Shown here: piece after piece, positions 1 through 64,000 of the stretch
Layout of the letters: the number at the start of each line of letters is the position of its first letter
How positions within the stretch are numbered: the first letter of the stretch is position 1
Assembly (NCBI GenBank): GCA_910574455.1
Contig: CAJSYZ010000001.1
Coordinates: forward strand, 4,509,424-4,573,423
DNA length: 64,000 bases
Direction: 5' to 3'
DNA from: Trichaptum fuscoviolaceum
Taxonomy: Eukaryota; Basidiomycota; Agaricomycetes; Hymenochaetales; Trichaptaceae
Made by a program: the position numbers and the translations under genes
Notes under the pieces: generated by a model
Databases searched by the model: none
Told to the model about the DNA's origin: nothing
What the model saw: the letters and a program-made list of their open reading frames with translations, nothing else

Positions 1-3000
1 GGATGAACCGTTTGAGGATAGGCATTCAACCTTGAGGGATGGACCGAGACTTCAGCAGTGAGCTCCGTAGAAGAAACAGTGGCTGCGTCGAGCTTCTTTA
101 GTTTCGTGAATTTCGGCAAAGGAGCCTTAGGCGATCTTATGCGCGGCCGTTTTGACATCTTTGTTGAAGCCAACATTTTAGTTTGCTTCAGCCTCGTACT
201 TCGGTGCCCCTCTTCCTCTTCCTCTGGCTCTGAGCTATCTATACGGTTGTGAACCGTCTGTCGTTTTTCCCGGCCTCCCTTAGGCAAGTTCTTTGGTCGA
301 AATGTCGTCGGTCGTTTGCTAGGTCCCCTTAGTGGAGGAGAGTTTGACAATCTTTCACTTTCAACATAATCCGGATCAGAGTCCCTATTCGCCATTTTGC
401 GTGTATCTTCCGATACATCAGATAGAGTAAGCGAAGACAGAGAGGTTTGCCGTTTTCTTGAATATTCTTCCATAGGTTCACTGATTATGACTCGCTTGTT
501 TCGCTTTGACGTCGAGGCCGAGGCCGAGCCTTCTTCGACGATCCGTTGATTCGCCTGCTGCCCATAGAGACCATTGAAGACCTGCATTGAATATCCACAT
601 CAATTCAAGATCTCCTTCTAGAAGATAAGGGGCTCACCTCATCGAAAGGCTTTGGCTTCTTGTTCGCAGCCATTTTTGCGACCTCAGCTCGATCAGGGTC
701 TTGTATTTCCATAGGCCTATACCGCTTGCGCTTAGTGCTAGTCAGCTTCGGCACTTCGACAAAAGCATCTGACTGGTGGCCTGTCAGCGTGTCGCGGGAT
801 TCGATCGAGGCTGTTGTGACAACGGAGGATCGATCACTGATTGCTCTATGAGGGGATACTGATCTAGAGGATGCTGAGGTACGAGATTTCTTCACGATGG
901 CTTTGTTTTTCGTCGCTTCAATCTTTCTCTTGCGCCTTTGAAGCATTGGCACCACTTCAGGCTCCTCATATGACTAGAAAACAGATTAAAAACGTGGACG
1001 CAAACATTATATGAAGGGTTCAACATGCCTGGGCAAGGTTATACTTGTCATACCATCCCTTTTTGACGGTCTCCGTATTAAACGGAAAACATGCCGAATA
1101 CTTCTGAGCATACAGGGCAAGGCTTACACTCATATTGTATGGTGCACCTAATATCTCCGCCTCCTCCGCCTCTGCAACGAGTGCACGAGATTCTGACGAA
1201 CGCAGGAGATGAAACGCATGCCATAGAGCATTTTCCGTAGTCTGATCGTGGTGCATCAGGGCTTCAGATGCATGTATGGGCATATTGAGCATATGGAAGT
1301 AGCAGCAAGCATGATGGCATTTATTGCACCCGAGAACTGCCACAGAAGAAATCATATGCCGCGTGGTGTAGTTTCGACTGCAAGACCGGTAAAGGCTCTT
1401 TTGTAAAGAACTGTAGTTAGTGAGAGATAAGTTGAGTACATAGACTAGACTCACAGCGCCGGATTTAGAGATGGCGGATTTTATATCAATACGGGTGGAG
1501 AGTATTTTGCAGGCCGATTCGAATATTTGTGGGTGTGTGTCTGCTCGCATAGTCTGAACTGACAGAAGCATGATCTTTGTCTTTGTCCTTTCTGTGAGCA
1601 TGCCTTGATTTAATAAACTCGCGGCCCTATTTCGGTCTTCTATGAGTCTATCCGTCGATAGCCTCTGGACTGCAGTCATGACACCGCAAAGGCAAGATCT
1701 ACCCTCAACGTAGCAACATGGACAAATGAGAACATGGTCCATCTCCGGTGTAGATTCGGTCATGAGAGCAATAACAGACATGCCCATACCCTCGCTTGAA
1801 TTGCGTTTCGTAGACACACATTTCTTGCATTCAAAGAAGCTCTGGAAGATGTCTGCGCCGCAGAAGTCGCATGTCAAACCGTCGCCAGCGCTTGCTGGAG
1901 AAGAGGCCTGCGAAGAGGGTGGAATGTCATCGCCGGGACTTTGAGGATGTGCAGTTCGTGAAAAACTGCTGCGCTGCTCGCAGTCCGCACTTTCGGTGTA
2001 CTCCTCGACAATAATTTTGTCGAATATCTCAAGGAGCTTGCCAAGGCGGTCACAAATCGTGCGGTACTTTAAATCCTTTTCAGATTTTCGTGTGAGCTGC
2101 CTTGAAATTGTCTGCGGGGAGATTGGTGAGGGCGACCTGGAGAAGTCCTCCAAAGGTGTAAGGGGCGACATATCACGAGTACTGTCATGGTAGGCTTGCT
2201 GAAGGTCTTCAGAGTATTTTAGGAGCGCTCGATAAGTAATGAGTTTGACTCGATAAGTTTCTTGTCGGCATACCCTATAAGATAAACATAAACATGAGAC
2301 CCGCAGGCAAGTATTTCAGGAACCTCCTTACCGTCTATATACTGGTAATTCATGATGGAACGCCGTTACTAGCCCATTCACCGTCATCCGTGACCAGGAC
2401 ATCTTTACTGTCAACCCGCCATTGTTAATAACTTGGTGACAGCTACGCTTCGGCACAAGAACCAGGTCGCCCAATTTCTGCTCCGCTACGAATACGGGGA
2501 AGGGCGCTTTCACCAATTCTTCAGGAGAAACGACGTAGGTCTCGTGATCGATTTCATACCTGAGTTGTTGAAACCAGGTCGCAACTCTGGGCGCGTCGGA
2601 CGAGCACGTCATGAACCAGAATGAGGATCCACCGTCCTCGGTATAGCACATGAGATTGTGCCCGGACGAGGCGCATAGATCTTTGTGTGCGGCAGTGTAG
2701 GTATCGCCGATTCCTAAATAGCACATCAGTGTTTCGACGCATTCCTTCAAGAAATTAAAGAGTTTTTTTTTTAGATATTGTGATAAATCAGAAGACTCGA
2801 CTTACATTGTCGCCCAAGAATTCAAGCACGTCTTCTGGGCCACCCGGCAAGAGTTCCTCGGGTAGTGCGCCCTTTAATAGCCAATCTTTCCATGGCTTAG
2901 GACAAACTGCGTCCTTCCCATAGTACCGAGCGGACTCTGAAAGAAGAGTAAGCCATGGAAGGTCGTTTAGTTCGTATGTTAACGCGAACCTTCTTCCGAA

Positions 3001-3635
3001 GCAAAATGAGATGCCTTTTGTGATAATTCGATGAAACTGGAGAGCAGCATTTCCTCATCTTTCCTTGTAACGCCATTCCGGGCCAAGATCTCTACGCGTT
3101 CAGTCAACAAAAGCCCGAGTATGCCCAGTAGACACAACCACGTACTTTGTTCTCCGTTCTCTAACAACCAATCGACGGTAAACAAGTCGTCCTTCGGCCA
3201 TTGAGCAGTCTTGTGCCAATCCTCAATTATAATTGGGATTCCATCATCCTCGTATCTCCGGATCGCCTTTTGTATTTCGGATGCCCCTTGCAGTGCACTG
3301 ACCCGCTCAACGGGCTTCATGCCCATCTCAAGCAAGTGCTCGAGCGTCCATCCCTTTGTTGAGACGAGCCTCTGTCCGACGGTGTTGGGCATGGCCTTCA
3401 CGCTCCCCAGCTCGCAAAGCGTGTCGTCGGGGCTGTCGCGAGTGGCACGCTCTTGGACGTCGGTGTTTGAGCTCGCGGTGGACGGCGTTGACGAGACGCG
3501 TCGCGCGTCTGGGAATAAATCGCTGAGGACTTTTCGAAGCGGCGTGATCATTGGCCGGATTTGGCTGCAGGGTCCGGCAGCACTGGCTCTGTCTGGAGTG
3601 CCGACGATGGCCACCTCACATGGTGCCGGATTCAT
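1..3635 (-). CDS. JmjC-domain protein with C-terminal zinc cluster (partial, runs off left edge)
   Basis: Putative Fe(II)/2-oxoglutarate-dependent nuclear oxygenase of the JmjC class, possibly a histone demethylase. The start is the ATG at 3635. An N-terminal region leads to GIPIIIEDW near 3230. The jumonji core lies at 2750-2330: AAHKDL supplies the HxD iron ligands and SCHQVIN the distal His, ending in LPVYRR. A Cys-rich module follows near 1880-1680 (CDFCGADIFQSFFECKKC, then CPCCYVEGRSCLCG), then a second Cys/His group near 1330-1270 (CNKCHHACCYFH). The tail (1-955) is rich in Lys, Arg and Ser and looks like nuclear targeting sequence. Clear introns include one ending at 2754-2803 (GTAAGT donor) and one starting at about 2330 (GTAAGG). 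The frame join near 1,015-960 is not resolved. The last exon continues beyond base 1. The demethylase role is inferred from the domain only. Confidence 0.82.
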
Positions 3636-4152
3636 TGTAAAATAGGGGAGGTGTTGAGCAGAGGGACGACATTGTAGTCGGTGCTCAGTTGTATGATTCT
3701 TGCGCGTCTCTTCCTAGGTCAATCTCAAGAATAGTTCTATTAATTTTATGTCATGTATTAGGATTTGGAACAGCCTCGGATGTATTCTGCAAATTTAGCA
3801 CTGAGTCACAGCTTGAAATGAAACTATTCATTCCTTGATCAGCGAAGCAAGCAACGTGCACACTGAGCGCCCATACCCAACAACAGACTTTTCCTAGCGA
3901 TTTTCTTTGAGACAAGAATAATATCCATTGGTGTATTAGTTCGAATATATACATGCATTGAGCAGTTCAAGAACCGACGACGAGGCGATAAAGTAGCAAA
4001 AAGTAGCTAGCGTTGTGAGTGGCTATTTTGGTGAGTAGGCGGTGTTGACAGAATAGTATATCACAGCCTTGTTGGTACTTGGATGTGAGCATCGGGATAT
4101 AGAAGAAGCATCCATGACTTTGTCTACCAAAAGCAGTCACCAATCAGCCTTT
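3636..4152. other. Intergenic: upstream of JmjC gene, downstream of RING gene
   Basis: About 500 bp with no supported gene. It should hold the promoter of the JmjC gene and the 3' end of the RING gene. I see no clear TATA box or repeat. Confidence 0.5.
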
Positions 4153-6064
4153 TTACGAGAACCTGTTCTTCCTAGGCGTGAAGGCCATCCTTTGGGCGTG
4201 AGGCTGTGGGGGGTTCTGAGGCTGAGTAGAAGCAGTGCTTGTATGAGAGACTAGAGCAGGTGTGAACCGTTTCTGGTGTCCAGCGCTAGAAGCAGCAGAA
4301 GCCATAGGCATAGCCATTCCAGAAGAAGGTCCTGTAGCCGCCGAGGAAAGCTCAAAACGTTGAGAAGAGACTTGAACAGGTACTGGAGGGACGAAGCGCC
4401 GGCTGCTCATAGAGCCATTTCCGGAAGCGTTCGCGTTTGCAGAAGTAGAAGGCTTGAACCGACGGGGGGTCTGAGCTACCTGGCCAGGCGGTACATTTTG
4501 GTTCTGGATTGAAGTAGAGGTGAAATCCTCCCTTGGTGGGGCTGGAGCGTGACCATGACTCTGGCGATGGCTCTGATTGATATCCTGATAGGCGCCCGCA
4601 TGGGAAACACCAGGAACCTGCTGTTGACGGCGAGGCGCACCATTTGTTAGACCTGATGCCACTTCCAGTAATGAGCTATCCTCTATGCTTTATTTCTCTT
4701 ATATGAAAGCCAAACATACCCTGTGCTCCCGGATCCGATACGCGGGGCTGTGCCATCGCCATCCGGTGACCCGTCCCCGGGTTCATGGGATAGGTTTGGG
4801 CCTGTTGACGGGCATGGTCTGGTGTAGGCGGCGGGGGCATTAATCGCCTATCGTTCGAGGATTGCGCTGCAGCATGTCGCAATGGAGCTTGCTGCTGATG
4901 GGAAAGGACCTGTTGAGGCTGTAGCTGGGGAGTTTGCGGTTGTATATATGCGTACTGTCTGATGTAGAAACAGGCGGTTATTATCAGGCCATCACAGTAG
5001 ACGTCAATAGAAGCATGCTTCTCCTATAGCGCTTTTCATATTGGAGAAATGAGAGAGATGCATACTGATTAAAACCTCTGCTTCCCGGTGCTTCTGCCGG
5101 CCGCATCTGTTGTTGACTGCGCGGTCGAGTGAAGCTACCGGATCCATCCGAACCAGAGTTCTTCTGCAAGGCTGGTGGAGGATCGTGATTCGGAGGGAGA
5201 GTTATTCGAGGAGGACCTAGTGGTGTGTGAATAGACCGTGGGCTTGAGGTCGCTCTATTCCATCTAGAAAATCAGAGAATGCAAAAGCATGCAAAGAGTT
5301 GATTCCGCACGCTCTATAGTCCACCATTCTCCTCTTCCCATTCGTATTCAAAGCATTTCCTGGCTCTTGAAGACCACTTCGAGACTGATCGATCTCTTGT
5401 CGAAGGGTCTCGTTCTCTCTTGTAAAATGCAGTCCTGATCAGCAAGGAGTATAGCATTCAGACTCCACGCTACCTCTTGATATTCCTGATCTCGTTCCTC
5501 ATACGTTCGACAAGATGCCTGTACTGGCCGCACTTATTCTTGTAATATCGAGCGGATGACGATAACACATCTTGCTGAAACTATTCAACCGGGTTGTTAC
5601 ATCGCATTTCTCGGAATGAGAAGTAAATGAGCAGACCTTGATAGCTTGTGCGACCGAGTCAAGTTTGAAAGGTAAGGAGCAGAACCAATCAGACATCGGA
5701 GAGGGAAGCTGGAACTCGGTAAGTTTATGATAAAATCTATGCAGAGTATGACACACGCACATCTTTTTGTAATGGCATAACCTCTATCCCTTGGGTATTG
5801 CATGATGGGCAGCTCTGGTTGGGATCTTGCGGAATGTCATAAGAATTAGCCATGATGGTCAACATAGTACGCACTGAGATGTGTATTGCATATAATATGA
5901 CCACACTCTGTGAGCCAGAACGGGACAGACGGGCCCGACACGCCATCAGGAGAGAATTGAAGGTGACACTTGGAGCAGTTCACGAACTCCCAGATGTCAA
6001 ACTCTCGTTGTTGTTGAGGAGGAGGTGGTGCTTGGGCGGACGAGCTCGCCTCTGCATTGTTCAT
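4153..6064 (-). CDS. RING-finger, coiled-coil protein resembling Zip3/RNF212 (putative meiotic SUMO/ubiquitin E3 ligase)
   Basis: The start chosen is the ATG at 6064 (MNNAEASSS), just before the RING; the frame is open further upstream but that part is not protein-like. The RING is split by an intron. The first part reads WEFVNCSKC, a spacer, FWLTECGHIICNTHL; after the intron at about 5895-5845 comes DPNQSCPSCNTQG. The Trp, the FWLT..CGH block and the closing CPSC resemble RNF212/HEI10/Zip3, which mark crossover sites in meiosis and act as SUMO or ubiquitin ligases. A predicted coiled coil follows around 5560-5400 (YYKNKCGQYRHLVERMRNEI). The remainder is low-complexity Ser/Pro/Gln, ending RMAFTPRKNRFS. 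This RING-coiled coil-Ser/Pro-rich order is the usual Zip3 layout. Several short introns interrupt the gene. A generic RING protein is the alternative. Confidence 0.68.
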
Positions 6065-6321
6065 TTTGATACCAATTATCAAAGTGAGCAAGGTTCTCCG
6101 CGACAGTAGAGTGCTTTTAGCGAGTGCTTTAGTTCGTTGGAGATGTGTGAGGCAAAGTGGCGGGACAGCCAGCGTCGTCGACGTCGGAGAGAAGAGAGAG
6201 CGTGACGCGTCGGGCGATGGGCGCGTCGGAATGGGCACGTGAGCGATTCAGACTCGGAGGCGTATTCACACGACGCTCTTGACTTGTCGCTTCCGTTGTT
6301 CTTCTGACTCCTCTCATCATC
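6065..6321. promoter_or_regulatory. Bidirectional promoter region between RING gene and SPP2
   Basis: These 257 bp separate two divergent start codons, so both promoters must lie here or overlap the 5' UTRs. The stretch is GC-rich with several CGTC/GACG words. I see no TATA box. Confidence 0.55.
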
Positions 6322-7773
6322 ATGTCGTCCTCGTCGTCGGCGCCGTCCAAAGTATCATTCACTGTACGACGACCAACACCAGTGTCGCGCGCGGGCTCCT
6401 CTGGACTTGATTCTGAAGGAGAAGGGGCGTTTAAAGTTCCCGCGTTGCCTCGCCATCTCAGCGAAAACGGCCGATCGACACCGTCGAGCCCGCTTGCGAA
6501 TGGTATCGGAAAGTCGAACTCAGCACCGAAGCGAGGATTTGAGCCTGTACATGCGGACTCTAGCGATGACGAGGAGGAAGACGTAGACGAAATTGTTGTT
6601 GGTTTCGATCAATTCGGTGTCCAGCGGTGGGTACTTTCCTCGTGCAGTCTTCGAATGGGTATTCAACTCACCATAGCCCTTCCCGTTGATGCACGCTCAT
6701 TTGCTGCTCACAGTCTTAAAGAAAAGAAAAAGGATGAAGGTCCACTCGTTATTCCAGCTTTACCCAACAAGGATTGGCGAGAAATAGCTAGGAAGCGCAA
6801 AGCTGCGGAGATGTTTGTCCCTGCTGCTGGCGCCGCCAAGACAGGCGCAGATGGAAGCGTTGGAGGCCTTGGGACAAGAGATTCTATCAACTCTGGCCCG
6901 GTACTCTCTGGGCTTGTGAAGGTCGAGAAGAAGATGAAAATGGAGGTAGACGACGAGGACAATGCGCTAGCTTTAACTGCGGCATCGGTCACTGAAGTGA
7001 AAGAAGAGACTGATGACGAAAAAGCTATGCGTGCAATCATCGCCGCAGCAAAGGGCACGGGCGATGTGGATGCTATAACGATAGAGGCTATTCCATCTGG
7101 TGGCAACAATTGGTCAAGGCCTGTTGACGAAGGAGATGCCTATCGCCGTGACGTCGTCAATCGTCCTGATGTTGCGACTCTCGAAGACTATGACCGCGTT
7201 CCCGTCGAACAATTTGGTGCAGCTCTCTTACGCGGTATGGGCTGGAAGCCTGGCCAGGCAGCTTCACGTACTCGTACCGGGCCAGTCGAGCCCTACCTTC
7301 CTGCCTCACGTCCAGCATTGCTTGGCATTGGCGCAAAAGAACGCGATATCCCAGACGACGGGTCGACTAAGAAGAAGCCTACTAAACCTGAGAGGCGGTA
7401 TATCCCTGTCATTCGGAAGGAGAGAGAAGGAAGTGGACAAGACTCGGGTCGGTCGTCGAGGAGGAGCTCGAGATCTCCTGATCCAGATAGACGAAGGGAC
7501 CGGGAACGCGACTCGGAGAGGGATAGAACTCGGGATAAGGGCAGAGAACGAGACAGGGATAATGGCTACGACAAGCGTCGGGATAGGAAGAGTGACTTCA
7601 GCTCTGACCGAGATCGCGACCGCTACCGAGATGACAAGGATAGGAAGGAAGACAAACGAGCAGTGGAATACGACAATAACAGAGACCGCGAAAGAGACCG
7701 TGACCGTGATAGGCGAAGAGACGTCGATGATAGGGATAGGGATAGGAGGAGGGATCGTGATAGTCGTCGGTGA
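6322..7773 (+). CDS. SPP2: Pre-mRNA splicing factor Spp2 (G-patch; GPKOW/MOS2 family)
   Basis: Spp2 binds and activates the DEAH helicase Prp2 during spliceosome activation. One 87 bp in-frame intron at 6627-6713 is spliced out. Removing it joins GFDQFGVQR to LKEKKKDEGPLVIPALPNKDW, the conserved motif before the G-patch; left in, it adds a 29-residue stretch foreign to the family. The G-patch/Spp2 core is at about 7180-7330 (DRVPVEQFGAALLRGMGWKPG followed by RPALLGIGAKE). The last 120 or so residues are a long Arg/Asp/Glu/Ser-rich tail. The predicted protein is 454 aa, close to human GPKOW (476), but no KOW domain is evident. It is transcribed divergently from the RING gene. Confidence 0.9.
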   Translation: MSSSSSAPSKVSFTVRRPTPVSRAGSSGLDSEGEGAFKVPALPRHLSENGRSTPSSPLANGIGKSNSAPKRGFEPVHADSSDDEEEDVDEIVVGFDQFGVQRWVLSSCSLRMGIQLTIALPVDARSFAAHSLKEKKKDEGPLVIPALPNKDWREIARKRKAAEMFVPAAGAAKTGADGSVGGLGTRDSINSGPVLSGLVKVEKKMKMEVDDEDNALALTAASVTEVKEETDDEKAMRAIIAAAKGTGDVDAITIEAIPSGGNNWSRPVDEGDAYRRDVVNRPDVATLEDYDRVPVEQFGAALLRGMGWKPGQAASRTRTGPVEPYLPASRPALLGIGAKERDIPDDGSTKKKPTKPERRYIPVIRKEREGSGQDSGRSSRRSSRSPDPDRRRDRERDSERDRTRDKGRERDRDNGYDKRRDRKSDFSSDRDRDRYRDDKDRKEDKRAVEYDNNRDRERDRDRDRRRDVDDRDRDRRRDRDSRR

Positions 7774-8040
7774 ATTAATTGTAGGTGGTATTCATTGCAT
7801 GCTACATACCGAAAGCTGAAGAATGTTGTGAAGATTTATGTTTGTCTTGTGTGTTTCTATTGCTTGTAATATCATTGCATTTTTGTGCACCTGTGATTAC
7901 ATTGATCACCCAATACGGTAAGTGGTCATCACGACGTCATGGTAATGATCTACTGTCTCGACTGCCGCAGCTCTGCAACTTGCTCCCGTATATGAACCTT
8001 GGTCAACGTCTATTCTGAGTCTGCAACATCGGTCTCCTCA

Positions 8041-9854
8041 ATGACAGAAACCGTATTGGACAAAATAACGCCAGACGCTGACTTGACGGAGGAGCAACGA
8101 AAGACCATCTATGAACATCTGAGAAGAAGACTGGCCGTTCACAGAAATGAGGCGGGGAAGTGGGAAGATCAGGAATATTCAGTATGCGGGGGTAAAAGCG
8201 ATGATGCAGACAGCGTGTTCATTCATGAAATCAACGTGTGGGCAGACGCACTGGCGGAGAACGCGTGGCTAGCATGCGGAGAACCTGGAAAGGGTGAGCT
8301 TAGTTCATTTATCACTCCTAACACCATGTTTTTAATTGCGTCCATTAGAACGACTCACTGTCGATCCTTTAACTGATACATCCACCCGCGACCTTCCACC
8401 TCTTCCGCCTCATGAGAAACTGACACATGTTCTCAACACCATCCTCATCCTCCATATCACCTCATCCAAACAATACTCCGCCCACTCACGCACCTTCCTC
8501 TTCTCCTTCGCGCCTCTCGACGAAGGTGCAATTGTCGCGACCCTTAAAGACCCCAAGCACGCCATCGCACAAGCCGAATCGGAGAAGCAAGCGAAGGATG
8601 CACAAGCTTCACATGCGGAAGCAAACAAAACCTGGCGGCGGATCGGGATGGGCGGGGCTGCTATCGCGGGTGGGGTCCTCATTGGGGTGACAGGCGGGCT
8701 TGCGGCTCCACTTGTGGGCGCAGGTGTTTCGACCTTACTGGGAGCATTGGGAATGGGTGGCACAGCTGCTGGCGTGCTGGCGAGCGGCTTGGCGGGATCG
8801 TCGGCGGTGTGTGGTGCACTATTTGGCGCTTATGGTGCAAAATCGAGCATGGACATGGCGGCGAGGCATACGAAGGATGTTGCAGATTTTGCAATCGTCC
8901 CTGTCAGAGAAACGAAGGACACATTGGCCGTAAGATTATGTGTGAGCGGCTGGTTGGACAACACGGAGGACGTTACGGCTCCATGGACTATATTTGATGA
9001 AACTGAAGACACCTATGGGCTTCAGTGGGTTAGTCTTTCTTACAGCTTCTTTTTCAAACAGTATGCTCATGGGCGCGTAGGAAGTGGACGCGTTGAAAAA
9101 ACTCGCCAGCGCCCTTGGCGATCTCATCAAATCGTATGCGATAAAGTATGTCAAATCTGAGATCATTAAACGAACTGTCCTGGCCGCGCTTCTCTCCTCA
9201 CTCTCCCCAATAGCACTGCTCAAACTTGGACAAATCGTTGACAACCCTTGGGGGAATGCCAAAGCACTCGCATTGAAGACAGGCAAAGTCCTCGGCACAC
9301 TCCTTGCTGCTCGTGCGTTCGGTACCCGACCCATAACCCTGACAGGATATTCGCTTGGGTCGCTTGTCATCTTGACGGCACTCGAACACCTCTCGACACT
9401 TCCGCCAGATGAGACGGCGCATATCGTGCAGGATGTTTACCTCCTGGGAACTCCCGCACCGACAGATGCGGCTACCTGGTCTCGAGTCCGTCGCGTGGTC
9501 GCCGGTCGTCTCGTAAACGCGTACACGAGCGCAGAGGAAGATTATATCCTCGCTGTACTATCACGCATTTCCCTTGGTGCGATGACGCAAGGCGAGTTCG
9601 GCGTTGCCGGTCTGCAACCCGTGGATGTCGCCGGGGTCGAGAACGTGTACTGCGAAGGCGTGGAGGGGCATGTGACCTGGCGTGGTCTGGTCGGAAGGTG
9701 TTTAGAGAAGTGTGACGCAAGGGGTGTTAGAGATGCGGAAGTAGAGAGACAGGAGAAGACGGTGGGCGAGAAGATCCGAAAGCAAGTTGAAGCGGTACAG
9801 AGTGACTTGAGTCCGGATGAACTTAAGCACTTGACAGATGAGAGTGGGCCGTGA
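8041..9854 (+). CDS. TMCO4/DUF726 family membrane protein with alpha/beta-hydrolase-like GYSLGS motif
   Basis: Three exons, 8041-8293, 8349-9028 and 9081-9854, with GT-AG introns of 55 and 52 bp, encode 568 aa. The ATG at 8041 (MTETVLDKI) is the first in frame. The middle holds a Gly/Ala-rich hydrophobic hairpin (AAIAGGVLIGVTGGLAAPLVG and onward, about 8650-8840) typical of TMCO4-like proteins. The C-terminal half has the hydrolase-type block LTGYSLGSLVI at about 9340, with Ser as the presumed nucleophile, then VYLLGTPAP, the usual DUF726 layout. In yeast the relative Mil1 acts at membranes. The substrate is unknown. It follows SPP2 by 267 bp on the same strand. Confidence 0.85.
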
Positions 9855-10205
9855 TATTCGCTGCGTATTTTCTTCTCTATTTTGTTACACGGCTTGATGT
9901 GTTTAATTGGGTGTTCATCGCAGACTCGCTTTGTAAATCTCTTGAAATGTAAGGAGATTAGTGTCGTGCAAACTCCATATCTCGACAGTCAGAAGATTCG
10001 CGCTATACCTCTGTACAACGATAGAAGGCACCAGCAACTTCGAAGGATATTTCTCATTGCAGGTACGGCACTGAATGTGATGCCTCGTCCCATATAGTTC
10101 CAAATACGGAAAGTCATCGTCAGAGAGATCTAGAATTTACGAAACCTTTCTTGCAACGACACGGTGGTTGACGAAGTTGAAGTGACTTCTAATGACGTTT
10201 CTGGT
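9855..10205. other. Intergenic 3' of TMCO4-like gene
   Basis: About 350 bp without a supported gene. It holds the 3' end of the TMCO4-like gene and the distal promoter of the HSP20 gene. Confidence 0.5.
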
Positions 10206-10218
10206 TTCGAGAATGTTC
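10206..10218 (+). promoter_or_regulatory. Heat-shock element, perfect three-unit
   Basis: The sequence TTCGAGAATGTTC fits TTCnnGAAnnTTC exactly, the binding site of a trimeric Hsf1. It lies 12 bp before a TATA box and 152 bp before the HSP20 start codon, so its role is well supported by context. Confidence 0.85.
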
Positions 10219-10229
10219 CTGCTCAAGGG

Positions 10230-10236
10230 TATAAAA
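10230..10236 (+). promoter_or_regulatory. TATA box of the HSP20 gene
   Basis: TATAAAA directly follows the heat-shock element. It predicts transcription starting near 10,260 and a 5' UTR of about 100 nt. Confidence 0.8.
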
Positions 10237-10357
10237 CTGGTCTGCTCGCTGCTCGTCCTCCTCAGAGAATCAAAAAGCTAACGACTCAACGAAAACTCAC
10301 GAACACATAGCGCTCACTTCTTCTTAACTATCCTTTCAAAGCACTTTACTCTCAATA

Positions 10358-10895
10358 ATGGCACTTCAGACTTTCTTCAACAGCGAGCCCTTCTTCTCGT
10401 TCTCTGACGTGAATCGCCTCTTCGATGATGCGTTTAGCACTTTCGACTGGCCTGCGCAGCGTCGCAGTCAAAACGGCGGTCAAGTCGAGCGTTCGGGATC
10501 GAGGTCCTTCTCGCCAAGGTATGTAGTCTTCGATACATAGTGTAGTCATTGAGCAATATGCTAACTAACTCTCTAGGATCGATGTCCACGAATCTGCCGA
10601 GAACAACCTCATCACCGCGACCTTCGAGCTGCCTGGCTTGAAGAAGGAGGACGTGTCGATCGACCTCCAGAACAACCGACTCGTCGTCTCTGGCGAGGCC
10701 AACTTCTCCAATGAAAAGGAGGAGAATGGCTTTGTCGTCAAAGAGCGCCGGAGCGGCAGGTTCTCGCGCGCTGTTCCGGTCCCGCAGGGCACGAAGCCCG
10801 AGGACATCAAGGCAGCCATGGAGAATGGTGTCTTGACTGTCACGTACCCGAAGACCACACAGGAGCAGCAGGCGAAGCGTATTACAATCTCGTAA
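10358..10895 (+). CDS. Small heat-shock protein, HSP20/alpha-crystallin family
   Basis: Cytosolic ATP-independent chaperone that holds unfolding proteins. Exons 10358-10518 and 10577-10895 flank a 58 bp intron and encode 159 aa. The short N-terminal arm is Phe-rich (FFNSEPFFSFSDVNRLFDDAF). The alpha-crystallin domain starts at IDVHESAENNLITATFELPG and contains KKEDVSIDLQNNRLVVSGE. The V-P-Q-G-T block and the closing AAMENGVLTVTYPK are family hallmarks. The upstream heat-shock element and TATA box indicate heat induction. The length is normal for fungal HSP20. Confidence 0.95.
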
Positions 10896-13290
10896 AGTCA
10901 TTCAATCTCTGAACATTTACCGTCTTTTCGGATATCACTGTAGGGAAGAAAATTGAAACGCACTGTACTATACAAAGCACTTACAAATCTAATTTTCTTC
11001 ATGTAACAATGCAACTCCTTCGAAATAATAGCATAATACCAATACGTCGCGCTGAGAAAGGGTTGTTTGAGTGAAAGAATTTGTACATTAGTTTGTCAGT
11101 TGTACCTCGTAAGTCAATAATTTTAGGAAAAGAAAAAAAAGGCTCATCTTTCGTAACTGATGCCGTAATTTACCCCGCACTCAAACGTTCCTCGCGTGAT
11201 CTACCTTCTGATATTGTCCTCCAATCAATTATTACTGACTTTGACGCGTTCGAAGCCGTAATACGTGCGCCTAAGTAAGATTCGAGATCTGAAGCCTGAG
11301 GTTCGTGAGAAAAAGAGCTCAGAGACTACACTGGCAATTGAAGCTCCGCGACAAAGAAGTTAAACCCCCGCTGAGGCACAAATCCTTGCGAAGTACAACA
11401 ACTCGGCGACGTCGCAGTCATTTTCCTGCACAGCAAGCTATGTATGTTTTCATAGTGACTGTATCACCTCTCACCGTCTAACTGGTCTGCGCAGACCAAA
11501 CTGAACTGTTTCGACCATTGAAGCCTGGGGCCCGTGGACAACTTCTGAACCACAGCACCTCAAACCAAACCTCGACCACTGCGGACGCTGCGAAACAGTA
11601 TCGAGTGTAAGAAAGGCTCTTCTCACTGCGGAGGACTCTGTTGAGCTGGGCCAAAGGCAGGATAGTGCGCAGTCCTCACCATTCGAGGGGACTACGCTCA
11701 AAGTGACTCTCGCAGTCAAGGTTCATTCGCAAGACACCCGTAGATAATAATAACGATGGGCCGTCCTTTCTTCTCAGCGTGATGATAAGCATCTATAGGT
11801 AGAGATGAAACAAGGGGGGGAGACATTTGAAGCCTGCAGACGGTACGTGTTCGCCACCTATTGCTCATGCCCTCACAAAGGCCTCAGCATAGTACTGCTC
11901 CTAGGGTTCTTCGGTGTCCGGCCACACAGGCGAGGGTAAATGTATTTTTCGAGATCACATACACCCGCTAATTACAATTTCACTGTTATGTGCACCACCT
12001 AGTTCACGACAGACCTCACGTACCCTCCAGCTTGACGTTGTGCTTGAGGTTCGCCACATATGCCATCAAATCCGATAACCAGAAAGAAAGACGAGCATCC
12101 CTCCTTAGATCTCCGTTCGACGCTCTAAAGGGCCGCAACCCGCCGTGGGACATGATCAGAGCACATTGCCGGAAGGGGTTGGGACATTAGCTATGAGATA
12201 CTTAGCGCAGCTGCCGCGCGGTTGTGCAGAATTAGGTTTTGGATACAGCACAAGCTCCGGGAGGTTGTTAAAGGGGATGAGCATCAGGCGAGGCAACGGA
12301 ATTGTACCGAGTCTCAGCGAGAGCGATAAATCGGGCTAGACGAGCTGTCTGAGCGGCCAGAGACCTGCTGATGTGACGATGCTCGGCAGCGTACGCGCAA
12401 GCTGGGCGCCGTATCTAAAGCACTGCTAGAGTCTCTCTACCTTGAGGGCAACAGTGCGCAGGCCACCCCAAGGCCCTCAGGCGAGAGCCCACTGCCCCCA
12501 TCGGGCCCAAGCGTGATCAAAACTAGGCGACTTTGGAGATATGAACTTGAGCCCGTTTTCTCCTTGACAGATGGGCCTTCGTCCTTCTGAGAAACCTAGT
12601 CATTCCGAGTCAGAAAGATGCCATTTCCCGCGGAGGGTCCGTTCACAACGCGGTACCCTGGTTTACTGAAAAAGGCCTCGAATTCGCTTCGAGGAGAAAA
12701 GATCTAAGCGGATTAAAGTAATATATTGATAGCGTTGTGAGCTCCGCCGACAGTTTCAAATTGGTAACTGAATTCGAGAACGTGTTTTTGACAGAGAATG
12801 TCTGCATTGAGCGAACAACAGCGTGTTGTACAGGCGTCTATGTACACTTTCATAGCATGCGAATACGGCGCGCTAATACAAGAATTTGATCCACGTGTAC
12901 AGGAAGGTGTCTGGAAATTAAACCATCTCCTATCAGCAAAGGCACCAGGGTATGCTGATAGATCTACGCTCACATCGGTCGGACTCGATTGGTGAGTGAC
13001 TATGAGGATAGGGTCTGCCTCGCCCAGGAGTACGAGCGAAGTGAACACGAGGCAAGCGGGGTTTCCTGATGGCCTCCTCTTATCATGGGAACAATGTGGC
13101 GATGCCCTTGATCTAGCGCATACAATGTTGTTAGCATGACACGAAAATGCAGTCAACGGAAGGGCAACCTGACTAGACTTTCTGATGGAGGAGGAAGCGC
13201 GAAAGACGGTGTACAAGGTTCACTAAGATGGGTTGCGGAGAGGGAGCTAGGTACGGTAACAAGTACACGTGCCGTCCTCTGTGACTCGGA
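10896..13290. other. Long intergenic stretch without a supported gene
   Basis: About 2.4 kb. Reading frames are short and none shows recognisable motifs or credible splice structure. A 65-codon frame at 12,798-12,995 was considered and left out. Composition is close to that of the flanks. It may hold remnants of old insertions, but I cannot assign them. Confidence 0.5.
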
Positions 13291-13297
13291 TATAAAA
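13291..13297 (+). promoter_or_regulatory. TATA box of the 13.4 kb gene
   Basis: TATAAAA lies 96 bp before the ATG at 13,387, a normal spacing in fungi. Confidence 0.6.
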
Positions 13298-13386
13298 ACA
13301 ACATAGCCTCTCTTGGGACGGAGCACCCACTTTCCTTCGCACTACAACAAGCTCTCCCACATCCTTTGAGTACACTGCGCTTAATC

Positions 13387-15058
13387 ATGATTCGAAACAA
13401 TCCCTTCCTGCTGCCAATAAGAAATCGCTCTATACTCTCGCATAGCCTTTCTCGGGCCCAACCACAGTACCCACCCGTTCGCAGTATGATCGAGCCCGAG
13501 ATTCTGTACAGTACAGGACCTTCGGGGCCGCTTCCAATCCCCCAACAGCTTCCAGTCCCTCAACAAGTTCAAGTCCCTCTACAGCTCCACGCCCCTCAAC
13601 CTCGTCATGCTTTTGTACCTCTCACTCTATCTCCTGACGACAACGACGACGAAGACGAAGACGAGATATTTCCTGGCCCCCCACTAGACTTTGCGCATCA
13701 CGACTCCTCCACCATGCCGATACCCGATCTCATCTTCGATCCCCACTCTCCAACCACAACCTCATCTTCACTCTCTCCGAAATCGAGTTTATCAGAGATC
13801 AGTGCTGTGTGGGACGTTCATCCTTTCGGCTCCAAAGACGGCGTAGTGACAGCTCGATGGTCGTCAGACGTGTCAGTCTATTCGGACTACAGCCTGTTGA
13901 AGCACTACCAGTTCGTACAACCCATCTGGTCTGTGGGTTATGAGGAGGACAAATTCCTCCGTCGAGTGACCCGCCTTACCAACGAGTGCGCTCGCGCCCC
14001 CGAATGTAACAAGGAAGAGGTACAAGACCTAGAGAAGAGAATTATCTTTGAATATTCGAAATACTGCAACGGCAGGGATAGCCATCTATCCCTGTCAACT
14101 AGTAATCATGCTTTAGAAGACGCGGTAGCAGCTAACGGCGCATACGACTCCGCGCTCCCCGACGTCTCCAATATAAACCTGATTCAGCTGATCAGGGAAT
14201 TCAGCCCCAAACACACCGTCACCAGTATTATGCCTCATATACTCGCGTGGGTTGGGCCAGCGGATACGCTTGCGTGGACAAAGGAAGAGAAGGGATTGAG
14301 GATGAGGAAATTCCAGCACCTCAAGCACATAATCATCAACGAGATCAGACAAATCTGGGCTCTGTCTGTGAGTTCTCCTTTGAAACCATAATCAACATGA
14401 TCTCATTCTCATTCACAGCGCTTCGATCCTAAGGAGAAGAGACGCAATCTGCTCCTCACTAGGAAGGAGTACATGAGCATTGCTCGTCGTCTAACTCGTC
14501 TCCGCATCGCCGGTGAGCCAGAAGGCCGTAGATACAGCGGCGATGAGCTCAACGCTTCCGAGGCCTACCAATTTCTCAACACCGTGAGAGGCTTGGACAT
14601 GCTCGAGCTCCTAGGAAGATGCCTCGAAGAAGAGTTGGTCGTAAGCACCGATGTAACGATCATCGGCGAGACTCTCGCGGGGCGCTTCTGCGAGGGTGGG
14701 TACAGCTTTGGGCTGTTCACCTTATTCAAGTACGCCGGCGACAAGATATGTCGCGGCAACGCAGAAAAGTACGCCTGTATGGCAGCCGACGTAGCAGCAA
14801 AGGAGCTGTGGCTCAATGTGCACTCGTATGAAGATCGCGAGCTTCACACAGTACGTCTTATGCGCACGAGGAACGGAAATGACGCTGACTTTATCACTTA
14901 CCTCTTAGCGTTTGGGAAGAATGGTAGACGAATACGGTGACATTCAACGCAAGAAATACAGTGCTGGTGCGCCGAATGATAGGCCCGACAGACGGCCACG
15001 CCGTGCTAATCATCGGAGGCGAATCACCTTCGTCTCTAATTTGAATTACTATCTGTAA
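13387..15058 (+). CDS. Uncharacterised protein, copy 1 of a family seen twice in this window
   Basis: I do not recognise the family. Three exons (13387-14367, 14419-14850, 14909-15058), with phase-0 introns of 51 and 58 bp, encode 520 aa. The first 110 or so residues are Pro/Gln-rich (LPIPQQLPVPQQVQVPLQLH) and acidic (DDNDDEDEDE). The conserved part has three blocks: a helix-like stretch ending HIIINEIRQIW at the end of exon 1; LELLGRCLEEELV...GYSFGLFTLFKYAGDKIC in exon 2; and a basic end, RMVDEYGDIQRKKY, in exon 3. The gene at 58.3-59.7 kb has the same blocks and both introns at the same place and phase. No signal peptide or membrane segment is seen. The first ATG in frame was taken as the start; the TATA box at 13,291 agrees. 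Confidence 0.75.
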
Positions 15059-16495
15059 CAGGCGAAAGAATCCGTGTATTAGAATAATTTTCAATGTATC
15101 TTTCTGACGATTTCCTCACCCTATGTCTGCCATCAACTTCAAGGAGGCGATCTCTGGAAGGAAGACCGCTACAACCTTAAGAAAACTTCGTTCTACCATC
15201 GATATCGACAAACGAAACCTCGTTCCATCCGATAAGCAATCACACTGCGGAGAAGCTGTTCGAAGGAGTTACCCATCAGCGACGACGCAGAGGACCAACA
15301 AGGAGGAAGTCAGAAGCTATCTAGGTGAGTATCTTGTCGGTTTTGTAGTCCGTGGTTTCGTGGTCTCCGAACCGCCCTTTTCAACCCCCTATCGGAGAAA
15401 AATCAGTCCATAGCGACACATTTCAAGTGGTACATCCCGAATCGCAACCAGAACAGCGCGATTTTGACAAGGGCATGCACGTAGCACGAGCCCACGGCCT
15501 ACAGTACACCTGCAACAAATTGCGATGAGCGGAGGAAGCGATATGCGACACTCGCCTATGTACTTGAAGCCCTCGTGCTCTGAACCACAGTGAGACAAAG
15601 CAACGTCCAGTTTTGGCTAAATAGGAGGTTAAGGCCGCCCTCTCCCGCTAGCCACCTGTGTAATCCACAGCCTACGATCCCGCAGCCAGTGGGTAGATGA
15701 TGAAGAAAGCAAGAGTCGACAAGAGCAGTAGCAAGCCAGAGATAAGGAGGAAACGCATTCTGCCTGGCGATTTCAGCGAGGTCTTCACACTCGAGCCTGT
15801 GCGAACGTCCCTCCGCAAAATTCTCCGGCGTCTAGCAGCTCTACCGCCTCCATCGATTATCTATATCAATCAGAAGGCAGCCTTATGCGTCACAAACGCG
15901 TGTTTTCAGAAGGTACATTGGGCACTTACGAGATGTGATTTATAGTGTTATCAACACTTTATGCGCATAATGCACAAGAGGTAGCCTCAGGCTGGCAAGG
16001 CTTGTTGGTGACGTGTTTGTTTCCTGATAACAGGAACTTTCAAAGTGAAGGTATGATTAACATTTGTCTTCCAATTCGCAAGATGATGGAGACCATTGGT
16101 GTCTCAGCTAGTTATTCGAGAAAACTGGACAGAGAGCTTTTTTCATTGTGAGCGTACGAGGAGGGTGATCAAAGAACTGCGATGCGAGACAGCGTTTAAA
16201 TTTTTCACAACTTGAAGTTCCCACGACTGCTAATTCTGTATTTATATAGAAGATATAATGTCAGTATTGTACGTGAAGCTTGGAGGGTAACTTAAGGTGC
16301 AAGAGCGCATTGAAAGATGCAAACAGGTTTCTTGTTCGATCGAGCAATCATTTATGCTATCGCAAGACATAGAATCTCGATTATGATGTGGCATTTTTGC
16401 AGTTCCGCAGTCACGCAAGTTTCGTCTTATTCATATGGCTCAGCGAGTGTGAAATGGTGCGAATGAGTCGAAAGTGCAAAAGGAATGTCAATACA
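15059..16495. other. Intergenic, no supported gene
   Basis: About 1.4 kb between two convergent genes. The frames at 15,123-15,413 and 15,697-15,945 show no recognisable motif. Decayed coding sequence is possible. Confidence 0.45.
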
Positions 16496-17473
16496 TCAGA
16501 AAATGACATCTTCGTCTTTGCTCGCCAGCAAGTCACCAGTGCCGCCTACTTCAACGTCCTCGATCCTCGCACTCGTTGAGTCTGCCAAGCCGCTCTCCTC
16601 CAGCTCCTTCATCTCTGCTTCACGCTTCGCATCTGTTGCTGCCGCATCTCGCTTCTTTTTCGCTTGTACTTTCTTCAACCTAGGTAACGTTCAATCATCA
16701 GGAAACGATTGTCAACAGAACACCTTTGAATAGTGCATACCGGAAGAACTCCTCCCGATCCATCTCATCTAGCTCGCTCATGATATATTTGATGGTGTTG
16801 TCAAGTTTGGGGATAACGACGTGCTCAATGGCATTGACACGGCGATTTGTTAGGCGGATAACTTCGTCAAGGATCGTAAATGCGGTTTGCAGGGATGCAA
16901 GTTCCACTAGCGTTTCAACAGCCTTCGCATAGACCTCCTTTGCCTTGAGAACTTGCTGACCTCCTCTGCCAAGACCAGTGAGGTTGAAGTCTACGTTTGA
17001 TGTGCGGTAAGCCTAGGAGTTGAATGGAGCAAAAAAACCAAGTCAACACATACCGCTTCCTTGAGCTCGATCAACCTCGAAAGTAGGCAATATTACACCC
17101 GACACATTCTCCTGCTTCGCTCGAACCCGGAAGGACGCCGACTTCGCCTGCTCTTGAACGAGATACGAGATGTCGCCCGTCGCATAAGTCACTTCGGCGA
17201 GCGAGAATGAAGCAAGCTGCATCACGCGGCCCATCTTGCGCTTCGCCTGGAAGTAGAGCCTTGACTTGAGCAAAACCGATCAAGTTTATCAAGCAAAAGT
17301 ATATCACTCACCTCATCCACTTTCCTTAGGATCGCTCTAAAACGTGTCGTGAGCGCATCGCGCTTCTTCGCAAGCAACGAGTGCCCCGTCTGCGCCCCTT
17401 TCAGCCTGAGCTTAGTGTTTGTGAGCGCCATGCGCGTCGGAAAGACGTTCTCTCGTGGTCCTGTCCCCGACAT
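16496..17473 (-). CDS. VMA8: V-type proton ATPase subunit D (central stalk)
   Basis: Subunit D forms the rotor shaft of the vacuolar H+-ATPase together with subunit F. Four exons were placed: 17473-17312, 17246-17054, 16990-16741 and 16679-16496, giving 262 aa (yeast Vma8 is 256). The hallmarks are in order: [106 protein letters not shown] and [17 protein letters not shown]. The intron-3 acceptor at 16,991 was chosen because it alone restores the [11 protein letters not shown] frame. The last 55 or so residues are a variable charged tail. Confidence 0.95.
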
Positions 17474-17977
17474 TCCTAGATTTCTTGACCTTCGTTATGA
17501 TGAGTACTTCTAAGAGTTCCTGGGTAACGATCTCGTCTTGAGTGTCAATGACGAACTTGAGTAGCAGCAGCGCGAGCGTCCGAAAGTCGCCACATGGATT
17601 GGCACTGGCACGTGCCCTCGCTGCACCTTCGGCTCTGGCGCGTCGCCACCGTGACTGTCAACGAACGGCGAAGTACTCGATCTTTCGAAAATCAAAGTAT
17701 GTTCACTAGTTGACTTAAATTCTATTTCCTTTGAATTCGGGAAATGATTTTTGGTTCGAGGTCACTACCCCTCTTCTGTCACTCACACATAAGTGAGCGC
17801 ATCATGCATACACTCGCCATGGGCCCACTGGAAGCCTGACGTCGTCACTTAATTATCCAGATTTGATTCTGCTTTCCCTTAGTAGCATACGTTTACATTT
17901 GATACTGTACATGATAGCACCTTCATCGACTAAAACTAAGAACCCTCCTCATTTGACGTGTTTTGCCAATCTACCGC
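17474..17977. other. Intergenic between VMA8 and F-box gene 1
   Basis: About 500 bp without a supported gene. It holds the VMA8 promoter and the 3' end of the F-box gene. Confidence 0.5.
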
Positions 17978-19575
17978 TCAGGCTGTCTCCTGAAAGATGA
18001 CACTCATACGAAGGTCAATCTCGCAAGATCGACGCAGGGGCCAAGCAAGCTCCTTCACATAGATTCGTCCCCTCCCATCTTGATCCTCCTCCTCGCTGAA
18101 TGCCCCATTTATGCGTTTGCAGCGCGCTTCCATAAGTTCTAAAACATCTTTTGCCCCGAGACCACCCCAACCCCCCCCCCCCCCCCCCCGCGGTCACCAT
18201 CTATCAATGGACCATAATTTATCATTGAAAAAAGTCGTGGGCAGATGTCAGGACTCTTAAGAACATTCATAGTATCAGATGAGGAGGTTGCGCCACCTAT
18301 GTATAGCTTTTCTAAGCCCGGCATCCCTTGAAGCAATGAGCTGAGAATGTTGTCGATTAGCCTTTGGCTCGTGAATGAGAAGGTGTCCAGCTGTGCCTGT
18401 GACCGTCTAATGAAGCGCAGGTATTCTTCGAGCACAACTCCTTCTTCTCCCAAATAGAAGTAATCTATATCCTTTTCGATTTCCAAATGCCTTAGTACGG
18501 GCGTCGTGAGTGCGCACACTGGAGAGAAGTTGGCTTCCGATGAGCTGATCCGGAGTCTGGTTAGTTTGTCCAGCACGACAAACGTTCCTGGACCGGGGCC
18601 GTCGGTAGCAATGGGAGTTCTAGCCGAAGTGACGACGCTGAGATCCTCACGGAGAGGGAAACAAAAAGGAAACCTAGCGAGATCGCGTGCAGAGAATGTT
18701 TCACACTTTGAGTGAACCGCATTTTCATTGAGGCGAGCCGTAAAACACGTAACCCTGAAGGGATCCCATCAGGTACGACCACGAAGTCTTGTGAATTTAA
18801 GACCAGTTCCTGTATCACAGGAGCGGAACGGATGGACATGTTCCTTCTGTCCCTCAAAGCCGACCTCAAGCTGAAGCTGTTGAACTCGAAAGTTTTTAGC
18901 GCAGGAAGATCGCAGTCCAGGATGCCAAAGATCAGGCCCATCGCAAAGTTCGGAATAGCCAAGCTAATATTCTCCCAGCGATGCAAATGCTTGCGGAGTT
19001 CCTTCAAAATCTTGATACTGTCTATACATGCTTGTGTGGCTTCCATCCAGATGCTTGCCTTGTTGTAATCGAAATTAATGAAAACCGGGACGGCTCCAGA
19101 ATGTGTTATCCGATATCGCAGTGCAGTCAAACAAACCTCGGATGACGGCAAGTTCCAAAAGCGGCCAGTGAGATCAATTTGCAGATGCGCCCACAGTCGA
19201 GGAGTAGCAAGGGCGGTCTTGCGCCATTGCCAACAGATACGAGTGAGTAGCAAAGGCGCTTCGTTCTTCGAAGGACGTGGGTACCGCTTCCGTATCATGA
19301 TGTTGAGAGACCATATGTTGACGCCACGCAACGTATCCTGCCACTCTGAAATACAAAACAAGAAGATCAAGCCGAGTAGTACTCGTGAGACCGCAGATTG
19401 TGGTAGGAAAGTTCGACGATATGAAGCAGACTCAACAACTTCACTACAGGTCGCGTTATCGACTGCCCCTGGAGGCTCTATTTCAAAGATTTGAGTGTTT
19501 GTACACATGAGCATACTGTAACACCACTAAGAAACAATGGACACACCTACGACGTCGTCTCGTTTTCCTGTCCAT
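17978..19575 (-). CDS. F-box/LRR-like protein 1 (possibly frameshifted)
   Basis: One of several related F-box genes in the window, presumed SCF ubiquitin-ligase adaptors. The F-box-like part includes YPRPSKNEAPLLLTRICWQW and ALATPRLWAHLQID, typical of agaricomycete F-box proteins. LRR-like Leu periodicity follows. A short basic leader at 19,575 (MDRKTRRRRR) matches the first exon of the 51.5 kb paralogue, but its splice to the body is not clear. Near 18,700 the frame must shift by one base to pass from MKMRFTQ to the conserved ARDLARFPFCFPL, either by a 44 bp intron or by a real frameshift. A 50 bp intron at 18,148-18,197, which carries a poly-C/G run, leads to the last exon (DVLELMEARC to FQETA, stop at 17,978). 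That tail matches the 46.9 kb paralogue. Confidence 0.7.
18171..18189. repeat. Homopolymer of 19 C (G on the coding strand)
   Basis: Uninterrupted C19 inside the predicted 50 bp terminal intron of F-box gene 1. It is the longest homopolymer in the window and is prone to length error. Confidence 0.95.
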
Positions 19576-19729
19576 TACTTCGGCTTCACTGAATTGTCGC
19601 CTCAGAGCAGCGCGATAGCCTTTCAGACGAAGGTGATATCTGGCAAAAGACACTGACCCGGGCTTGACCTGACGGTGCACGAGGAAAAGACAAAGCACCT
19701 GTACGAACCAAGTAAGTATGTAACCTGAA

Positions 19730-19740
19730 TTAGGGCCGGT
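19730..19740 (+). promoter_or_regulatory. TTAGGGCCGG(C/T) motif upstream of F-box gene 1
   Basis: TTAGGGCCGGT lies 155 bp before the start codon. The same 10-mer is found at 51,608, 53,690 and 63,964, in the same orientation. At 19.7 and 51.6 kb the surrounding promoter is also alike, including a following TCGCGTTT. Its function is unknown. Confidence 0.5.
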
Positions 19741-19767
19741 CAAATCGCGTTTCTCGTTGTACTACAA

Positions 19768-19801
19768 CATCAGGGAAACTTCCTTTTGCTTACGGCGACT
19801 G
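19768..19801 (+). repeat. Left terminal inverted repeat of the giant element
   Basis: Pairs with 44,099-44,132. It lies 193 bp upstream of the F-box gene 1 start codon and 28 bp past the conserved TTAGGGCCGG motif. Confidence 0.75.
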
Positions 19802-20856
19802 GCGCGTCCTGGCGCGCCCTGAAGCTTTCTTAAATGGGTCGAAGCGCTGCCACGCCTGCCTGAAGGGTTGTCTGGCTGCCTGATGGCCTTAAAACACGGC
19901 GTTTCAGGATAAAATCAGTGCAAAAGGAGGGGAATTGTACATCAGGCGGCAAGCCAGGATTAAGTGAGGTTTAAGCACCGGCATGCCAGTGGGCAGTTCA
20001 AGTGCAATGGTAAGTGCAACATAAGTGCATCAGTTTCGAAACGGAAGTTCTCCAAATTGGATGTCATCACTCAACTTTGATGCTGTGTATCATTGCACTT
20101 ACCAACTTGAATACATATTATATCTGATAAACACATGCCAGCAATATGATATTTCTAATCTTTCATAGTAAAGTAAAATGTTTGTTCTGGTGGAAGCGAG
20201 AAAACAATTTGCATTGAAGGAGCACCGCTACTACTACTACTAGTACTAGAGTAGTACTAGCCTGAGTCATGCCTGTGTCGATTTAAGTTGTTGTGGAAAT
20301 TTTGAAAAGTCAAGCCCTGAATCATAGAGAGAGACTGGAAGATGGTAGACTACTTGTAAGTGAATAAACAGTGCTGAGGCAGGAAGTTATACATACCCTA
20401 GCATTTTTTGAACGAACCTCACACCTCTCATAACAACCGACGCTGCCACTAGTAGCGTCAGAATTCTCCGAGTCTATCGTATACTGTAGGAAACAAAGGG
20501 TCAGCTCTCAATCTGTACTGAGATAGTAAACGGCTTGAATCACCTTTGTCAATCGCGTCCTCTTCGTCCAACTCGCGCCTTCCTCCGACTCGGACTCCGC
20601 AATTAGACATAAATGCTGCTATGAAGCGCAGGATAAAGGTTATAATGTTGAGTAGCATGACAGTTAATGATCGCGCGAGCATAGGATATTTAGCAAAGAG
20701 ATATTTTGTCCTCCTTTTATAACTTGAAGCTGTTTGAACCATTCTTCTGGATTATTCGAAAGAGCGCTCACCGCACACCGCCTGCGAGTCCGAGTCACAC
20801 TGCGCAGCGCTCTGATTCTGATGGAAGAGAATAAATCCGCTTTAGTACGAAATCAA
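19802..20856. other. Non-coding left subterminal region
   Basis: No gene. The first copies of the dispersed words appear here (GCCAGTGGGCAG and GTTCAAGTGCAATGG near 19,985). A TAC/TAG microsatellite lies at about 20,228-20,260. Confidence 0.5.
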
Positions 20857-21236
20857 GTAAAGTTCATCTTGAAGTCGTCTTCTTGATTTCATTACTCTGA
20901 AGAAGCATTGGGAGACTTTGTTATATCTGATTTCCGAAGTTGATCCGGAAAAAAGAACTCACAAAATTTTAAGAGATCGAGTCACAGTCATCTTGAAGCT
21001 GTCTTCATTTCTCTGAAGAAGCATTGTGAAGACTTTGTGATATTTGATTTCCGAGGAGACGGAAAAAAGGAACTCACGAAATTTTAAGAGATCGAGTCAC
21101 AGTCATTTTGAAGCTGTCTTCATTTCTCTGAAGAAACATTTAAAAACTTCGTGATACCTGATTTCCAAGGACTCGGAATCGGTAACGGAAAGAAGGAACT
21201 CACGAAATTTCAAGAGATCGAGACACATTCAAACTG
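20857..21236. repeat. Tandem repeat, unit about 115 bp, three copies plus
   Basis: The marker AAGAGATCGAG starts at 20,971, 21,086 and 21,212, giving periods of 115 and 126 bp; the last unit carries a short insertion. Each unit contains CTTGAAG.TGTCTTC, CTCTGAAGAA.CATT and GAACTCAC.AAATTT. Copies are roughly 85-90% alike by eye. Confidence 0.85.
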
Positions 21237-22072
21237 TTTCAAGCCCACTCAGGCTAGCACTCCTCCTCGTCCACCACACTTTCTATCTTCGCCTCTTGGG
21301 TCCGAGTCTGCGGCTGTCCGCCTTAAAGCACGCCTTCTTTTGAGTGACCGGGGAACCGCGGAGGGGGGTGGTGCGACAACTTTCCAATCGCCTACTAAAC
21401 ACTGAGTCTTTCAACGTTCGAGCTCAGGTAATTTCGTTCCTCGTCTGGGCCTGTAATTCCGAGCGATAGCGAGGTTGTGTAGTTCGCCCACGTCGCCATA
21501 GGTTTCTTGGGCTTCCTCGAGGAAAACGGTGGAGGAAGTACAAGTTCAACAATACAGCCTGAGGTGGGTGTAAAAAGCGGTGACTCAACTTGAAGTGACA
21601 CTGGCAGTCACAGGATACCTTCCTATGATTTTGGCTGTGCGCTCACTGGCACTGCCAGTGGCACCAAGGCTGCCACTGCCAGTGCAGTGGCAGCAGGCTG
21701 AGCTAAAATCTATGCTCTTGTTCACTTTTTCCTGCCTCATTTTCTCGATATTATCTCAAAAACTTATATGATATCCATACTTCTATCACTATGCAGTTCT
21801 TGAGACCTCAAATGTGATGGTAAAGTGCTTTAACACCCTTCTGTCCTTCATGAGGGGTAACGTGTGACAAATTAAGTAGTCACTGGCAGGCTGTAGCTTC
21901 AACAAGTTCGAAAACGAAGCTGCTCAGGCTGACGTTTGTCAGTGCCAGGACCAGCAGAGATGATGTCGCGTGCACTGAAATAGTACTTATGTAGTACGAA
22001 GCCTATCATCATGATGGTACATATGAGTTGTGGTTCCTTGGATTGCATTCATATTTACTCACCTTTTCACCA

Positions 22073-22739
22073 GTACCAGCAGCTCCAGTTTTACCAAAGC
22101 CACTAACTACTGCAAAGACGTGGAGTAATTTTACGCAGTAAATATTCCGTGAACTAACTTAGAGAAGCAATAATAAATAATTAAAAGTGAACGAGAACGA
22201 GATTCGAACACACGACCCGCGTCAGAATATGAATTACCATAAAGAGAAGCCGCGCTCAAGTCAACTAGACTACTGAGGCTTATACTACCTTGCCTCACTT
22301 AGTAATTATATACTGTCCCAACGGGGCGCAGCCCCGCAAGGAGTTAGGGTTATTGTTAGGGTTATTGTTAGGGTTATTTAAGGGTTAGTGGGGGGTTTGG
22401 GGGGCTCTGCCCCCCATAGTTAGGAGTTAGGGTTTGGGTAAGGGTTAGGGTAGATAGGTAGTTAGGGTTGTTAGGCTTAGTGTTGAGGATATATATAATC
22501 CCCCTTAGTGTAGTGGTTAATATGTCGTATTAGTTAGTTTCCGGTTTAGGCTTTTATAGAGTCGCAAGTTCGAGTCACGTTTGTGTCGTTTACTTATATT
22601 TTGTATATGTTACCACGCTATTTGGTATTACCACTTTGTATTACTTAGGTATTATTTCTACGTGGAATAATTACTGCTCTGATTTACCCCACGTCTTTGC
22701 AGTAGTTACTGGACTTGGTAATACTGGATTGGCTGGTAC
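22073..22739. mobile_element. Foldback element: inverted arms, tRNA-like boxes, telomere-like core
   Basis: Inverted arms of about 80 bp lie at 22,073-22,152 and 22,660-22,739 and share CACGTCTTTGCAGTAGTTA and GGTAA.ACTGG. Inside each arm is a Pol III-like pair: B-box GTTCGAATC (minus, 22,209-22,201) with an A-like box at 22,272-22,262, and A-box TAGTGTAGTGG (plus, 22,506-22,516) with B-box GTTCGAGTC at 22,568-22,576. A-to-B spacing is almost equal, 63 and 62 bp. The core contains GC-rich hairpins and TTAGGG repeats. The arms can be read in one frame (VFAVV.G.G.TG), which hints that they derive from a duplicated coding exon. Confidence 0.65.
22340..22475 (+). repeat. Interstitial telomere-like TTAGGG repeats
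   Basis: At least nine GTTAGGG or near copies occur within about 135 bp, spaced irregularly (GTTAGGGTTATT three times, then AAGGGTTAG, GGAGTTAGGG, AAGGGTTAGGG, AGTTAGGG). TTAGGG is the usual fungal telomere unit. A hairpin of six G and six C around CTCT (near 22,401-22,418) interrupts the array. Genes on both sides show this is not a chromosome end. Confidence 0.8.
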
Positions 22740-23573
22740 GCCTCCCCTTTTCTATCCACTCTATTTCATGTTTCTCCGAGTCTTCAGGAGGTCCTTCAAG
22801 TTCTTTCTTCGCCGTTCCCCATCCTTCAAGTTGTACAGACCTCGTACATATCTATCCCTATTTCCTTTATGCCGTAAACCATCTTCATGCTGCCTCTTCG
22901 TGCATCGTCTACAATATATATATCTCACAGTATTTGCAGAAATGTATCTTATGATAAACCCACTACTATAGCAGTATTACTCGAACATGGTGGTAGTTCG
23001 GTACCGGAGCCTGAGGAGGGTCAGAGTCCACTGCCACTGGCAGTGGCAGCCTGAGCTTCAACTTGAACGATGGCAATGCATCATGATCCGACTTGGAGGC
23101 TGAGTCGTATGACTCCGCAACTTGAACTTTCCGTGTCCCCTTCAAGTTTAACTTCCAACGTTGTTACGCATACAATGATTCAAGACCATGATTATACAGC
23201 CTGAAGTTCAAGTGGCTTCATCTTGAAGTAATAAGCAATAATTCCCCATAAACTTCAAATCAGGGCCCATCCGCCGAAGGAAGACGATCCTCCAACTGTC
23301 CGAGTCCAAGTCGCGAATCATGTCACTAGAACAAGTACAAGTTCAAGTTATCACTGGCTACTAGCTAGCAGTATACTTCAAGTTCACGGATGGAAACCAC
23401 ACTTGCAATATCATTCCCATTTCCTCAAGTCATACATGTACTACCACATAAAGCGCACGCCAAAGGCCATCAAACACAGAGCAGGAAACAAACGTACAAA
23501 TACGCAACACCATCGCATGAGAATAAGAAAAGAGCTCCACTAATTACTACTATAGGAGTTGAGAGGAGCATCG
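22740..23573. other. Non-coding, repeat-word-rich
   Basis: No gene. It contains CCACTGGCAGTGGCAG (about 23,033-23,048) and many CTTGAA/TTCAAG words. It holds the 3' side of the peptidase gene. Confidence 0.5.
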
Positions 23574-26301
23574 TTATACTTCATTGTCCGGAAGTGCATT
23601 CATGCCTAGCTTGAATTCACTTTCAGCTAGAGAAAAAGAGGTCTCAAGATCTTTCACCGTTTGCCATAGAGCGACACCATAAGTATAACCGTCGAGTACA
23701 CTCTGATTATCCCTATCCCTCGCTTCGATGAGTCCACAAGCTGAAATGGTACCAACTGCACGTCTGTGCTGATCAATGATTATGGCACCCGAATCCCCCG
23801 GTTCTGCGAACATAGCATTGTTCCTATGCCCGATATTCCCTAAACCAACCGAACCCGGTGGGATCTGTAAAGCAATATGCGTAGTCTGCTCAACGTGCCC
23901 AGGGGAAACCTGCATAGATCTGAGAACGGCAGCAACGTTGTTGACCTCGCCTAACGTATGGCCAGTTTTCCAGCCCCATTTGTACACAGTTCGCTTAAAC
24001 CCCACAGCGACGAGATTGTCGATGAAAGTCCATCCATAATCATAATCTGCGTCCAATTGGTGCTCCTGGACCCGGGGGAATATATTTTCTTCCGGAACAT
24101 ATCCCGCAATTCGGATTGGACTAAAGAAGTCCCTCCCTTTCCAGCCAAGCCTAGACAAGAGTGCTTCTCGTGGTACAGACTGAGCTGCCGACGATGGAGG
24201 AAGCCTATTAATGTCGATGACGTTATAGAAATTGTTCCAACTGAGACCTTCACCATCAGTAGAGGAAAATTCAAATTCGTTGGGGAGGCATTGGTCGTCC
24301 ACCTCGATCAAGCACCAATCCGTAAGGTAGGGTGTCTTGGAGATAGTCAAGTTACCCATTCTTCGAGGGGGAGCATTGGCCACTTTCCCAATACGATTAT
24401 TAATCCACAAATGTGGCGATGACGTCTTATCAAGCCAAGATTGCTCAATGAATTGACACTTGTTTACGATATCCGCGAAAGCTTGTTGTTCAGCAGACGG
24501 CGGAAGATCAGGTGCCAGTGACTGCCAGTGAGTAAACGCTGCCGCTTCTAACTCATCGTGAAGCGCGCCAATCATTGGCACATGGGCGGCTAGAGCCTCG
24601 CGAGAGAAGAGATAAATTGGGCAATTGTCGTTTGGGTCGCGCGGCTTAATTGTTGTATCTGCGTATGGATCGTAGTCTCCGAATTTCGAAGGAACGTTGC
24701 CATGGCGAGTACCGAGGATGAACACCTTGAACGTCGTGTTATCGAGCTTTTGTAGGATAAAGAGCGACCCCGTTGAGAAGCCACCCTCCAGATTTGCCAA
24801 GGCAAGTTCCTGTGACCATGGAGAAAGACGGTGTCATACGACTGATTGGCTTGTTGGCAGCTGCCACTGGCCTGCTTGGGAAATCCATCATGCGATCCCA
24901 CAGGCGGAAATAATTATCGGCTCCCGCAGGTGCGGTGAACAGTATCTCTGTTGGGTAGGCGTAGGGTTCTGCCCCCGTGAGCGCTAGCGACAAGGGGCCT
25001 GGTGCTGTTACCGTCATTATGCTCAGTGACATCCCCCGCACCTCCATTGTTCGTCGGAGCAGTGCGACGATCGGAACGTCTGGGAAGGTTGGTGAGTTCC
25101 GGATGAAAACTGAAGCCAGTGTGAACGGGAGCGGTATTGCCAACGCCAGTCTCAGCATGACCGCTAGCCAGAGTATTTGAGTCGCCGGTGCCAGTGCGCA
25201 CAACAGGTGGAACACTGACAGAAGCTTTGCCCTGGCCTGAGGCGCTAATGATTTTTCGCTCCCTGAGCTCGACCTCAACGTCGAAGATGCGCATTTCAAA
25301 GAGGAACTCTTTAACGCGTTCCGCGATGCGGCACGCATCTTCAGTGCGAAGTGACGGGTCGTTGACTCCGATCAAAACAAAAACAGGGCACACCCGACTA
25401 TCTCCGTAGGCAACACGGTTGGCTTCCAGACTGTTCCACCGCAAATTCTCGGAATCGAGATACTTCATGATCTTCTTGAGCAGTTGCGGCCATACATTGG
25501 CAATCCGGTGATTTCCAACAATGCCCACATATTTACGTTTTTTGGTCGCCGTCCAATTGGGACCGGTTCGCCCGAGCAGGCGCGGTTTGCCAGGGAAGCC
25601 AAGGTAGTAACCTTTCTGCTCCTCTTCTGACACATGTGTTCGTCGTGGGAGATAAGCGTTAGGATTTTGCGCGAGAATCGTATTCACAACCGCTGAAGAC
25701 AGGACGGACTTGGTTTGCTGTGACTTCAAGTCTGGTTGAAGGGATGCGAGAGGAATTGATAGTAGGAGGCTTCCCCCCTCCGAGTCTAAGGAACTCGTGA
25801 CGGTGAATGACCCACGGGCAGGGCCACCGGCAATGATAAATCGTTCCCCCGAACCTTGTCCTTGCACAGGTTCGTCATCAGTAATCGCAGTTTCTGGGGC
25901 CTGTGAAACTGGTAACGGGTTAAGTACCAATCAGTTTCGCCAGTGTCAGTGAAGGGAAGGAAGGACTCACTTTCAGTCGGCATTGATGAAGAATGTCCTC
26001 CTGCAGCTTCTTCAACGTTAACCCCTAGGGCCTGCAAAACTAGAGATGGGTGATGCAGTAATCAGTATTGCCAGTGTCAGTGAAGGAAGGCATAGGACGC
26101 ACATTGCGCACTGAAAGGTGGCGTTGTATCTCCCAGTACATCTTCGTCTTGTACTATTGGGGTAGTCAGCAATCAGTATTGCCTGTGACAGAGATGGAGA
26201 ACGCAGAACTCACATCCGCGTCGGTCATTGTTTGCTCTACTAGTAGTATTCCTTGGATGTGGCCCTGGCAAGCCTGGAGGTTGGGGGGCGGTGGATGTCA
26301 T
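23574..26301 (-). CDS. Trypsin-like serine peptidase-domain protein
   Basis: Exon 1 starts at ATG 26301 (MTSTAPQPPGLPG). Exons 26301-26214, 26153-26103, 26039-25971 and 25908 onward are joined by phase-1 introns of 60, 63 and 62 bp. Exon 4 encodes a domain with VFVLIGVNDPSLRTEDACRI and FDVEVELRERK. The C-terminal exon (24809-23574, 412 codons) is peptidase-like: VFILGTRHGN offers the catalytic His and FAEPGDSGAIIID the catalytic Ser. I recall agaricomycete proteins with this two-part plan, but the substrate and role are unknown. The join between exon 4 and the last exon (25,200-24,810) is not resolved; the acceptor CACAG before 24,809 is good but no strong donor stands out. An Asp for the triad could not be fixed by eye. 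Confidence 0.65.
25909..26213 (-). repeat. Three homologous consecutive introns in the peptidase gene
   Basis: Introns at 26213-26154, 26102-26040 and 25970-25909 share a core close to ACTGACACTGGCAATACTGATT, GTGNGT donors and lengths of 60-63 bp. All are phase 1. The exons between them (51 and 69 bp) do not align with each other. This looks more like intron gain from a mobile intron family than duplication of a whole exon. Confidence 0.75.
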
Positions 26302-26912
26302 AGTGGTAGTACTGGTAGTAGTTGCTGGTTACTAGTAAGTAGTAGAAGTGAAAACAAGAGACTACTACTAAATAAATAGTAGTACTGGTAGTACGTCACT
26401 GCCAGCAGAGCCTGAGGGTTCAAGTTCCGAGGCCAGTGAGTGCCAGTCTTTTATACAACTTCAACTCATCATTCACACGCCGGTGCGGCGCCACCGTGAC
26501 TCCGAGTCCGACTCCGAGTCGGACAGGCTCGGAGTCACTGCCAGTGCCAGTGGTGCCACCGTGACTGCCAGTGGCACTGGCACTCAGGTGGCACCATGCA
26601 CTCACTGGCACCTGAGGCTGAGGCTGCCACTGAAGGAGCCTTAACCTGAGGTGGCTGAGAAGTAACTTGAATTCAAATTCAATGATAATGTGGAGTACAA
26701 ATCATGAGGCTACTACTACTACTAGTAACTTCAACTTGAAGTTGAAGCAAACTTTGAACGCAACACGCCATTCAAGAAAATGACAAACATCATACTAGTA
26801 GTAGTTGACCAGGAAGATAAAGATCAAGCAGCTCGTTGCATCCAAACCCTTCAAGTTGTCCTGTCACGGTACTCGTACACGGATACCTCCAAATCCGCCA
26901 TTGCCAGTGGCT
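26302..26912. other. Repeat-word-rich intergenic region
   Basis: No gene. It is dense in self-complementary words: CGAGTC runs (26,498-26,535), CCAGTG/CACTGG runs (26,530-26,640), ACTACTACTACTAGTA (about 26,711-26,727) and an AACTTGAAGTT palindrome family near 26,730-26,745. Confidence 0.7.
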
Positions 26913-29900
26913 TCACTGTGTGATCGTCTGAGTTGACACATCTGTGAGCTGCTGCACGCCTGCGCCTAAAATCCGAAGTACCAAAGAATCAATGGGTAGT
27001 TCATCCTCAGCCTGCGAGTTGGCGCCTAGTAAGATGGACCGCAACTTCTGGCCCCAAAAACGCCCACTGATATGCGACTCATTGAAATTCCGGCCGTAAG
27101 GTTTGTTTTGATCCGCTATCTCGCATAATGTGAGCAGTCGGGTTTTTACAGGTTCGGGGAAAACATCCTTTTGCACTTTCAAAATGTCCTCAGCATTCTC
27201 AACAAATGTGCGAAGGCCAGCGGGGTCACTGATTTCAGAGCGGTCATGGGCAACCTTGTTTAAAAACATTCGGAATCGTGTGTCGTTGAAAATGTCAGGG
27301 ACGAGTTCGTCTACCAAGATAATTCTCATCGCAGTGTCGAGGGTTAAAGCCTTCTCCCTATGCTCATTACGTCGATTCAATAGCCGCCGTAGTCTCAAAT
27401 CATCGGGAGACACGCTCGTGTCTTCACGGGCTTTGGGGATGGGTTCGTTCGTCTGACCCGCTTTCAGGTCGGCGGATGCCATTGGCACGGTGGCCTCCAT
27501 TTTCAGGCATAAACGGTCGAAGTATTCTTGCATCTCCTTCAACGCGACATTGACCTGCGGCACTTCGAGAGTCCCGCCTACAGCCACGCACGGTATATCC
27601 TCCGGGCCCACGTACTCTTGCCCGTCCAGCTCAGCCATCCTGGCAAAGTGGTCCTCGAAGTGGAACTTTACCATCAAGCCTTTGAACCGATGTTCATACA
27701 TTTGGTCGTCAAAGAGATAGCCGGTAAAATCCTTATCCAGTATTACTTTCGCGTTTGTGTTCCAGGCCGCGTCGGCATCCAGCAAATCAATAGTCTGAGG
27801 ATCCATCGGGTTCCTTTCCAGCTGGCTTAGCCGGCGATCGAGGAGGAAGAATAGTCTTCGGTGAAATTCGAAGACTATAAAAAATCGGACCAGGAAAAAT
27901 TTGAACTGGTCGACGATTGATGCGTTAAGTGGTGGCTGCCAGGAGTATGGCGTCGCCGTCTTTTCCTTCGATGCATCCTCCGACACATCCACAGCCTCGA
28001 ACTCATCCTTTCCATTTCCCTTTCCCTTTTTCCCTTTCCCTTTCCCTTTCCCTTTCCCTTTCCCTTTCCCTTTCCCTTTCCCTTTCCCTTTCCCTTTCCC
28101 TTTCCCTTTCCCTTTCCCTTTCCCTTTCCCTTTCCCCTTTCCCTTTCCCTTTCCCTTTCCCTTTCCCTTTCCCTTTCCCTTTCCCTTTCCCTTTCCCTTT
28201 CCCTTTCCCTTTCCCTTTCCCTTTCCCTTTCCCTTTCCCTTTCCCTTTCCCTTTCCCTTTCCTTTCCCTTTCCCTTTCCCTTTCCCTTCCCCTTTCCTTC
28301 ATCATTTCCCTTCGCATACGCCTCTGTCAGCTCTAACTCTGCCAAGGACTTGGTGATGTCGACAATCAGGTCGTCGAATAGATGCCTTGGAATGATAGCA
28401 ATGTCATTAGACAGGATTGTCGCTGGGCCCTGAGCTATGCCACTCATGCCGACTTCGCCTGTACGTCGTCCTTCCTTTAGCTTCTTGCCCGGCCCAGGTG
28501 ATAGGGTCGCGAACTTCATGTAGAGTTGTTCAACCTTGTTCAAAAAATTTCGAATCATAAAACCACTTTCGCCAGTAACGTCATAAGGGATGACCTGTTT
28601 TGGAGAGAAGAATCCTTTCTCTAATGGGAACGCAATTATGAAGCTTTTCATGACGACTACCCTATTGTCCTCGCAGAGGGTGCGTATTTTACTGCTGGCT
28701 TTGGCGGCTTCGTTCTGGGTGAGATCCTGTGAGCTTCATTTGTTTTACGATAGCAGCTCAAAATTGGCTTACCCCTTTGGCGGCTGCCGCACTAATCTGT
28801 AAGTCGTGTACTGTGTATACAAGACCCTTCACTGTCTCCTGCAAACACTTGTAAGTCCCAGCCATCTCCTCGAGTGTCACTTTGTCCGCCTTCGAGTCCA
28901 ATTCCTCAGTCACATCAACGAATGCGTCGTCAATAGCCCGTATATGTCCTACAATCCGCTGTTCCTTTTCTAGTGACTGCTTTCGATAATTTTCCAGGTT
29001 AGTGAGCCTGCGCGAAGTCACGGCGAAGAGACTCTCCTGAGCTGAAGCTCTCGCGATTAGGGTGTAATCTTGAGCGAGCTGTTTCTTTAGAGCTTCAATA
29101 GCGTCCTCATGCTTTTTCAATTGCTCCTCATGTATATCCTTCTCCTTGTGAAGCTGGAGTGAGTCAGTCGCCCGGCTGAAGTTGGCTTCTGAGAGGTTTG
29201 ATTCGACATTTGAGATAAGTTTTTTGGTTTTCATCAACTCATTCTGCAAAAGCTTTAATTGCTCCTGATCACTGTCCCGCTTATTTATCAGGAGTTCCCT
29301 ATGCCTCCGTTCGAAATCTTCCTTTTCATCTCGAAGCCTTCTTTCTTTCTCCTCAGTGTCGATCCGAAGTTGCTCTAGCTCTTTCATAGAGGCTAAGGCC
29401 TTCATGATATCGTCGTAGGGGGAACGGCCGATGTGTTTGTGGATGTTGCTGCCACTGTCAGATGATCAGAATCGGATGCGTACTCAGGCTGGCGCCATAA
29501 CTCACGACTCAGATACGTCAGCTTCATGTTCCGACACCTTCAAGTTCAAGTTTCCGGCCTCACTGGCATGTAATTCCGTGACTTCGCCACTTGATGCGTG
29601 CATTCCAAATTCAAGAATGGTCAGACTCGGACGCGCACTCAGGCTGATACCGTTACTCACAACTCGGATTCGGCGTCAGCTTCCAGCACTGGCACCTTAC
29701 TGGTACTAGCCTCACAGTCACTAGCAGCCTGAGCGGTATGTGATTCCAAGACTTCGCCACTGCCAGTGGGCCAAATTTAAGAGTCAGAATCAGGCGCATA
29801 GTAATCAGGCTGAGACCGTCACTCACGGTTTGTCCGGAAGTCCGTTTGCGATTATTACAGCTGCGCGTGCTGCTAGGTCTGTCTTTTTTTGTTCCGGGTT

Positions 29901-30154
29901 TCTCCACCCATGCTTGCAAGATGAATTTTATACGGTCAAGGACGTTTGCCAAGTAAATATCCTCCTTCGCAACGGGGTGTGAACCCAATCCTATACTAGC
30001 CGCTGTTTTTAGTAAAGGAATGGAAATTAGTAGTGAATATTTCAGACAACTGTCAGTATACCATGACGATATACGGACCATTAACAATATGGTGAGCCCT
30101 ACTATCAGCGTTTCCTGTGCCGGACATAAATACGTTGAAAGTATCTGATGCCAT
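26913..30154 (-). CDS. Coiled-coil protein with a hexanucleotide-encoded Gly-Lys/Arg-Glu tract (frame disrupted)
   Basis: Not recognised. The start is ATG 30154 (MASDTFNVFM). Exons: 30154-30079, 30002-29827, 29759-29661, 29589-29506, 29454-28773, 28726-26913. Exon 5 codes for a long coiled coil (about 29,400-28,850, rich in Glu, Lys, Leu). Exon 6 begins DLTQNEAAKASSKIRTL, passes through the (GGGAAA)n tract and ends with a helical domain (RFRMFLNKVAHD, GRFWGQKLRSILL). Two frame problems exist. Exon 2 carries one extra base, most likely in a run of seven A. The two sides of exon 6 are 2 nt out of frame across the tract. It may be a decaying gene, or the tract length may be wrong. It is divergent from the gene at 31.5 kb. 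Confidence 0.55.
28003..28300 (+). repeat. (CCCTTT)n hexanucleotide repeat inside the coiled-coil gene
   Basis: About 46 units of CCCTTT, nearly perfect, with three length interruptions: T5 near 28,027, C4 near 28,135 and C2 near 28,261. On the coding strand it reads Gly-Lys, then Glu-Arg, then Gly-Lys as the interruptions shift the frame. The opposite strand reads Pro-Phe, which has no support as a gene. Confidence 0.95.
29455..29826 (-). repeat. Tandem exon-intron duplication in the coiled-coil gene
   Basis: Introns 29826-29760, 29660-29590 and 29505-29455 share GTGAGTNA.GG, CAGCCTGA and GATTCTGA.C-like segments. The exons between them (99 and 84 bp) both begin TGGCGAAGTC and both end in GAAGCTGACG..GAGT. 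All introns are phase 2 and exon lengths are multiples of three. Here exon and intron were copied together. Confidence 0.75.
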
Positions 30155-31495
30155 GTTCAAGTTGATGTTTTTTCTGCTATGTATTGATAAAAGTTGCGGC
30201 GGGCTGGGGCACAGAGACAGCCAGCGCAGTTTAGTTCAAGTTTCAGGTTCAATTTGACTCTGGATGGGTATTGGGTTACTGCTAAAGCCTAGTCCGGACG
30301 CTCACTACTAGTAGTAGCAGGCTGAAGTTCAAGGACTTGGAGTTGCCACTGGCACTGGTGACTGCGAGTCGGAGTCACCGTGACGCAGCGCGGCGGTGAC
30401 GAGTCAGCGGTTCAAGTTCAACTTGAATCTGGCTGCCAGTGGCAGCTACTACTACTACTACTATACTACTACTAGTAGTAGTACTACTAGTACTAGTAGT
30501 GCACGGCGCCGGTGACTCAGCACGACTTTGAAGTTCAAGTTGCTGCTGGCAACGGCCCGTTTCGAACTCCGGACAGGAAGTCCCCTGTCACTGCCAGTGC
30601 CTGCCAGCCTGCCAGTGAGTGCCAGTGAGTGACAATCTCCGAGTCTACCACTGTTAGTAATACTACTAGTAGTAGTATTAGTAGTATTAGAGCTCTAGTT
30701 GTAGTACTAAAATACATACATGTGCGGAACATCCGATTCGGCTCTGAACAAGTTCCGGCCACTGGCACTGGCAGACGATCTTCAAGGCCTGGCTGAGCTT
30801 CAGTTGAGGAGGGGGCCGGTGACAAGCACAATGATATGGGCTTCGTAAGTAGTTGCGACAGATGGGGCAGAATCCGGGTTCTTGAGAGCTGAACCGACAT
30901 CCAGAAGTAGAGGGGATTCAAGGCCTGACACACCTGAGTTCGGATAGCAAGAGAGCGCCGGAAGGGCCTACTACTACTACTACTACTATAGTACTACTAC
31001 TACTAGTAGTACTAGGCCAACACTGGCAGCCTCACTCACTGGGCTGGCAGGCTGACCTGATCCCGGGCCGGGTCCTGCCAGTGGCAGTGGCAGTGGCACA
31101 AACTTGAACGTGGCTCAAATTGTCCCGATATAACTGAAGGACCAAGTCGCCAGAGGCCTTTATCGAGGGTCCCACAAATCGGCAGTCTGCTGAGTTTCCG
31201 CTGAGTGAGAGTTCACTAAAGTTAGTACTAGTAAGTTAGTAACTACCGCCTGTCATCATTCACTCACACCAATGTGACTGGCACTGGTACTCACTGGCAG
31301 GCTCAGCCTGAGGATGATGACCGATGATGCCCCTATAGATCCACGCCGTTCACACGGCGCTTAAACTTGAACCATCCTTCGTCAACAAGCCTTGCTTTTC
31401 TTTCAATTACTACTCTCCGCCGCTGGTAGTGGCACGCCATTACTGGTATTTCTTACCATTGAGGCTCGAAGTTAGGTTACTGTCAAACTCCCAGC
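30155..31495. other. Divergent intergenic region packed with self-complementary words
   Basis: About 1.3 kb between two outward-facing start codons, with no gene. TAC/GTA microsatellites occur at 30,446-30,500 and 30,968-31,014. CCAGTG/CACTGG clusters occur near 30,345-30,360, 30,588-30,630 and 31,072-31,096. Several can form perfect hairpins. Confidence 0.7.
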
Positions 31496-33360
31496 ATGTC
31501 AAGTTCCGAACGCGGGGACGAAACTTCAGGCTCTCGCTCGGATACAGATGACGAGTCAGTCTCTAGCCCGGATACAGATGATGAGCAGAGCGTTTCAGAA
31601 TTCACCATACCTGGTACTCGCGACAGTAGTAGCTCAAAGCGCTCGATTGTCGATGGGTCCGACTCCGAGTCTGGCACCGACTGGGAACAGGATGCATTTC
31701 TCGAACTTATCGATTTCGGTAGGGATATATTGCTTACTTACTACGCAGCTTGGCTTATCTTTGGTGAATTGACAGAGGACTTACCCCGAGGCTTTCAGTC
31801 AAAACTATTTATCGATAGCACCGTGGTCCAATCAATCGTCAAAAGTTTGTCGTCCAAGATAAAGCGTGCAGACCGCGTCGGATTCTCGTCGGAGGACTTT
31901 CAGGAAACGCTTCACCTGGCTGAGCGCCTAGGGATGTGCTTTGATTCAGCAAATATGAGGATCCTTAAGAGGGATAGGGAGATTCAAGCTCTGCGGAGAA
32001 AGATGGAGAGGGCGATAGATCAGCTTGAGTCCAATACATTTCAGTACACGGACATGCTCTTCAAACTCACTGAAGAGCTAGCGATCTTCAAGCATCACAT
32101 GGTAAGCCCAGGCTGCATCTTGGACTTGAAATAAACTCTGACTTAATCATTTCTAACTTCTCGTCCTATTCTTCTCGGTGATATACAGTCTGAGCCGCTT
32201 CATCTGCTTATCAACAAACGTGTGGATGAATTCAGACTTGCTGTCGCCACAGCCTTCATATCTGTTCTTCCCGGCGCATTTCCGTCAAGAAAACTCTCCA
32301 ATATTTTTACTGGGGGCGTCATCTGGGACTACTTTTTGACTTGCTTAGTAACCCATTATCATTCACACCATACGATCCTGCGCTGGCAAATTCGACTTGA
32401 GGATAGTAAGGAGCTCGGCAATCGTTGGATACAGACGAAATCTGTCTTCTCTGCGATAAGGATTGACATCAAAGACACAGAGCTCGGGAGAAATATTCGT
32501 CATGAACTCGCTACTCAATTGAAGCACTTTACGACAGTCATGGCTATGAATCTCGAAAGATCTGAACGCAAACCCCGAAATCCCAGGCTTGCGCTTAAGT
32601 TCTTCCTGCCCCTTCTTATTTGGTCCTATAACGAATGCAAGGATTGGGTAGCCGCCTTAGACGAATGCAGTTTGGGACAACAGTCAGAGTCGACCAACAT
32701 TCGACTCTCGGAAACAGAAGTCAATTGTTCTGCCACTCAGACGAAGGCTGTCTTTCAAGCCGGAACAGCACGTGATGCACGGCGTCAATGGAAACGTGAA
32801 CTTGAACGTGCCGGTGGAGAGGGTGCTCTGTCCGACATTCAACAACTCATTCAGAAGTCAATGGATATTCTTGGCGCCGACTCGGCTGACGGCGTAGCAT
32901 CCTCGTTGAAGATAAATCGACAACTCCTGCGCAAATATGGAGACCGTTCGGCCATCCTGAGCAGGTTCAATTGGATCAGGAAATGCTTAATTATCCTCTC
33001 TGACGACTTGCTCTTGGATATGCTCCTCAAAAATGATGGTGCAATGCGTCGGTTTACGATGAAGATGGATGCCTCTCAAATAGGGATTATCGAAGCGAGT
33101 CAGGGCATTGGACGATTTGACAATGCCGATTACAAAGATACAGAGAGGAAAATCTGGACAGGTCCACCCACTTGTTCCTCAAGGATATCGAGCACATGGA
33201 GCATCTTGAAGCCCTTGTTCCGACAGAAGAGAATATTGACTCTCTCGTCTTGAAAACAGTCAACGATCTACTTCATGAGTATGGTCCATTCTATTTAACG
33301 GATTATGGAATCCTATTTGCTCTTCTCGACAAATTGGACCCTATCCCACACCAGTACTGA
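31496..33360 (+). CDS. Uncharacterised protein with acidic/Ser-rich N-terminus
   Basis: Not recognised. The start is ATG 31496. Exon 1 (31496-32101) has an Asp/Ser/Glu-rich leader of about 60 residues, then a helical part with charged heptads (RILKRDREIQALRRKMERAI). An 87 bp intron (32102-32188, phase 0) leads to exon 2, a helical domain (LALKFFLPLLIWSYNECKDW, KINRQLLRKYGDRSAILSRF). As read, frame 1 stops at 33253. The neighbouring frame continues with protein-like sequence (LKDIEHMEHLEALVPTEENI) to a stop at 33360, so an unplaced intron or a 1-base change near 33,130-33,170 is likely. Confidence 0.55.
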
Positions 33361-34628
33361 TATAAGTACGGCAGTGTACTAGCTGACGGTTACAAATCGA
33401 TCCATTGGTCACCGGCACACCATTTTGGCTGAGGCCCAAGGACAAGTTTTTTTTCGTTCATGGACAAATATTATGTTTAAGGATTTGTACTCTTACTATT
33501 TAATGGTTTACTCTATGGTGATCCACTTACTCTTCTCTCTTCAGACTCTACTCTTTACAAGTCAGCTCTGTACTATAAGTACTAGTATTCAAGTTAGAAA
33601 CCACTACCGCCAATAAATCTTCTTGAATATGACAAAATAATATTTAATAATATTCATATACTTATCTTTATGACAGGTGCTCAACATGAACTTGAAGTCG
33701 TAGTACTACAGTACTACTACTCAGCCTAGTAGTGGTACATTTTGAAGTTTAAAGTACTCATATTCAAGTTTTTTTTTTGATATTTCATACTATGCAAGTC
33801 GGGAACTGCAGTGATACACCACTATCAGCCTGAGGCTACTCAATCATCCTCCATCATATCTACGCTTTCCTCTGAAGCGCTTCATGTGTACTATGTAGTA
33901 TACAGTATTACTACTATGCTAATCGTACTATTTGTAACTTCAAGTTCAAAACATAGCTAACTTGGAGAGGAAAGCATGCCTCTTTCCGGATGCCAATGGG
34001 GAACTTCTGGCCTGAGGTAGGTCACTGGCATGATCCGACTCGGCGAGTCAGTTTGAGCTTGAGTCCGCTGATGGCAATGTGAGCTTCTCGAGAGTTTGTT
34101 TTTTACTAGGTCATAACTAGTACTGTCATTTTATTATATCTCAACACTGAATTTGTCGTACTGTTTCAAGTTGTAACTTCGAGCCAACGTACTAGTAGCT
34201 ACCAGTGAGTGGAAACTTGAAGCATGCCTCAGGCTCTTTCCGGATTCAAGTTGAGAACTTCCGGCCTGAGGTAGTACTACTACTAGTACTAGTAGTAGTA
34301 GGTCCGAGTCATTGGTTCGAGTCAAATGCCAGTGTTCAACTTGAAAGCACTCAGGCTTTCAAGTTGGATTGGTGTTATGTAAAAAAATTTGTACCAATAG
34401 TACTGTACTAGTACTAGTACTACTAGTACTACTACTACTGTACTACTCGACGCCGGCGGCCGCCCGGGGAATGATTTCCGACCATCGCACTGACTGCAAT
34501 ATTTGGCTACCATCATCTACAACACTGAAGAAGGTCTGTTTTCACATCATTTTCTTTCAGTACCGTAGTATCCTCAATTCATAAGTTTCAATATACTCCG
34601 TATGTGCTGAATGAAAAGTTTATGTTTA
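33361..34628. other. Intergenic with palindromic microsatellites
   Basis: Holds the 3' ends of two convergent genes and no gene of its own. TAC/GTA palindromes at 34,271-34,301 and 34,399-34,447. CGAGTC, CCTGAG and CAAGTT words throughout. Confidence 0.65.
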
Positions 34629-37600
34629 TCACTGTCTATTTTCGTACAAAGATTCGTGCATGTGCATGTCAGCAAATCGGTTAACATAGAATCTATCATA
34701 AAAGTCCAGGGACTTCTCAGGTGTCAATGACTTCGGCGGACATTCATCACCCTTTGGAACCCCAAGGAGGTGAGCCAAACGAAAGATGTCCCCTATACCT
34801 ATCACCAATAGCTTCGGAGCCTTGCAGTCACGGTGATAGTGACGTCTGCCACTGGCATTCACACCAGAACAGCATTCAACACAGGCGGTAGAGGTCTCTA
34901 ACTCATATTCCGGCTCGACAATCCACATACTTGTTTTTGGGTCAGGCGAGTCTCCAACACGCTTGAACAATTGGACGAGAGCGCAGTCCTGATGCTCCCC
35001 TTTAGCGGTGAAGGAAAAAAGAAGCATAACCCGGGCAACTCTCATTCCTGAAAACCCCTTTTTGCGGGGGCTAACTCGAACAAGGACTGCGTCATGTCTT
35101 GCTTTTCCGCGCCAAGAGGGATTGGACCTGATCACCTCCCTCATTGCTTGTTCTATTGGGATCGATTCGCCACGGTAGGCAAAGAAAGCGGTGGCTGAAT
35201 GGAAAATTGAGAAGTCATTGTTCATGTCCAATTCAGCTGTTGGTTCGGCTCTGCCAGAGGAGCCCCTTAAGTTGGAATTGCGCTTCTCGTACTTGTTGAA
35301 TAAGTATTCTTTAATGAGCTGTCGGAGCTGTCGAAGCTCTGGATGGCCTTTTATCGCCGCAAGCGCGTTGAGCTGTTTCGGGTACACCTTACTGGACTCT
35401 GCAAGTATAACAACAGAGAAGTCAGATGTGCAGCACCAAAAGCACGGGTTACTAAGTAATACTAACGTTGTTTCGAAGCCATTAACATCAAGCTCAAAGG
35501 GTCATTTCTGCCGCCCAAGCGAAGCTGGCATTCTACGCTATGAACCGCACCACACTGGGGCTCATCCACTGAACTTCCGGAATCCTCCAGGTCAGCAATT
35601 TCGATTTGCTCTTGGTTGCCCACAATGTCATCGAAGAAGTCCTCTGTATCATCGGCTGCCCCTGTTGTTTGTACGCCATGATGTTGCATCTGCTCCCTCT
35701 GGGTTGGGGCCTTCTCGGCGTCATCCGTCTTTGACTCTGACATATTTTTCCGCAAAACGTCTCGCAAGGCATTCCACATAGCCTCAGCCAGCGTATCGTC
35801 CAGCAGTCCACGCCTTTTGAAGTCTGCCCTCGACGCAATAAGTTTGCTGAGTCGTTGGTTTGCTGTGATCATCTGTCCCAAAGGATCATTTCTGTTCGAG
35901 CGCGCCGCCATGTCTCCTTGACCGCGTGAATGTGTTTATTTTCTGTTATAGACGAACACAATCCGCTAGGAGCAGCAAAGAGAGGGATCATTGTTGGATA
36001 ATGGACCATGGCATGTTGTCGTGGCAGTGAAAAATTATCCCGGATGCCCTTTGCTATGAATATTTGCCGATATTGATGATAGTGATCCAGAGAGGCTTTA
36101 ATTTGATCAAGATTTGAGGCTGTAATCGTGTACCGACGCACAAGGTAACAGAAGTCCAGAAATGCACTCAATGCATGAATTATATCATCGTGCACAATGC
36201 CCACAATAGCCGGAAGATACACCTAAGTGGATTGCATCAGATATCAGCAAACCACCGCCTCGAGCGAGATGCAAAGACCACATACTTTCATAAGCGCCTT
36301 TGAATCATTACCTGTCCATTGCTTGAAGCCTCGACCTTCAGGAAATCTGCGAAGACCAGGAAAAGGAGCAGCAACTCTGATTCTACGTGAAAGTTAGCAA
36401 TGGTATTCACATTAAACGACTTGTAAGGTAATAGTGCCTTTTATCCACAATATCCAGCTCTGTCGTGGTCATGCACTGGCAAATCCACTCAACAAGATGG
36501 TCCTTGAACACGCCTTTGATGATTTGGTGCAGCAGGTCCGGAGATATGAGATCGCATATATCTGCGCGCGGAAAGTCATTGGTGAAAGGCTACAGAACAA
36601 CATACAAGTTGCAGAATACGCATCCAGTGAAGAAGTTGAAGTACGTACCACAATATCCTGGTGGAACCCGTACTCTTTCCGGATTGTTGCTCTATTAATG
36701 TTGTTGCCATCTACTTGATCTATCAATTGTTCGTGCAGCTCTTTTGTTCGAGGATTTGAAACAAATTCCAAATTATCTAGGTCCTTGTGAGGTGCTGTGC
36801 ATCTATGCCGCCACAGTAAGTCATTGCCTCAGACTCGGATATGATTTTGGGAAAGGACGGTACTTACTTGCAGCACCATCCAGTGCATATTGCGCATAGA
36901 CTCACCTGTTCCGGATAATCGGCTATATACGAGCCGAGTCCGAGAACCGACCTACGCAAGTGACCATCAGGACACCGGAGAATGGTTAACTCAGTGTTTA
37001 TGGACATGGCGGTCTTCAGTGAACTCAAGATTTTTGATATAGACGAATGAAAAATTTGATGTCGAAAGCGGCGGAATTCATCTGACTTTTCGTATTGCCG
37101 CTCAGCTGCAAAATGTGTCAGAGCTAATCAAATATTACGGTATGATACACACTCTTTGGTATTGCTAGAAATGCTACAAGCTGGACTGTATTCAATTTCT
37201 GTGACCGCCGGGCCTTGTTAGATACATTCCCGATGGAGAGATACAACGGATAGTATTCGTTATTTCCAGTTCCGACAGAGACTGTTGTCTTATCGCTCCC
37301 TAAGATCACCGGAACAAACATAGATCCATGGACTGCTTTATCTTCGGCGTAGATCTTGTTCTAGGTCAAGGATAATCAGCATGTTTCCTGCGAGTTTATG
37401 ATTCATGACCTACAGCCTGTTCCCAAGCAAAATTTCCGGACATGTAATTTCTGAATACTCGTTCTTTGTCATCAGAGTCCTCCTTCGGCTGATACTCGCG
37501 AAACGGGACATAGTCGAATTCGCCTTCCAACGCCGGATTGTCCACCAAATTCCGGATCACTTCCAGAGGATCCCGATACCATACATCATATTCTTTCCTC

Positions 37601-38599
37601 TTCCATGACTCGGTGTTCTCGTTTGTCGCCTTTTGGCCATTGTCGTCCGTGTAGAAGTTACTAAAGGACTTCCAAGACACATCACCGACTTCCGTAGCGT
37701 CAATGACGGTGTACAAATTTTGTGCGTCTCCATCAAGTAGCGAACTAGTTATACCTAGATCCGAGTCATTGTCAGGCTCTGTCGTATCCAATTCGGAACA
37801 TCCGCCAGATTTTACATTCTCCGCCACCTGAATCAGCTGATAAGCCTTCATGATTCCGAGAATTTTTGTTATGTTCCCAGCAGACATTTGCTCTTCCCGA
37901 TACAGAAAATCTGCGAGCTCGAAATCTGCTCTGCACGAATAGGGAAACCAGACATTAGACACAGGTTCGTTTCGCGGAACGGGTGGTTCTTCATTTTCTA
38001 AGGAAATTCCTGCCGCATCGCATGGCGTGGCTGCACGGTGTCAGGTGTCAGAGTACTGCAGTAAACCGGGGACAATAAACATGACACGCACCATTCAAGT
38101 ATCTGTGATACACCTTCAAGTTATCCTCGCTCTCCTTATAATCTCCAATGTCGGAGTCCAAATCTTCAGAGGATGCGCTACGGCCATCACTTCCGGTGAC
38201 AGAATGATGGGACAGAGAATCAGCTCCGTCTAAATCTTGAAGCAGCTCGTCTCGGCCTATGCTAAGCATCGAGATATCCTGTGTAAGTATAGAGATGTCG
38301 TAATCGTAACTTGAAGAGCCGCAGCCCATTTTATCTTCAAGTTGACCCTCGACCCGGAGTTCGGGGGAGTTCGAGATACTTTTAGGTTCTGGAACTTGTG
38401 CGGGTCGAATGGGTGATGAATCATAACCATAAGCAGCAGGTCCTGATGCAAATGATGATGGATGAGCTGAGTATTCATGTCTTGTTCTTGCGGATTGATT
38501 CTTAAACCTTCTGTCGCAGTCGGAGAAGGTACATCGAATGGATGGGGGGAAGAAATCAGTAAAATGAACGGGTTTGGGCTTTCGCCGTGTTACCGGCAT
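34629..38599 (-). CDS. Plavaka-type transposase
   Basis: Large DNA-transposon transposase. The start is ATG 38599. An N-terminal C2H2-like finger (CTFSDCDRRFKNQSARTRH) precedes a Ser/Asp linker. Intron 1 is 38091-38031. The family blocks follow in order over several exons: NVWFPYSCRADFELADFLY, YDVWYRDPLEVIRNLVDNP, FVPVILGSDKTTVSVGTGNN, YYPLYLSIGN, ILRCPDGHLRRSVLGLGSYIADYPEQ, CTAPHKDLDN, FTNDFPRADICDLISPDLLHQIIKGVFKDHLVEW, VYLPAIVGIV, SAFLDFCYLVRR, LPRQHAMVHY, GLCSSITENKHI. These match Plavaka transposases as I remember them. Coding blocks join through plausible short introns with no internal stop seen, so the gene may be active. A Cys/His patch near the C-terminus (CVECC..H..HRDC) may bind zinc. 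It faces away from the 39.2 kb partner. Confidence 0.85.
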
Positions 38600-39188
38600 C
38601 GACTTGGATGCAACCTATAGTAGTACCTATTAGCAACTTGAAGTCGACTTTTGACTTACTTCGACTTTTGACTTACTAAGTTAGAACATGAATCCCCAGC
38701 CTCAGGCTGAAGCTGTCAACTTGAACTTGAAGTAGCACTGGCAGCGAATCGAGTTCGCCAAGGTGGACTCGCGTAGTAGGAGCTAGTAGTAGTCTACCTG
38801 GCAGATTTGCTAGTAGTACGGTAGAAGGCTGCGGCTGAGTGCCTTGACTCACTGACTGCCAGTTCCAGTGTCAGGCTTGCCGTCTCGGTCGCCGGAATCC
38901 GAGTCGGAGTGCAACTTCAAGTTGAAGCCTGCCAGTGCCAGTCTGAGTGAGCCTGAGTGCCAGTGCCAGCGCCAGTGCCAGGTACCGCCGTGACTCAGGC
39001 TCGCTCACTGGCACTCCGAGTCACTGCCAGCCTGAGTGCCAGTGGCAGGCTGGCAGTGGGCGTAAATTTTCCTTGAATAGGCGCCCTCATCTTCAACTTG
39101 AACTTTAACTTGCACCTTTGACTCTGAGTCGACTCACCATCGATATTCATAGCACCTGCCAGTGTGCCCCTATTACTACTGCACAGGA
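38600..39188. other. Shared divergent promoter/subterminal-type repeat region
   Basis: Lies between the transposase and its divergent neighbour. From about 38,860 to 39,060 nearly every base belongs to CCAGTG/CACTGG, CGAGTC/GACTCG, CCTGAG or AACTTGAAGTT words in both orientations. It resembles the repeat-packed control regions that transposase binds in CACTA-like elements. No gene. Confidence 0.65.
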
Positions 39189-42100
39189 ATGTTAACTCAA
39201 AGACAGACGCGGGCTAAGAATAGCGATCAGCATCCGGGAGCGGTAGTCAATAAGCTGCGAACACGTCGAACGAAAGAGGAGATATTGAGGGAGAAGGAAG
39301 GGAAGGAGAGAAGGAGAGAAGAACAGGCATCAAAGCGTGATGAGGCATTGAGGGAGAAGGAGGAGAAGGAAAAAACAGAAGGAAGAACGGGCAGCTCTGC
39401 GCGAAGCTGCGGCACAGCAAGCCGCGTATGCGAGAGAGAAGAGAAAATCATCGCGGAACAGAAACGGGCAGCGAAAGAACAAGAGGCATCTGAGAAGGTA
39501 CGCAAGAAAAGAACTGCAGCAGAGCAACAGGAAACAGCCATACTGGAGACGATGGAGCTTGAGAACAATTTGTCAAAGGCTCTTGACATTCGCACCCATA
39601 TGGGCTCAACTGCACCTAAGCTGGCTGGCACTGGCAAACGAGGGCGAAACAAGTCGAAAGGCGTCCCTGAAACTAGTGAGTCCTTATCTTCAAGTCAGTG
39701 ACAGTCGAGTTATGAGATATGGGCATAACAGGTTCAACGAACGATGAAAAAGACAGCTCTTGTGCAGCTGAAGACGGCGAACATTTAAAGATTCGTAAGT
39801 TGTTTGCCTTTATGACTTTAGACTCCAAGGGTGACCACTTTAACTCACATTATGATGCAGCTAACTCCGATGCGCCCAACAGAGCGCGCGCAAAGAAAGT
39901 TAGGAAAAAGGATACCAGAGGTGCACTTCCTTTCCGTACTCGCGTGCAGGGTGCAAAGGGTTCAAATAGTGCCATAAGTGGCACCGGATATCATAGTACG
40001 CTTGCAGGACAAAACAGCAGTCTTTCTGGTGAGGATACAGACATGATAGAGTCGCCCAATACGTCGAAGCAGAACGATAGGACAAAGCGACCTGTTAGGG
40101 CACTTCGCAACACAGATGGATCCACATTCTTCGGCGGAGAGGGCAGAAACCCTGAGGTCGCAGGGACAGAGGAGATCGACTTGTGAGTTTTAAGTCGTAC
40201 TACTACTCAACCGTTGGCATCATAGTACAAAAGATCAATTTCAAACAAATTCAAGTTGATAGTAAGTGTGAAGCTTGATTTAGACTCAGCTACTTGAAGC
40301 TTATCCGACATCGTACTACAGATTAGTATTACTACTACTAACTTGAGCCTGAGTGCGCCTGGCGACACCGTGCCAGTGACCAGCTTGACCGGCGCGCGGC
40401 GGTGCCACACTCAGGTTGGCACTTAACTGTGACCCCGAGATGCCACCCGGGTTGGCAAGTTGCAGCTTCTTCACTTATAATGCTCACATTCTTATCTTTA
40501 TTACAAGTTGTGAGCCTGGCTGACACAAGGAAAAACTAGGCTCCCCGTCTTGGCGCAAGACGATGCGAACTTTAGTCCTTGGGAGGATGAAGGAGTGACA
40601 GTAACCCTCACGAGTTTCCAAGGTGTAAAGAATAGCTCAGCTAGCGAACGACAGACGGCACATCTCGTTGACTCCGACACTGATATTGTGAGTTGGATGG
40701 AGCATTAATTAGACTGGCAGAGGAAATCTTAATATTTTGATTGTGCGTTTAATTAGGACGTGAGTAGACTGACAATACCGACCCAAGCCAATGTAAGTGC
40801 CGCTTATACTTCAAAGAAATCGTTTGATTCACAATAACTATACGTCGGTGGAGTCTCATGCACAACGATGGCTATCTAACATCATTTCTGTATCGTAACA
40901 GGATGGAGCTAGCAGCAAATTGAAGAAAAGGAAGCTATCCCGCGACACTCTCTCCGAGTTGCAGGCTCATATAACACTGGTAAGCGGCTTCATAATCTCC
41001 TGTTTCGTTCAAGCTACTTATTTTTCTTTCTTTATGCACTGGAGAAGAAGAATATCAAGGGACAATCGGGCATTCAGGTGAGTTCTACACAACAAAGCAT
41101 GGACTTGGTGCCATACTTTGTTGTGGCCTCCGGCGTCGAATATACTTCCTTCATTACTTACCAAATTGTACTCTGAATAGGGCGCGAGCATGACGAACAT
41201 CGTCAACTCCCAACTCGATGTATTGGTAAGTTTATTCTGCTTTTAATCCTCACCCGTATACTCATCTATTTTCCCGTCAGGACGGTATTTCTGTTGAGGG
41301 TCATAGGGGGCAGTCTCCAGCGTCGCATCTACAGATACAGGTATGTGTAGGCATCGACACTCATTAGGATTACTTTTGGTGCCCCTTTCTTTGGCAAGTA
41401 TCTGGATGTCCACTAAACCTTGTTTATGTGTAGGACAGCATGATTGTGAATAATAAGAAGAGGAAGTCGCCGCCTGACTCAAACTCACATATCGATGTGG
41501 TAATTCGTACTCTTCCACCCAATTTCAAAAGCACTTCCTTACTATCTAAAACAGGCTAGCATGAACGTGTATATGAAGAAGCCTCCATCCCAGGCTGCCT
41601 CAACAGTTAGTGTCAATCACATCTAATTTCCATTTCATATTGTTTTCTGATCAAGCGACAAGGACTTAAATACTGCTAAGGAGAGTGAACCGCAAGACAG
41701 TCATTCTCAGGCTGATATACTGGTATTTAATTCTCTTCGAGCTTCCCTTGGTAAGAACTCCTCTAATTGCTACAGATGAAATCTACTACCTCTGTTCGCA
41801 ATCTGAAGAGGTCACTGGCGGTTCATGCACATCATATTGCAAGTGTGAGCTAATTGCTGCAATTGATTCGGTACTTATTCTCGGTTCTTCTGACAGGCAA
41901 GTGGTCGTGAGGCGTCGCCAACACCACAAGCACAATCACCTGCGATGACGACAGTATCCTTCAGTCCCAAACCCGAAGTGCTCGCAACCAAGGCTCATCT
42001 TGGTCATCGCAAAGTCTCTCGGACTACTAGCTCTGTGCGTTGATCCCATTCATGTTTGTGACATGCATCCACTAACTTGCTTACATGCAGACATCTGTAG

Positions 42101-43543
42101 GACTTGAGGATAAGGATAGAAATAGTAAAGGAAGGGAGGGATCCCGCGCTCTCGGCAAAAAAAGGGCAACAAATCAGTGTCTTCCTCCCGGAACTCAGGC
42201 TGGCTGGACTCATATTCTTCTGCCTTCGCTGTATCGCGCAGTCGGAAAGTCCACAACTCCATGGCAAAACCCAGACAATAAGTCCATCGGAACACTGTGG
42301 GGGAAAGTATTTGATTCTGTCGAACTTAGTTACGACACACAATTGGCCGACATCTGTTCTTTAGTTGAGTCATCCCTATTTGTCTTACATCGGCCATACT
42401 GAATCAGGTATGAACTATTCTGTAGGCAGCCCAGAGATGCTCTGATAGTTGGCGGAAGAAATTGTTTGAGAAAGCCGAGCAGTCAATTTCGAGTTTCGTC
42501 GGCAACGAGCGTTCTAAGTCAGTGGAGACCGAAGAAATTGTGAAGATGTTGCAGACGATGGTCGACAAGAAGAAAGCTGAACCATTCCTCTGGGAACGCT
42601 GGCATAGTATGGAAAGGGTGTGTGAGATTTCACTCAATGTCACCCTTCGAGTCCGTGCATTGACTATGAATGTACACAGAAGCAAGGATTGTTCTGCTCT
42701 GACCTCGTAGTCTCAGTGTTGTCCGTGCACATTGTCTTGGCCCTGGGTCGGCATAAAGTATTGGACAAGAACACAATAGGAAAGCCTATAGGTGCCCTCG
42801 CCCTTGCGGCAACAGCGGTATCTATCTACTTCAGTACTTGCAGTGGCTTTATTCACTGAATCTCTCATGGACAGGTCAAAGTTGCAATCGATAAGCAGGT
42901 AGCCCGGTTGCAAAATATCAAAGAAGAGCTTGGTGGTGCTGAGTGGTACTTCACTAGTGCTCTGTGGCAGCCTCATACGGACGACTATGTCAACTTATTG
43001 TCAAATTCCTCGTTTTTCACTGAATCAAACTGGGAGAAGGTTCGGTCCCGCATAGAAGCTTACAACTCCGTTGAAGATGTCAATGCGGGAAGGAACGCCG
43101 AACTTGTTGGATCGGGTGTCACTGGCAGGGATTTCTCCCTATATATCGACGTTGGAGACGCGGATGCGAGCGGCGAGTATACACATGGTGAGGGCGCTAA
43201 TAGAAGTGGTAAGTGCAAGGAGAGAAACGAAGACAAGGATAATGACGGCGAAGAAGTTGAGGATTTCAAGGAGAGGGAGGACGACATGGAGGACGAGGGT
43301 GTGTCTGGCGAGGGAGACGAGGACAAGGATCAGGATGAGGACAATGACGATGAAGAGGACAAGGATCAGGATCGGGATAAGAACAAGGATGCGGACGAGG
43401 TTCTTAGCGTGGGTGATGGATTCAGTGGAGGCTCTGAGGGCGAGGCGAATGACGCAGACAGAAAGGGCGGGGAAGGCGAAGGCGATCGCGAGGACGACGA
43501 GGGTTCATTATGGGATTCGGCTACGGACGGCGCAGACTTTTAA
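39189..43543 (+). CDS. Multi-mini-exon protein, divergent partner of the transposase
   Basis: Function unknown. Exon 1 (39189-39675) codes a charged coiled coil (KEEILREKEGKERRREEQ). Exon 2 starts at 39732 and exon 3 ends at 40183. A repeat-bearing intron then leads to exon 4 (40540-40687). Ten small exons follow: 40757-40792, 40902-40979, 41048-41077, 41181-41225, 41281-41340, 41434-41499, 41555-41605, 41663-41722, 41776-41844 and 41897-42034. All are phase 0 and multiples of three. The next exon (from 42091) has LPPGTQAGWTHILLPSLYRA, a motif I associate with agaricomycete transposon-linked proteins, though not surely. Later exons give a helical part (QNIKEELGGAEWYFTSALW) and a very acidic Asp/Glu/Lys tail to the stop at 43543. 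A possible alternative last exon lies near 43,622-43,700. Confidence 0.6.
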
Positions 43544-44098
43544 GAGCAGGTCGATCACTGGTGAGCTTTGGCTTTAACCATCCTGCCACTGTATTCAAAC
43601 ACTTACTATCATCAACTTGCAGTGGCCTTCGTTCTCTGAGTATGCCGAGGAACAGGCAGAAGTGGCGAAATACGATCTGGATCAGGATGCCGTGGTGTAG
43701 TTACTGAGGGACACTGAGGCACTGATTTCTACTTATCTGTCTTAAATTACTTGTGGAAATGAACCAATACTGGAACCTCTTAGTACGCACTTACACGCTT
43801 GGGTACTGCAAACCTACAGACGAAAAAGTCTACTTATATGATTAAATGCTGAATTACTTATGGAATGAACTACTTGAACGTCTTACACACTTTTACTCTT
43901 GAGCACTGGCAATTAAACTGCCAGAATAAATTCTTCTGATATGCTTGAATGCTGGAGACTGAGGCACTGAGAGCACTGATTTCAGTTGACGGCACTGAAT
44001 TCAGTAAGCCCCTTCCTGAATAATGAAACCACATGCCTGAAATCAGTAAATCAGTAGAATTTTACTTCCCAGGGCTTCAGAGGACTTAAGGCCGGTTA
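43544..44098. other. Right subterminal region of the giant element
   Basis: No gene. It contains repeated ACTGAGGCACTGA, ACTGAATTCAGTAA and CTGAAATCAGTAAATCAGT words around 43,705-44,060. They resemble, but are not identical to, the words in the left half. Confidence 0.5.
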
Positions 44099-44132
44099 AG
44101 TAGCCGTAAGCAAAAAAGAAGATTCCCTGATG
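44099..44132 (-). repeat. Right terminal inverted repeat of the giant element
   Basis: Reads on the minus strand CATCAGGGAATCTTCT, then GCTTACGGCTACTTAACC. It pairs with 19,768-19,801. Confidence 0.75.
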
Positions 44133-44156
44133 AATGTACACGCTCCGAGTCGTACG

Positions 44157-44681
44157 CACTGGAAAAATTTCACGCTTTTTCCTTATGTAAAAGTGTAAAC
44201 AAAAGTTAAACTTTTATTTGGCCTTTTGACAGCTGTAAAATTTTGAGAAAAACTTTAAATTTATCTTAACTTTTTGTCTAGTGCAAAATGACAACAAAAG
44301 TTAAACCTTCTAGGTCTGTAAAAGAATGAACAAAAGTAAGGCTTTTTTATGACAGAAAAGGCTAAACAAAAGGTTGAGACTTTTCATTTAACAAAATTCA
44401 AACTTGTGTCTAAATTAGAGAGTAGTGGAAAAAAGTTTGAATTTTGTTGAATGAAAAGTCTCAACCTTTTGTTTATCCTTTTTTGTCATAAAAAAGACTT
44501 ACTTTCGTTCATTCTTTTACAGACCTAAAAGGTTTAACTTTTGTTGCCATTTTGCACTAGACAAAAGGTTAAGATAAATTTAAAGTTTTTCTCAGAATTT
44601 TACAGCTGTCAAAAGGCCAAATAAAATTTTAACTTTTGTTCACACTTTTACATAGAGAAAAAGCATGAAATTTTTCCAGTG
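44157..44681. mobile_element. Palindromic MITE with CACTGG termini and ACG target duplication
   Basis: The 525 bp element is almost one hairpin. Its left arm begins CACTGGAAAAATTTCA and its right arm ends with the complement. Arms are about 245 bp and around 90% complementary, with a loop near 44,400-44,430. ACG flanks it at 44,154-44,156 and 44,682-44,684. CACTG termini with a 3-bp duplication fit the CACTA-like superfamily. It sits 24 bp beyond the giant element's right end. Confidence 0.85.
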
Positions 44682-44692
44682 ACGGTACTAGT

Positions 44693-46239
44693 CATCACCG
44701 AACCGGCGGAAATACTATGGGGGACTTATAATGGGGTTGCAGGCACCTTGCAGATAGCTTATAGGCCTTATGGGGCCTTACAATAAAAAAATTTCTCGTA
44801 CTCCACCATGGCCATTTTGTAATGAGACCGTAAGGTCATTGTAATCATGCATAATGCCCTATAATATAGTCGTGCGGCTCACATATTTCAAATTAGAATA
44901 GGACAGATAGTTTTAATAGGAAGGACAAATTAAGTAATAAATTATGTGTTTAAAATATATATGTACATTAGACATTAGTAGATATGTACATGTAGGCGTA
45001 GGCCAACGCATGTCGGTCAACTGCCCAACAAACAGCAAAATTCCTTCCAAGCTTGCCGCACCCTCCTCCTCCCCAAATACCCTGCACCATTTGATATTTC
45101 CATTCCTCCTTGCCTTCGAAATCACTACAAAGACAGATTGTTAGTGTCACATACCTTGGGGGATGGCTTTGGGAGAATAGCCGGAGGCCCACAGAGAACT
45201 AAACAGCATATAGTCACAGAAAAGCCAGACCATAGAAGAGACACAGAGACAGTGAAACAGATTGTTCAGAGACATTGCAGACTTGAGGCAAGCATAAGCA
45301 GTACAGGCAAGAAGGGCCAGAAATCCACAGAGATTCCACAGAGATGGGTGTTGATGAGAGAGAGGGGGAGACGACTCCAACATGCTACGGCGGCTATATC
45401 TGCGGCGGCAATATACTTTTGCATGCACTTAGTAATAGCCACCGGCAACTTGGATACCGGGGACCGAGAAATTTTATTCCGGAACTTCCGGCCGGCCTTA
45501 CAACTCACTTATAATCTCCCATAATACCTTATTAGGTATTGCATACTACCATAAAAGCTTAAAGTAAATTGCAATGAAACATAATAAATTAGATAGTGCC
45601 GTCAGAGACAGCGGTCCCCGACACGAATGAACCATTGAAATAATGTTCTGCTTTACATCAAAATAGTATAGGATTCTGTGTTTGATACTTGCTGTTGTTT
45701 TCGGTCATTTAAATTTTTTCTTACAATTCCGTTCTCACTCAAATTGGCAATCCTTCTTGCACTCGTGCGGAAGGCAATGAAGTAGTGCGGGTTTAGGGCG
45801 AAAACGAGACAGAAGCCACGACGAAGCGCTAGGAGAAGGAACAAAAAGAGGAGGAATATTACGTAAAACAATGAAATAATCTGCAAATAAACCACACAAG
45901 CAGAGAACAGGTACGGAACAATAATGAGACTAAAACCACAATGACCAAGAAAGAACAAGTTAGACGGGAAATTAACTAAGAAAAAAATAATTAAGGCTAC
46001 ACATGAATTAAAAAAAACGGAATTCAGGAACAAAGGAGATAAGAGAAAATTTGCGATTGGCTAAAAGCGTGAGAATTTGCTTACTTTCTGTGAAACTGGA
46101 TTAAAGTTCACGACGACACATCCCTCCCTCAGCTACGCTTCGTGTCGGGGATTAAGTAAGACTACAAGAGGGTTACAGAGCCCTTACAAGGCTCCATAAG
46201 CTTTTAGCATTTCATAAGATTTCCGCCGGTTCGGTGATG
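44693..46239. mobile_element. 1.55 kb non-autonomous element, CATCACCGAACC termini
   Basis: Perfect 21-bp inverted ends start CATCACCGAACCGGCGGAAA at 44,693 and on the minus strand at 46,239. The flanking dinucleotide is GT on both sides. No transposase-like frame was found inside. The first 200 bp and last 100 bp are rich in CATAATG/TTACAATG/CTTAT words. The termini resemble those of the element at 47.7-50.6 kb. Confidence 0.75.
45615..46151. repeat. Inverted repeat pair TCCCCGACACGAA, possible nested insertion
   Basis: A perfect 13-bp inverted pair at 45,615-45,627 and 46,139-46,151 delimits 537 bp inside the larger element. No target duplication is visible. It may be a nested MITE or an internal feature. 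Confidence 0.45.
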
Positions 46240-46922
46240 GTAGTACTACAGTACAGGTCAGAGCTATACTGCACTAATAACAAGTTGTATATACGCATTG
46301 ATCGATCTGCTAGTGACATTACAACATATGCCTTTCTAAAGCTTGAAGTGTACCTTTGAGAGGTGATGAAGCACTAGCATGTATGCGCATATAACAACTG
46401 AGAGATCGAAAGTGTCAGCCCATTCGAGCTTTGCAAGAGCTGATGGAATCGAAGTGGCCTTTCAAATAGTAGGCGATATTATAAACTCATGATTGGAGGT
46501 AATTAGATAATGACGTCGGCCAATCAAGTCGCACATCAGGACTCAAGCCGGAGTAGAGCAAAAACGGGATTTGAAGTGGCCCGACAACTAGCAATCATTG
46601 GAAAGTCTTGCTTTCCATTGGTCAGAATATCAGCTAAAGTAAAGTAAAGTACAGCGTAATCTTGAATTGGGATATTTATCTAAGTATCATCGCTATTCAG
46701 TTCAGTACAAATTATGTACCGAAGATTGACAAAGCATAACTCACTATCACAACAATCATGCATATGACCTTGATCTCTTCATATTCATACACCCTTTTGA
46801 GCTAAAGAATGACGATGCTTGGTGAGCATTCGTCTAGGTTTTGATTTCAAGTCAGGTCATATGTTTATATATGATAATTGATGATGATCGAGACTCACCA
46901 ACACAGAAAATTATCAGACGCT
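46240..46922. other. Intergenic, no supported gene
   Basis: About 680 AT-rich bp. Nothing recognisable besides an AAAGTAAAGTAAAGTA run near 46,635-46,651. Confidence 0.5.
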
Positions 46923-47670
46923 TTACCACCCAACCCGTTCACATTTGTTGGTGTTTCTCCAGTCTATTTCTGCTCTTTGAAAAACTTCACTCTTCCGAAG
47001 CTCCTTATCGCTGGAAGGCGATAGAGGCAAAGCTAATTCCGCGATGTATATCCGCTCGCTTCCACCATTTCCACCATTGGCAGTCCCAGTGGAAGTGCAG
47101 TGTTCGCGGCAGCGGGCCTTAATCAGCTGGAGAACAACACTTGCACCGAAGCGATTGCGGTTCTCCCTGAGCTTATCATTGTATAGAGATGAAAGATTTG
47201 GACAAATTGCTGGATTTTGGAGAAGCTTCATATAGGAAATTGGAAGGGCTGTATTTCTGATGCTAAGCTTCGTCAAATTTGGCATCTCTCGTAGAATTGT
47301 TTCGAAGACTTTGCCAATTGGAGCGGCTGTTTGGCTGTCATAAGAGAAGGTTACCAAGTTCGCCATGGACCGTCGAAGGAGACCCAAAGCTTCGTCCAAG
47401 ACCCCAAGCTTCTTTCTACTATAAGACTTGAATTCCCCGAGTTTCAAGTGTTTCAGAGCTGGCACTTTGATCACGTTTAGTGGAAAACAACTGCTGGCTT
47501 CGAGATAAACATTGAGACTAAGAAGGTTGTCTAGCAGAAAGAATTCTGCTTTATCGGTGACCGCCTTTGCCTGTTCGAATATGTGTCTGAGCGTGAGTTC
47601 CTCAAGGAGAGGAAAGACAGAAGGAAATTTAGCAAGGTCAGCCCAGTACAATGGGACAAAGTTTAGATTC
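46923..47670 (-). pseudogene. F-box/LRR gene 2, 3' half (split by insertion)
   Basis: This frame has no F-box and no start codon of its own. It begins at the inserted element's edge with NFVPLYWADLAKFPSVFPLLEELTL, continues with LREMPNLTKLSIRN and NPAICPNLSSLYND, and ends after FQRAEIDW. The same blocks form the second half of F-box gene 1 (ARDLARFPFCFPL, MPGLEKLYIGG, SPDICPRLFSM). Its first half lies at 50,592-51,495 on the same strand. It belongs to one ancestral gene broken by a 2.9 kb element. Confidence 0.8.
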
Positions 47671-50591
47671 CATCACTGAATCCGGCTCAAGATTATGAAT
47701 CAACAATCTACTATCTTTGTATATAGTTATTTTACCTATCTTATTCGAGCTTTCAATGTCCAATAATGTACTGCTTAATTTCCTAATAATTGTCAAATTA
47801 TTACAGAAATATGATGGCCTGGTGATAATAGATATTGCATATTAAAAGTTCTTGATAAGAGCTGCTATTCTTCGTAGCTTCTATCTTACTTCATAATGTC
47901 ATGGTATTAGTAGCATATGCTTTGTCAAATTTCTGCGTGTATCTTGTGGTTAGTAGATAGCAAAACATTTGTTTTGTAATATATATGCAGTAACTTCCGA
48001 AATTCCACATATAGTGGTAGAGATGGTATTGATATTGCAATAATTTGACAGGAAGTATAGGAACATTATAATGCTATTTAGTACATTAGATAAGTGTTCT
48101 AGAAAATACATAGTGTCTAACGGACATTGTAATGAGACAATAATCACTATCAACAAATGGTAATCAATGATAATCGCTGCCTGAAAAAGGACTTGTGCAA
48201 AATTTAAAAAAGCAATTTACTTACATAATGTCCCATTTTAGGACCTGGCAGCCCCTGAGGTGGCTTCGTCGCCTTTCTTCACTCCACAGGTCGTTCTCTC
48301 TCCTCTCACGTCTTCGCTACCTAACCCTCCAACCACGACTATTCAGAAACTTGAAGTGGTGAGTCTTTGTGCCTTTCAACCAAGTTTGAATCACAGCGGT
48401 TCAATGCTACTATCTTAGCTGACGACTATGTCGTCTTTGGAGATCCTCGACTCTCTGAACCTCTGTACGCTGGACTGGATTGGACTGGATGAAGGCATGA
48501 GGGATACCGGGACCGGGGTTATGATGCAAATGTATGTTGAAGATGTTAAAAAATCTCACATAAATCGGAGGTGATCATTTTCCTCCTGTATTACGCATAT
48601 TCACTGACTGTCGTTGTCAGGGATGCTCCGACTACATAAGTCGAGGGCATTGCAGATTACGCGTTGGGAGAGAGGACCAGGATACGTTTACAAACCCTTA
48701 CGAAAGCGGGGATCTTTGTGATAATATCTTCATCCGCCCCGAAGAGATGGGTTTATGTCGGATGTGATCACTCGATGCGGGCCGTGCGCGGATGGCATGG
48801 TGTCCCATCGACGAGTCTTGCCGAAGGAAGGTGTTGTCCATTCTTCGCATCTACGATTCAGATGAGGACACTAAGGCTAAGCCGCAGATGGAACTTCATT
48901 AAGCCGCTGTCAACGCCGTGTTCACTCGTCATCGTCATGCCCTCCGTACATGGGCGTTTCTAGATCTTCGCGCCAACGGAAATCAATCGCAGAAGGCAGG
49001 GAAGTGCAATCTTCTTGAGGAGTGGCGTAGAAGTCTGCGGAAATGGATGTCGGTGCATCGAGGAGATCGTCGAAAATGGCCTCATCCATTACAAGACATT
49101 GCTTGTACGCGTGCCAGCCTTGTTCGAGTTGCCTTGTGCCTCTCACGCTCTTTGTAGTCTTACTCTCGCCGTACCGAAGCTTCCTGTGCTGGTTTTCGGG
49201 GTGATGAATCAGGCTGCTGCATCCGCCCCACCCATTCCCGTCGGCCACGACACTTCAAAGGCGCTCAAGGAGAAGGAATCCAAGGAACTCTTGTCAGGAA
49301 AGCAGGCCCATGCTCTCAAGCACCGTCGCCTCAGCTCGACTGGCCAGAAGGCTCGCCGGATGAGCGATGTAAGAGAGGCAGTGACGGGGACAGGGTGTGT
49401 GGACTTTCATTCTAACTTTTTGATTTGGACTGATGTCTTTCCTTATTGGAGGCCCGCGAACCTGCGCATTGCGGCTTCTGCACTCTCTTCTTTAGCATCC
49501 TTCTCGCTATCTGCAGCGAGCTCAGTTCCTACACCAGTGTCTATCCCGATAAGACACACGCGCTCTCGTTCACAGCTTAACGGCCAGAATTCTTCATTTT
49601 CGCCGTCGTCATACGACGTCAATGTTCGCTTCAACAGCATGGACATGCACTTGCATAATCTCGGTGCTTTGGCGAGCTCTGTGCCGAACCCTCCTTTCGC
49701 GTACGCCGCCAGCAGTGTGGGGGGTGATGACATTGAAGTCGAAGTAGGGGATGACCTGGACGACAATGTCTCAGTTATTGAGAGTGTTACGGGCAACGGG
49801 GGGCAAGAGGTCAAAGAAGGACGGTAAGGATGGCAAGCCAACCAAAGGCAAGAAGCGAGGGACTATTTTCAATTGTGAGAGGTGTTCGAAGGTCCGTACC
49901 CTCTATACTCTTCCTACTTGTTCCACTTGAACTCATACCACTGGCCGTGAAATGATTTGGATTGCCCTCTCGTTGTCGTCCCTTCCACTTCAGACAAGAT
50001 GTCCGAAGCATAGTCGAGCACTGCTGATGACTTGGCTCCCGCAAGCAAGCTTTCTCGTCTGGAAGTCCATCTGTCCCAGGCCCTCGTCTCTCTTCCTGCG
50101 CTTGTGAACCGTGCGTCAGTTTGTAGTATACAATTCTATCTGTATCTAGCTTTGAGATATGATAATGAATAAAAGTCTTTCAAAATCATTGTGATACTCA
50201 ATGCATTAAAAAACTAGAGAATGACTTAAGGACTTCATAGTAAAGTATAATGTAAATGAGGCCTGTAATCACGCATAATTACTCATAATAAAGCTGAGGA
50301 TTACAAGCTGCCAAAAATTACAATCCGCCATAAGGAAGTCATAATGCTCCATAATGGATTGTGAGACTACAATGCCTTATCAACCTATAGGTGACCAAAA
50401 TGTACCATAGTTCGCACGAAGAATTGCGGCCAACTAAGCCATTACTACAAACCCGACCATTGTCCCACATTTCAAAATGACATTGTGACCAATTATTTAA
50501 ATTTAAGTCTATTATTTTCTATTACTAGCACATGTGGTCACATTGTGGCGGAGGATAGCCCAGTGATAATACTTGGCCGGATTCAGTGATG
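47671..50591. mobile_element. 2.9 kb insertion with CATCACTGAATCCGGC inverted ends
   Basis: A 16-bp perfect inverted repeat starts at 47,671 (plus) and 50,591 (minus) and extends to about 25 bp with two single-base offsets. The insertion interrupts an F-box gene. Joining the flanks directly restores one reading frame, so no target duplication is needed. Inside are AT-rich sequence (47.7-48.2 kb), a decayed gene on the plus strand (48.2-49.9 kb) and an AT-rich right end (50.1-50.5 kb) with CATAATG/TTACAATG words like those of the 44.7 kb element. Confidence 0.75.
48243..49912 (+). pseudogene. Decayed gene inside the insertion, zinc-finger protein-like
   Basis: Broken coding segments on the plus strand. 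Near 48,250-48,360 the frame reads EVASSPFFTPQVVLSP; near 48,660-48,770, GREDQDTFTNPYESGDLCDN; from 49,204, a frame with KQAHALKHRRLSSTGQKARR and ALSSLASFSLSAASSVPTP; near 49,830-49,890, GKKRGTIFNCERCSK. The last pieces resemble agaricomycete C2H2 proteins in which a finger would follow, but the finger exon is absent or degraded. A shift at the six-G run near 49,798 is needed to join the parts. The parent gene is uncertain. Confidence 0.45.
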
Positions 50592-51495
50592 CTCAGCGAC
50601 CGAATTTTGCTTCCCAAAGCACTCTGAGTCAATCGCATCCGTGAATGTGATACCTCCAAAGCCTGTAAGTTCTCCGGGAGTCCATCGGGGATAACCATGT
50701 AGACCACTTGTTTCAAAGACAATTCCCCCAGCCCATGCGCGTGGCGAAGTGATAAATCCCCTCCAGCCATCCCAGATTTGCCAGGGCTCCAGAGTTCGAG
50801 ATTCTTGAGTAGAGGACTGTGTCCGCCTAGCATGCCGGAAATAGCAGAGTCTGGAAGATAGAAGCGAATGTCTTTCCAGCGGTGTGATTGCTTGTGGATT
50901 TCATACATGATTTCTTCAACAAGACTTTCTTCCGGGGTAGTCTCTTCACCGGGACCAAGACCGGCCCATTCTTCTTGCCCCCAGTTCTCCAGAGGATTGA
51001 CAGTGAGGTCTACAGAAATTGGCACCTGCTTAGACCGTTCAATCCAAGTTCGCAATGAGGATAGTAAACGGGATAGAGTTGGCACATTCCACTCTTCTCT
51101 GCCGACAAATAATTCCATATTTGCCCATAAATGAGGAGTAGTGATGGCTATTGCGCGCCAGTGTCGACAAATGCAGGTGAGCAGAGGAATTCTTTTTCCA
51201 TCGAGTTGCGGATACGAGTGCTTGTCCATAGTATTGAATGACCACGAAAGAAGATAAGGGGGGAGCTCGGTGTCCTGATGCGCATAAGATAAGAAGATCA
51301 TGCTGAGAAGTTCCGGTGTGCCTAGTACTCGCGAGACAGCAGATTCAGCGACTTCATCACATGCCACATTCCGGGTTGCATCTGTGATAGTGACGCTGCT
51401 CAAAAAGATAAGTAAAGCTTATGAGTACTGCGATACAGCTGAAAGTTGACGCACCGTGATTGACCTCCACGACGTCGTTTCGTACCCCTAGCCAT
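50592..51495 (-). pseudogene. F-box/LRR gene 2, 5' half (split by insertion)
   Basis: Exon 1 (51495-51455, MARGTKRRRGGQS) and a 56 bp intron (51454-51399) lead to exon 2, with TPELLSMIFLSYA, YPQLDGKRIPLLTCICRHW and AIAITTPHLWANMELF, typical of F-box proteins. The family similarity ends at GSKIRSL, exactly where the 2.9 kb element begins. The following residues down to the stop at 50525 are element sequence. Its other half is at 46,923-47,670. TTAGGGCCGGC lies 113 bp upstream. Confidence 0.85.
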
Positions 51496-51607
51496 TACTA
51501 CGGCCGCACTGAGCAGGTTACGCGTGCTTGAATGAGTGATGGTGATGGTACGAAAGGAAAAGACAGAGAACTTAAAACGAACGGTGCGCCAACTTGAGTG
51601 ACCTAGA

Positions 51608-51618
51608 TTAGGGCCGGC
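51608..51618 (+). promoter_or_regulatory. TTAGGGCCGGC motif upstream of F-box gene 2
   Basis: Followed by ATATTCGCGTTTTC, matching AAATCGCGTTTCTC after the copy at 19,730. The preceding GGAAAAGACA is also shared. Confidence 0.5.
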
Positions 51619-51768
51619 ATATTCGCGTTTTCTGCGACGCGCTGGGGCGTAACTGCATATACTTCTCAAAGATAGACTTGAGTCACTCGACATCTCATAC
51701 ATACTACACTGACAGTGAAGATTTTGCAGATATGTTATAATATAAACTTGTTTATTCTTGATGATCAA

Positions 51769-52142
51769 AGAGTAACAATAGGGGGAATAACAAAAACAAC
51801 TTGAAGTTCAAGATGTGTACAGGCAGGACAGTATACATACAACTGTGTATGCACATACTGTACAGCAACAGAGCAATCAGTCCATTCGAGGAGAAGAGAC
51901 AGCGACGATCTGGTTGAGATTCTATGAGATCAAATACTTGTGTTTGCCCGCGATTTATTTACATCATATACAGACACGTGGCATCACCGCAAACGTGAGT
52001 GTTTGTCCAGTCCACTTCCCGAAATACATCCATCTTGTGTAACTCCTCCTCGAACGACTCGTGCACAGGCAAGGAAAGCTTCTTGACAAAGACTCGATCA
52101 TTTCCTTCACTCCGCTATGCCAGACCTGCTGTCGCGTTTGCG
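51769..52142. other. Intergenic, no supported gene
   Basis: About 370 bp between the F-box gene 2 promoter and the 3' end of F-box gene 3. Nothing recognisable. Confidence 0.45.
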
Positions 52143-53438
52143 TTAGTCATCCATATAGTCAACGATGCACGACGTGTATCGACGAGAGTACTTTGATTTT
52201 GATTTGGACACCTGCTCGATCGATCTCTGAGAAGCAACGACTTTGAGGTTAATTGTTACCAGGCCTGGCATCTTCTGCAGCAGGGGAACGAGAGCTATTT
52301 CTTCTCGTGTGTCGCTCGAGAACGAAAAGGAACGTATAGGCGCCTCGGATCGACTGAGGAAAAGGAAAACCCAATCAAACTCCCGAATTGCGACTTTTTC
52401 TACTTCCACTTCCACTTCCTCCCAATTACTCGGTTCATTTACGGTGGATCCCTCCTCGATAGTCAAATATTCCAATGCGGGAGCCGTAATGTATCGCAAA
52501 AGGCCTTTAGCCCAGTTGCCTAGCCTGAGCGTGGAGAGCGTCCAGACAACAAACTCTACGCCACCATTTGCCGTCCCGTAGATGCTCACGCTCATACACC
52601 TGAGCTCCTCGGGGAGAGGGAAGGCGAAAGGGAAGGCGGAGAGATTGGCAATGGACAAGGGTAAAGTTCTCAGAACAAGCTCCCTAATTCGACTGCCTCC
52701 GCCCGCCATTGTGGTGAACCGTGAAGCGCATGCGCACATTGTGAAGCTGCAATGCCTGTAAGCTCGACGGAAGTCCGTCAGGTATGGACACTGCGAGTCA
52801 TTGCTGGATAGCGATAGTTCCGTGAGCTTGAGGACAGAATGGATATGTACCTCGTGCTGGGGTGAGAACCATCTTCTGCTAAGCTCAAGCGTTTCCAGCA
52901 GAGGGTAATGGTCTAAACTATGCAGTGCTCGAACGGATTTTGATAAGGCACTAGGATATACATAGTCATATTCTTCCATCGATGTGAATGTTTCCGAAGT
53001 TCCTCTTCTATTGCAAGAACAGGTGTTGAAGTTGTCGATTTGTTCGTCCACCATGAAGGGAAAATTTCTACAATCGTATCGGAGTCGACGTTTACTGAGA
53101 TCGGGGATGCTCAATAGTGAGTCATCCAGAACCATAGAGCTGATAGCTGTCCCTGCATCAGCGACGCATCATTACAGACACGGGAAGTAAGCTGGAGGTG
53201 CAGACATGCCCCAGTGTCGACAAACATGAGTGAACAGCAAAGGAGCTTCGTTTCCTGAGGGACGTGGATATCGTCGGCGACTGCTGAATTGAAGGGACCA
53301 TGGCGACCAAACAGAGTATTGTCGCCCTTTGTCTTCGGGAATACAGCAACAAAATATTGAGCTGAGTATGTCTGTGATGAGGAGTGTTCGCGATATCAAA
53401 GAGACCTCATCTGAGGCAAGTCGTTCTTTCATATTCAT
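52143..53438 (-). CDS. F-box/LRR-like protein 3 (probably decayed)
   Basis: The start is ATG 53438 (MNMKERLASDEVS). The first segment keeps YPRPSGNEAPLLFTHVCRHW, as in F-box genes 1 and 2, but then stops near 53,172. The second segment (about 53,150-52,143), in another frame, has FPFAFPLPEELRCM, APALEYLTIEEGS, FVLFLSRSEAPIRSFSF-like and LLQKMPGLVTINL, aligning with the second halves of its paralogues. The only GT-AG pair between them would give an intron under 30 bp, and the PHLWA block is missing. A frameshift or deletion is more likely. TTAGGGCCGGC lies 252 bp upstream. Confidence 0.55.
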
Positions 53439-54087
53439 AACTGCTGTCTGTCCTATCCTCTTGATTAATGGGTCTCCAGATCAATTAGCAGAGGACAGAC
53501 CAATCTTCCTACCCTACCGCCTATTTTTCCTTCAATTTCTTTTATTCATGATGACCGAGTCAGATGATTGAGTATAAAACGACATTGAAAGTCCTACCGA
53601 AAGGTAAGTGCAGAGTCTTTGGTTCAAGTTTGCAATCCCTTGGCAACCCTGCGAACTTAAAGCCGGCCGCTAACTAATTTTAGTTCAAGTTAGGGCCGGC
53701 TGATCAAACCACTCAGGCTGTTGTTGAGTTCCATGCTTTCTAACTCTCTGGGATACGACGACGTCTTCACTATTGTACTGTATCATCAATTGGTACTCTC
53801 CAAGAGCTATGTAACTGCATGGAATGTTGTCATAGCCCGTCGCTGTTTGCTATATCTTTGCTATGTCTTCTGTGGGCCTTTGCTCTCGTGACGGTCTTTG
53901 ACAACACTACCTTTCGTAGTACACGGTCAACTCGCTTTCTCTGCTTTATCTGAGAGATGTGTCTGAACCCTATGATCTCGCATTACGTATAGAACTGTAC
54001 ATAACAAAGGGACGTCAAGCGACCATTGTCCACTCCTTCCACCTTTACTGGGCCGATACGCAGTACAGAGCTGTATTTCAACTTATG
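53439..54087. other. Intergenic with a GGCCGGC inverted pair
   Basis: About 650 bp without a gene. AAAGCCGGCCGCTAAC (53,659-53,674) and GTTAGGGCCGGCTGAT (53,689-53,704) form an inverted pair around the shared F-box promoter motif. Confidence 0.5.
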
Positions 54088-55813
54088 TTACCCATGATTT
54101 ATAGCGCCCCCACGCTTGCCTCCTCTACCCCAACCTCGACCATGGCCTCTTCCCCTGACACTCCAGTTAATTCTCACAAGCGGCTCCTCAATACCCTTTT
54201 TCTTGCGTTCATATTCCGGGAGTTTCCACGGCTGCCAGACACATTGGATATCTTCTGTCCCCCTTGTCTCCTCAACCCAAGCCTTGATATAGTCACCGTG
54301 GGGATCATAATCCGACGCCTGCTTCACGGGATTGAAGACTCTCCCCTCCCCGCCTTCGCGTGGATCATTTCCGACTCCTGCAACGTACGCCCAATTTCCC
54401 CAATTGCTTGCACAGTCGTAGTCGACAAGCATGCTTTCGTACCACTCCGCGCCAAGCCGCCAGTCGATGTGCAGGTGTTTCGCAAGAAAGGAGGCAACGT
54501 TCTGTCGGGTCCGGTTCGATGTATAGCCCGTCAAGAGAAGCTCCCGCTGCGCAGCGTCAATGAGTCCGGTGGAAGTTCTCCCTTCCAGCCAACGCTTGAA
54601 ATTACTCTGCGTTGTTGGATCTTTGTTGCTAGGTGTTTTCCACTCAACTCCATGTTTCTCGGTGCGCCGACCAACGCCAAAGCCGTATAGCTCGAAAAAG
54701 TCGGTGCCGTACTTCTCCAGGCAAAATCGCATATAATCTCTCCACAGGAGTTCAAATCGAATTGCCGCCGTACCCTTGTCTTCTGTCCCTCCGTTATTCC
54801 CATCCTCCCATTCCATTATTGCTGCGTGTACTTGTCGTGCAGAAATACATCCATGTGCAAGGTAAGCGCTCAGCTTTGTTGAGAATTCCGTGCCAAGCAG
54901 CCCATTGCGAGTGTCCTTGTATGACGACGCCGCACATGATCTCAAAAGATGAGTAATCCTTTCATGGGCGGCCTTTGATCCTCCTTCGAACGGATGTGCG
55001 GATTGCGTCCCCTCCGGGAAAGGAGGCAATTGGACATCTGGCTTCTCCAGCAGGGGCTTCTGGAACGCTGCAATCAGGTGCTCGAGGTCACTAGGGATGG
55101 AGAACGGACGTGGTTGTTCAGGAACGCCGTCAGGTATGGGTGGCAGGGATACTGGCGTCTTGAGTGGAAGTCGAGCTGTAGACCTCAAAGGCTCGACACC
55201 TTTCCGAAACGTAGTGAATACGTCTGGGACTTGGGAAACCGGGTACGCAAGGTCCTTCCTAACCCTGATATTAGTTGCTAAAACTACGTATTTTTCAGAT
55301 ATCTTACCTATGTATCAGAGTAGATTCATCATGGAAGACTCTGAAGTTGGTGTTCGGTGGCAACAATTTCTTGACAGCCCGTTCTTCCAGAGCTTCCTCA
55401 TAAGCACAGTCCTTTGTCATCCACACCGCTTGAACGGCATGGCCAGCTTCGCTCAATGTACTAACGATACCCTTCACGACTTCCTCGGTTCTCCCCACTC
55501 GGATGATCAAATCGCTCCCAGAGGCGTGAAGGTCCTTCTTAAGGTCATACAGCGCATCGGCAAGGAACTTAGCCCGATATGGGCCGCAACGCCAGAACTT
55601 CCCGAGCCGCGAACGAGCCTCGGGAAATGGTGACCCAGACTCGTCCGATGAGGACAGAAACCCAGACACCTCGTATTGAATGGGGTTGAAGACGAAGAGT
55701 GGCAGGATGTGTGTGATGTTTTTCTGCGAGGCAATAGCGTGGAAGACTGGGTTGTCCGCTAAGCGCAGATCGTGTCGGAGGACATAGATGAGGATACGTT
55801 GTAGGTTTGACAT
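54088..55813 (-). CDS. Cryptochrome/photolyase of the DASH type
   Basis: FAD-containing blue-light photoreceptor and photolyase acting on single-stranded DNA. Exons 55813-55308 and 55264-54088 flank a 43 bp phase-2 intron and give 560 aa. The N-terminal photolyase domain opens ILIYVLRHDLRLADNPVFH. The FAD domain includes TKLSAYLAHGCISARQVH, ELLWRDYMRF, TGYTSNRTRQNVASFLAKHL, DWRLGAEWYESMLVDYDCASNWGNW, YVAGVGNDPR, NPVKQASDYDPHGDYIKAW. The TRP..NRTRQN and DYDCASNWGNW blocks are DASH hallmarks. The C-terminus ends in an Arg/Gly-rich tail (RGRGHGRGWGRGGKRGG), common in fungal cry-DASH and suited to nucleic-acid binding. Confidence 0.95.
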
Positions 55814-56293
55814 GGTAGTACAAGTTTAACACTTGCCTCAGAGCGAGCTCAATCTATAACTGAGCGAAAGTACTACGTCACTTCAATAACTGGTTTCAAT
55901 GATCGCGATGCTGCCACCCGCAACTATGTAATCTGGGTAGGTCATCGGATTAGTTTATAAACCTACACCGCCAGGTCAATATGTGCTATTCTCAATAGCA
56001 AATGACATACTCTCACCTCAGCTACGGAGCTATTCGAGCTTAAAAGAGTAAGATAAATACAATCCAGTTTATTGATTAAGCAAATATACCAAGCCGCAAT
56101 GTCTATGCTACAGTCCGCGTCAAGGTCTATAGAAAAAGCAGTAATGTATACAGGTCGTGAGGCGTGGCGTGATGGGGTGAGCGACGACAACAAGGAAGAG
56201 GTAGCGTATGGAATGTCTTGTGCATGTCAAGGTTTGTATAATGAATGTTCAATGCGTCGATGTGTTACTCCAATATGCGGGCCAGTGTTCTGC
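55814..56293. other. Intergenic, no supported gene
   Basis: Holds the cry-DASH promoter and the 3' end of the LEA-2 gene. I see no clear motif. Confidence 0.45.
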
Positions 56294-57657
56294 TTATTTG
56301 GAAGTGATGCCAGGGATACTGATACCTGATCCTTTCAGCAAACTCTGTATAAACAATTTCGCAATGAGCGCAAGTCCACAAGAATATCCTTGTAAAACCC
56401 ACTGAGATGTCGTTCGCGCTGAACGGGCAGGCGAAGCTGAAATCGTTGCTGAACGACGGCGAGATCGTCACGAAAAGGATGCGGACACCAAGCTAGTGTA
56501 CACCATGAGCAAGGGCCGTACACTTGACAAACGAAAATGAACGTACGGTAATCTTGTACTTCACATCGATATTAGACTTCGTGCTTCCCATGATGCCGCA
56601 CTTCGTGAGCAAGTCCTCCAGCACAACATGGTTGGGATCACTCGTCTCATTGTACGACAGCGTGAAGGGGAAGTTAAACGTTGTTTGCGTATGCGAATGG
56701 AAAACAATATTATCTTTCTCGCCGCCACCAACGTCGAGATTGTTTATTGGATAAGTAAGCTATACACCAGACAACGTCAATGAATGGCCTCAGAGGAATA
56801 GAGACAACGTACGTCTGCTTTGATTCTCTTGAAATTGACAGCGAAGTAGTTCGGGTTCGCCACAGAGATATTCACAGCGAGATTCAGATTGAGAGAATCC
56901 GATGTCACTTGGAACTGCAACGAGGTACAAGATTAAGCCAGAGATAGCAGGCAGGAGGCACAACCCTACTTACAGCACTTCCTGTAGCTGGGAACCCTAC
57001 GTTGTTAACTTGAATGTCCGGTGGACGAATCCACTGTGTAAAAGAGAAAGCATTTTAGTTTTCTACACTGACAAACATAATGTGGACGACAGACTCACAA
57101 TGAGGAGAGAAAGAACAATGCTAACAAGGAGAAAGATGCCAACGAAAAGAGTGCAGCAGCAAAAGCGTCCAATGCAAGCTCCTCGTGATCCCTGTCATGC
57201 AAGTTAAGAAGATACAACAAAGACTCCCAATGTGTAACACACCTTCGTCCACATATCACCATAATGATCTTTGCGCCATATCCGAATCGCACCTGTCGAC
57301 CTGTCACGTACCATCAGTCTTCCGCCATCGATAACTTAGATGACCCCCAACACGAACGCACTTCGGAGGCCTCAGCACCGGAGGAAACTGTTCTTCGTAT
57401 TTACTCTTTTCCCTCGTGTGTCCAGCACCCGTTGTGTCATCACCCGCATCATTCAGCGCAGCATTCCGCGAGCCAGCATTCGGAAACCCTTCTTCGTCGG
57501 TGTAGCCGCTCTGGTCGTATGTCGGGTGCACCTGGCGCGCATTGTATGGATCAAACTCGTCCGTGTACGGCTGCTGGAAATGTGGAGGTTGTTGCGGCGG
57601 TGCCTGCGAGTAATATGGATCATTTGTGGACGAGTAGTAGGGATCGCGGTATGCCAT
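56294..57657 (-). CDS. LEA-2 domain single-pass membrane protein
   Basis: Start ATG 57657 (MAYRDPYYSS). The N-terminal cytosolic part is Pro/Gln/Tyr-rich (DPYYSQAPPQQPPHFQQPY). Exon 1 ends at 57362; intron 57361-57301; exon 2 57300-57243 gives WRKDHYGDMWTK. Exon 3 holds the membrane span (GRFCCCTLFVGIFLLVSIVL) after GSRGACI. Then come WIRPPDIQVNNVGFP and the LEA-2 fold (LNLNLAVNISVANPNYFAV, ADLTYPINN-like, FHSHTQTTFNFPFTLSYN, LTKCGI). The last exons give VRILFVTISPSFSNDFSFACPF and SLLKGSGISIPGITSK (stop 56294). A family widely conserved in agaricomycetes; in plants LEA-2 proteins relate to stress and membrane contact. About eight exons; those in the middle are placed by similarity to remembered relatives. 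Confidence 0.8.
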
Positions 57658-58329
57658 GGTGGGCAACGACAGTGGTGGTGGTTAGAGAAGAAGAAGGAGC
57701 AAGAAGGTAAATACCTGGCAGCGCCTTTCTCTGATGACGCTTGGCTCTGTTGCACAGCCGGCGCGCAGTCGTCGTCAAGGACTCCCGACACCGATGCCGC
57801 TTCAAGCTGAATCGCACGGACCCGGGATACTGCCCAAGTTCAACTCAACTTCTCGCACACTTCTGCACCTGTTGCATTCTAACCACAACAATCTGAGCTA
57901 TCAGGAAAACCGACGAGAACAACCGAATAGTTGTATACTTGCTATTCTGGACGACTTCTCGAATACTTCATCTCTATTCGGTATAGAAAGTATCTTTGCC
58001 AACCTTTCTCTTGAACTCATAGCGCCCACACTTGCCGCATCAAAAGATCTTGATAATGTTGGCCCAACCGTTTTGACAGATGATCCTGGCTAGCCAGAAT
58101 CATTCGGTGGCATACGTCGAACAATCTGTGTCGACATACCTGCTTGAGAAGAAAATTCAAGAAATTGATCTATCGCCTTTGTGAGGAACTGATTCCAGTT
58201 GCTCAGGTTCGCTTCATATCTTTGTCCTATTCTCTGATGATTAGCTCATTGATTGTCCCCCCCCCAGAATGATGCATAACATGAAAACGACCCTGGGCCC
58301 TAAGAAATTAAGTGCCTTAAGAATCCCGG
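57658..58329. other. Intergenic, no supported gene
   Basis: About 670 bp between two genes on the same strand. It should hold the LEA-2 gene promoter. Nothing recognisable. Confidence 0.45.
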
Positions 58330-59698
58330 CTATCGTACTCCAAAAGGGTCGAAACGGTCAATTTGTAGCATCCTCCTAACGTCTGGGCGAGGAGGCCGAC
58401 TATCAGAGCAGCCTTCGCTTGGAGCCGCTAAGGCATATTTCGTTCTCTGTACATCACCGTAATAGTCCACTAGGCGACAAATTCTCTGAAGAACTTATCA
58501 GCACTCCGCGCAACATCCATCAATGTGTACTTACACCATGAAAATCGATATCCTCCTCCCTCGTGATCTGGCCCCACATCACCATTTCCGATAAGTCATC
58601 GACGATTCTGCACATTTTTCCTTCACAGCTAATATTACATATCTTATCCCCTGCAAGGTCGAGCAATCTGTGCAGGGCGCAACTATACCCTTCGTTGGTG
58701 TAGTTTTTCCCACCCAGAGTTTCTGCGGCCAAAAGGACGTCGTTGATGGAGATCCAATTCAGGCGGTGGCATCTACCGAGGAGCTCTATGGTTCCCATGC
58801 CTATTTCTGTGTCGAGAAGTCGTTGCTTCTCATTCTCGCACAAATTTGCGATAAAACTTCGTTTTACAAGCAGATCGTAATCTTCGCCCGATAGAAAGCG
58901 CTTATGCTTCGTCTGCGTATCCTACTCCGTTGGTCATACTGTAAGTAATCACTAGCGAACATGCCTTGAGATCACTCACAGGCGGACTAAACCACATCTT
59001 TCTAAAGGCACAAAGGACAAGCAGCCTCAGATCCTTCCTTGCCTTCACCTGCTCGCTTTCTGAGAGGCATGCGAGCCATTCATGAAAAATGTTGATCACG
59101 GCGTCGACGCCTGACGGGAACGCTTCTCCGAGCAGTCGGAGCACCTCATCCGCGGTGACGTCGCTTATGGCAACTGGTTTTCCAGAGTTCTGCTGTGATA
59201 CGTCCCCTTTGGTGTTTCTCTCGACTGACGGTGATGAGATTCCGTCAGTCTCTTCTCCGACGTTCGCCCCCCTCATTATTTTTGGATTTCGTTTCCCTTT
59301 GCCAATGTAGCCGGCATCAGAGTTGAGCGTCACGGTCGGACTGTGGGCACTACACACGAAGTCGTTAAACTCTGCAGCGCTGGGTGTCCATATTGAGGGT
59401 GTCAGATCGTACTTTATTAGCGGATTATGATCCGTCAACGAGAATGGCTTCCCGTTTAGCGGGTTATTTAAATGTCTTCGGGTTAATGGCGTTGGTTTTT
59501 TTATTTCGAGGGACTTTAGCGAAGGAAAAGAGTTACTCACTGTTTATATTCCGTGGGGGGACGTAGATTAGGTATGCCGGACAGCTTTGACGAAGGCGTA
59601 TTGAATGCATTGGTTGAGTTTCGGTTGTTCCAAATGCGCCGGATGTCAGAATCTTTTAAAAAGGCGAGATTTGGAATTTTATTTGCTATGGGGTGCAT
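58330..59698 (-). CDS. Uncharacterised protein, copy 2 of the family
   Basis: Four exons (59698-59541, 59475-58980, 58900-58535, 58485-58330), with introns of 65, 79 and 49 bp, encode 391 aa. ATG 59698 (MHPIANKIPNL) was chosen because GTGAGT at 59540, which opens a long frame, is a donor site, not a start. The conserved blocks match the 13.4 kb gene: LLVLCAFRKMWF, the intron, then RFLSGEDYDLLVKRSFIANL, IELLGRCHRLNW, EGYSCALHRLLDLAGDKIC, and last exon RLVDYYGDVQRTKYALAAP. The last two introns sit at the same positions and phase 0 in both. The N-termini differ: this copy lacks the Pro-rich leader. I do not recognise the family. Confidence 0.78.
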
Positions 59699-61173
59699 CG
59701 TATATAGCGCTATGATCTTGTCGACAGGCTGGTGGTTTGCTCTTTATTTCGGTTCTTTTCAGTACGAAAGAAGGACCAACGCTTAAATGCACTTCAGACC
59801 TGGTGGAGTGGTGGTGGTCAGGTTGCTGAGTGTGGTGAAAGGGAGGGGGGGAGGCTGAAGATCGAAGATACGTGCAGAGGAAAAGGTCAAGGGCAGAGAA
59901 CGTTCGTAGATTGCGAAAGAACGTTACCTATAATTCACAACATACGGCCTGTTGGACTTTATGATATCAGAGCTACGTATGTGTCAATTTACGTATGTGT
60001 CAATTTCATGATTGTTTTTGTGCACTGGCTCAGTGTAACCTGCTTTGCGGTCCCTTCATTTTTACATCAATCCAGCGCCCGCAGAGCTCAGCCTCCTCAG
60101 TCTTACTTCTGTAGATATATCCACTCCTCTAGCTTCCTCCCGAGCACATCGCGTCTTGAAGTAAGGTACGTGCTTTAAATAATGGCGTCGACACTTTCTA
60201 TACCGGGAGAAATTGCTGACCATACCTAGCAATAAGGATATATGCGCAGGCCGCGTAGCTATGACAAATGGGTGCGCTGTGAACGGACAGTAAGATTGGT
60301 TCCTCTCTGAAATTAAGTGCTAATAGATCCGGATCCGTAATTAGTATGATTCGCAGGCTTGGTGTTTAAAAGAAAGACCATCGGTGGACTTGGAACCATT
60401 TCGCCGTGGTCACTGTCTATACGAGCGCATCTCGGGATTCTGCTTGGAAATCATTGATGTGTTGACGAGCGCAAAGCTGCGATGAAGCTAGTCTAGAGGT
60501 AGACGGATGACCCTTCAAATCCACAATGGTGTTATGCCGACCGATGGGACTGACATCGAGTCAAGGCATACTGTGCAGCGCGCGACTTGGTTTGTGGGAC
60601 ATCACTTGTCGGAGAAAGCCTACTGATCTCTAAACATTGTCGCGTCGGCCAATGCAGACGTCCGATACTTCTTCAACATATTCTAGCTACCAACTGTGAC
60701 TTGGCTCCATCCGCGCAGTACAACCTATTGTTATCTCTTTAAATTGGTTTCTTCCGCGAAAAGCTTCAGTCTGTACTCACTGCCAGCAGCTCCCATTTGG
60801 TGACCTTTCATCTCAATCGAGATGATCATTCAATCGATAATCTCAGTCACGGTATCCGCTATTCCTTCTCATTAATATGTGAAAAGAAACCTCAGACTTT
60901 AAGGCGTTTGGTGAATGCTTCTCAGTGAACAGTGATAGTAAGAACTGAGGCGATAACTCCCAAAGAATATCCGGGATCTGATTGCAGTAGAAATCTCATG
61001 CCTACAGCATGGCATCCGGAGGTCGAGACTCGCCCCTTTCCCGGATTGCTGCCAGACTATGCAGTTTCAATACGATCTATTTGAATACGTAGAATTACTC
61101 CATAGGATTGTCGACGATACGAGAACGAAAGTAAACAAAGTTTGGCCGATCACAAAGTATCCTCCATGTTGAA
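59699..61173. other. Intergenic, no supported gene
   Basis: About 1.5 kb. It contains a direct repeat TACGTATGTGTCAATTT (two copies near 59,974-60,006). No credible gene or RNA. Confidence 0.5.
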
Positions 61174-63401
61174 TCAAGCCTCGTCGTCATCCCTCACGAG
61201 CGCCAGCTTCATAGGCATCGTACGCCTAGCATCTCCAGAATCCTTTATTATAGGTGTCGCAAGGCCTCTCATAACCCATTCAATCTCCTTATTCCCAGGA
61301 GAGAATATGAACGTTTCGAGGAGGACAGATAGGACGAGTTCTGTGAGTGACATTTGTGACATATGAGAGCAAGATCAGATGCCTTTAGAAATATAAGACG
61401 TACTCATTTCGAGCTCCGAGAACTTGAAGCCACTTTGAAGAATTGATTATAAATATTTCTGCATTTTCCAAGATAGAGTTGAGGCTCACATGCAAGCTCT
61501 TCCTCCCCCAAGAAAAGTCATCCTTTTCATCAGTATAGTCATAGTCGTAAGTGTCTTCGCATCAGAAGGAAATGAAGCAGAAGCTGGCGCACATTGACGA
61601 GTATACTCCCGGAAGACGTACTTTTGCGACTTCGTCGGGTGACCTGCCCAGCCACCGCTCAGGTTTCCACTCTTCCGCGTCCTCACCCCACACAGTTTTG
61701 TTTCGGTTGGCGCTTAAGATTGAGATGATGACATTCGTATTCTTCTTGATTGGAATTTCGCGAATCTCAGATTTCCCATCCGCAGATTTCATCGGAAACA
61801 TAAGAGGAAGGACGACGTCCTTCCGCGTACTACCAGAGCATGTATGATTGAGTCAATCAACTTTGTAAGTTGAAAGAGAGAGAAAAAGGAGTACTCACGT
61901 TCGAGAAATGGATGATAGGGGAGGGAAGACGCGCAGGGTCTCACGGCACACGGCATCAAGAATCGGGAGTCCCATGAGTGTGTCGTAGCCAAGCTCGCCG
62001 TATTGGTACCTTGCGGCCTTCACCTCATTTCTTAGTTTCTCCTGCACGTCTTGGTGATGACAGAGCTGATGAAGTATTCGGCTGATTGCCAGCGTCGTAG
62101 TATCATGTCCAGCAAAAATGAATGTGCTAGATAGAACAGGAACAGGTGAGCAACTGATTGGCGAAAGGGAAAAGCTAAGACGTTACTTTATTTGGCCTAC
62201 GACCTCTTCATCAGGAAGACGATCTTCTTCATTGGAAGCCATGTTTGCTTTCACTGCAAGCGGCCATTCCCATTAGAGTTACACTACTAATGAATCGGTT
62301 TCACTTACGAAGGATGCTAAGGATATCTTTTCCTTTACCGATTTGCTGGTTAACCGCCTCCTTGCCTTCTAACAGTGCTGCCTTTCGCGACTCGTAAACG
62401 GCTATGGACTCTTCGTGCATAACGTCTATGAATTCTTTCGCCTTCTGGAGGTACTTGATCGGCAACACGTCGAGAAATTTACGCCGTAATGCAGGTGATC
62501 CCATTCGAACTACATAGGGAAGGACCGGTCGTAGGGCGAAGAGCACGGAGAAAATATGTCTGCAAAATTAGATCAATTAGGCTGAGTCTTATTTGAAGCA
62601 TTATGTCTTACCCAAAATTCTTAGATGCTTCGTGGTATCTATTCGTCTTTGTCTCATCCATCGAGTCAAAGGAATACCCCATACCACCTTGTCCGATATA
62701 TTCCATGGCTGTACGCCCCATCCACATGGTCATGTCAAGCTCATCCTCCCCAGCATTCACTTTCTTCACTAGCAACTCTCGTAGCTGGTAGGCGATTGGG
62801 TAGAACGTCGGCACGAGATCTCGCATATGCTTAGGGGAGAAGACCGGGTTGAGCATCTTTCGCTGTTTACGATGGTGTTCGCCCAGAGTGGATATGAGGC
62901 TGTTACCGAAGATGAGTTTATTTCCCCTTGAGTCATGTATCAGGTGCGAGAGGTTAGATAAGTCGAAACGGAGTCACGTACACTAGAAATGGAGCAGTCT
63001 CTTCGTAGATATATTGGTCTTTGACGACAATGTGGTGCAAGGCCAGAGGATCGAATACGAAAAGTTGATCCGACTGGTTAACAGAAGATAAGTACGTATC
63101 TCAAGTAGGTCAGAGACTTACCCCAAAGAAGCCTTTGACCCTGACAACTGAGCCGTACGCCTTCGCAAGGTGTTCGTGAAAGGCCCAGGCATTGCTGTTG
63201 AAAATCTGGCCGAAATTGCCTAAAAATAGGGTTAATATGAATGTCATAAATAATGGTATATTGCATACCTTTCCACCACGAAGAGCTGGGAGGACCTGCA
63301 ATGTTCGACAGCGGAGAAGAAGTTATAAACGAGCGTAAGAAGGTCCACAACACAAATGTGGAGACAAAGATAGACAAAGTCTGCAGGATGGATATTTCCA
63401 T
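61174..63401 (-). CDS. Cytochrome P450 monooxygenase
   Basis: ER-anchored heme-thiolate oxygenase. The start at 63401 (MEISILQTLSIFV) gives a membrane anchor at once. The ATG at 63443 would lie only about 26 bp from the TATA box. Exon 1 ends at 63269 after the Pro-rich hinge (NIAGPPSSSWWKG); exon 2 is 63219-63122 (NFGQIFNSNAWAFHEHLAKA). Later exons carry RKMLNPVFSPKHM, the I-helix FIFAGHDTTTLAISRI, the ExxR motif in CRETLRVFPP, EWKPERWL, and the heme loop FLGGGRACIG, which an intron splits between Cys and Gly. The end is LALVRDDDEA. About a dozen exons. It matches large agaricomycete P450 families; the substrate is unknown. Confidence 0.92.
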
Positions 63402-63468
63402 TGCCACAGCAACTTCAAGACTTGGAATGGGTGATAAAGGCATCGATTTTGGCCGCTTGACGTCCCTC

Positions 63469-63476
63469 TTATATAC
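63469..63476 (-). promoter_or_regulatory. TATA box of the P450 gene
   Basis: GTATATAA on the minus strand, 68 bp before ATG 63401. It supports that start over the upstream ATGs at 63443 and 63500. Confidence 0.6.
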
Positions 63477-64000
63477 AAAACTGCTTGCTCTTAGATGCAT
63501 GAGGAATTGTATTGTTATGCGATTGAATAGACAAATCAGTTTCTTGGCTAACAGAAGATAATATACGCGAACGTGGGATACTTACTTCGTTTGATCAAGC
63601 GACGCGATGCCATCGCGAGCTCAAGACCATTTACGGCGAGCACAGGTTGATTTCTTCGTGATGTACACCCTCAAATAGTGTAGAGAAAGTGAGTCGACCG
63701 TGTGCTACAAAAGGATTAGTCACTGTTATTGTCGGAGACTGATGCGAAGGAGCAAAGGCCCACATAAGACACAGCAAAGACATAGCAAACAACCACGGGC
63801 TATTGCATCATCTAATGCAGTTAGATTTATCTTGGCGAGTACCAAATGATGATAGTTACAATAGTGAAGTAGGCGTAGGATTCCAAAGAGTTAGATAATA
63901 TGACTAGGAAACTCAGTGACAACGTCTGCCAGTGATCGACCGGCCCTGCTCGAAGTAACTTAGTTAGGGCCGGCTTCCGCGTTCAACATCAACATCACTA
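63477..64000. other. Upstream of P450, no supported gene; fourth TTAGGGCCGGC copy
   Basis: No coding frame of note. TTAGGGCCGGC at 63,964-63,974 is followed by TTCCGCGTT, like the F-box promoter copies. It may belong to a gene beyond the right edge. Confidence 0.45.

Follow-up and report, generated by a model that had tools for sequence, protein, structure and literature searches.

Does the block at positions 19,768 to 44,132 of the analysed DNA represent one DNA transposon, and what are the genes that it holds? A first-pass annotation had read the block as a possible single 24.4-kb transposon. The DNA analysed here (the window) was a 64,000-nt stretch of Trichaptum fuscoviolaceum, contig CAJSYZ010000001.1 (GCA_910574455.1), whose own genome of 59.09 Mb was also searched. 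A giant size and five further genes beside the transposase are unusual for such a cut-and-paste element. In the present study, the block was found to be, very probably, one copy of a giant PlavakaB-type (CACTA/EnSpm-related) DNA transposon family.

Borders, copies and insertion sites

The alignment of the two ends placed both termini exactly where they had been proposed, and of the first 33 bases at the left end, 30 were identical to the inverted right end, with one gap; the likeness faded inward. The element carried PlavakaB-type termini, 5'-CATCA..TGATG-3', and was bordered on both sides by a 2-bp AA repeat (Table 1). The annotation had also placed the left end beside the promoter motif of an F-box gene, and for such a gene there were only weak signs: the open frame that ends 241 bp before the left border had no Pfam match, but it was 31% identical to another window frame with a sub-threshold F-box-like match.

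Table 1. Features of the element and its borders, in window positions.
Feature	Position	Strand	Evidence
Target-site duplication, left copy (AA)	19766..19767	.	sequence reading, TSD test
Left terminal inverted repeat, 5'-CATCAGGGAA...	19768..19801	+	tip searches, end alignment
Subterminal tandem repeat, 115 bp, 2.5 copies	20888..21178	.	
Nested insertion, 684 bp, inverted arms of 76 bp; missing in the second copy read	22062..22745	.	
Gene 1: putative trypsin-like peptidase; His, Asp and Ser motifs conserved	23574..25983	-	gene model, alignment
Gene 2: coiled-coil-like protein of ~800 aa with a KG-repeat tract	26913..29603	-	gene model
Gene 3: protein of ~560-570 aa, no Pfam match at cut-off	31496..33253	+	gene model, Pfam
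Gene 4: Plavaka transposase, multi-exon, frame lost in the C-terminal third	34629..38599	-	Pfam, gene model
Gene 5: basic/coiled-coil-like protein, 313 aa	39189..40186	+	gene model
Gene 6: 288-aa protein with an acidic C-terminus	42558..43543	+	gene model
Right terminal inverted repeat, ...TTCCCTGATG-3'	44099..44132	-	tip searches, end alignment
Target-site duplication, right copy (AA)	44133..44134	.	sequence reading, TSD test

The tips were then searched for in the genome. The 29-bp left tip gave 146 + 152 matches at ≤3 mismatches, with 0 + 0 for the reversed control, and the 30-bp right tip gave 26 + 29, again with 0 + 0 for the control. When the best 40 of each end were scored, at least 32 left and at least 30 right ends were 100% identical over 101 bp. 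Further copies of both termini, the search for which had been suggested, were thus abundant and could be joined in 36 convergent pairs of 15-81 kb, of which 35 were formed by the nearest convergent partner and one was added (C5:5,230,612-5,269,105). Among the ends scored, 4 of 40 left and 5 of 40 right ends had no accepted partner. With nested insertions included, the 36 pairs made up 2.1% of the assembly. The possibility that the termini belonged to smaller elements was also checked, and no small element was found among the pairs. The two shortest pairs measured 15.2 kb and 17.9 kb; the former, which was read throughout, was a deletion derivative with inserts.

Five pairs besides that of the window measured 23.5-23.7 kb. 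A second copy of 23,510 bp was collinear with the window copy from tip to tip and differed by 78 substitutions (0.33%). The copies differed in length through nested insertions, through deletion and through a 4.35-kb duplication that recurred; the unit length is ~23.5 kb, and a ~28-kb form bears the 4.35-kb sequence as a tandem duplication. Four interior probes were also used. Among the candidates scored, 147 of 156 probe matches lay within the 35 pairs, none of them wrongly oriented, and of the remaining nine, six fell in the 36th pair and three close to single ends. All four probes were full-length in 13 of the 35 pairs; at least one was not full-length in the other 22, and the 15.2-kb pair was without all four.

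Both flanks were available for testing target duplications in 19 of the 36 rows. It was observed that an exact 2-bp duplication was present in all 19 (18 of them independent), and a 3-bp duplication in none. Furthermore, the joined flanks matched elsewhere across the junction in at least 4 of 18 cases (best 40 candidates per search), for example those of a 30.7-kb element (168 bp, 100%) and of a 28.2-kb element (170 bp, 99%); for the other 14, no junction-spanning match was found among the matches listed. A search of the genome for an empty site of the window copy found none, and the left flank of this copy was single-copy there. The 19 target duplications and the empty sites for 4 of the 18 joined flanks indicated that the elements were inserted as units, and several copies had entered sequences of which an uninterrupted version still exists elsewhere. 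The tip pairs, the target duplications and the collinear second copy therefore agreed with the reading of the block as a single 24.4-kb transposon.

The transposase and the five further genes

Gene models were built with a home-made finder whose training set was the long open frames of the window. They yielded five genes besides the transposase, instead of the four annotated at first. The transposase (gene 4) matched PF18759 with E = 2.3e-117 over profile positions 4-325 of 325, which corresponds to a complete domain, and its N-terminus gave a sub-threshold C2H2 finger match in Pfam. For the C(2)C and H(3-4)H motifs expected between the second D and the last E, inspection of the 765-aa protein by eye gave no clear assignment. 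There were 2822 relatives at E ≤ 0.001, and the 120 listed ones were 44-56% identical. The transposase had been called intact-looking; this was only partly right, because the domain was complete but the gene of the window copy was frame-shifted and lost its frame after codon 765. The transposase of the second copy was also frame-shifted, at a different place. Assembly error is a possible cause of the frame differences in both, and the window copy may move solely with help from other copies.

In gene 1, H409, D535 (DWxLI) and S711 (GDSG) were invariant in three sequences, the most distant of which was 34% identical. We take these to be the trypsin-type His, Asp and Ser motifs, and by its motifs only, the predicted protein resembles a trypsin-type (S1-type) peptidase. 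Gene 1 gave no Pfam match at the cut-off and no solved-structure match; its sub-threshold Pfam matches were PF22315 and PF07303. The structure predictions for the full length and the peptidase-like part had mean pLDDT values of 27.3 and 28.0, respectively, and were unusable. Relative to the second copy, whose 2.3-kb exon is open (779-aa model), gene 1 of the window contained small indels. Only two relatives of gene 1 were found among the candidates scored, and gene 5 had no homologue at E ≤ 0.001 among 4596 candidates. Other sub-threshold Pfam matches (TrAA12, BUD22, TPR_IFT121, MerR and others) were set aside as probable chance matches of low-complexity or coiled-coil sequence. In the second copy, the long exons of genes 1, 2, 3, 5 and 6 were modelled stop-free.

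Sister family, selection and alternative explanations

A sister family occupied 17 of 30 left-tip loci; it had the first 44-55 bp in common with the window family, and its interior differed at the DNA level. One copy of a sister family was 33,937 bp long, with a TG target duplication, and its six genes corresponded to those of the window element in identity, order and orientation, gene 2 being recognized by weak similarity. Between the families, dN/dS was 0.21, 0.08 and 0.32 for three transposase pieces, 0.18 for gene 5, 0.22 for gene 6, and 0.17 for gene 1, where dS was saturated. The range of 0.08-0.32 covers these six pieces, and the ratios indicated purifying selection in the transposase and in genes 1, 5 and 6. 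Since the six-gene set recurs in the sister family and dN/dS is low, the five additional genes seem to belong to the element and to be under constraint, and not to be cargo that was captured. The earlier emphasis on cargo was probably misplaced, because a diverged sister family keeps this gene set.

An unlikely alternative is that the family is dead, with every copy a decayed relic and the extra genes meaningless open frames. Such decay would be in line with the small differences that shift the transposase frame in each of the two copies read, with the probes absent or split in many copies, and with the deletion derivative. However, 30-32 copies had identical 101-bp ends among the ends scored, five genes retained long stop-free exons in the second copy, and the pieces tested showed purifying selection between the families.

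We consider it very improbable that host genes were recently captured as cargo by a Plavaka element of normal size, in a Starship-like manner of transport. The five non-transposase genes and the scarcity of relatives of genes 1 and 5 might suggest such a capture, but the six genes are alike in order and orientation in a strongly diverged family, and dN/dS is low in the transposase and genes 1, 5 and 6. In addition, the candidates that were scored included no copy resident in the host, because the outside probe matches all lay in the 36th pair or near single ends.

A smaller Plavaka element with unrelated neighbouring DNA, flanked by two similar tips by chance, has almost no credibility: the tip by itself is frequent, with 298 left-type matches at ≤3 mismatches, and is shared with the sister family, but this explanation was refuted by the collinear second copy, the 13 pairs with four full-length probes, the five pairs of matching length, the duplications in 18 of 18 independent tests and the four empty sites.

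Comparison with known systems and proposed mechanism

In the text compared, PlavakaB is described with 5'-CATCA..TGATG-3' termini, 2-3-bp target duplications and a Plavaka transposase (Kojima 2025, PMC12730594), and the TET-bearing Plavaka families all fall in PlavakaB (PMC12730594). The window family has the same termini, 2-bp duplications and a Plavaka transposase; it differs in its five additional genes and is ~23.5 kb long. Judged by its termini, target duplications and complete PF18759 domain, the family would fit the published PlavakaB lineage. In contrast to those TET-bearing families, it showed no TET/JBP gene among the proteins scanned with Pfam.

For the giant PlavakaB-type family, we propose that the DDE transposase would cut at the CATCA/TGATG tips and that the excised unit would be reinserted at cuts staggered by 2 bp. 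The five extra genes would serve the element, not the host; most likely they would control transposition, process proteins or help to evade silencing. Two gene blocks, genes 1-3 on the left and the transposase with genes 5 and 6 on the right, may have been swapped between element lineages. More tentatively, and with slightly less than even confidence, we suggest that giant PlavakaB elements could form a separate and long-lived class, in which six obligatory genes make up a machine of two exchangeable blocks (transposase/5/6; peptidase-like 1, coiled-coil 2, and 3), of which the latter would process proteins or disarm host silencing, the blocks recombining between lineages somewhat like phage modules. 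Elements that have a CACTA/Plavaka-type transposase can reach many sites of a fungal genome as a unit of 23 kb, and probably also as one of 28 kb. The conserved extra genes, one of them peptidase-like, make the needs of large transposons beyond the transposase testable, and genes within such blocks could be mis-annotated as host genes.

Other systems were also compared. According to the summary available, the enlarged En/Spm (CACTA) elements of the red alga Chondrus crispus are 16-20 kb long with 4-5 ORFs (Kojima 2013, cited in PMC6431247). They are likewise CACTA-related cut-and-paste elements grown by several extra ORFs, but the transposase lineage and the host are different and the window family is larger. 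Starships, as characterized in a report on Tremella, are defined by a tyrosine recombinase "captain" (PMC13066641). The window family is similar in being fungal, tens of kb long and rich in genes, whereas it has a Plavaka transposase, inverted termini and 2-bp duplications, and its gene set recurs in many near-identical copies. A Starship was rejected, as no captain was found among the proteins, including part of the small frames, that were scanned with Pfam. A Polinton or virus origin was dropped, since none of the Pfam-scanned proteins had a domain that would match one, and KDZ (Kyakuja-Dileera-Zisupton) was rejected, the transposase matching PF18759 plus a sub-threshold zinc finger instead. 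The literature search, with Repbase and supplements outside its reach, returned no Plavaka element with such a size or gene set. In the agaric Marasmius oreades, roughly half of the DNA elements were reported to be KDZ and Plavaka elements, and the longest element in the curated repeat library was ~42 kb (PMC8290104, PMC9674265). This 42-kb element, the type of which is not given in those accounts, may be a precedent for the size of the window family.

Termini and genomic copies of the element

For the giant Plavaka transposon of 24.4 kb, the first-pass annotation had proposed inverted termini at 19,768 and 44,132, and they were present at both positions. In an alignment of the two ends, the right end matched 30 of the 33 outermost bases of the left end, with one gap, and similarity decayed beyond them. 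The dinucleotide AA was found directly before the left tip and directly after the right tip. In a 101-bp search of the genome carrying the window (12 contigs, C1 to C12; 59,093,390 bases), 32 left ends and 30 right ends showed 100% identity among the best 40 places scored for each. Each left end was joined to the nearest convergent right end. The search for further copies with both termini, suggested by the same annotation, thereby yielded 35 accepted pairs, and a 36th (C5:5,230,612–5,269,105; 38,494 bp) was found through the right-tip pattern. The 35 pairs were 15,207–81,027 bp long (median 30,477, total 1,220,455 bp), and adding the 36th brought the total to 2.1% of the genome. Five copies other than the window copy measured 23,510–23,676 bp.

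Four of the 40 left ends had no accepted partner: C1:5,148,558 had a left flank common to a paired copy, the right end of C10:472,927 would be that of a nearer left end, and no right end lay near C1:5,063,217 or C4:1,609,999 among the 40 scored right ends. Five of the 40 right ends were unused in pairing, four of them just 88–89% identical. The left ends at C1:5,148,558 and C1:5,248,410, 100 kb apart, had a host flank in common, which suggests a segmental or assembly duplication.

Insertion as a unit and size variation

An exact 2-bp target duplication was observed in all 19 rows for which both flanks were available, out of 36 listed, and a 3-bp duplication in none of the 19. One of the 19 repeated the left flank of another, so the independent count was 18/18. 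The flanks of these 18 elements were joined with a single duplication copy kept, and the genome was searched. Among the candidates listed, four joined flanks had a match across the junction (see table), and these are empty sites within repeated sequence; the remaining 14 had no such match among the best 40 candidates scored per search. An empty site of the window copy was also sought in this genome and not found; its left flank was single-copy, and the match stopped exactly at the junction.

The second copy, C2:3,466,529–3,490,038, was read whole and aligned to the window copy tip to tip, with 33 indels and 78 substitutions. The two differed most by a stretch of 684 bp, bounded by inverted arms of 76 bp, that was inserted in the window copy. 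Probes for four interior regions (transposase; gene 1; genes 2–3; genes 5–6) were run against the whole genome, and 156 matches were kept (42 + 41 + 36 + 37), a tally that omits 77 short low-complexity rows out of 113 for one probe. Inside the 35 pairs lay 147 matches, none in the wrong orientation; six of the remaining nine fell within the 36th pair and three near single ends.

All four probes were full-length in 13 of the 35 pairs and not in the other 22. Gene 1 was present twice at full length in seven pairs, spaced 4.34–4.35 kb apart in six of them. Because these six copies occupy different places, a ~28-kb version with duplicated gene 1 has probably moved as such. In other large copies, the probes were partly missing or split by inserts. 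At its left and right ends, the 15.2-kb copy retained 2.9 and 3.5 kb, respectively; it had lost ~17 kb and contained, besides another insert, a gag-pol recognised by eye as Ty3/gypsy-like. Given such inserts and losses, copies longer than 28 kb need not have transposed at their present length.

Element genes and the sister family

Genes were modelled with an in-house finder, for which 24 long open frames from the window served as the training set; such models avoid stops by construction, and their best support is long exons and the sister family. The gene order was 1 (−), 2 (−), 3 (+), transposase (−), 5 (+), 6 (+). The annotated transposase was thus present, accompanied by five modelled genes rather than four, and the finder returned the identical five from the second copy. 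The description of the transposase as intact-looking held for its 765 open codons, whose product matched PF18759 full-length (E = 2.3e-117). Past codon 765, the frame was lost relative to both the second copy and the sister family. The second copy's transposase also lost frame, at a different place, and these differences may be either decay or assembly errors. The homologue search returned 2822 relatives; the 120 listed were 44–56% identical, and those named come from Agaricomycetes, so the fungus carrying the window is probably also a member of that class.

The gene 5 search gave no relative at E <= 0.001. Gene 1 had two relatives, 92 and 75% identical, among 7991 candidates scored, and its RHG, DWxLI and GDSG motifs, which we take to be those of trypsin-type peptidases, were invariant in all three aligned sequences. 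A peptidase reading gained no profile at cut-off, solved-structure match or usable predicted model, so a trypsin-type peptidase is proposed at motif level.

At 17 of 30 left-tip loci, the first 44–55 bp were common with the window family and the remainder differed at the DNA level. The one such sister element read to its end, at C2:960,217, was 33,937 bp long, with like tips, a TG duplication and six genes in window-family order and orientation. Its gene-1 block was tandemly repeated; thus, duplication of this block occurs in both families. With the sister gene-1 probe, the best 40 of 97 candidates were scored. All 26 matches on C1–C7 lay <=25 kb downstream of a same-orientation tip, 16 of them at 4.95–4.97 kb; this count covers C1–C7, the other 14 scored matches being on C8–C12, and 25 window-family tips were taken out of the 100 listed.

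Between the families, dN/dS was 0.21, 0.08 and 0.32 in three pieces of the transposase, 0.18 in the first exon of gene 5, 0.22 across 110 codons of gene 6 and 0.17 in gene 1, where synonymous sites were saturated. Synonymous divergence was 0.2–0.5 in the transposase, 0.63 in gene 6 and 0.84 in gene 5. From the transposase gene rightward, the DNA of the two families was 70–84% identical in blocks, whereas left of it no alignment was found except within ~400 bp of the left tip. These patterns suggest that the two halves have different histories through block exchange between lineages; a similar picture would result from gene conversion in the right half.

Features of the window, empty sites and sister-family genes (plain coordinates, window; others, contig:position; percentages for sister genes, identity to the window family)
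Feature	Coordinates	Observation
Left open frame	18564–19526	Stops 241 bp left of element
684-bp insertion	22062–22745	tRNA-B-box-like stretches on both strands and telomere-like TTAGGG runs (by eye)
Transposase	38,599 down to 35,902	Eight exons, no stop
Inverted repeat	44157–44681	254 bp, 94% complementary, 17-nt spacer, 24 bp right of element; MITE-like hairpin
Right open frame	50528–51418	F-box-like match, sub-threshold
Inverted arms	53732–53885 / 63750–63902	46 nt (78% complementary) and 105 nt (84%), ~10 kb apart
Empty site of 30.7-kb element C2:5,233,109	C7:4,950,430	168 bp, 100%
Empty site of 28.2-kb element C8:3,291,362	C10:894,483	170 bp, 99%
Empty site of 34.8-kb element C1:4,652,916	C2:5,723,354	165 bp, 98%
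Empty site of 27.9-kb element C9:3,075,131	C9:3,104,581	121 bp, 98%; 36 bases left of junction
Sister gene-1-block repeat	C2:960217–979900	6.3-kb offset; 8.8-kb self-match, 99.7%
Sister gene 1		28% by BLAST, 34% in multiple alignment; two copies in tandem duplication
Sister gene 2		Matches short (E = 5e-5 at best), in a comparison limited to this element's proteins
Sister gene 3		28% over 285 columns
Sister transposase		39–92% by piece
Sister gene 5		63%
Sister gene 6		68% over 175 columns

Placement and neighbourhood

Kojima (PMC12730594) describes PlavakaB, a published Plavaka lineage, by CATCA..TGATG termini and 2-3-bp duplications, and the window family has both. The nearest size precedents found were the red-alga En/Spm elements of 16–20 kb with 4–5 ORFs (PMC6431247) and the repeat library of Marasmius oreades, whose longest element, not specified there, is about 42 kb (PMC9674265).

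The open frames on either side of the element were 31% identical. Further right, the inverted arms enclosed a photolyase-like open frame (PF03441), and together they are possibly another inverted-repeat element.
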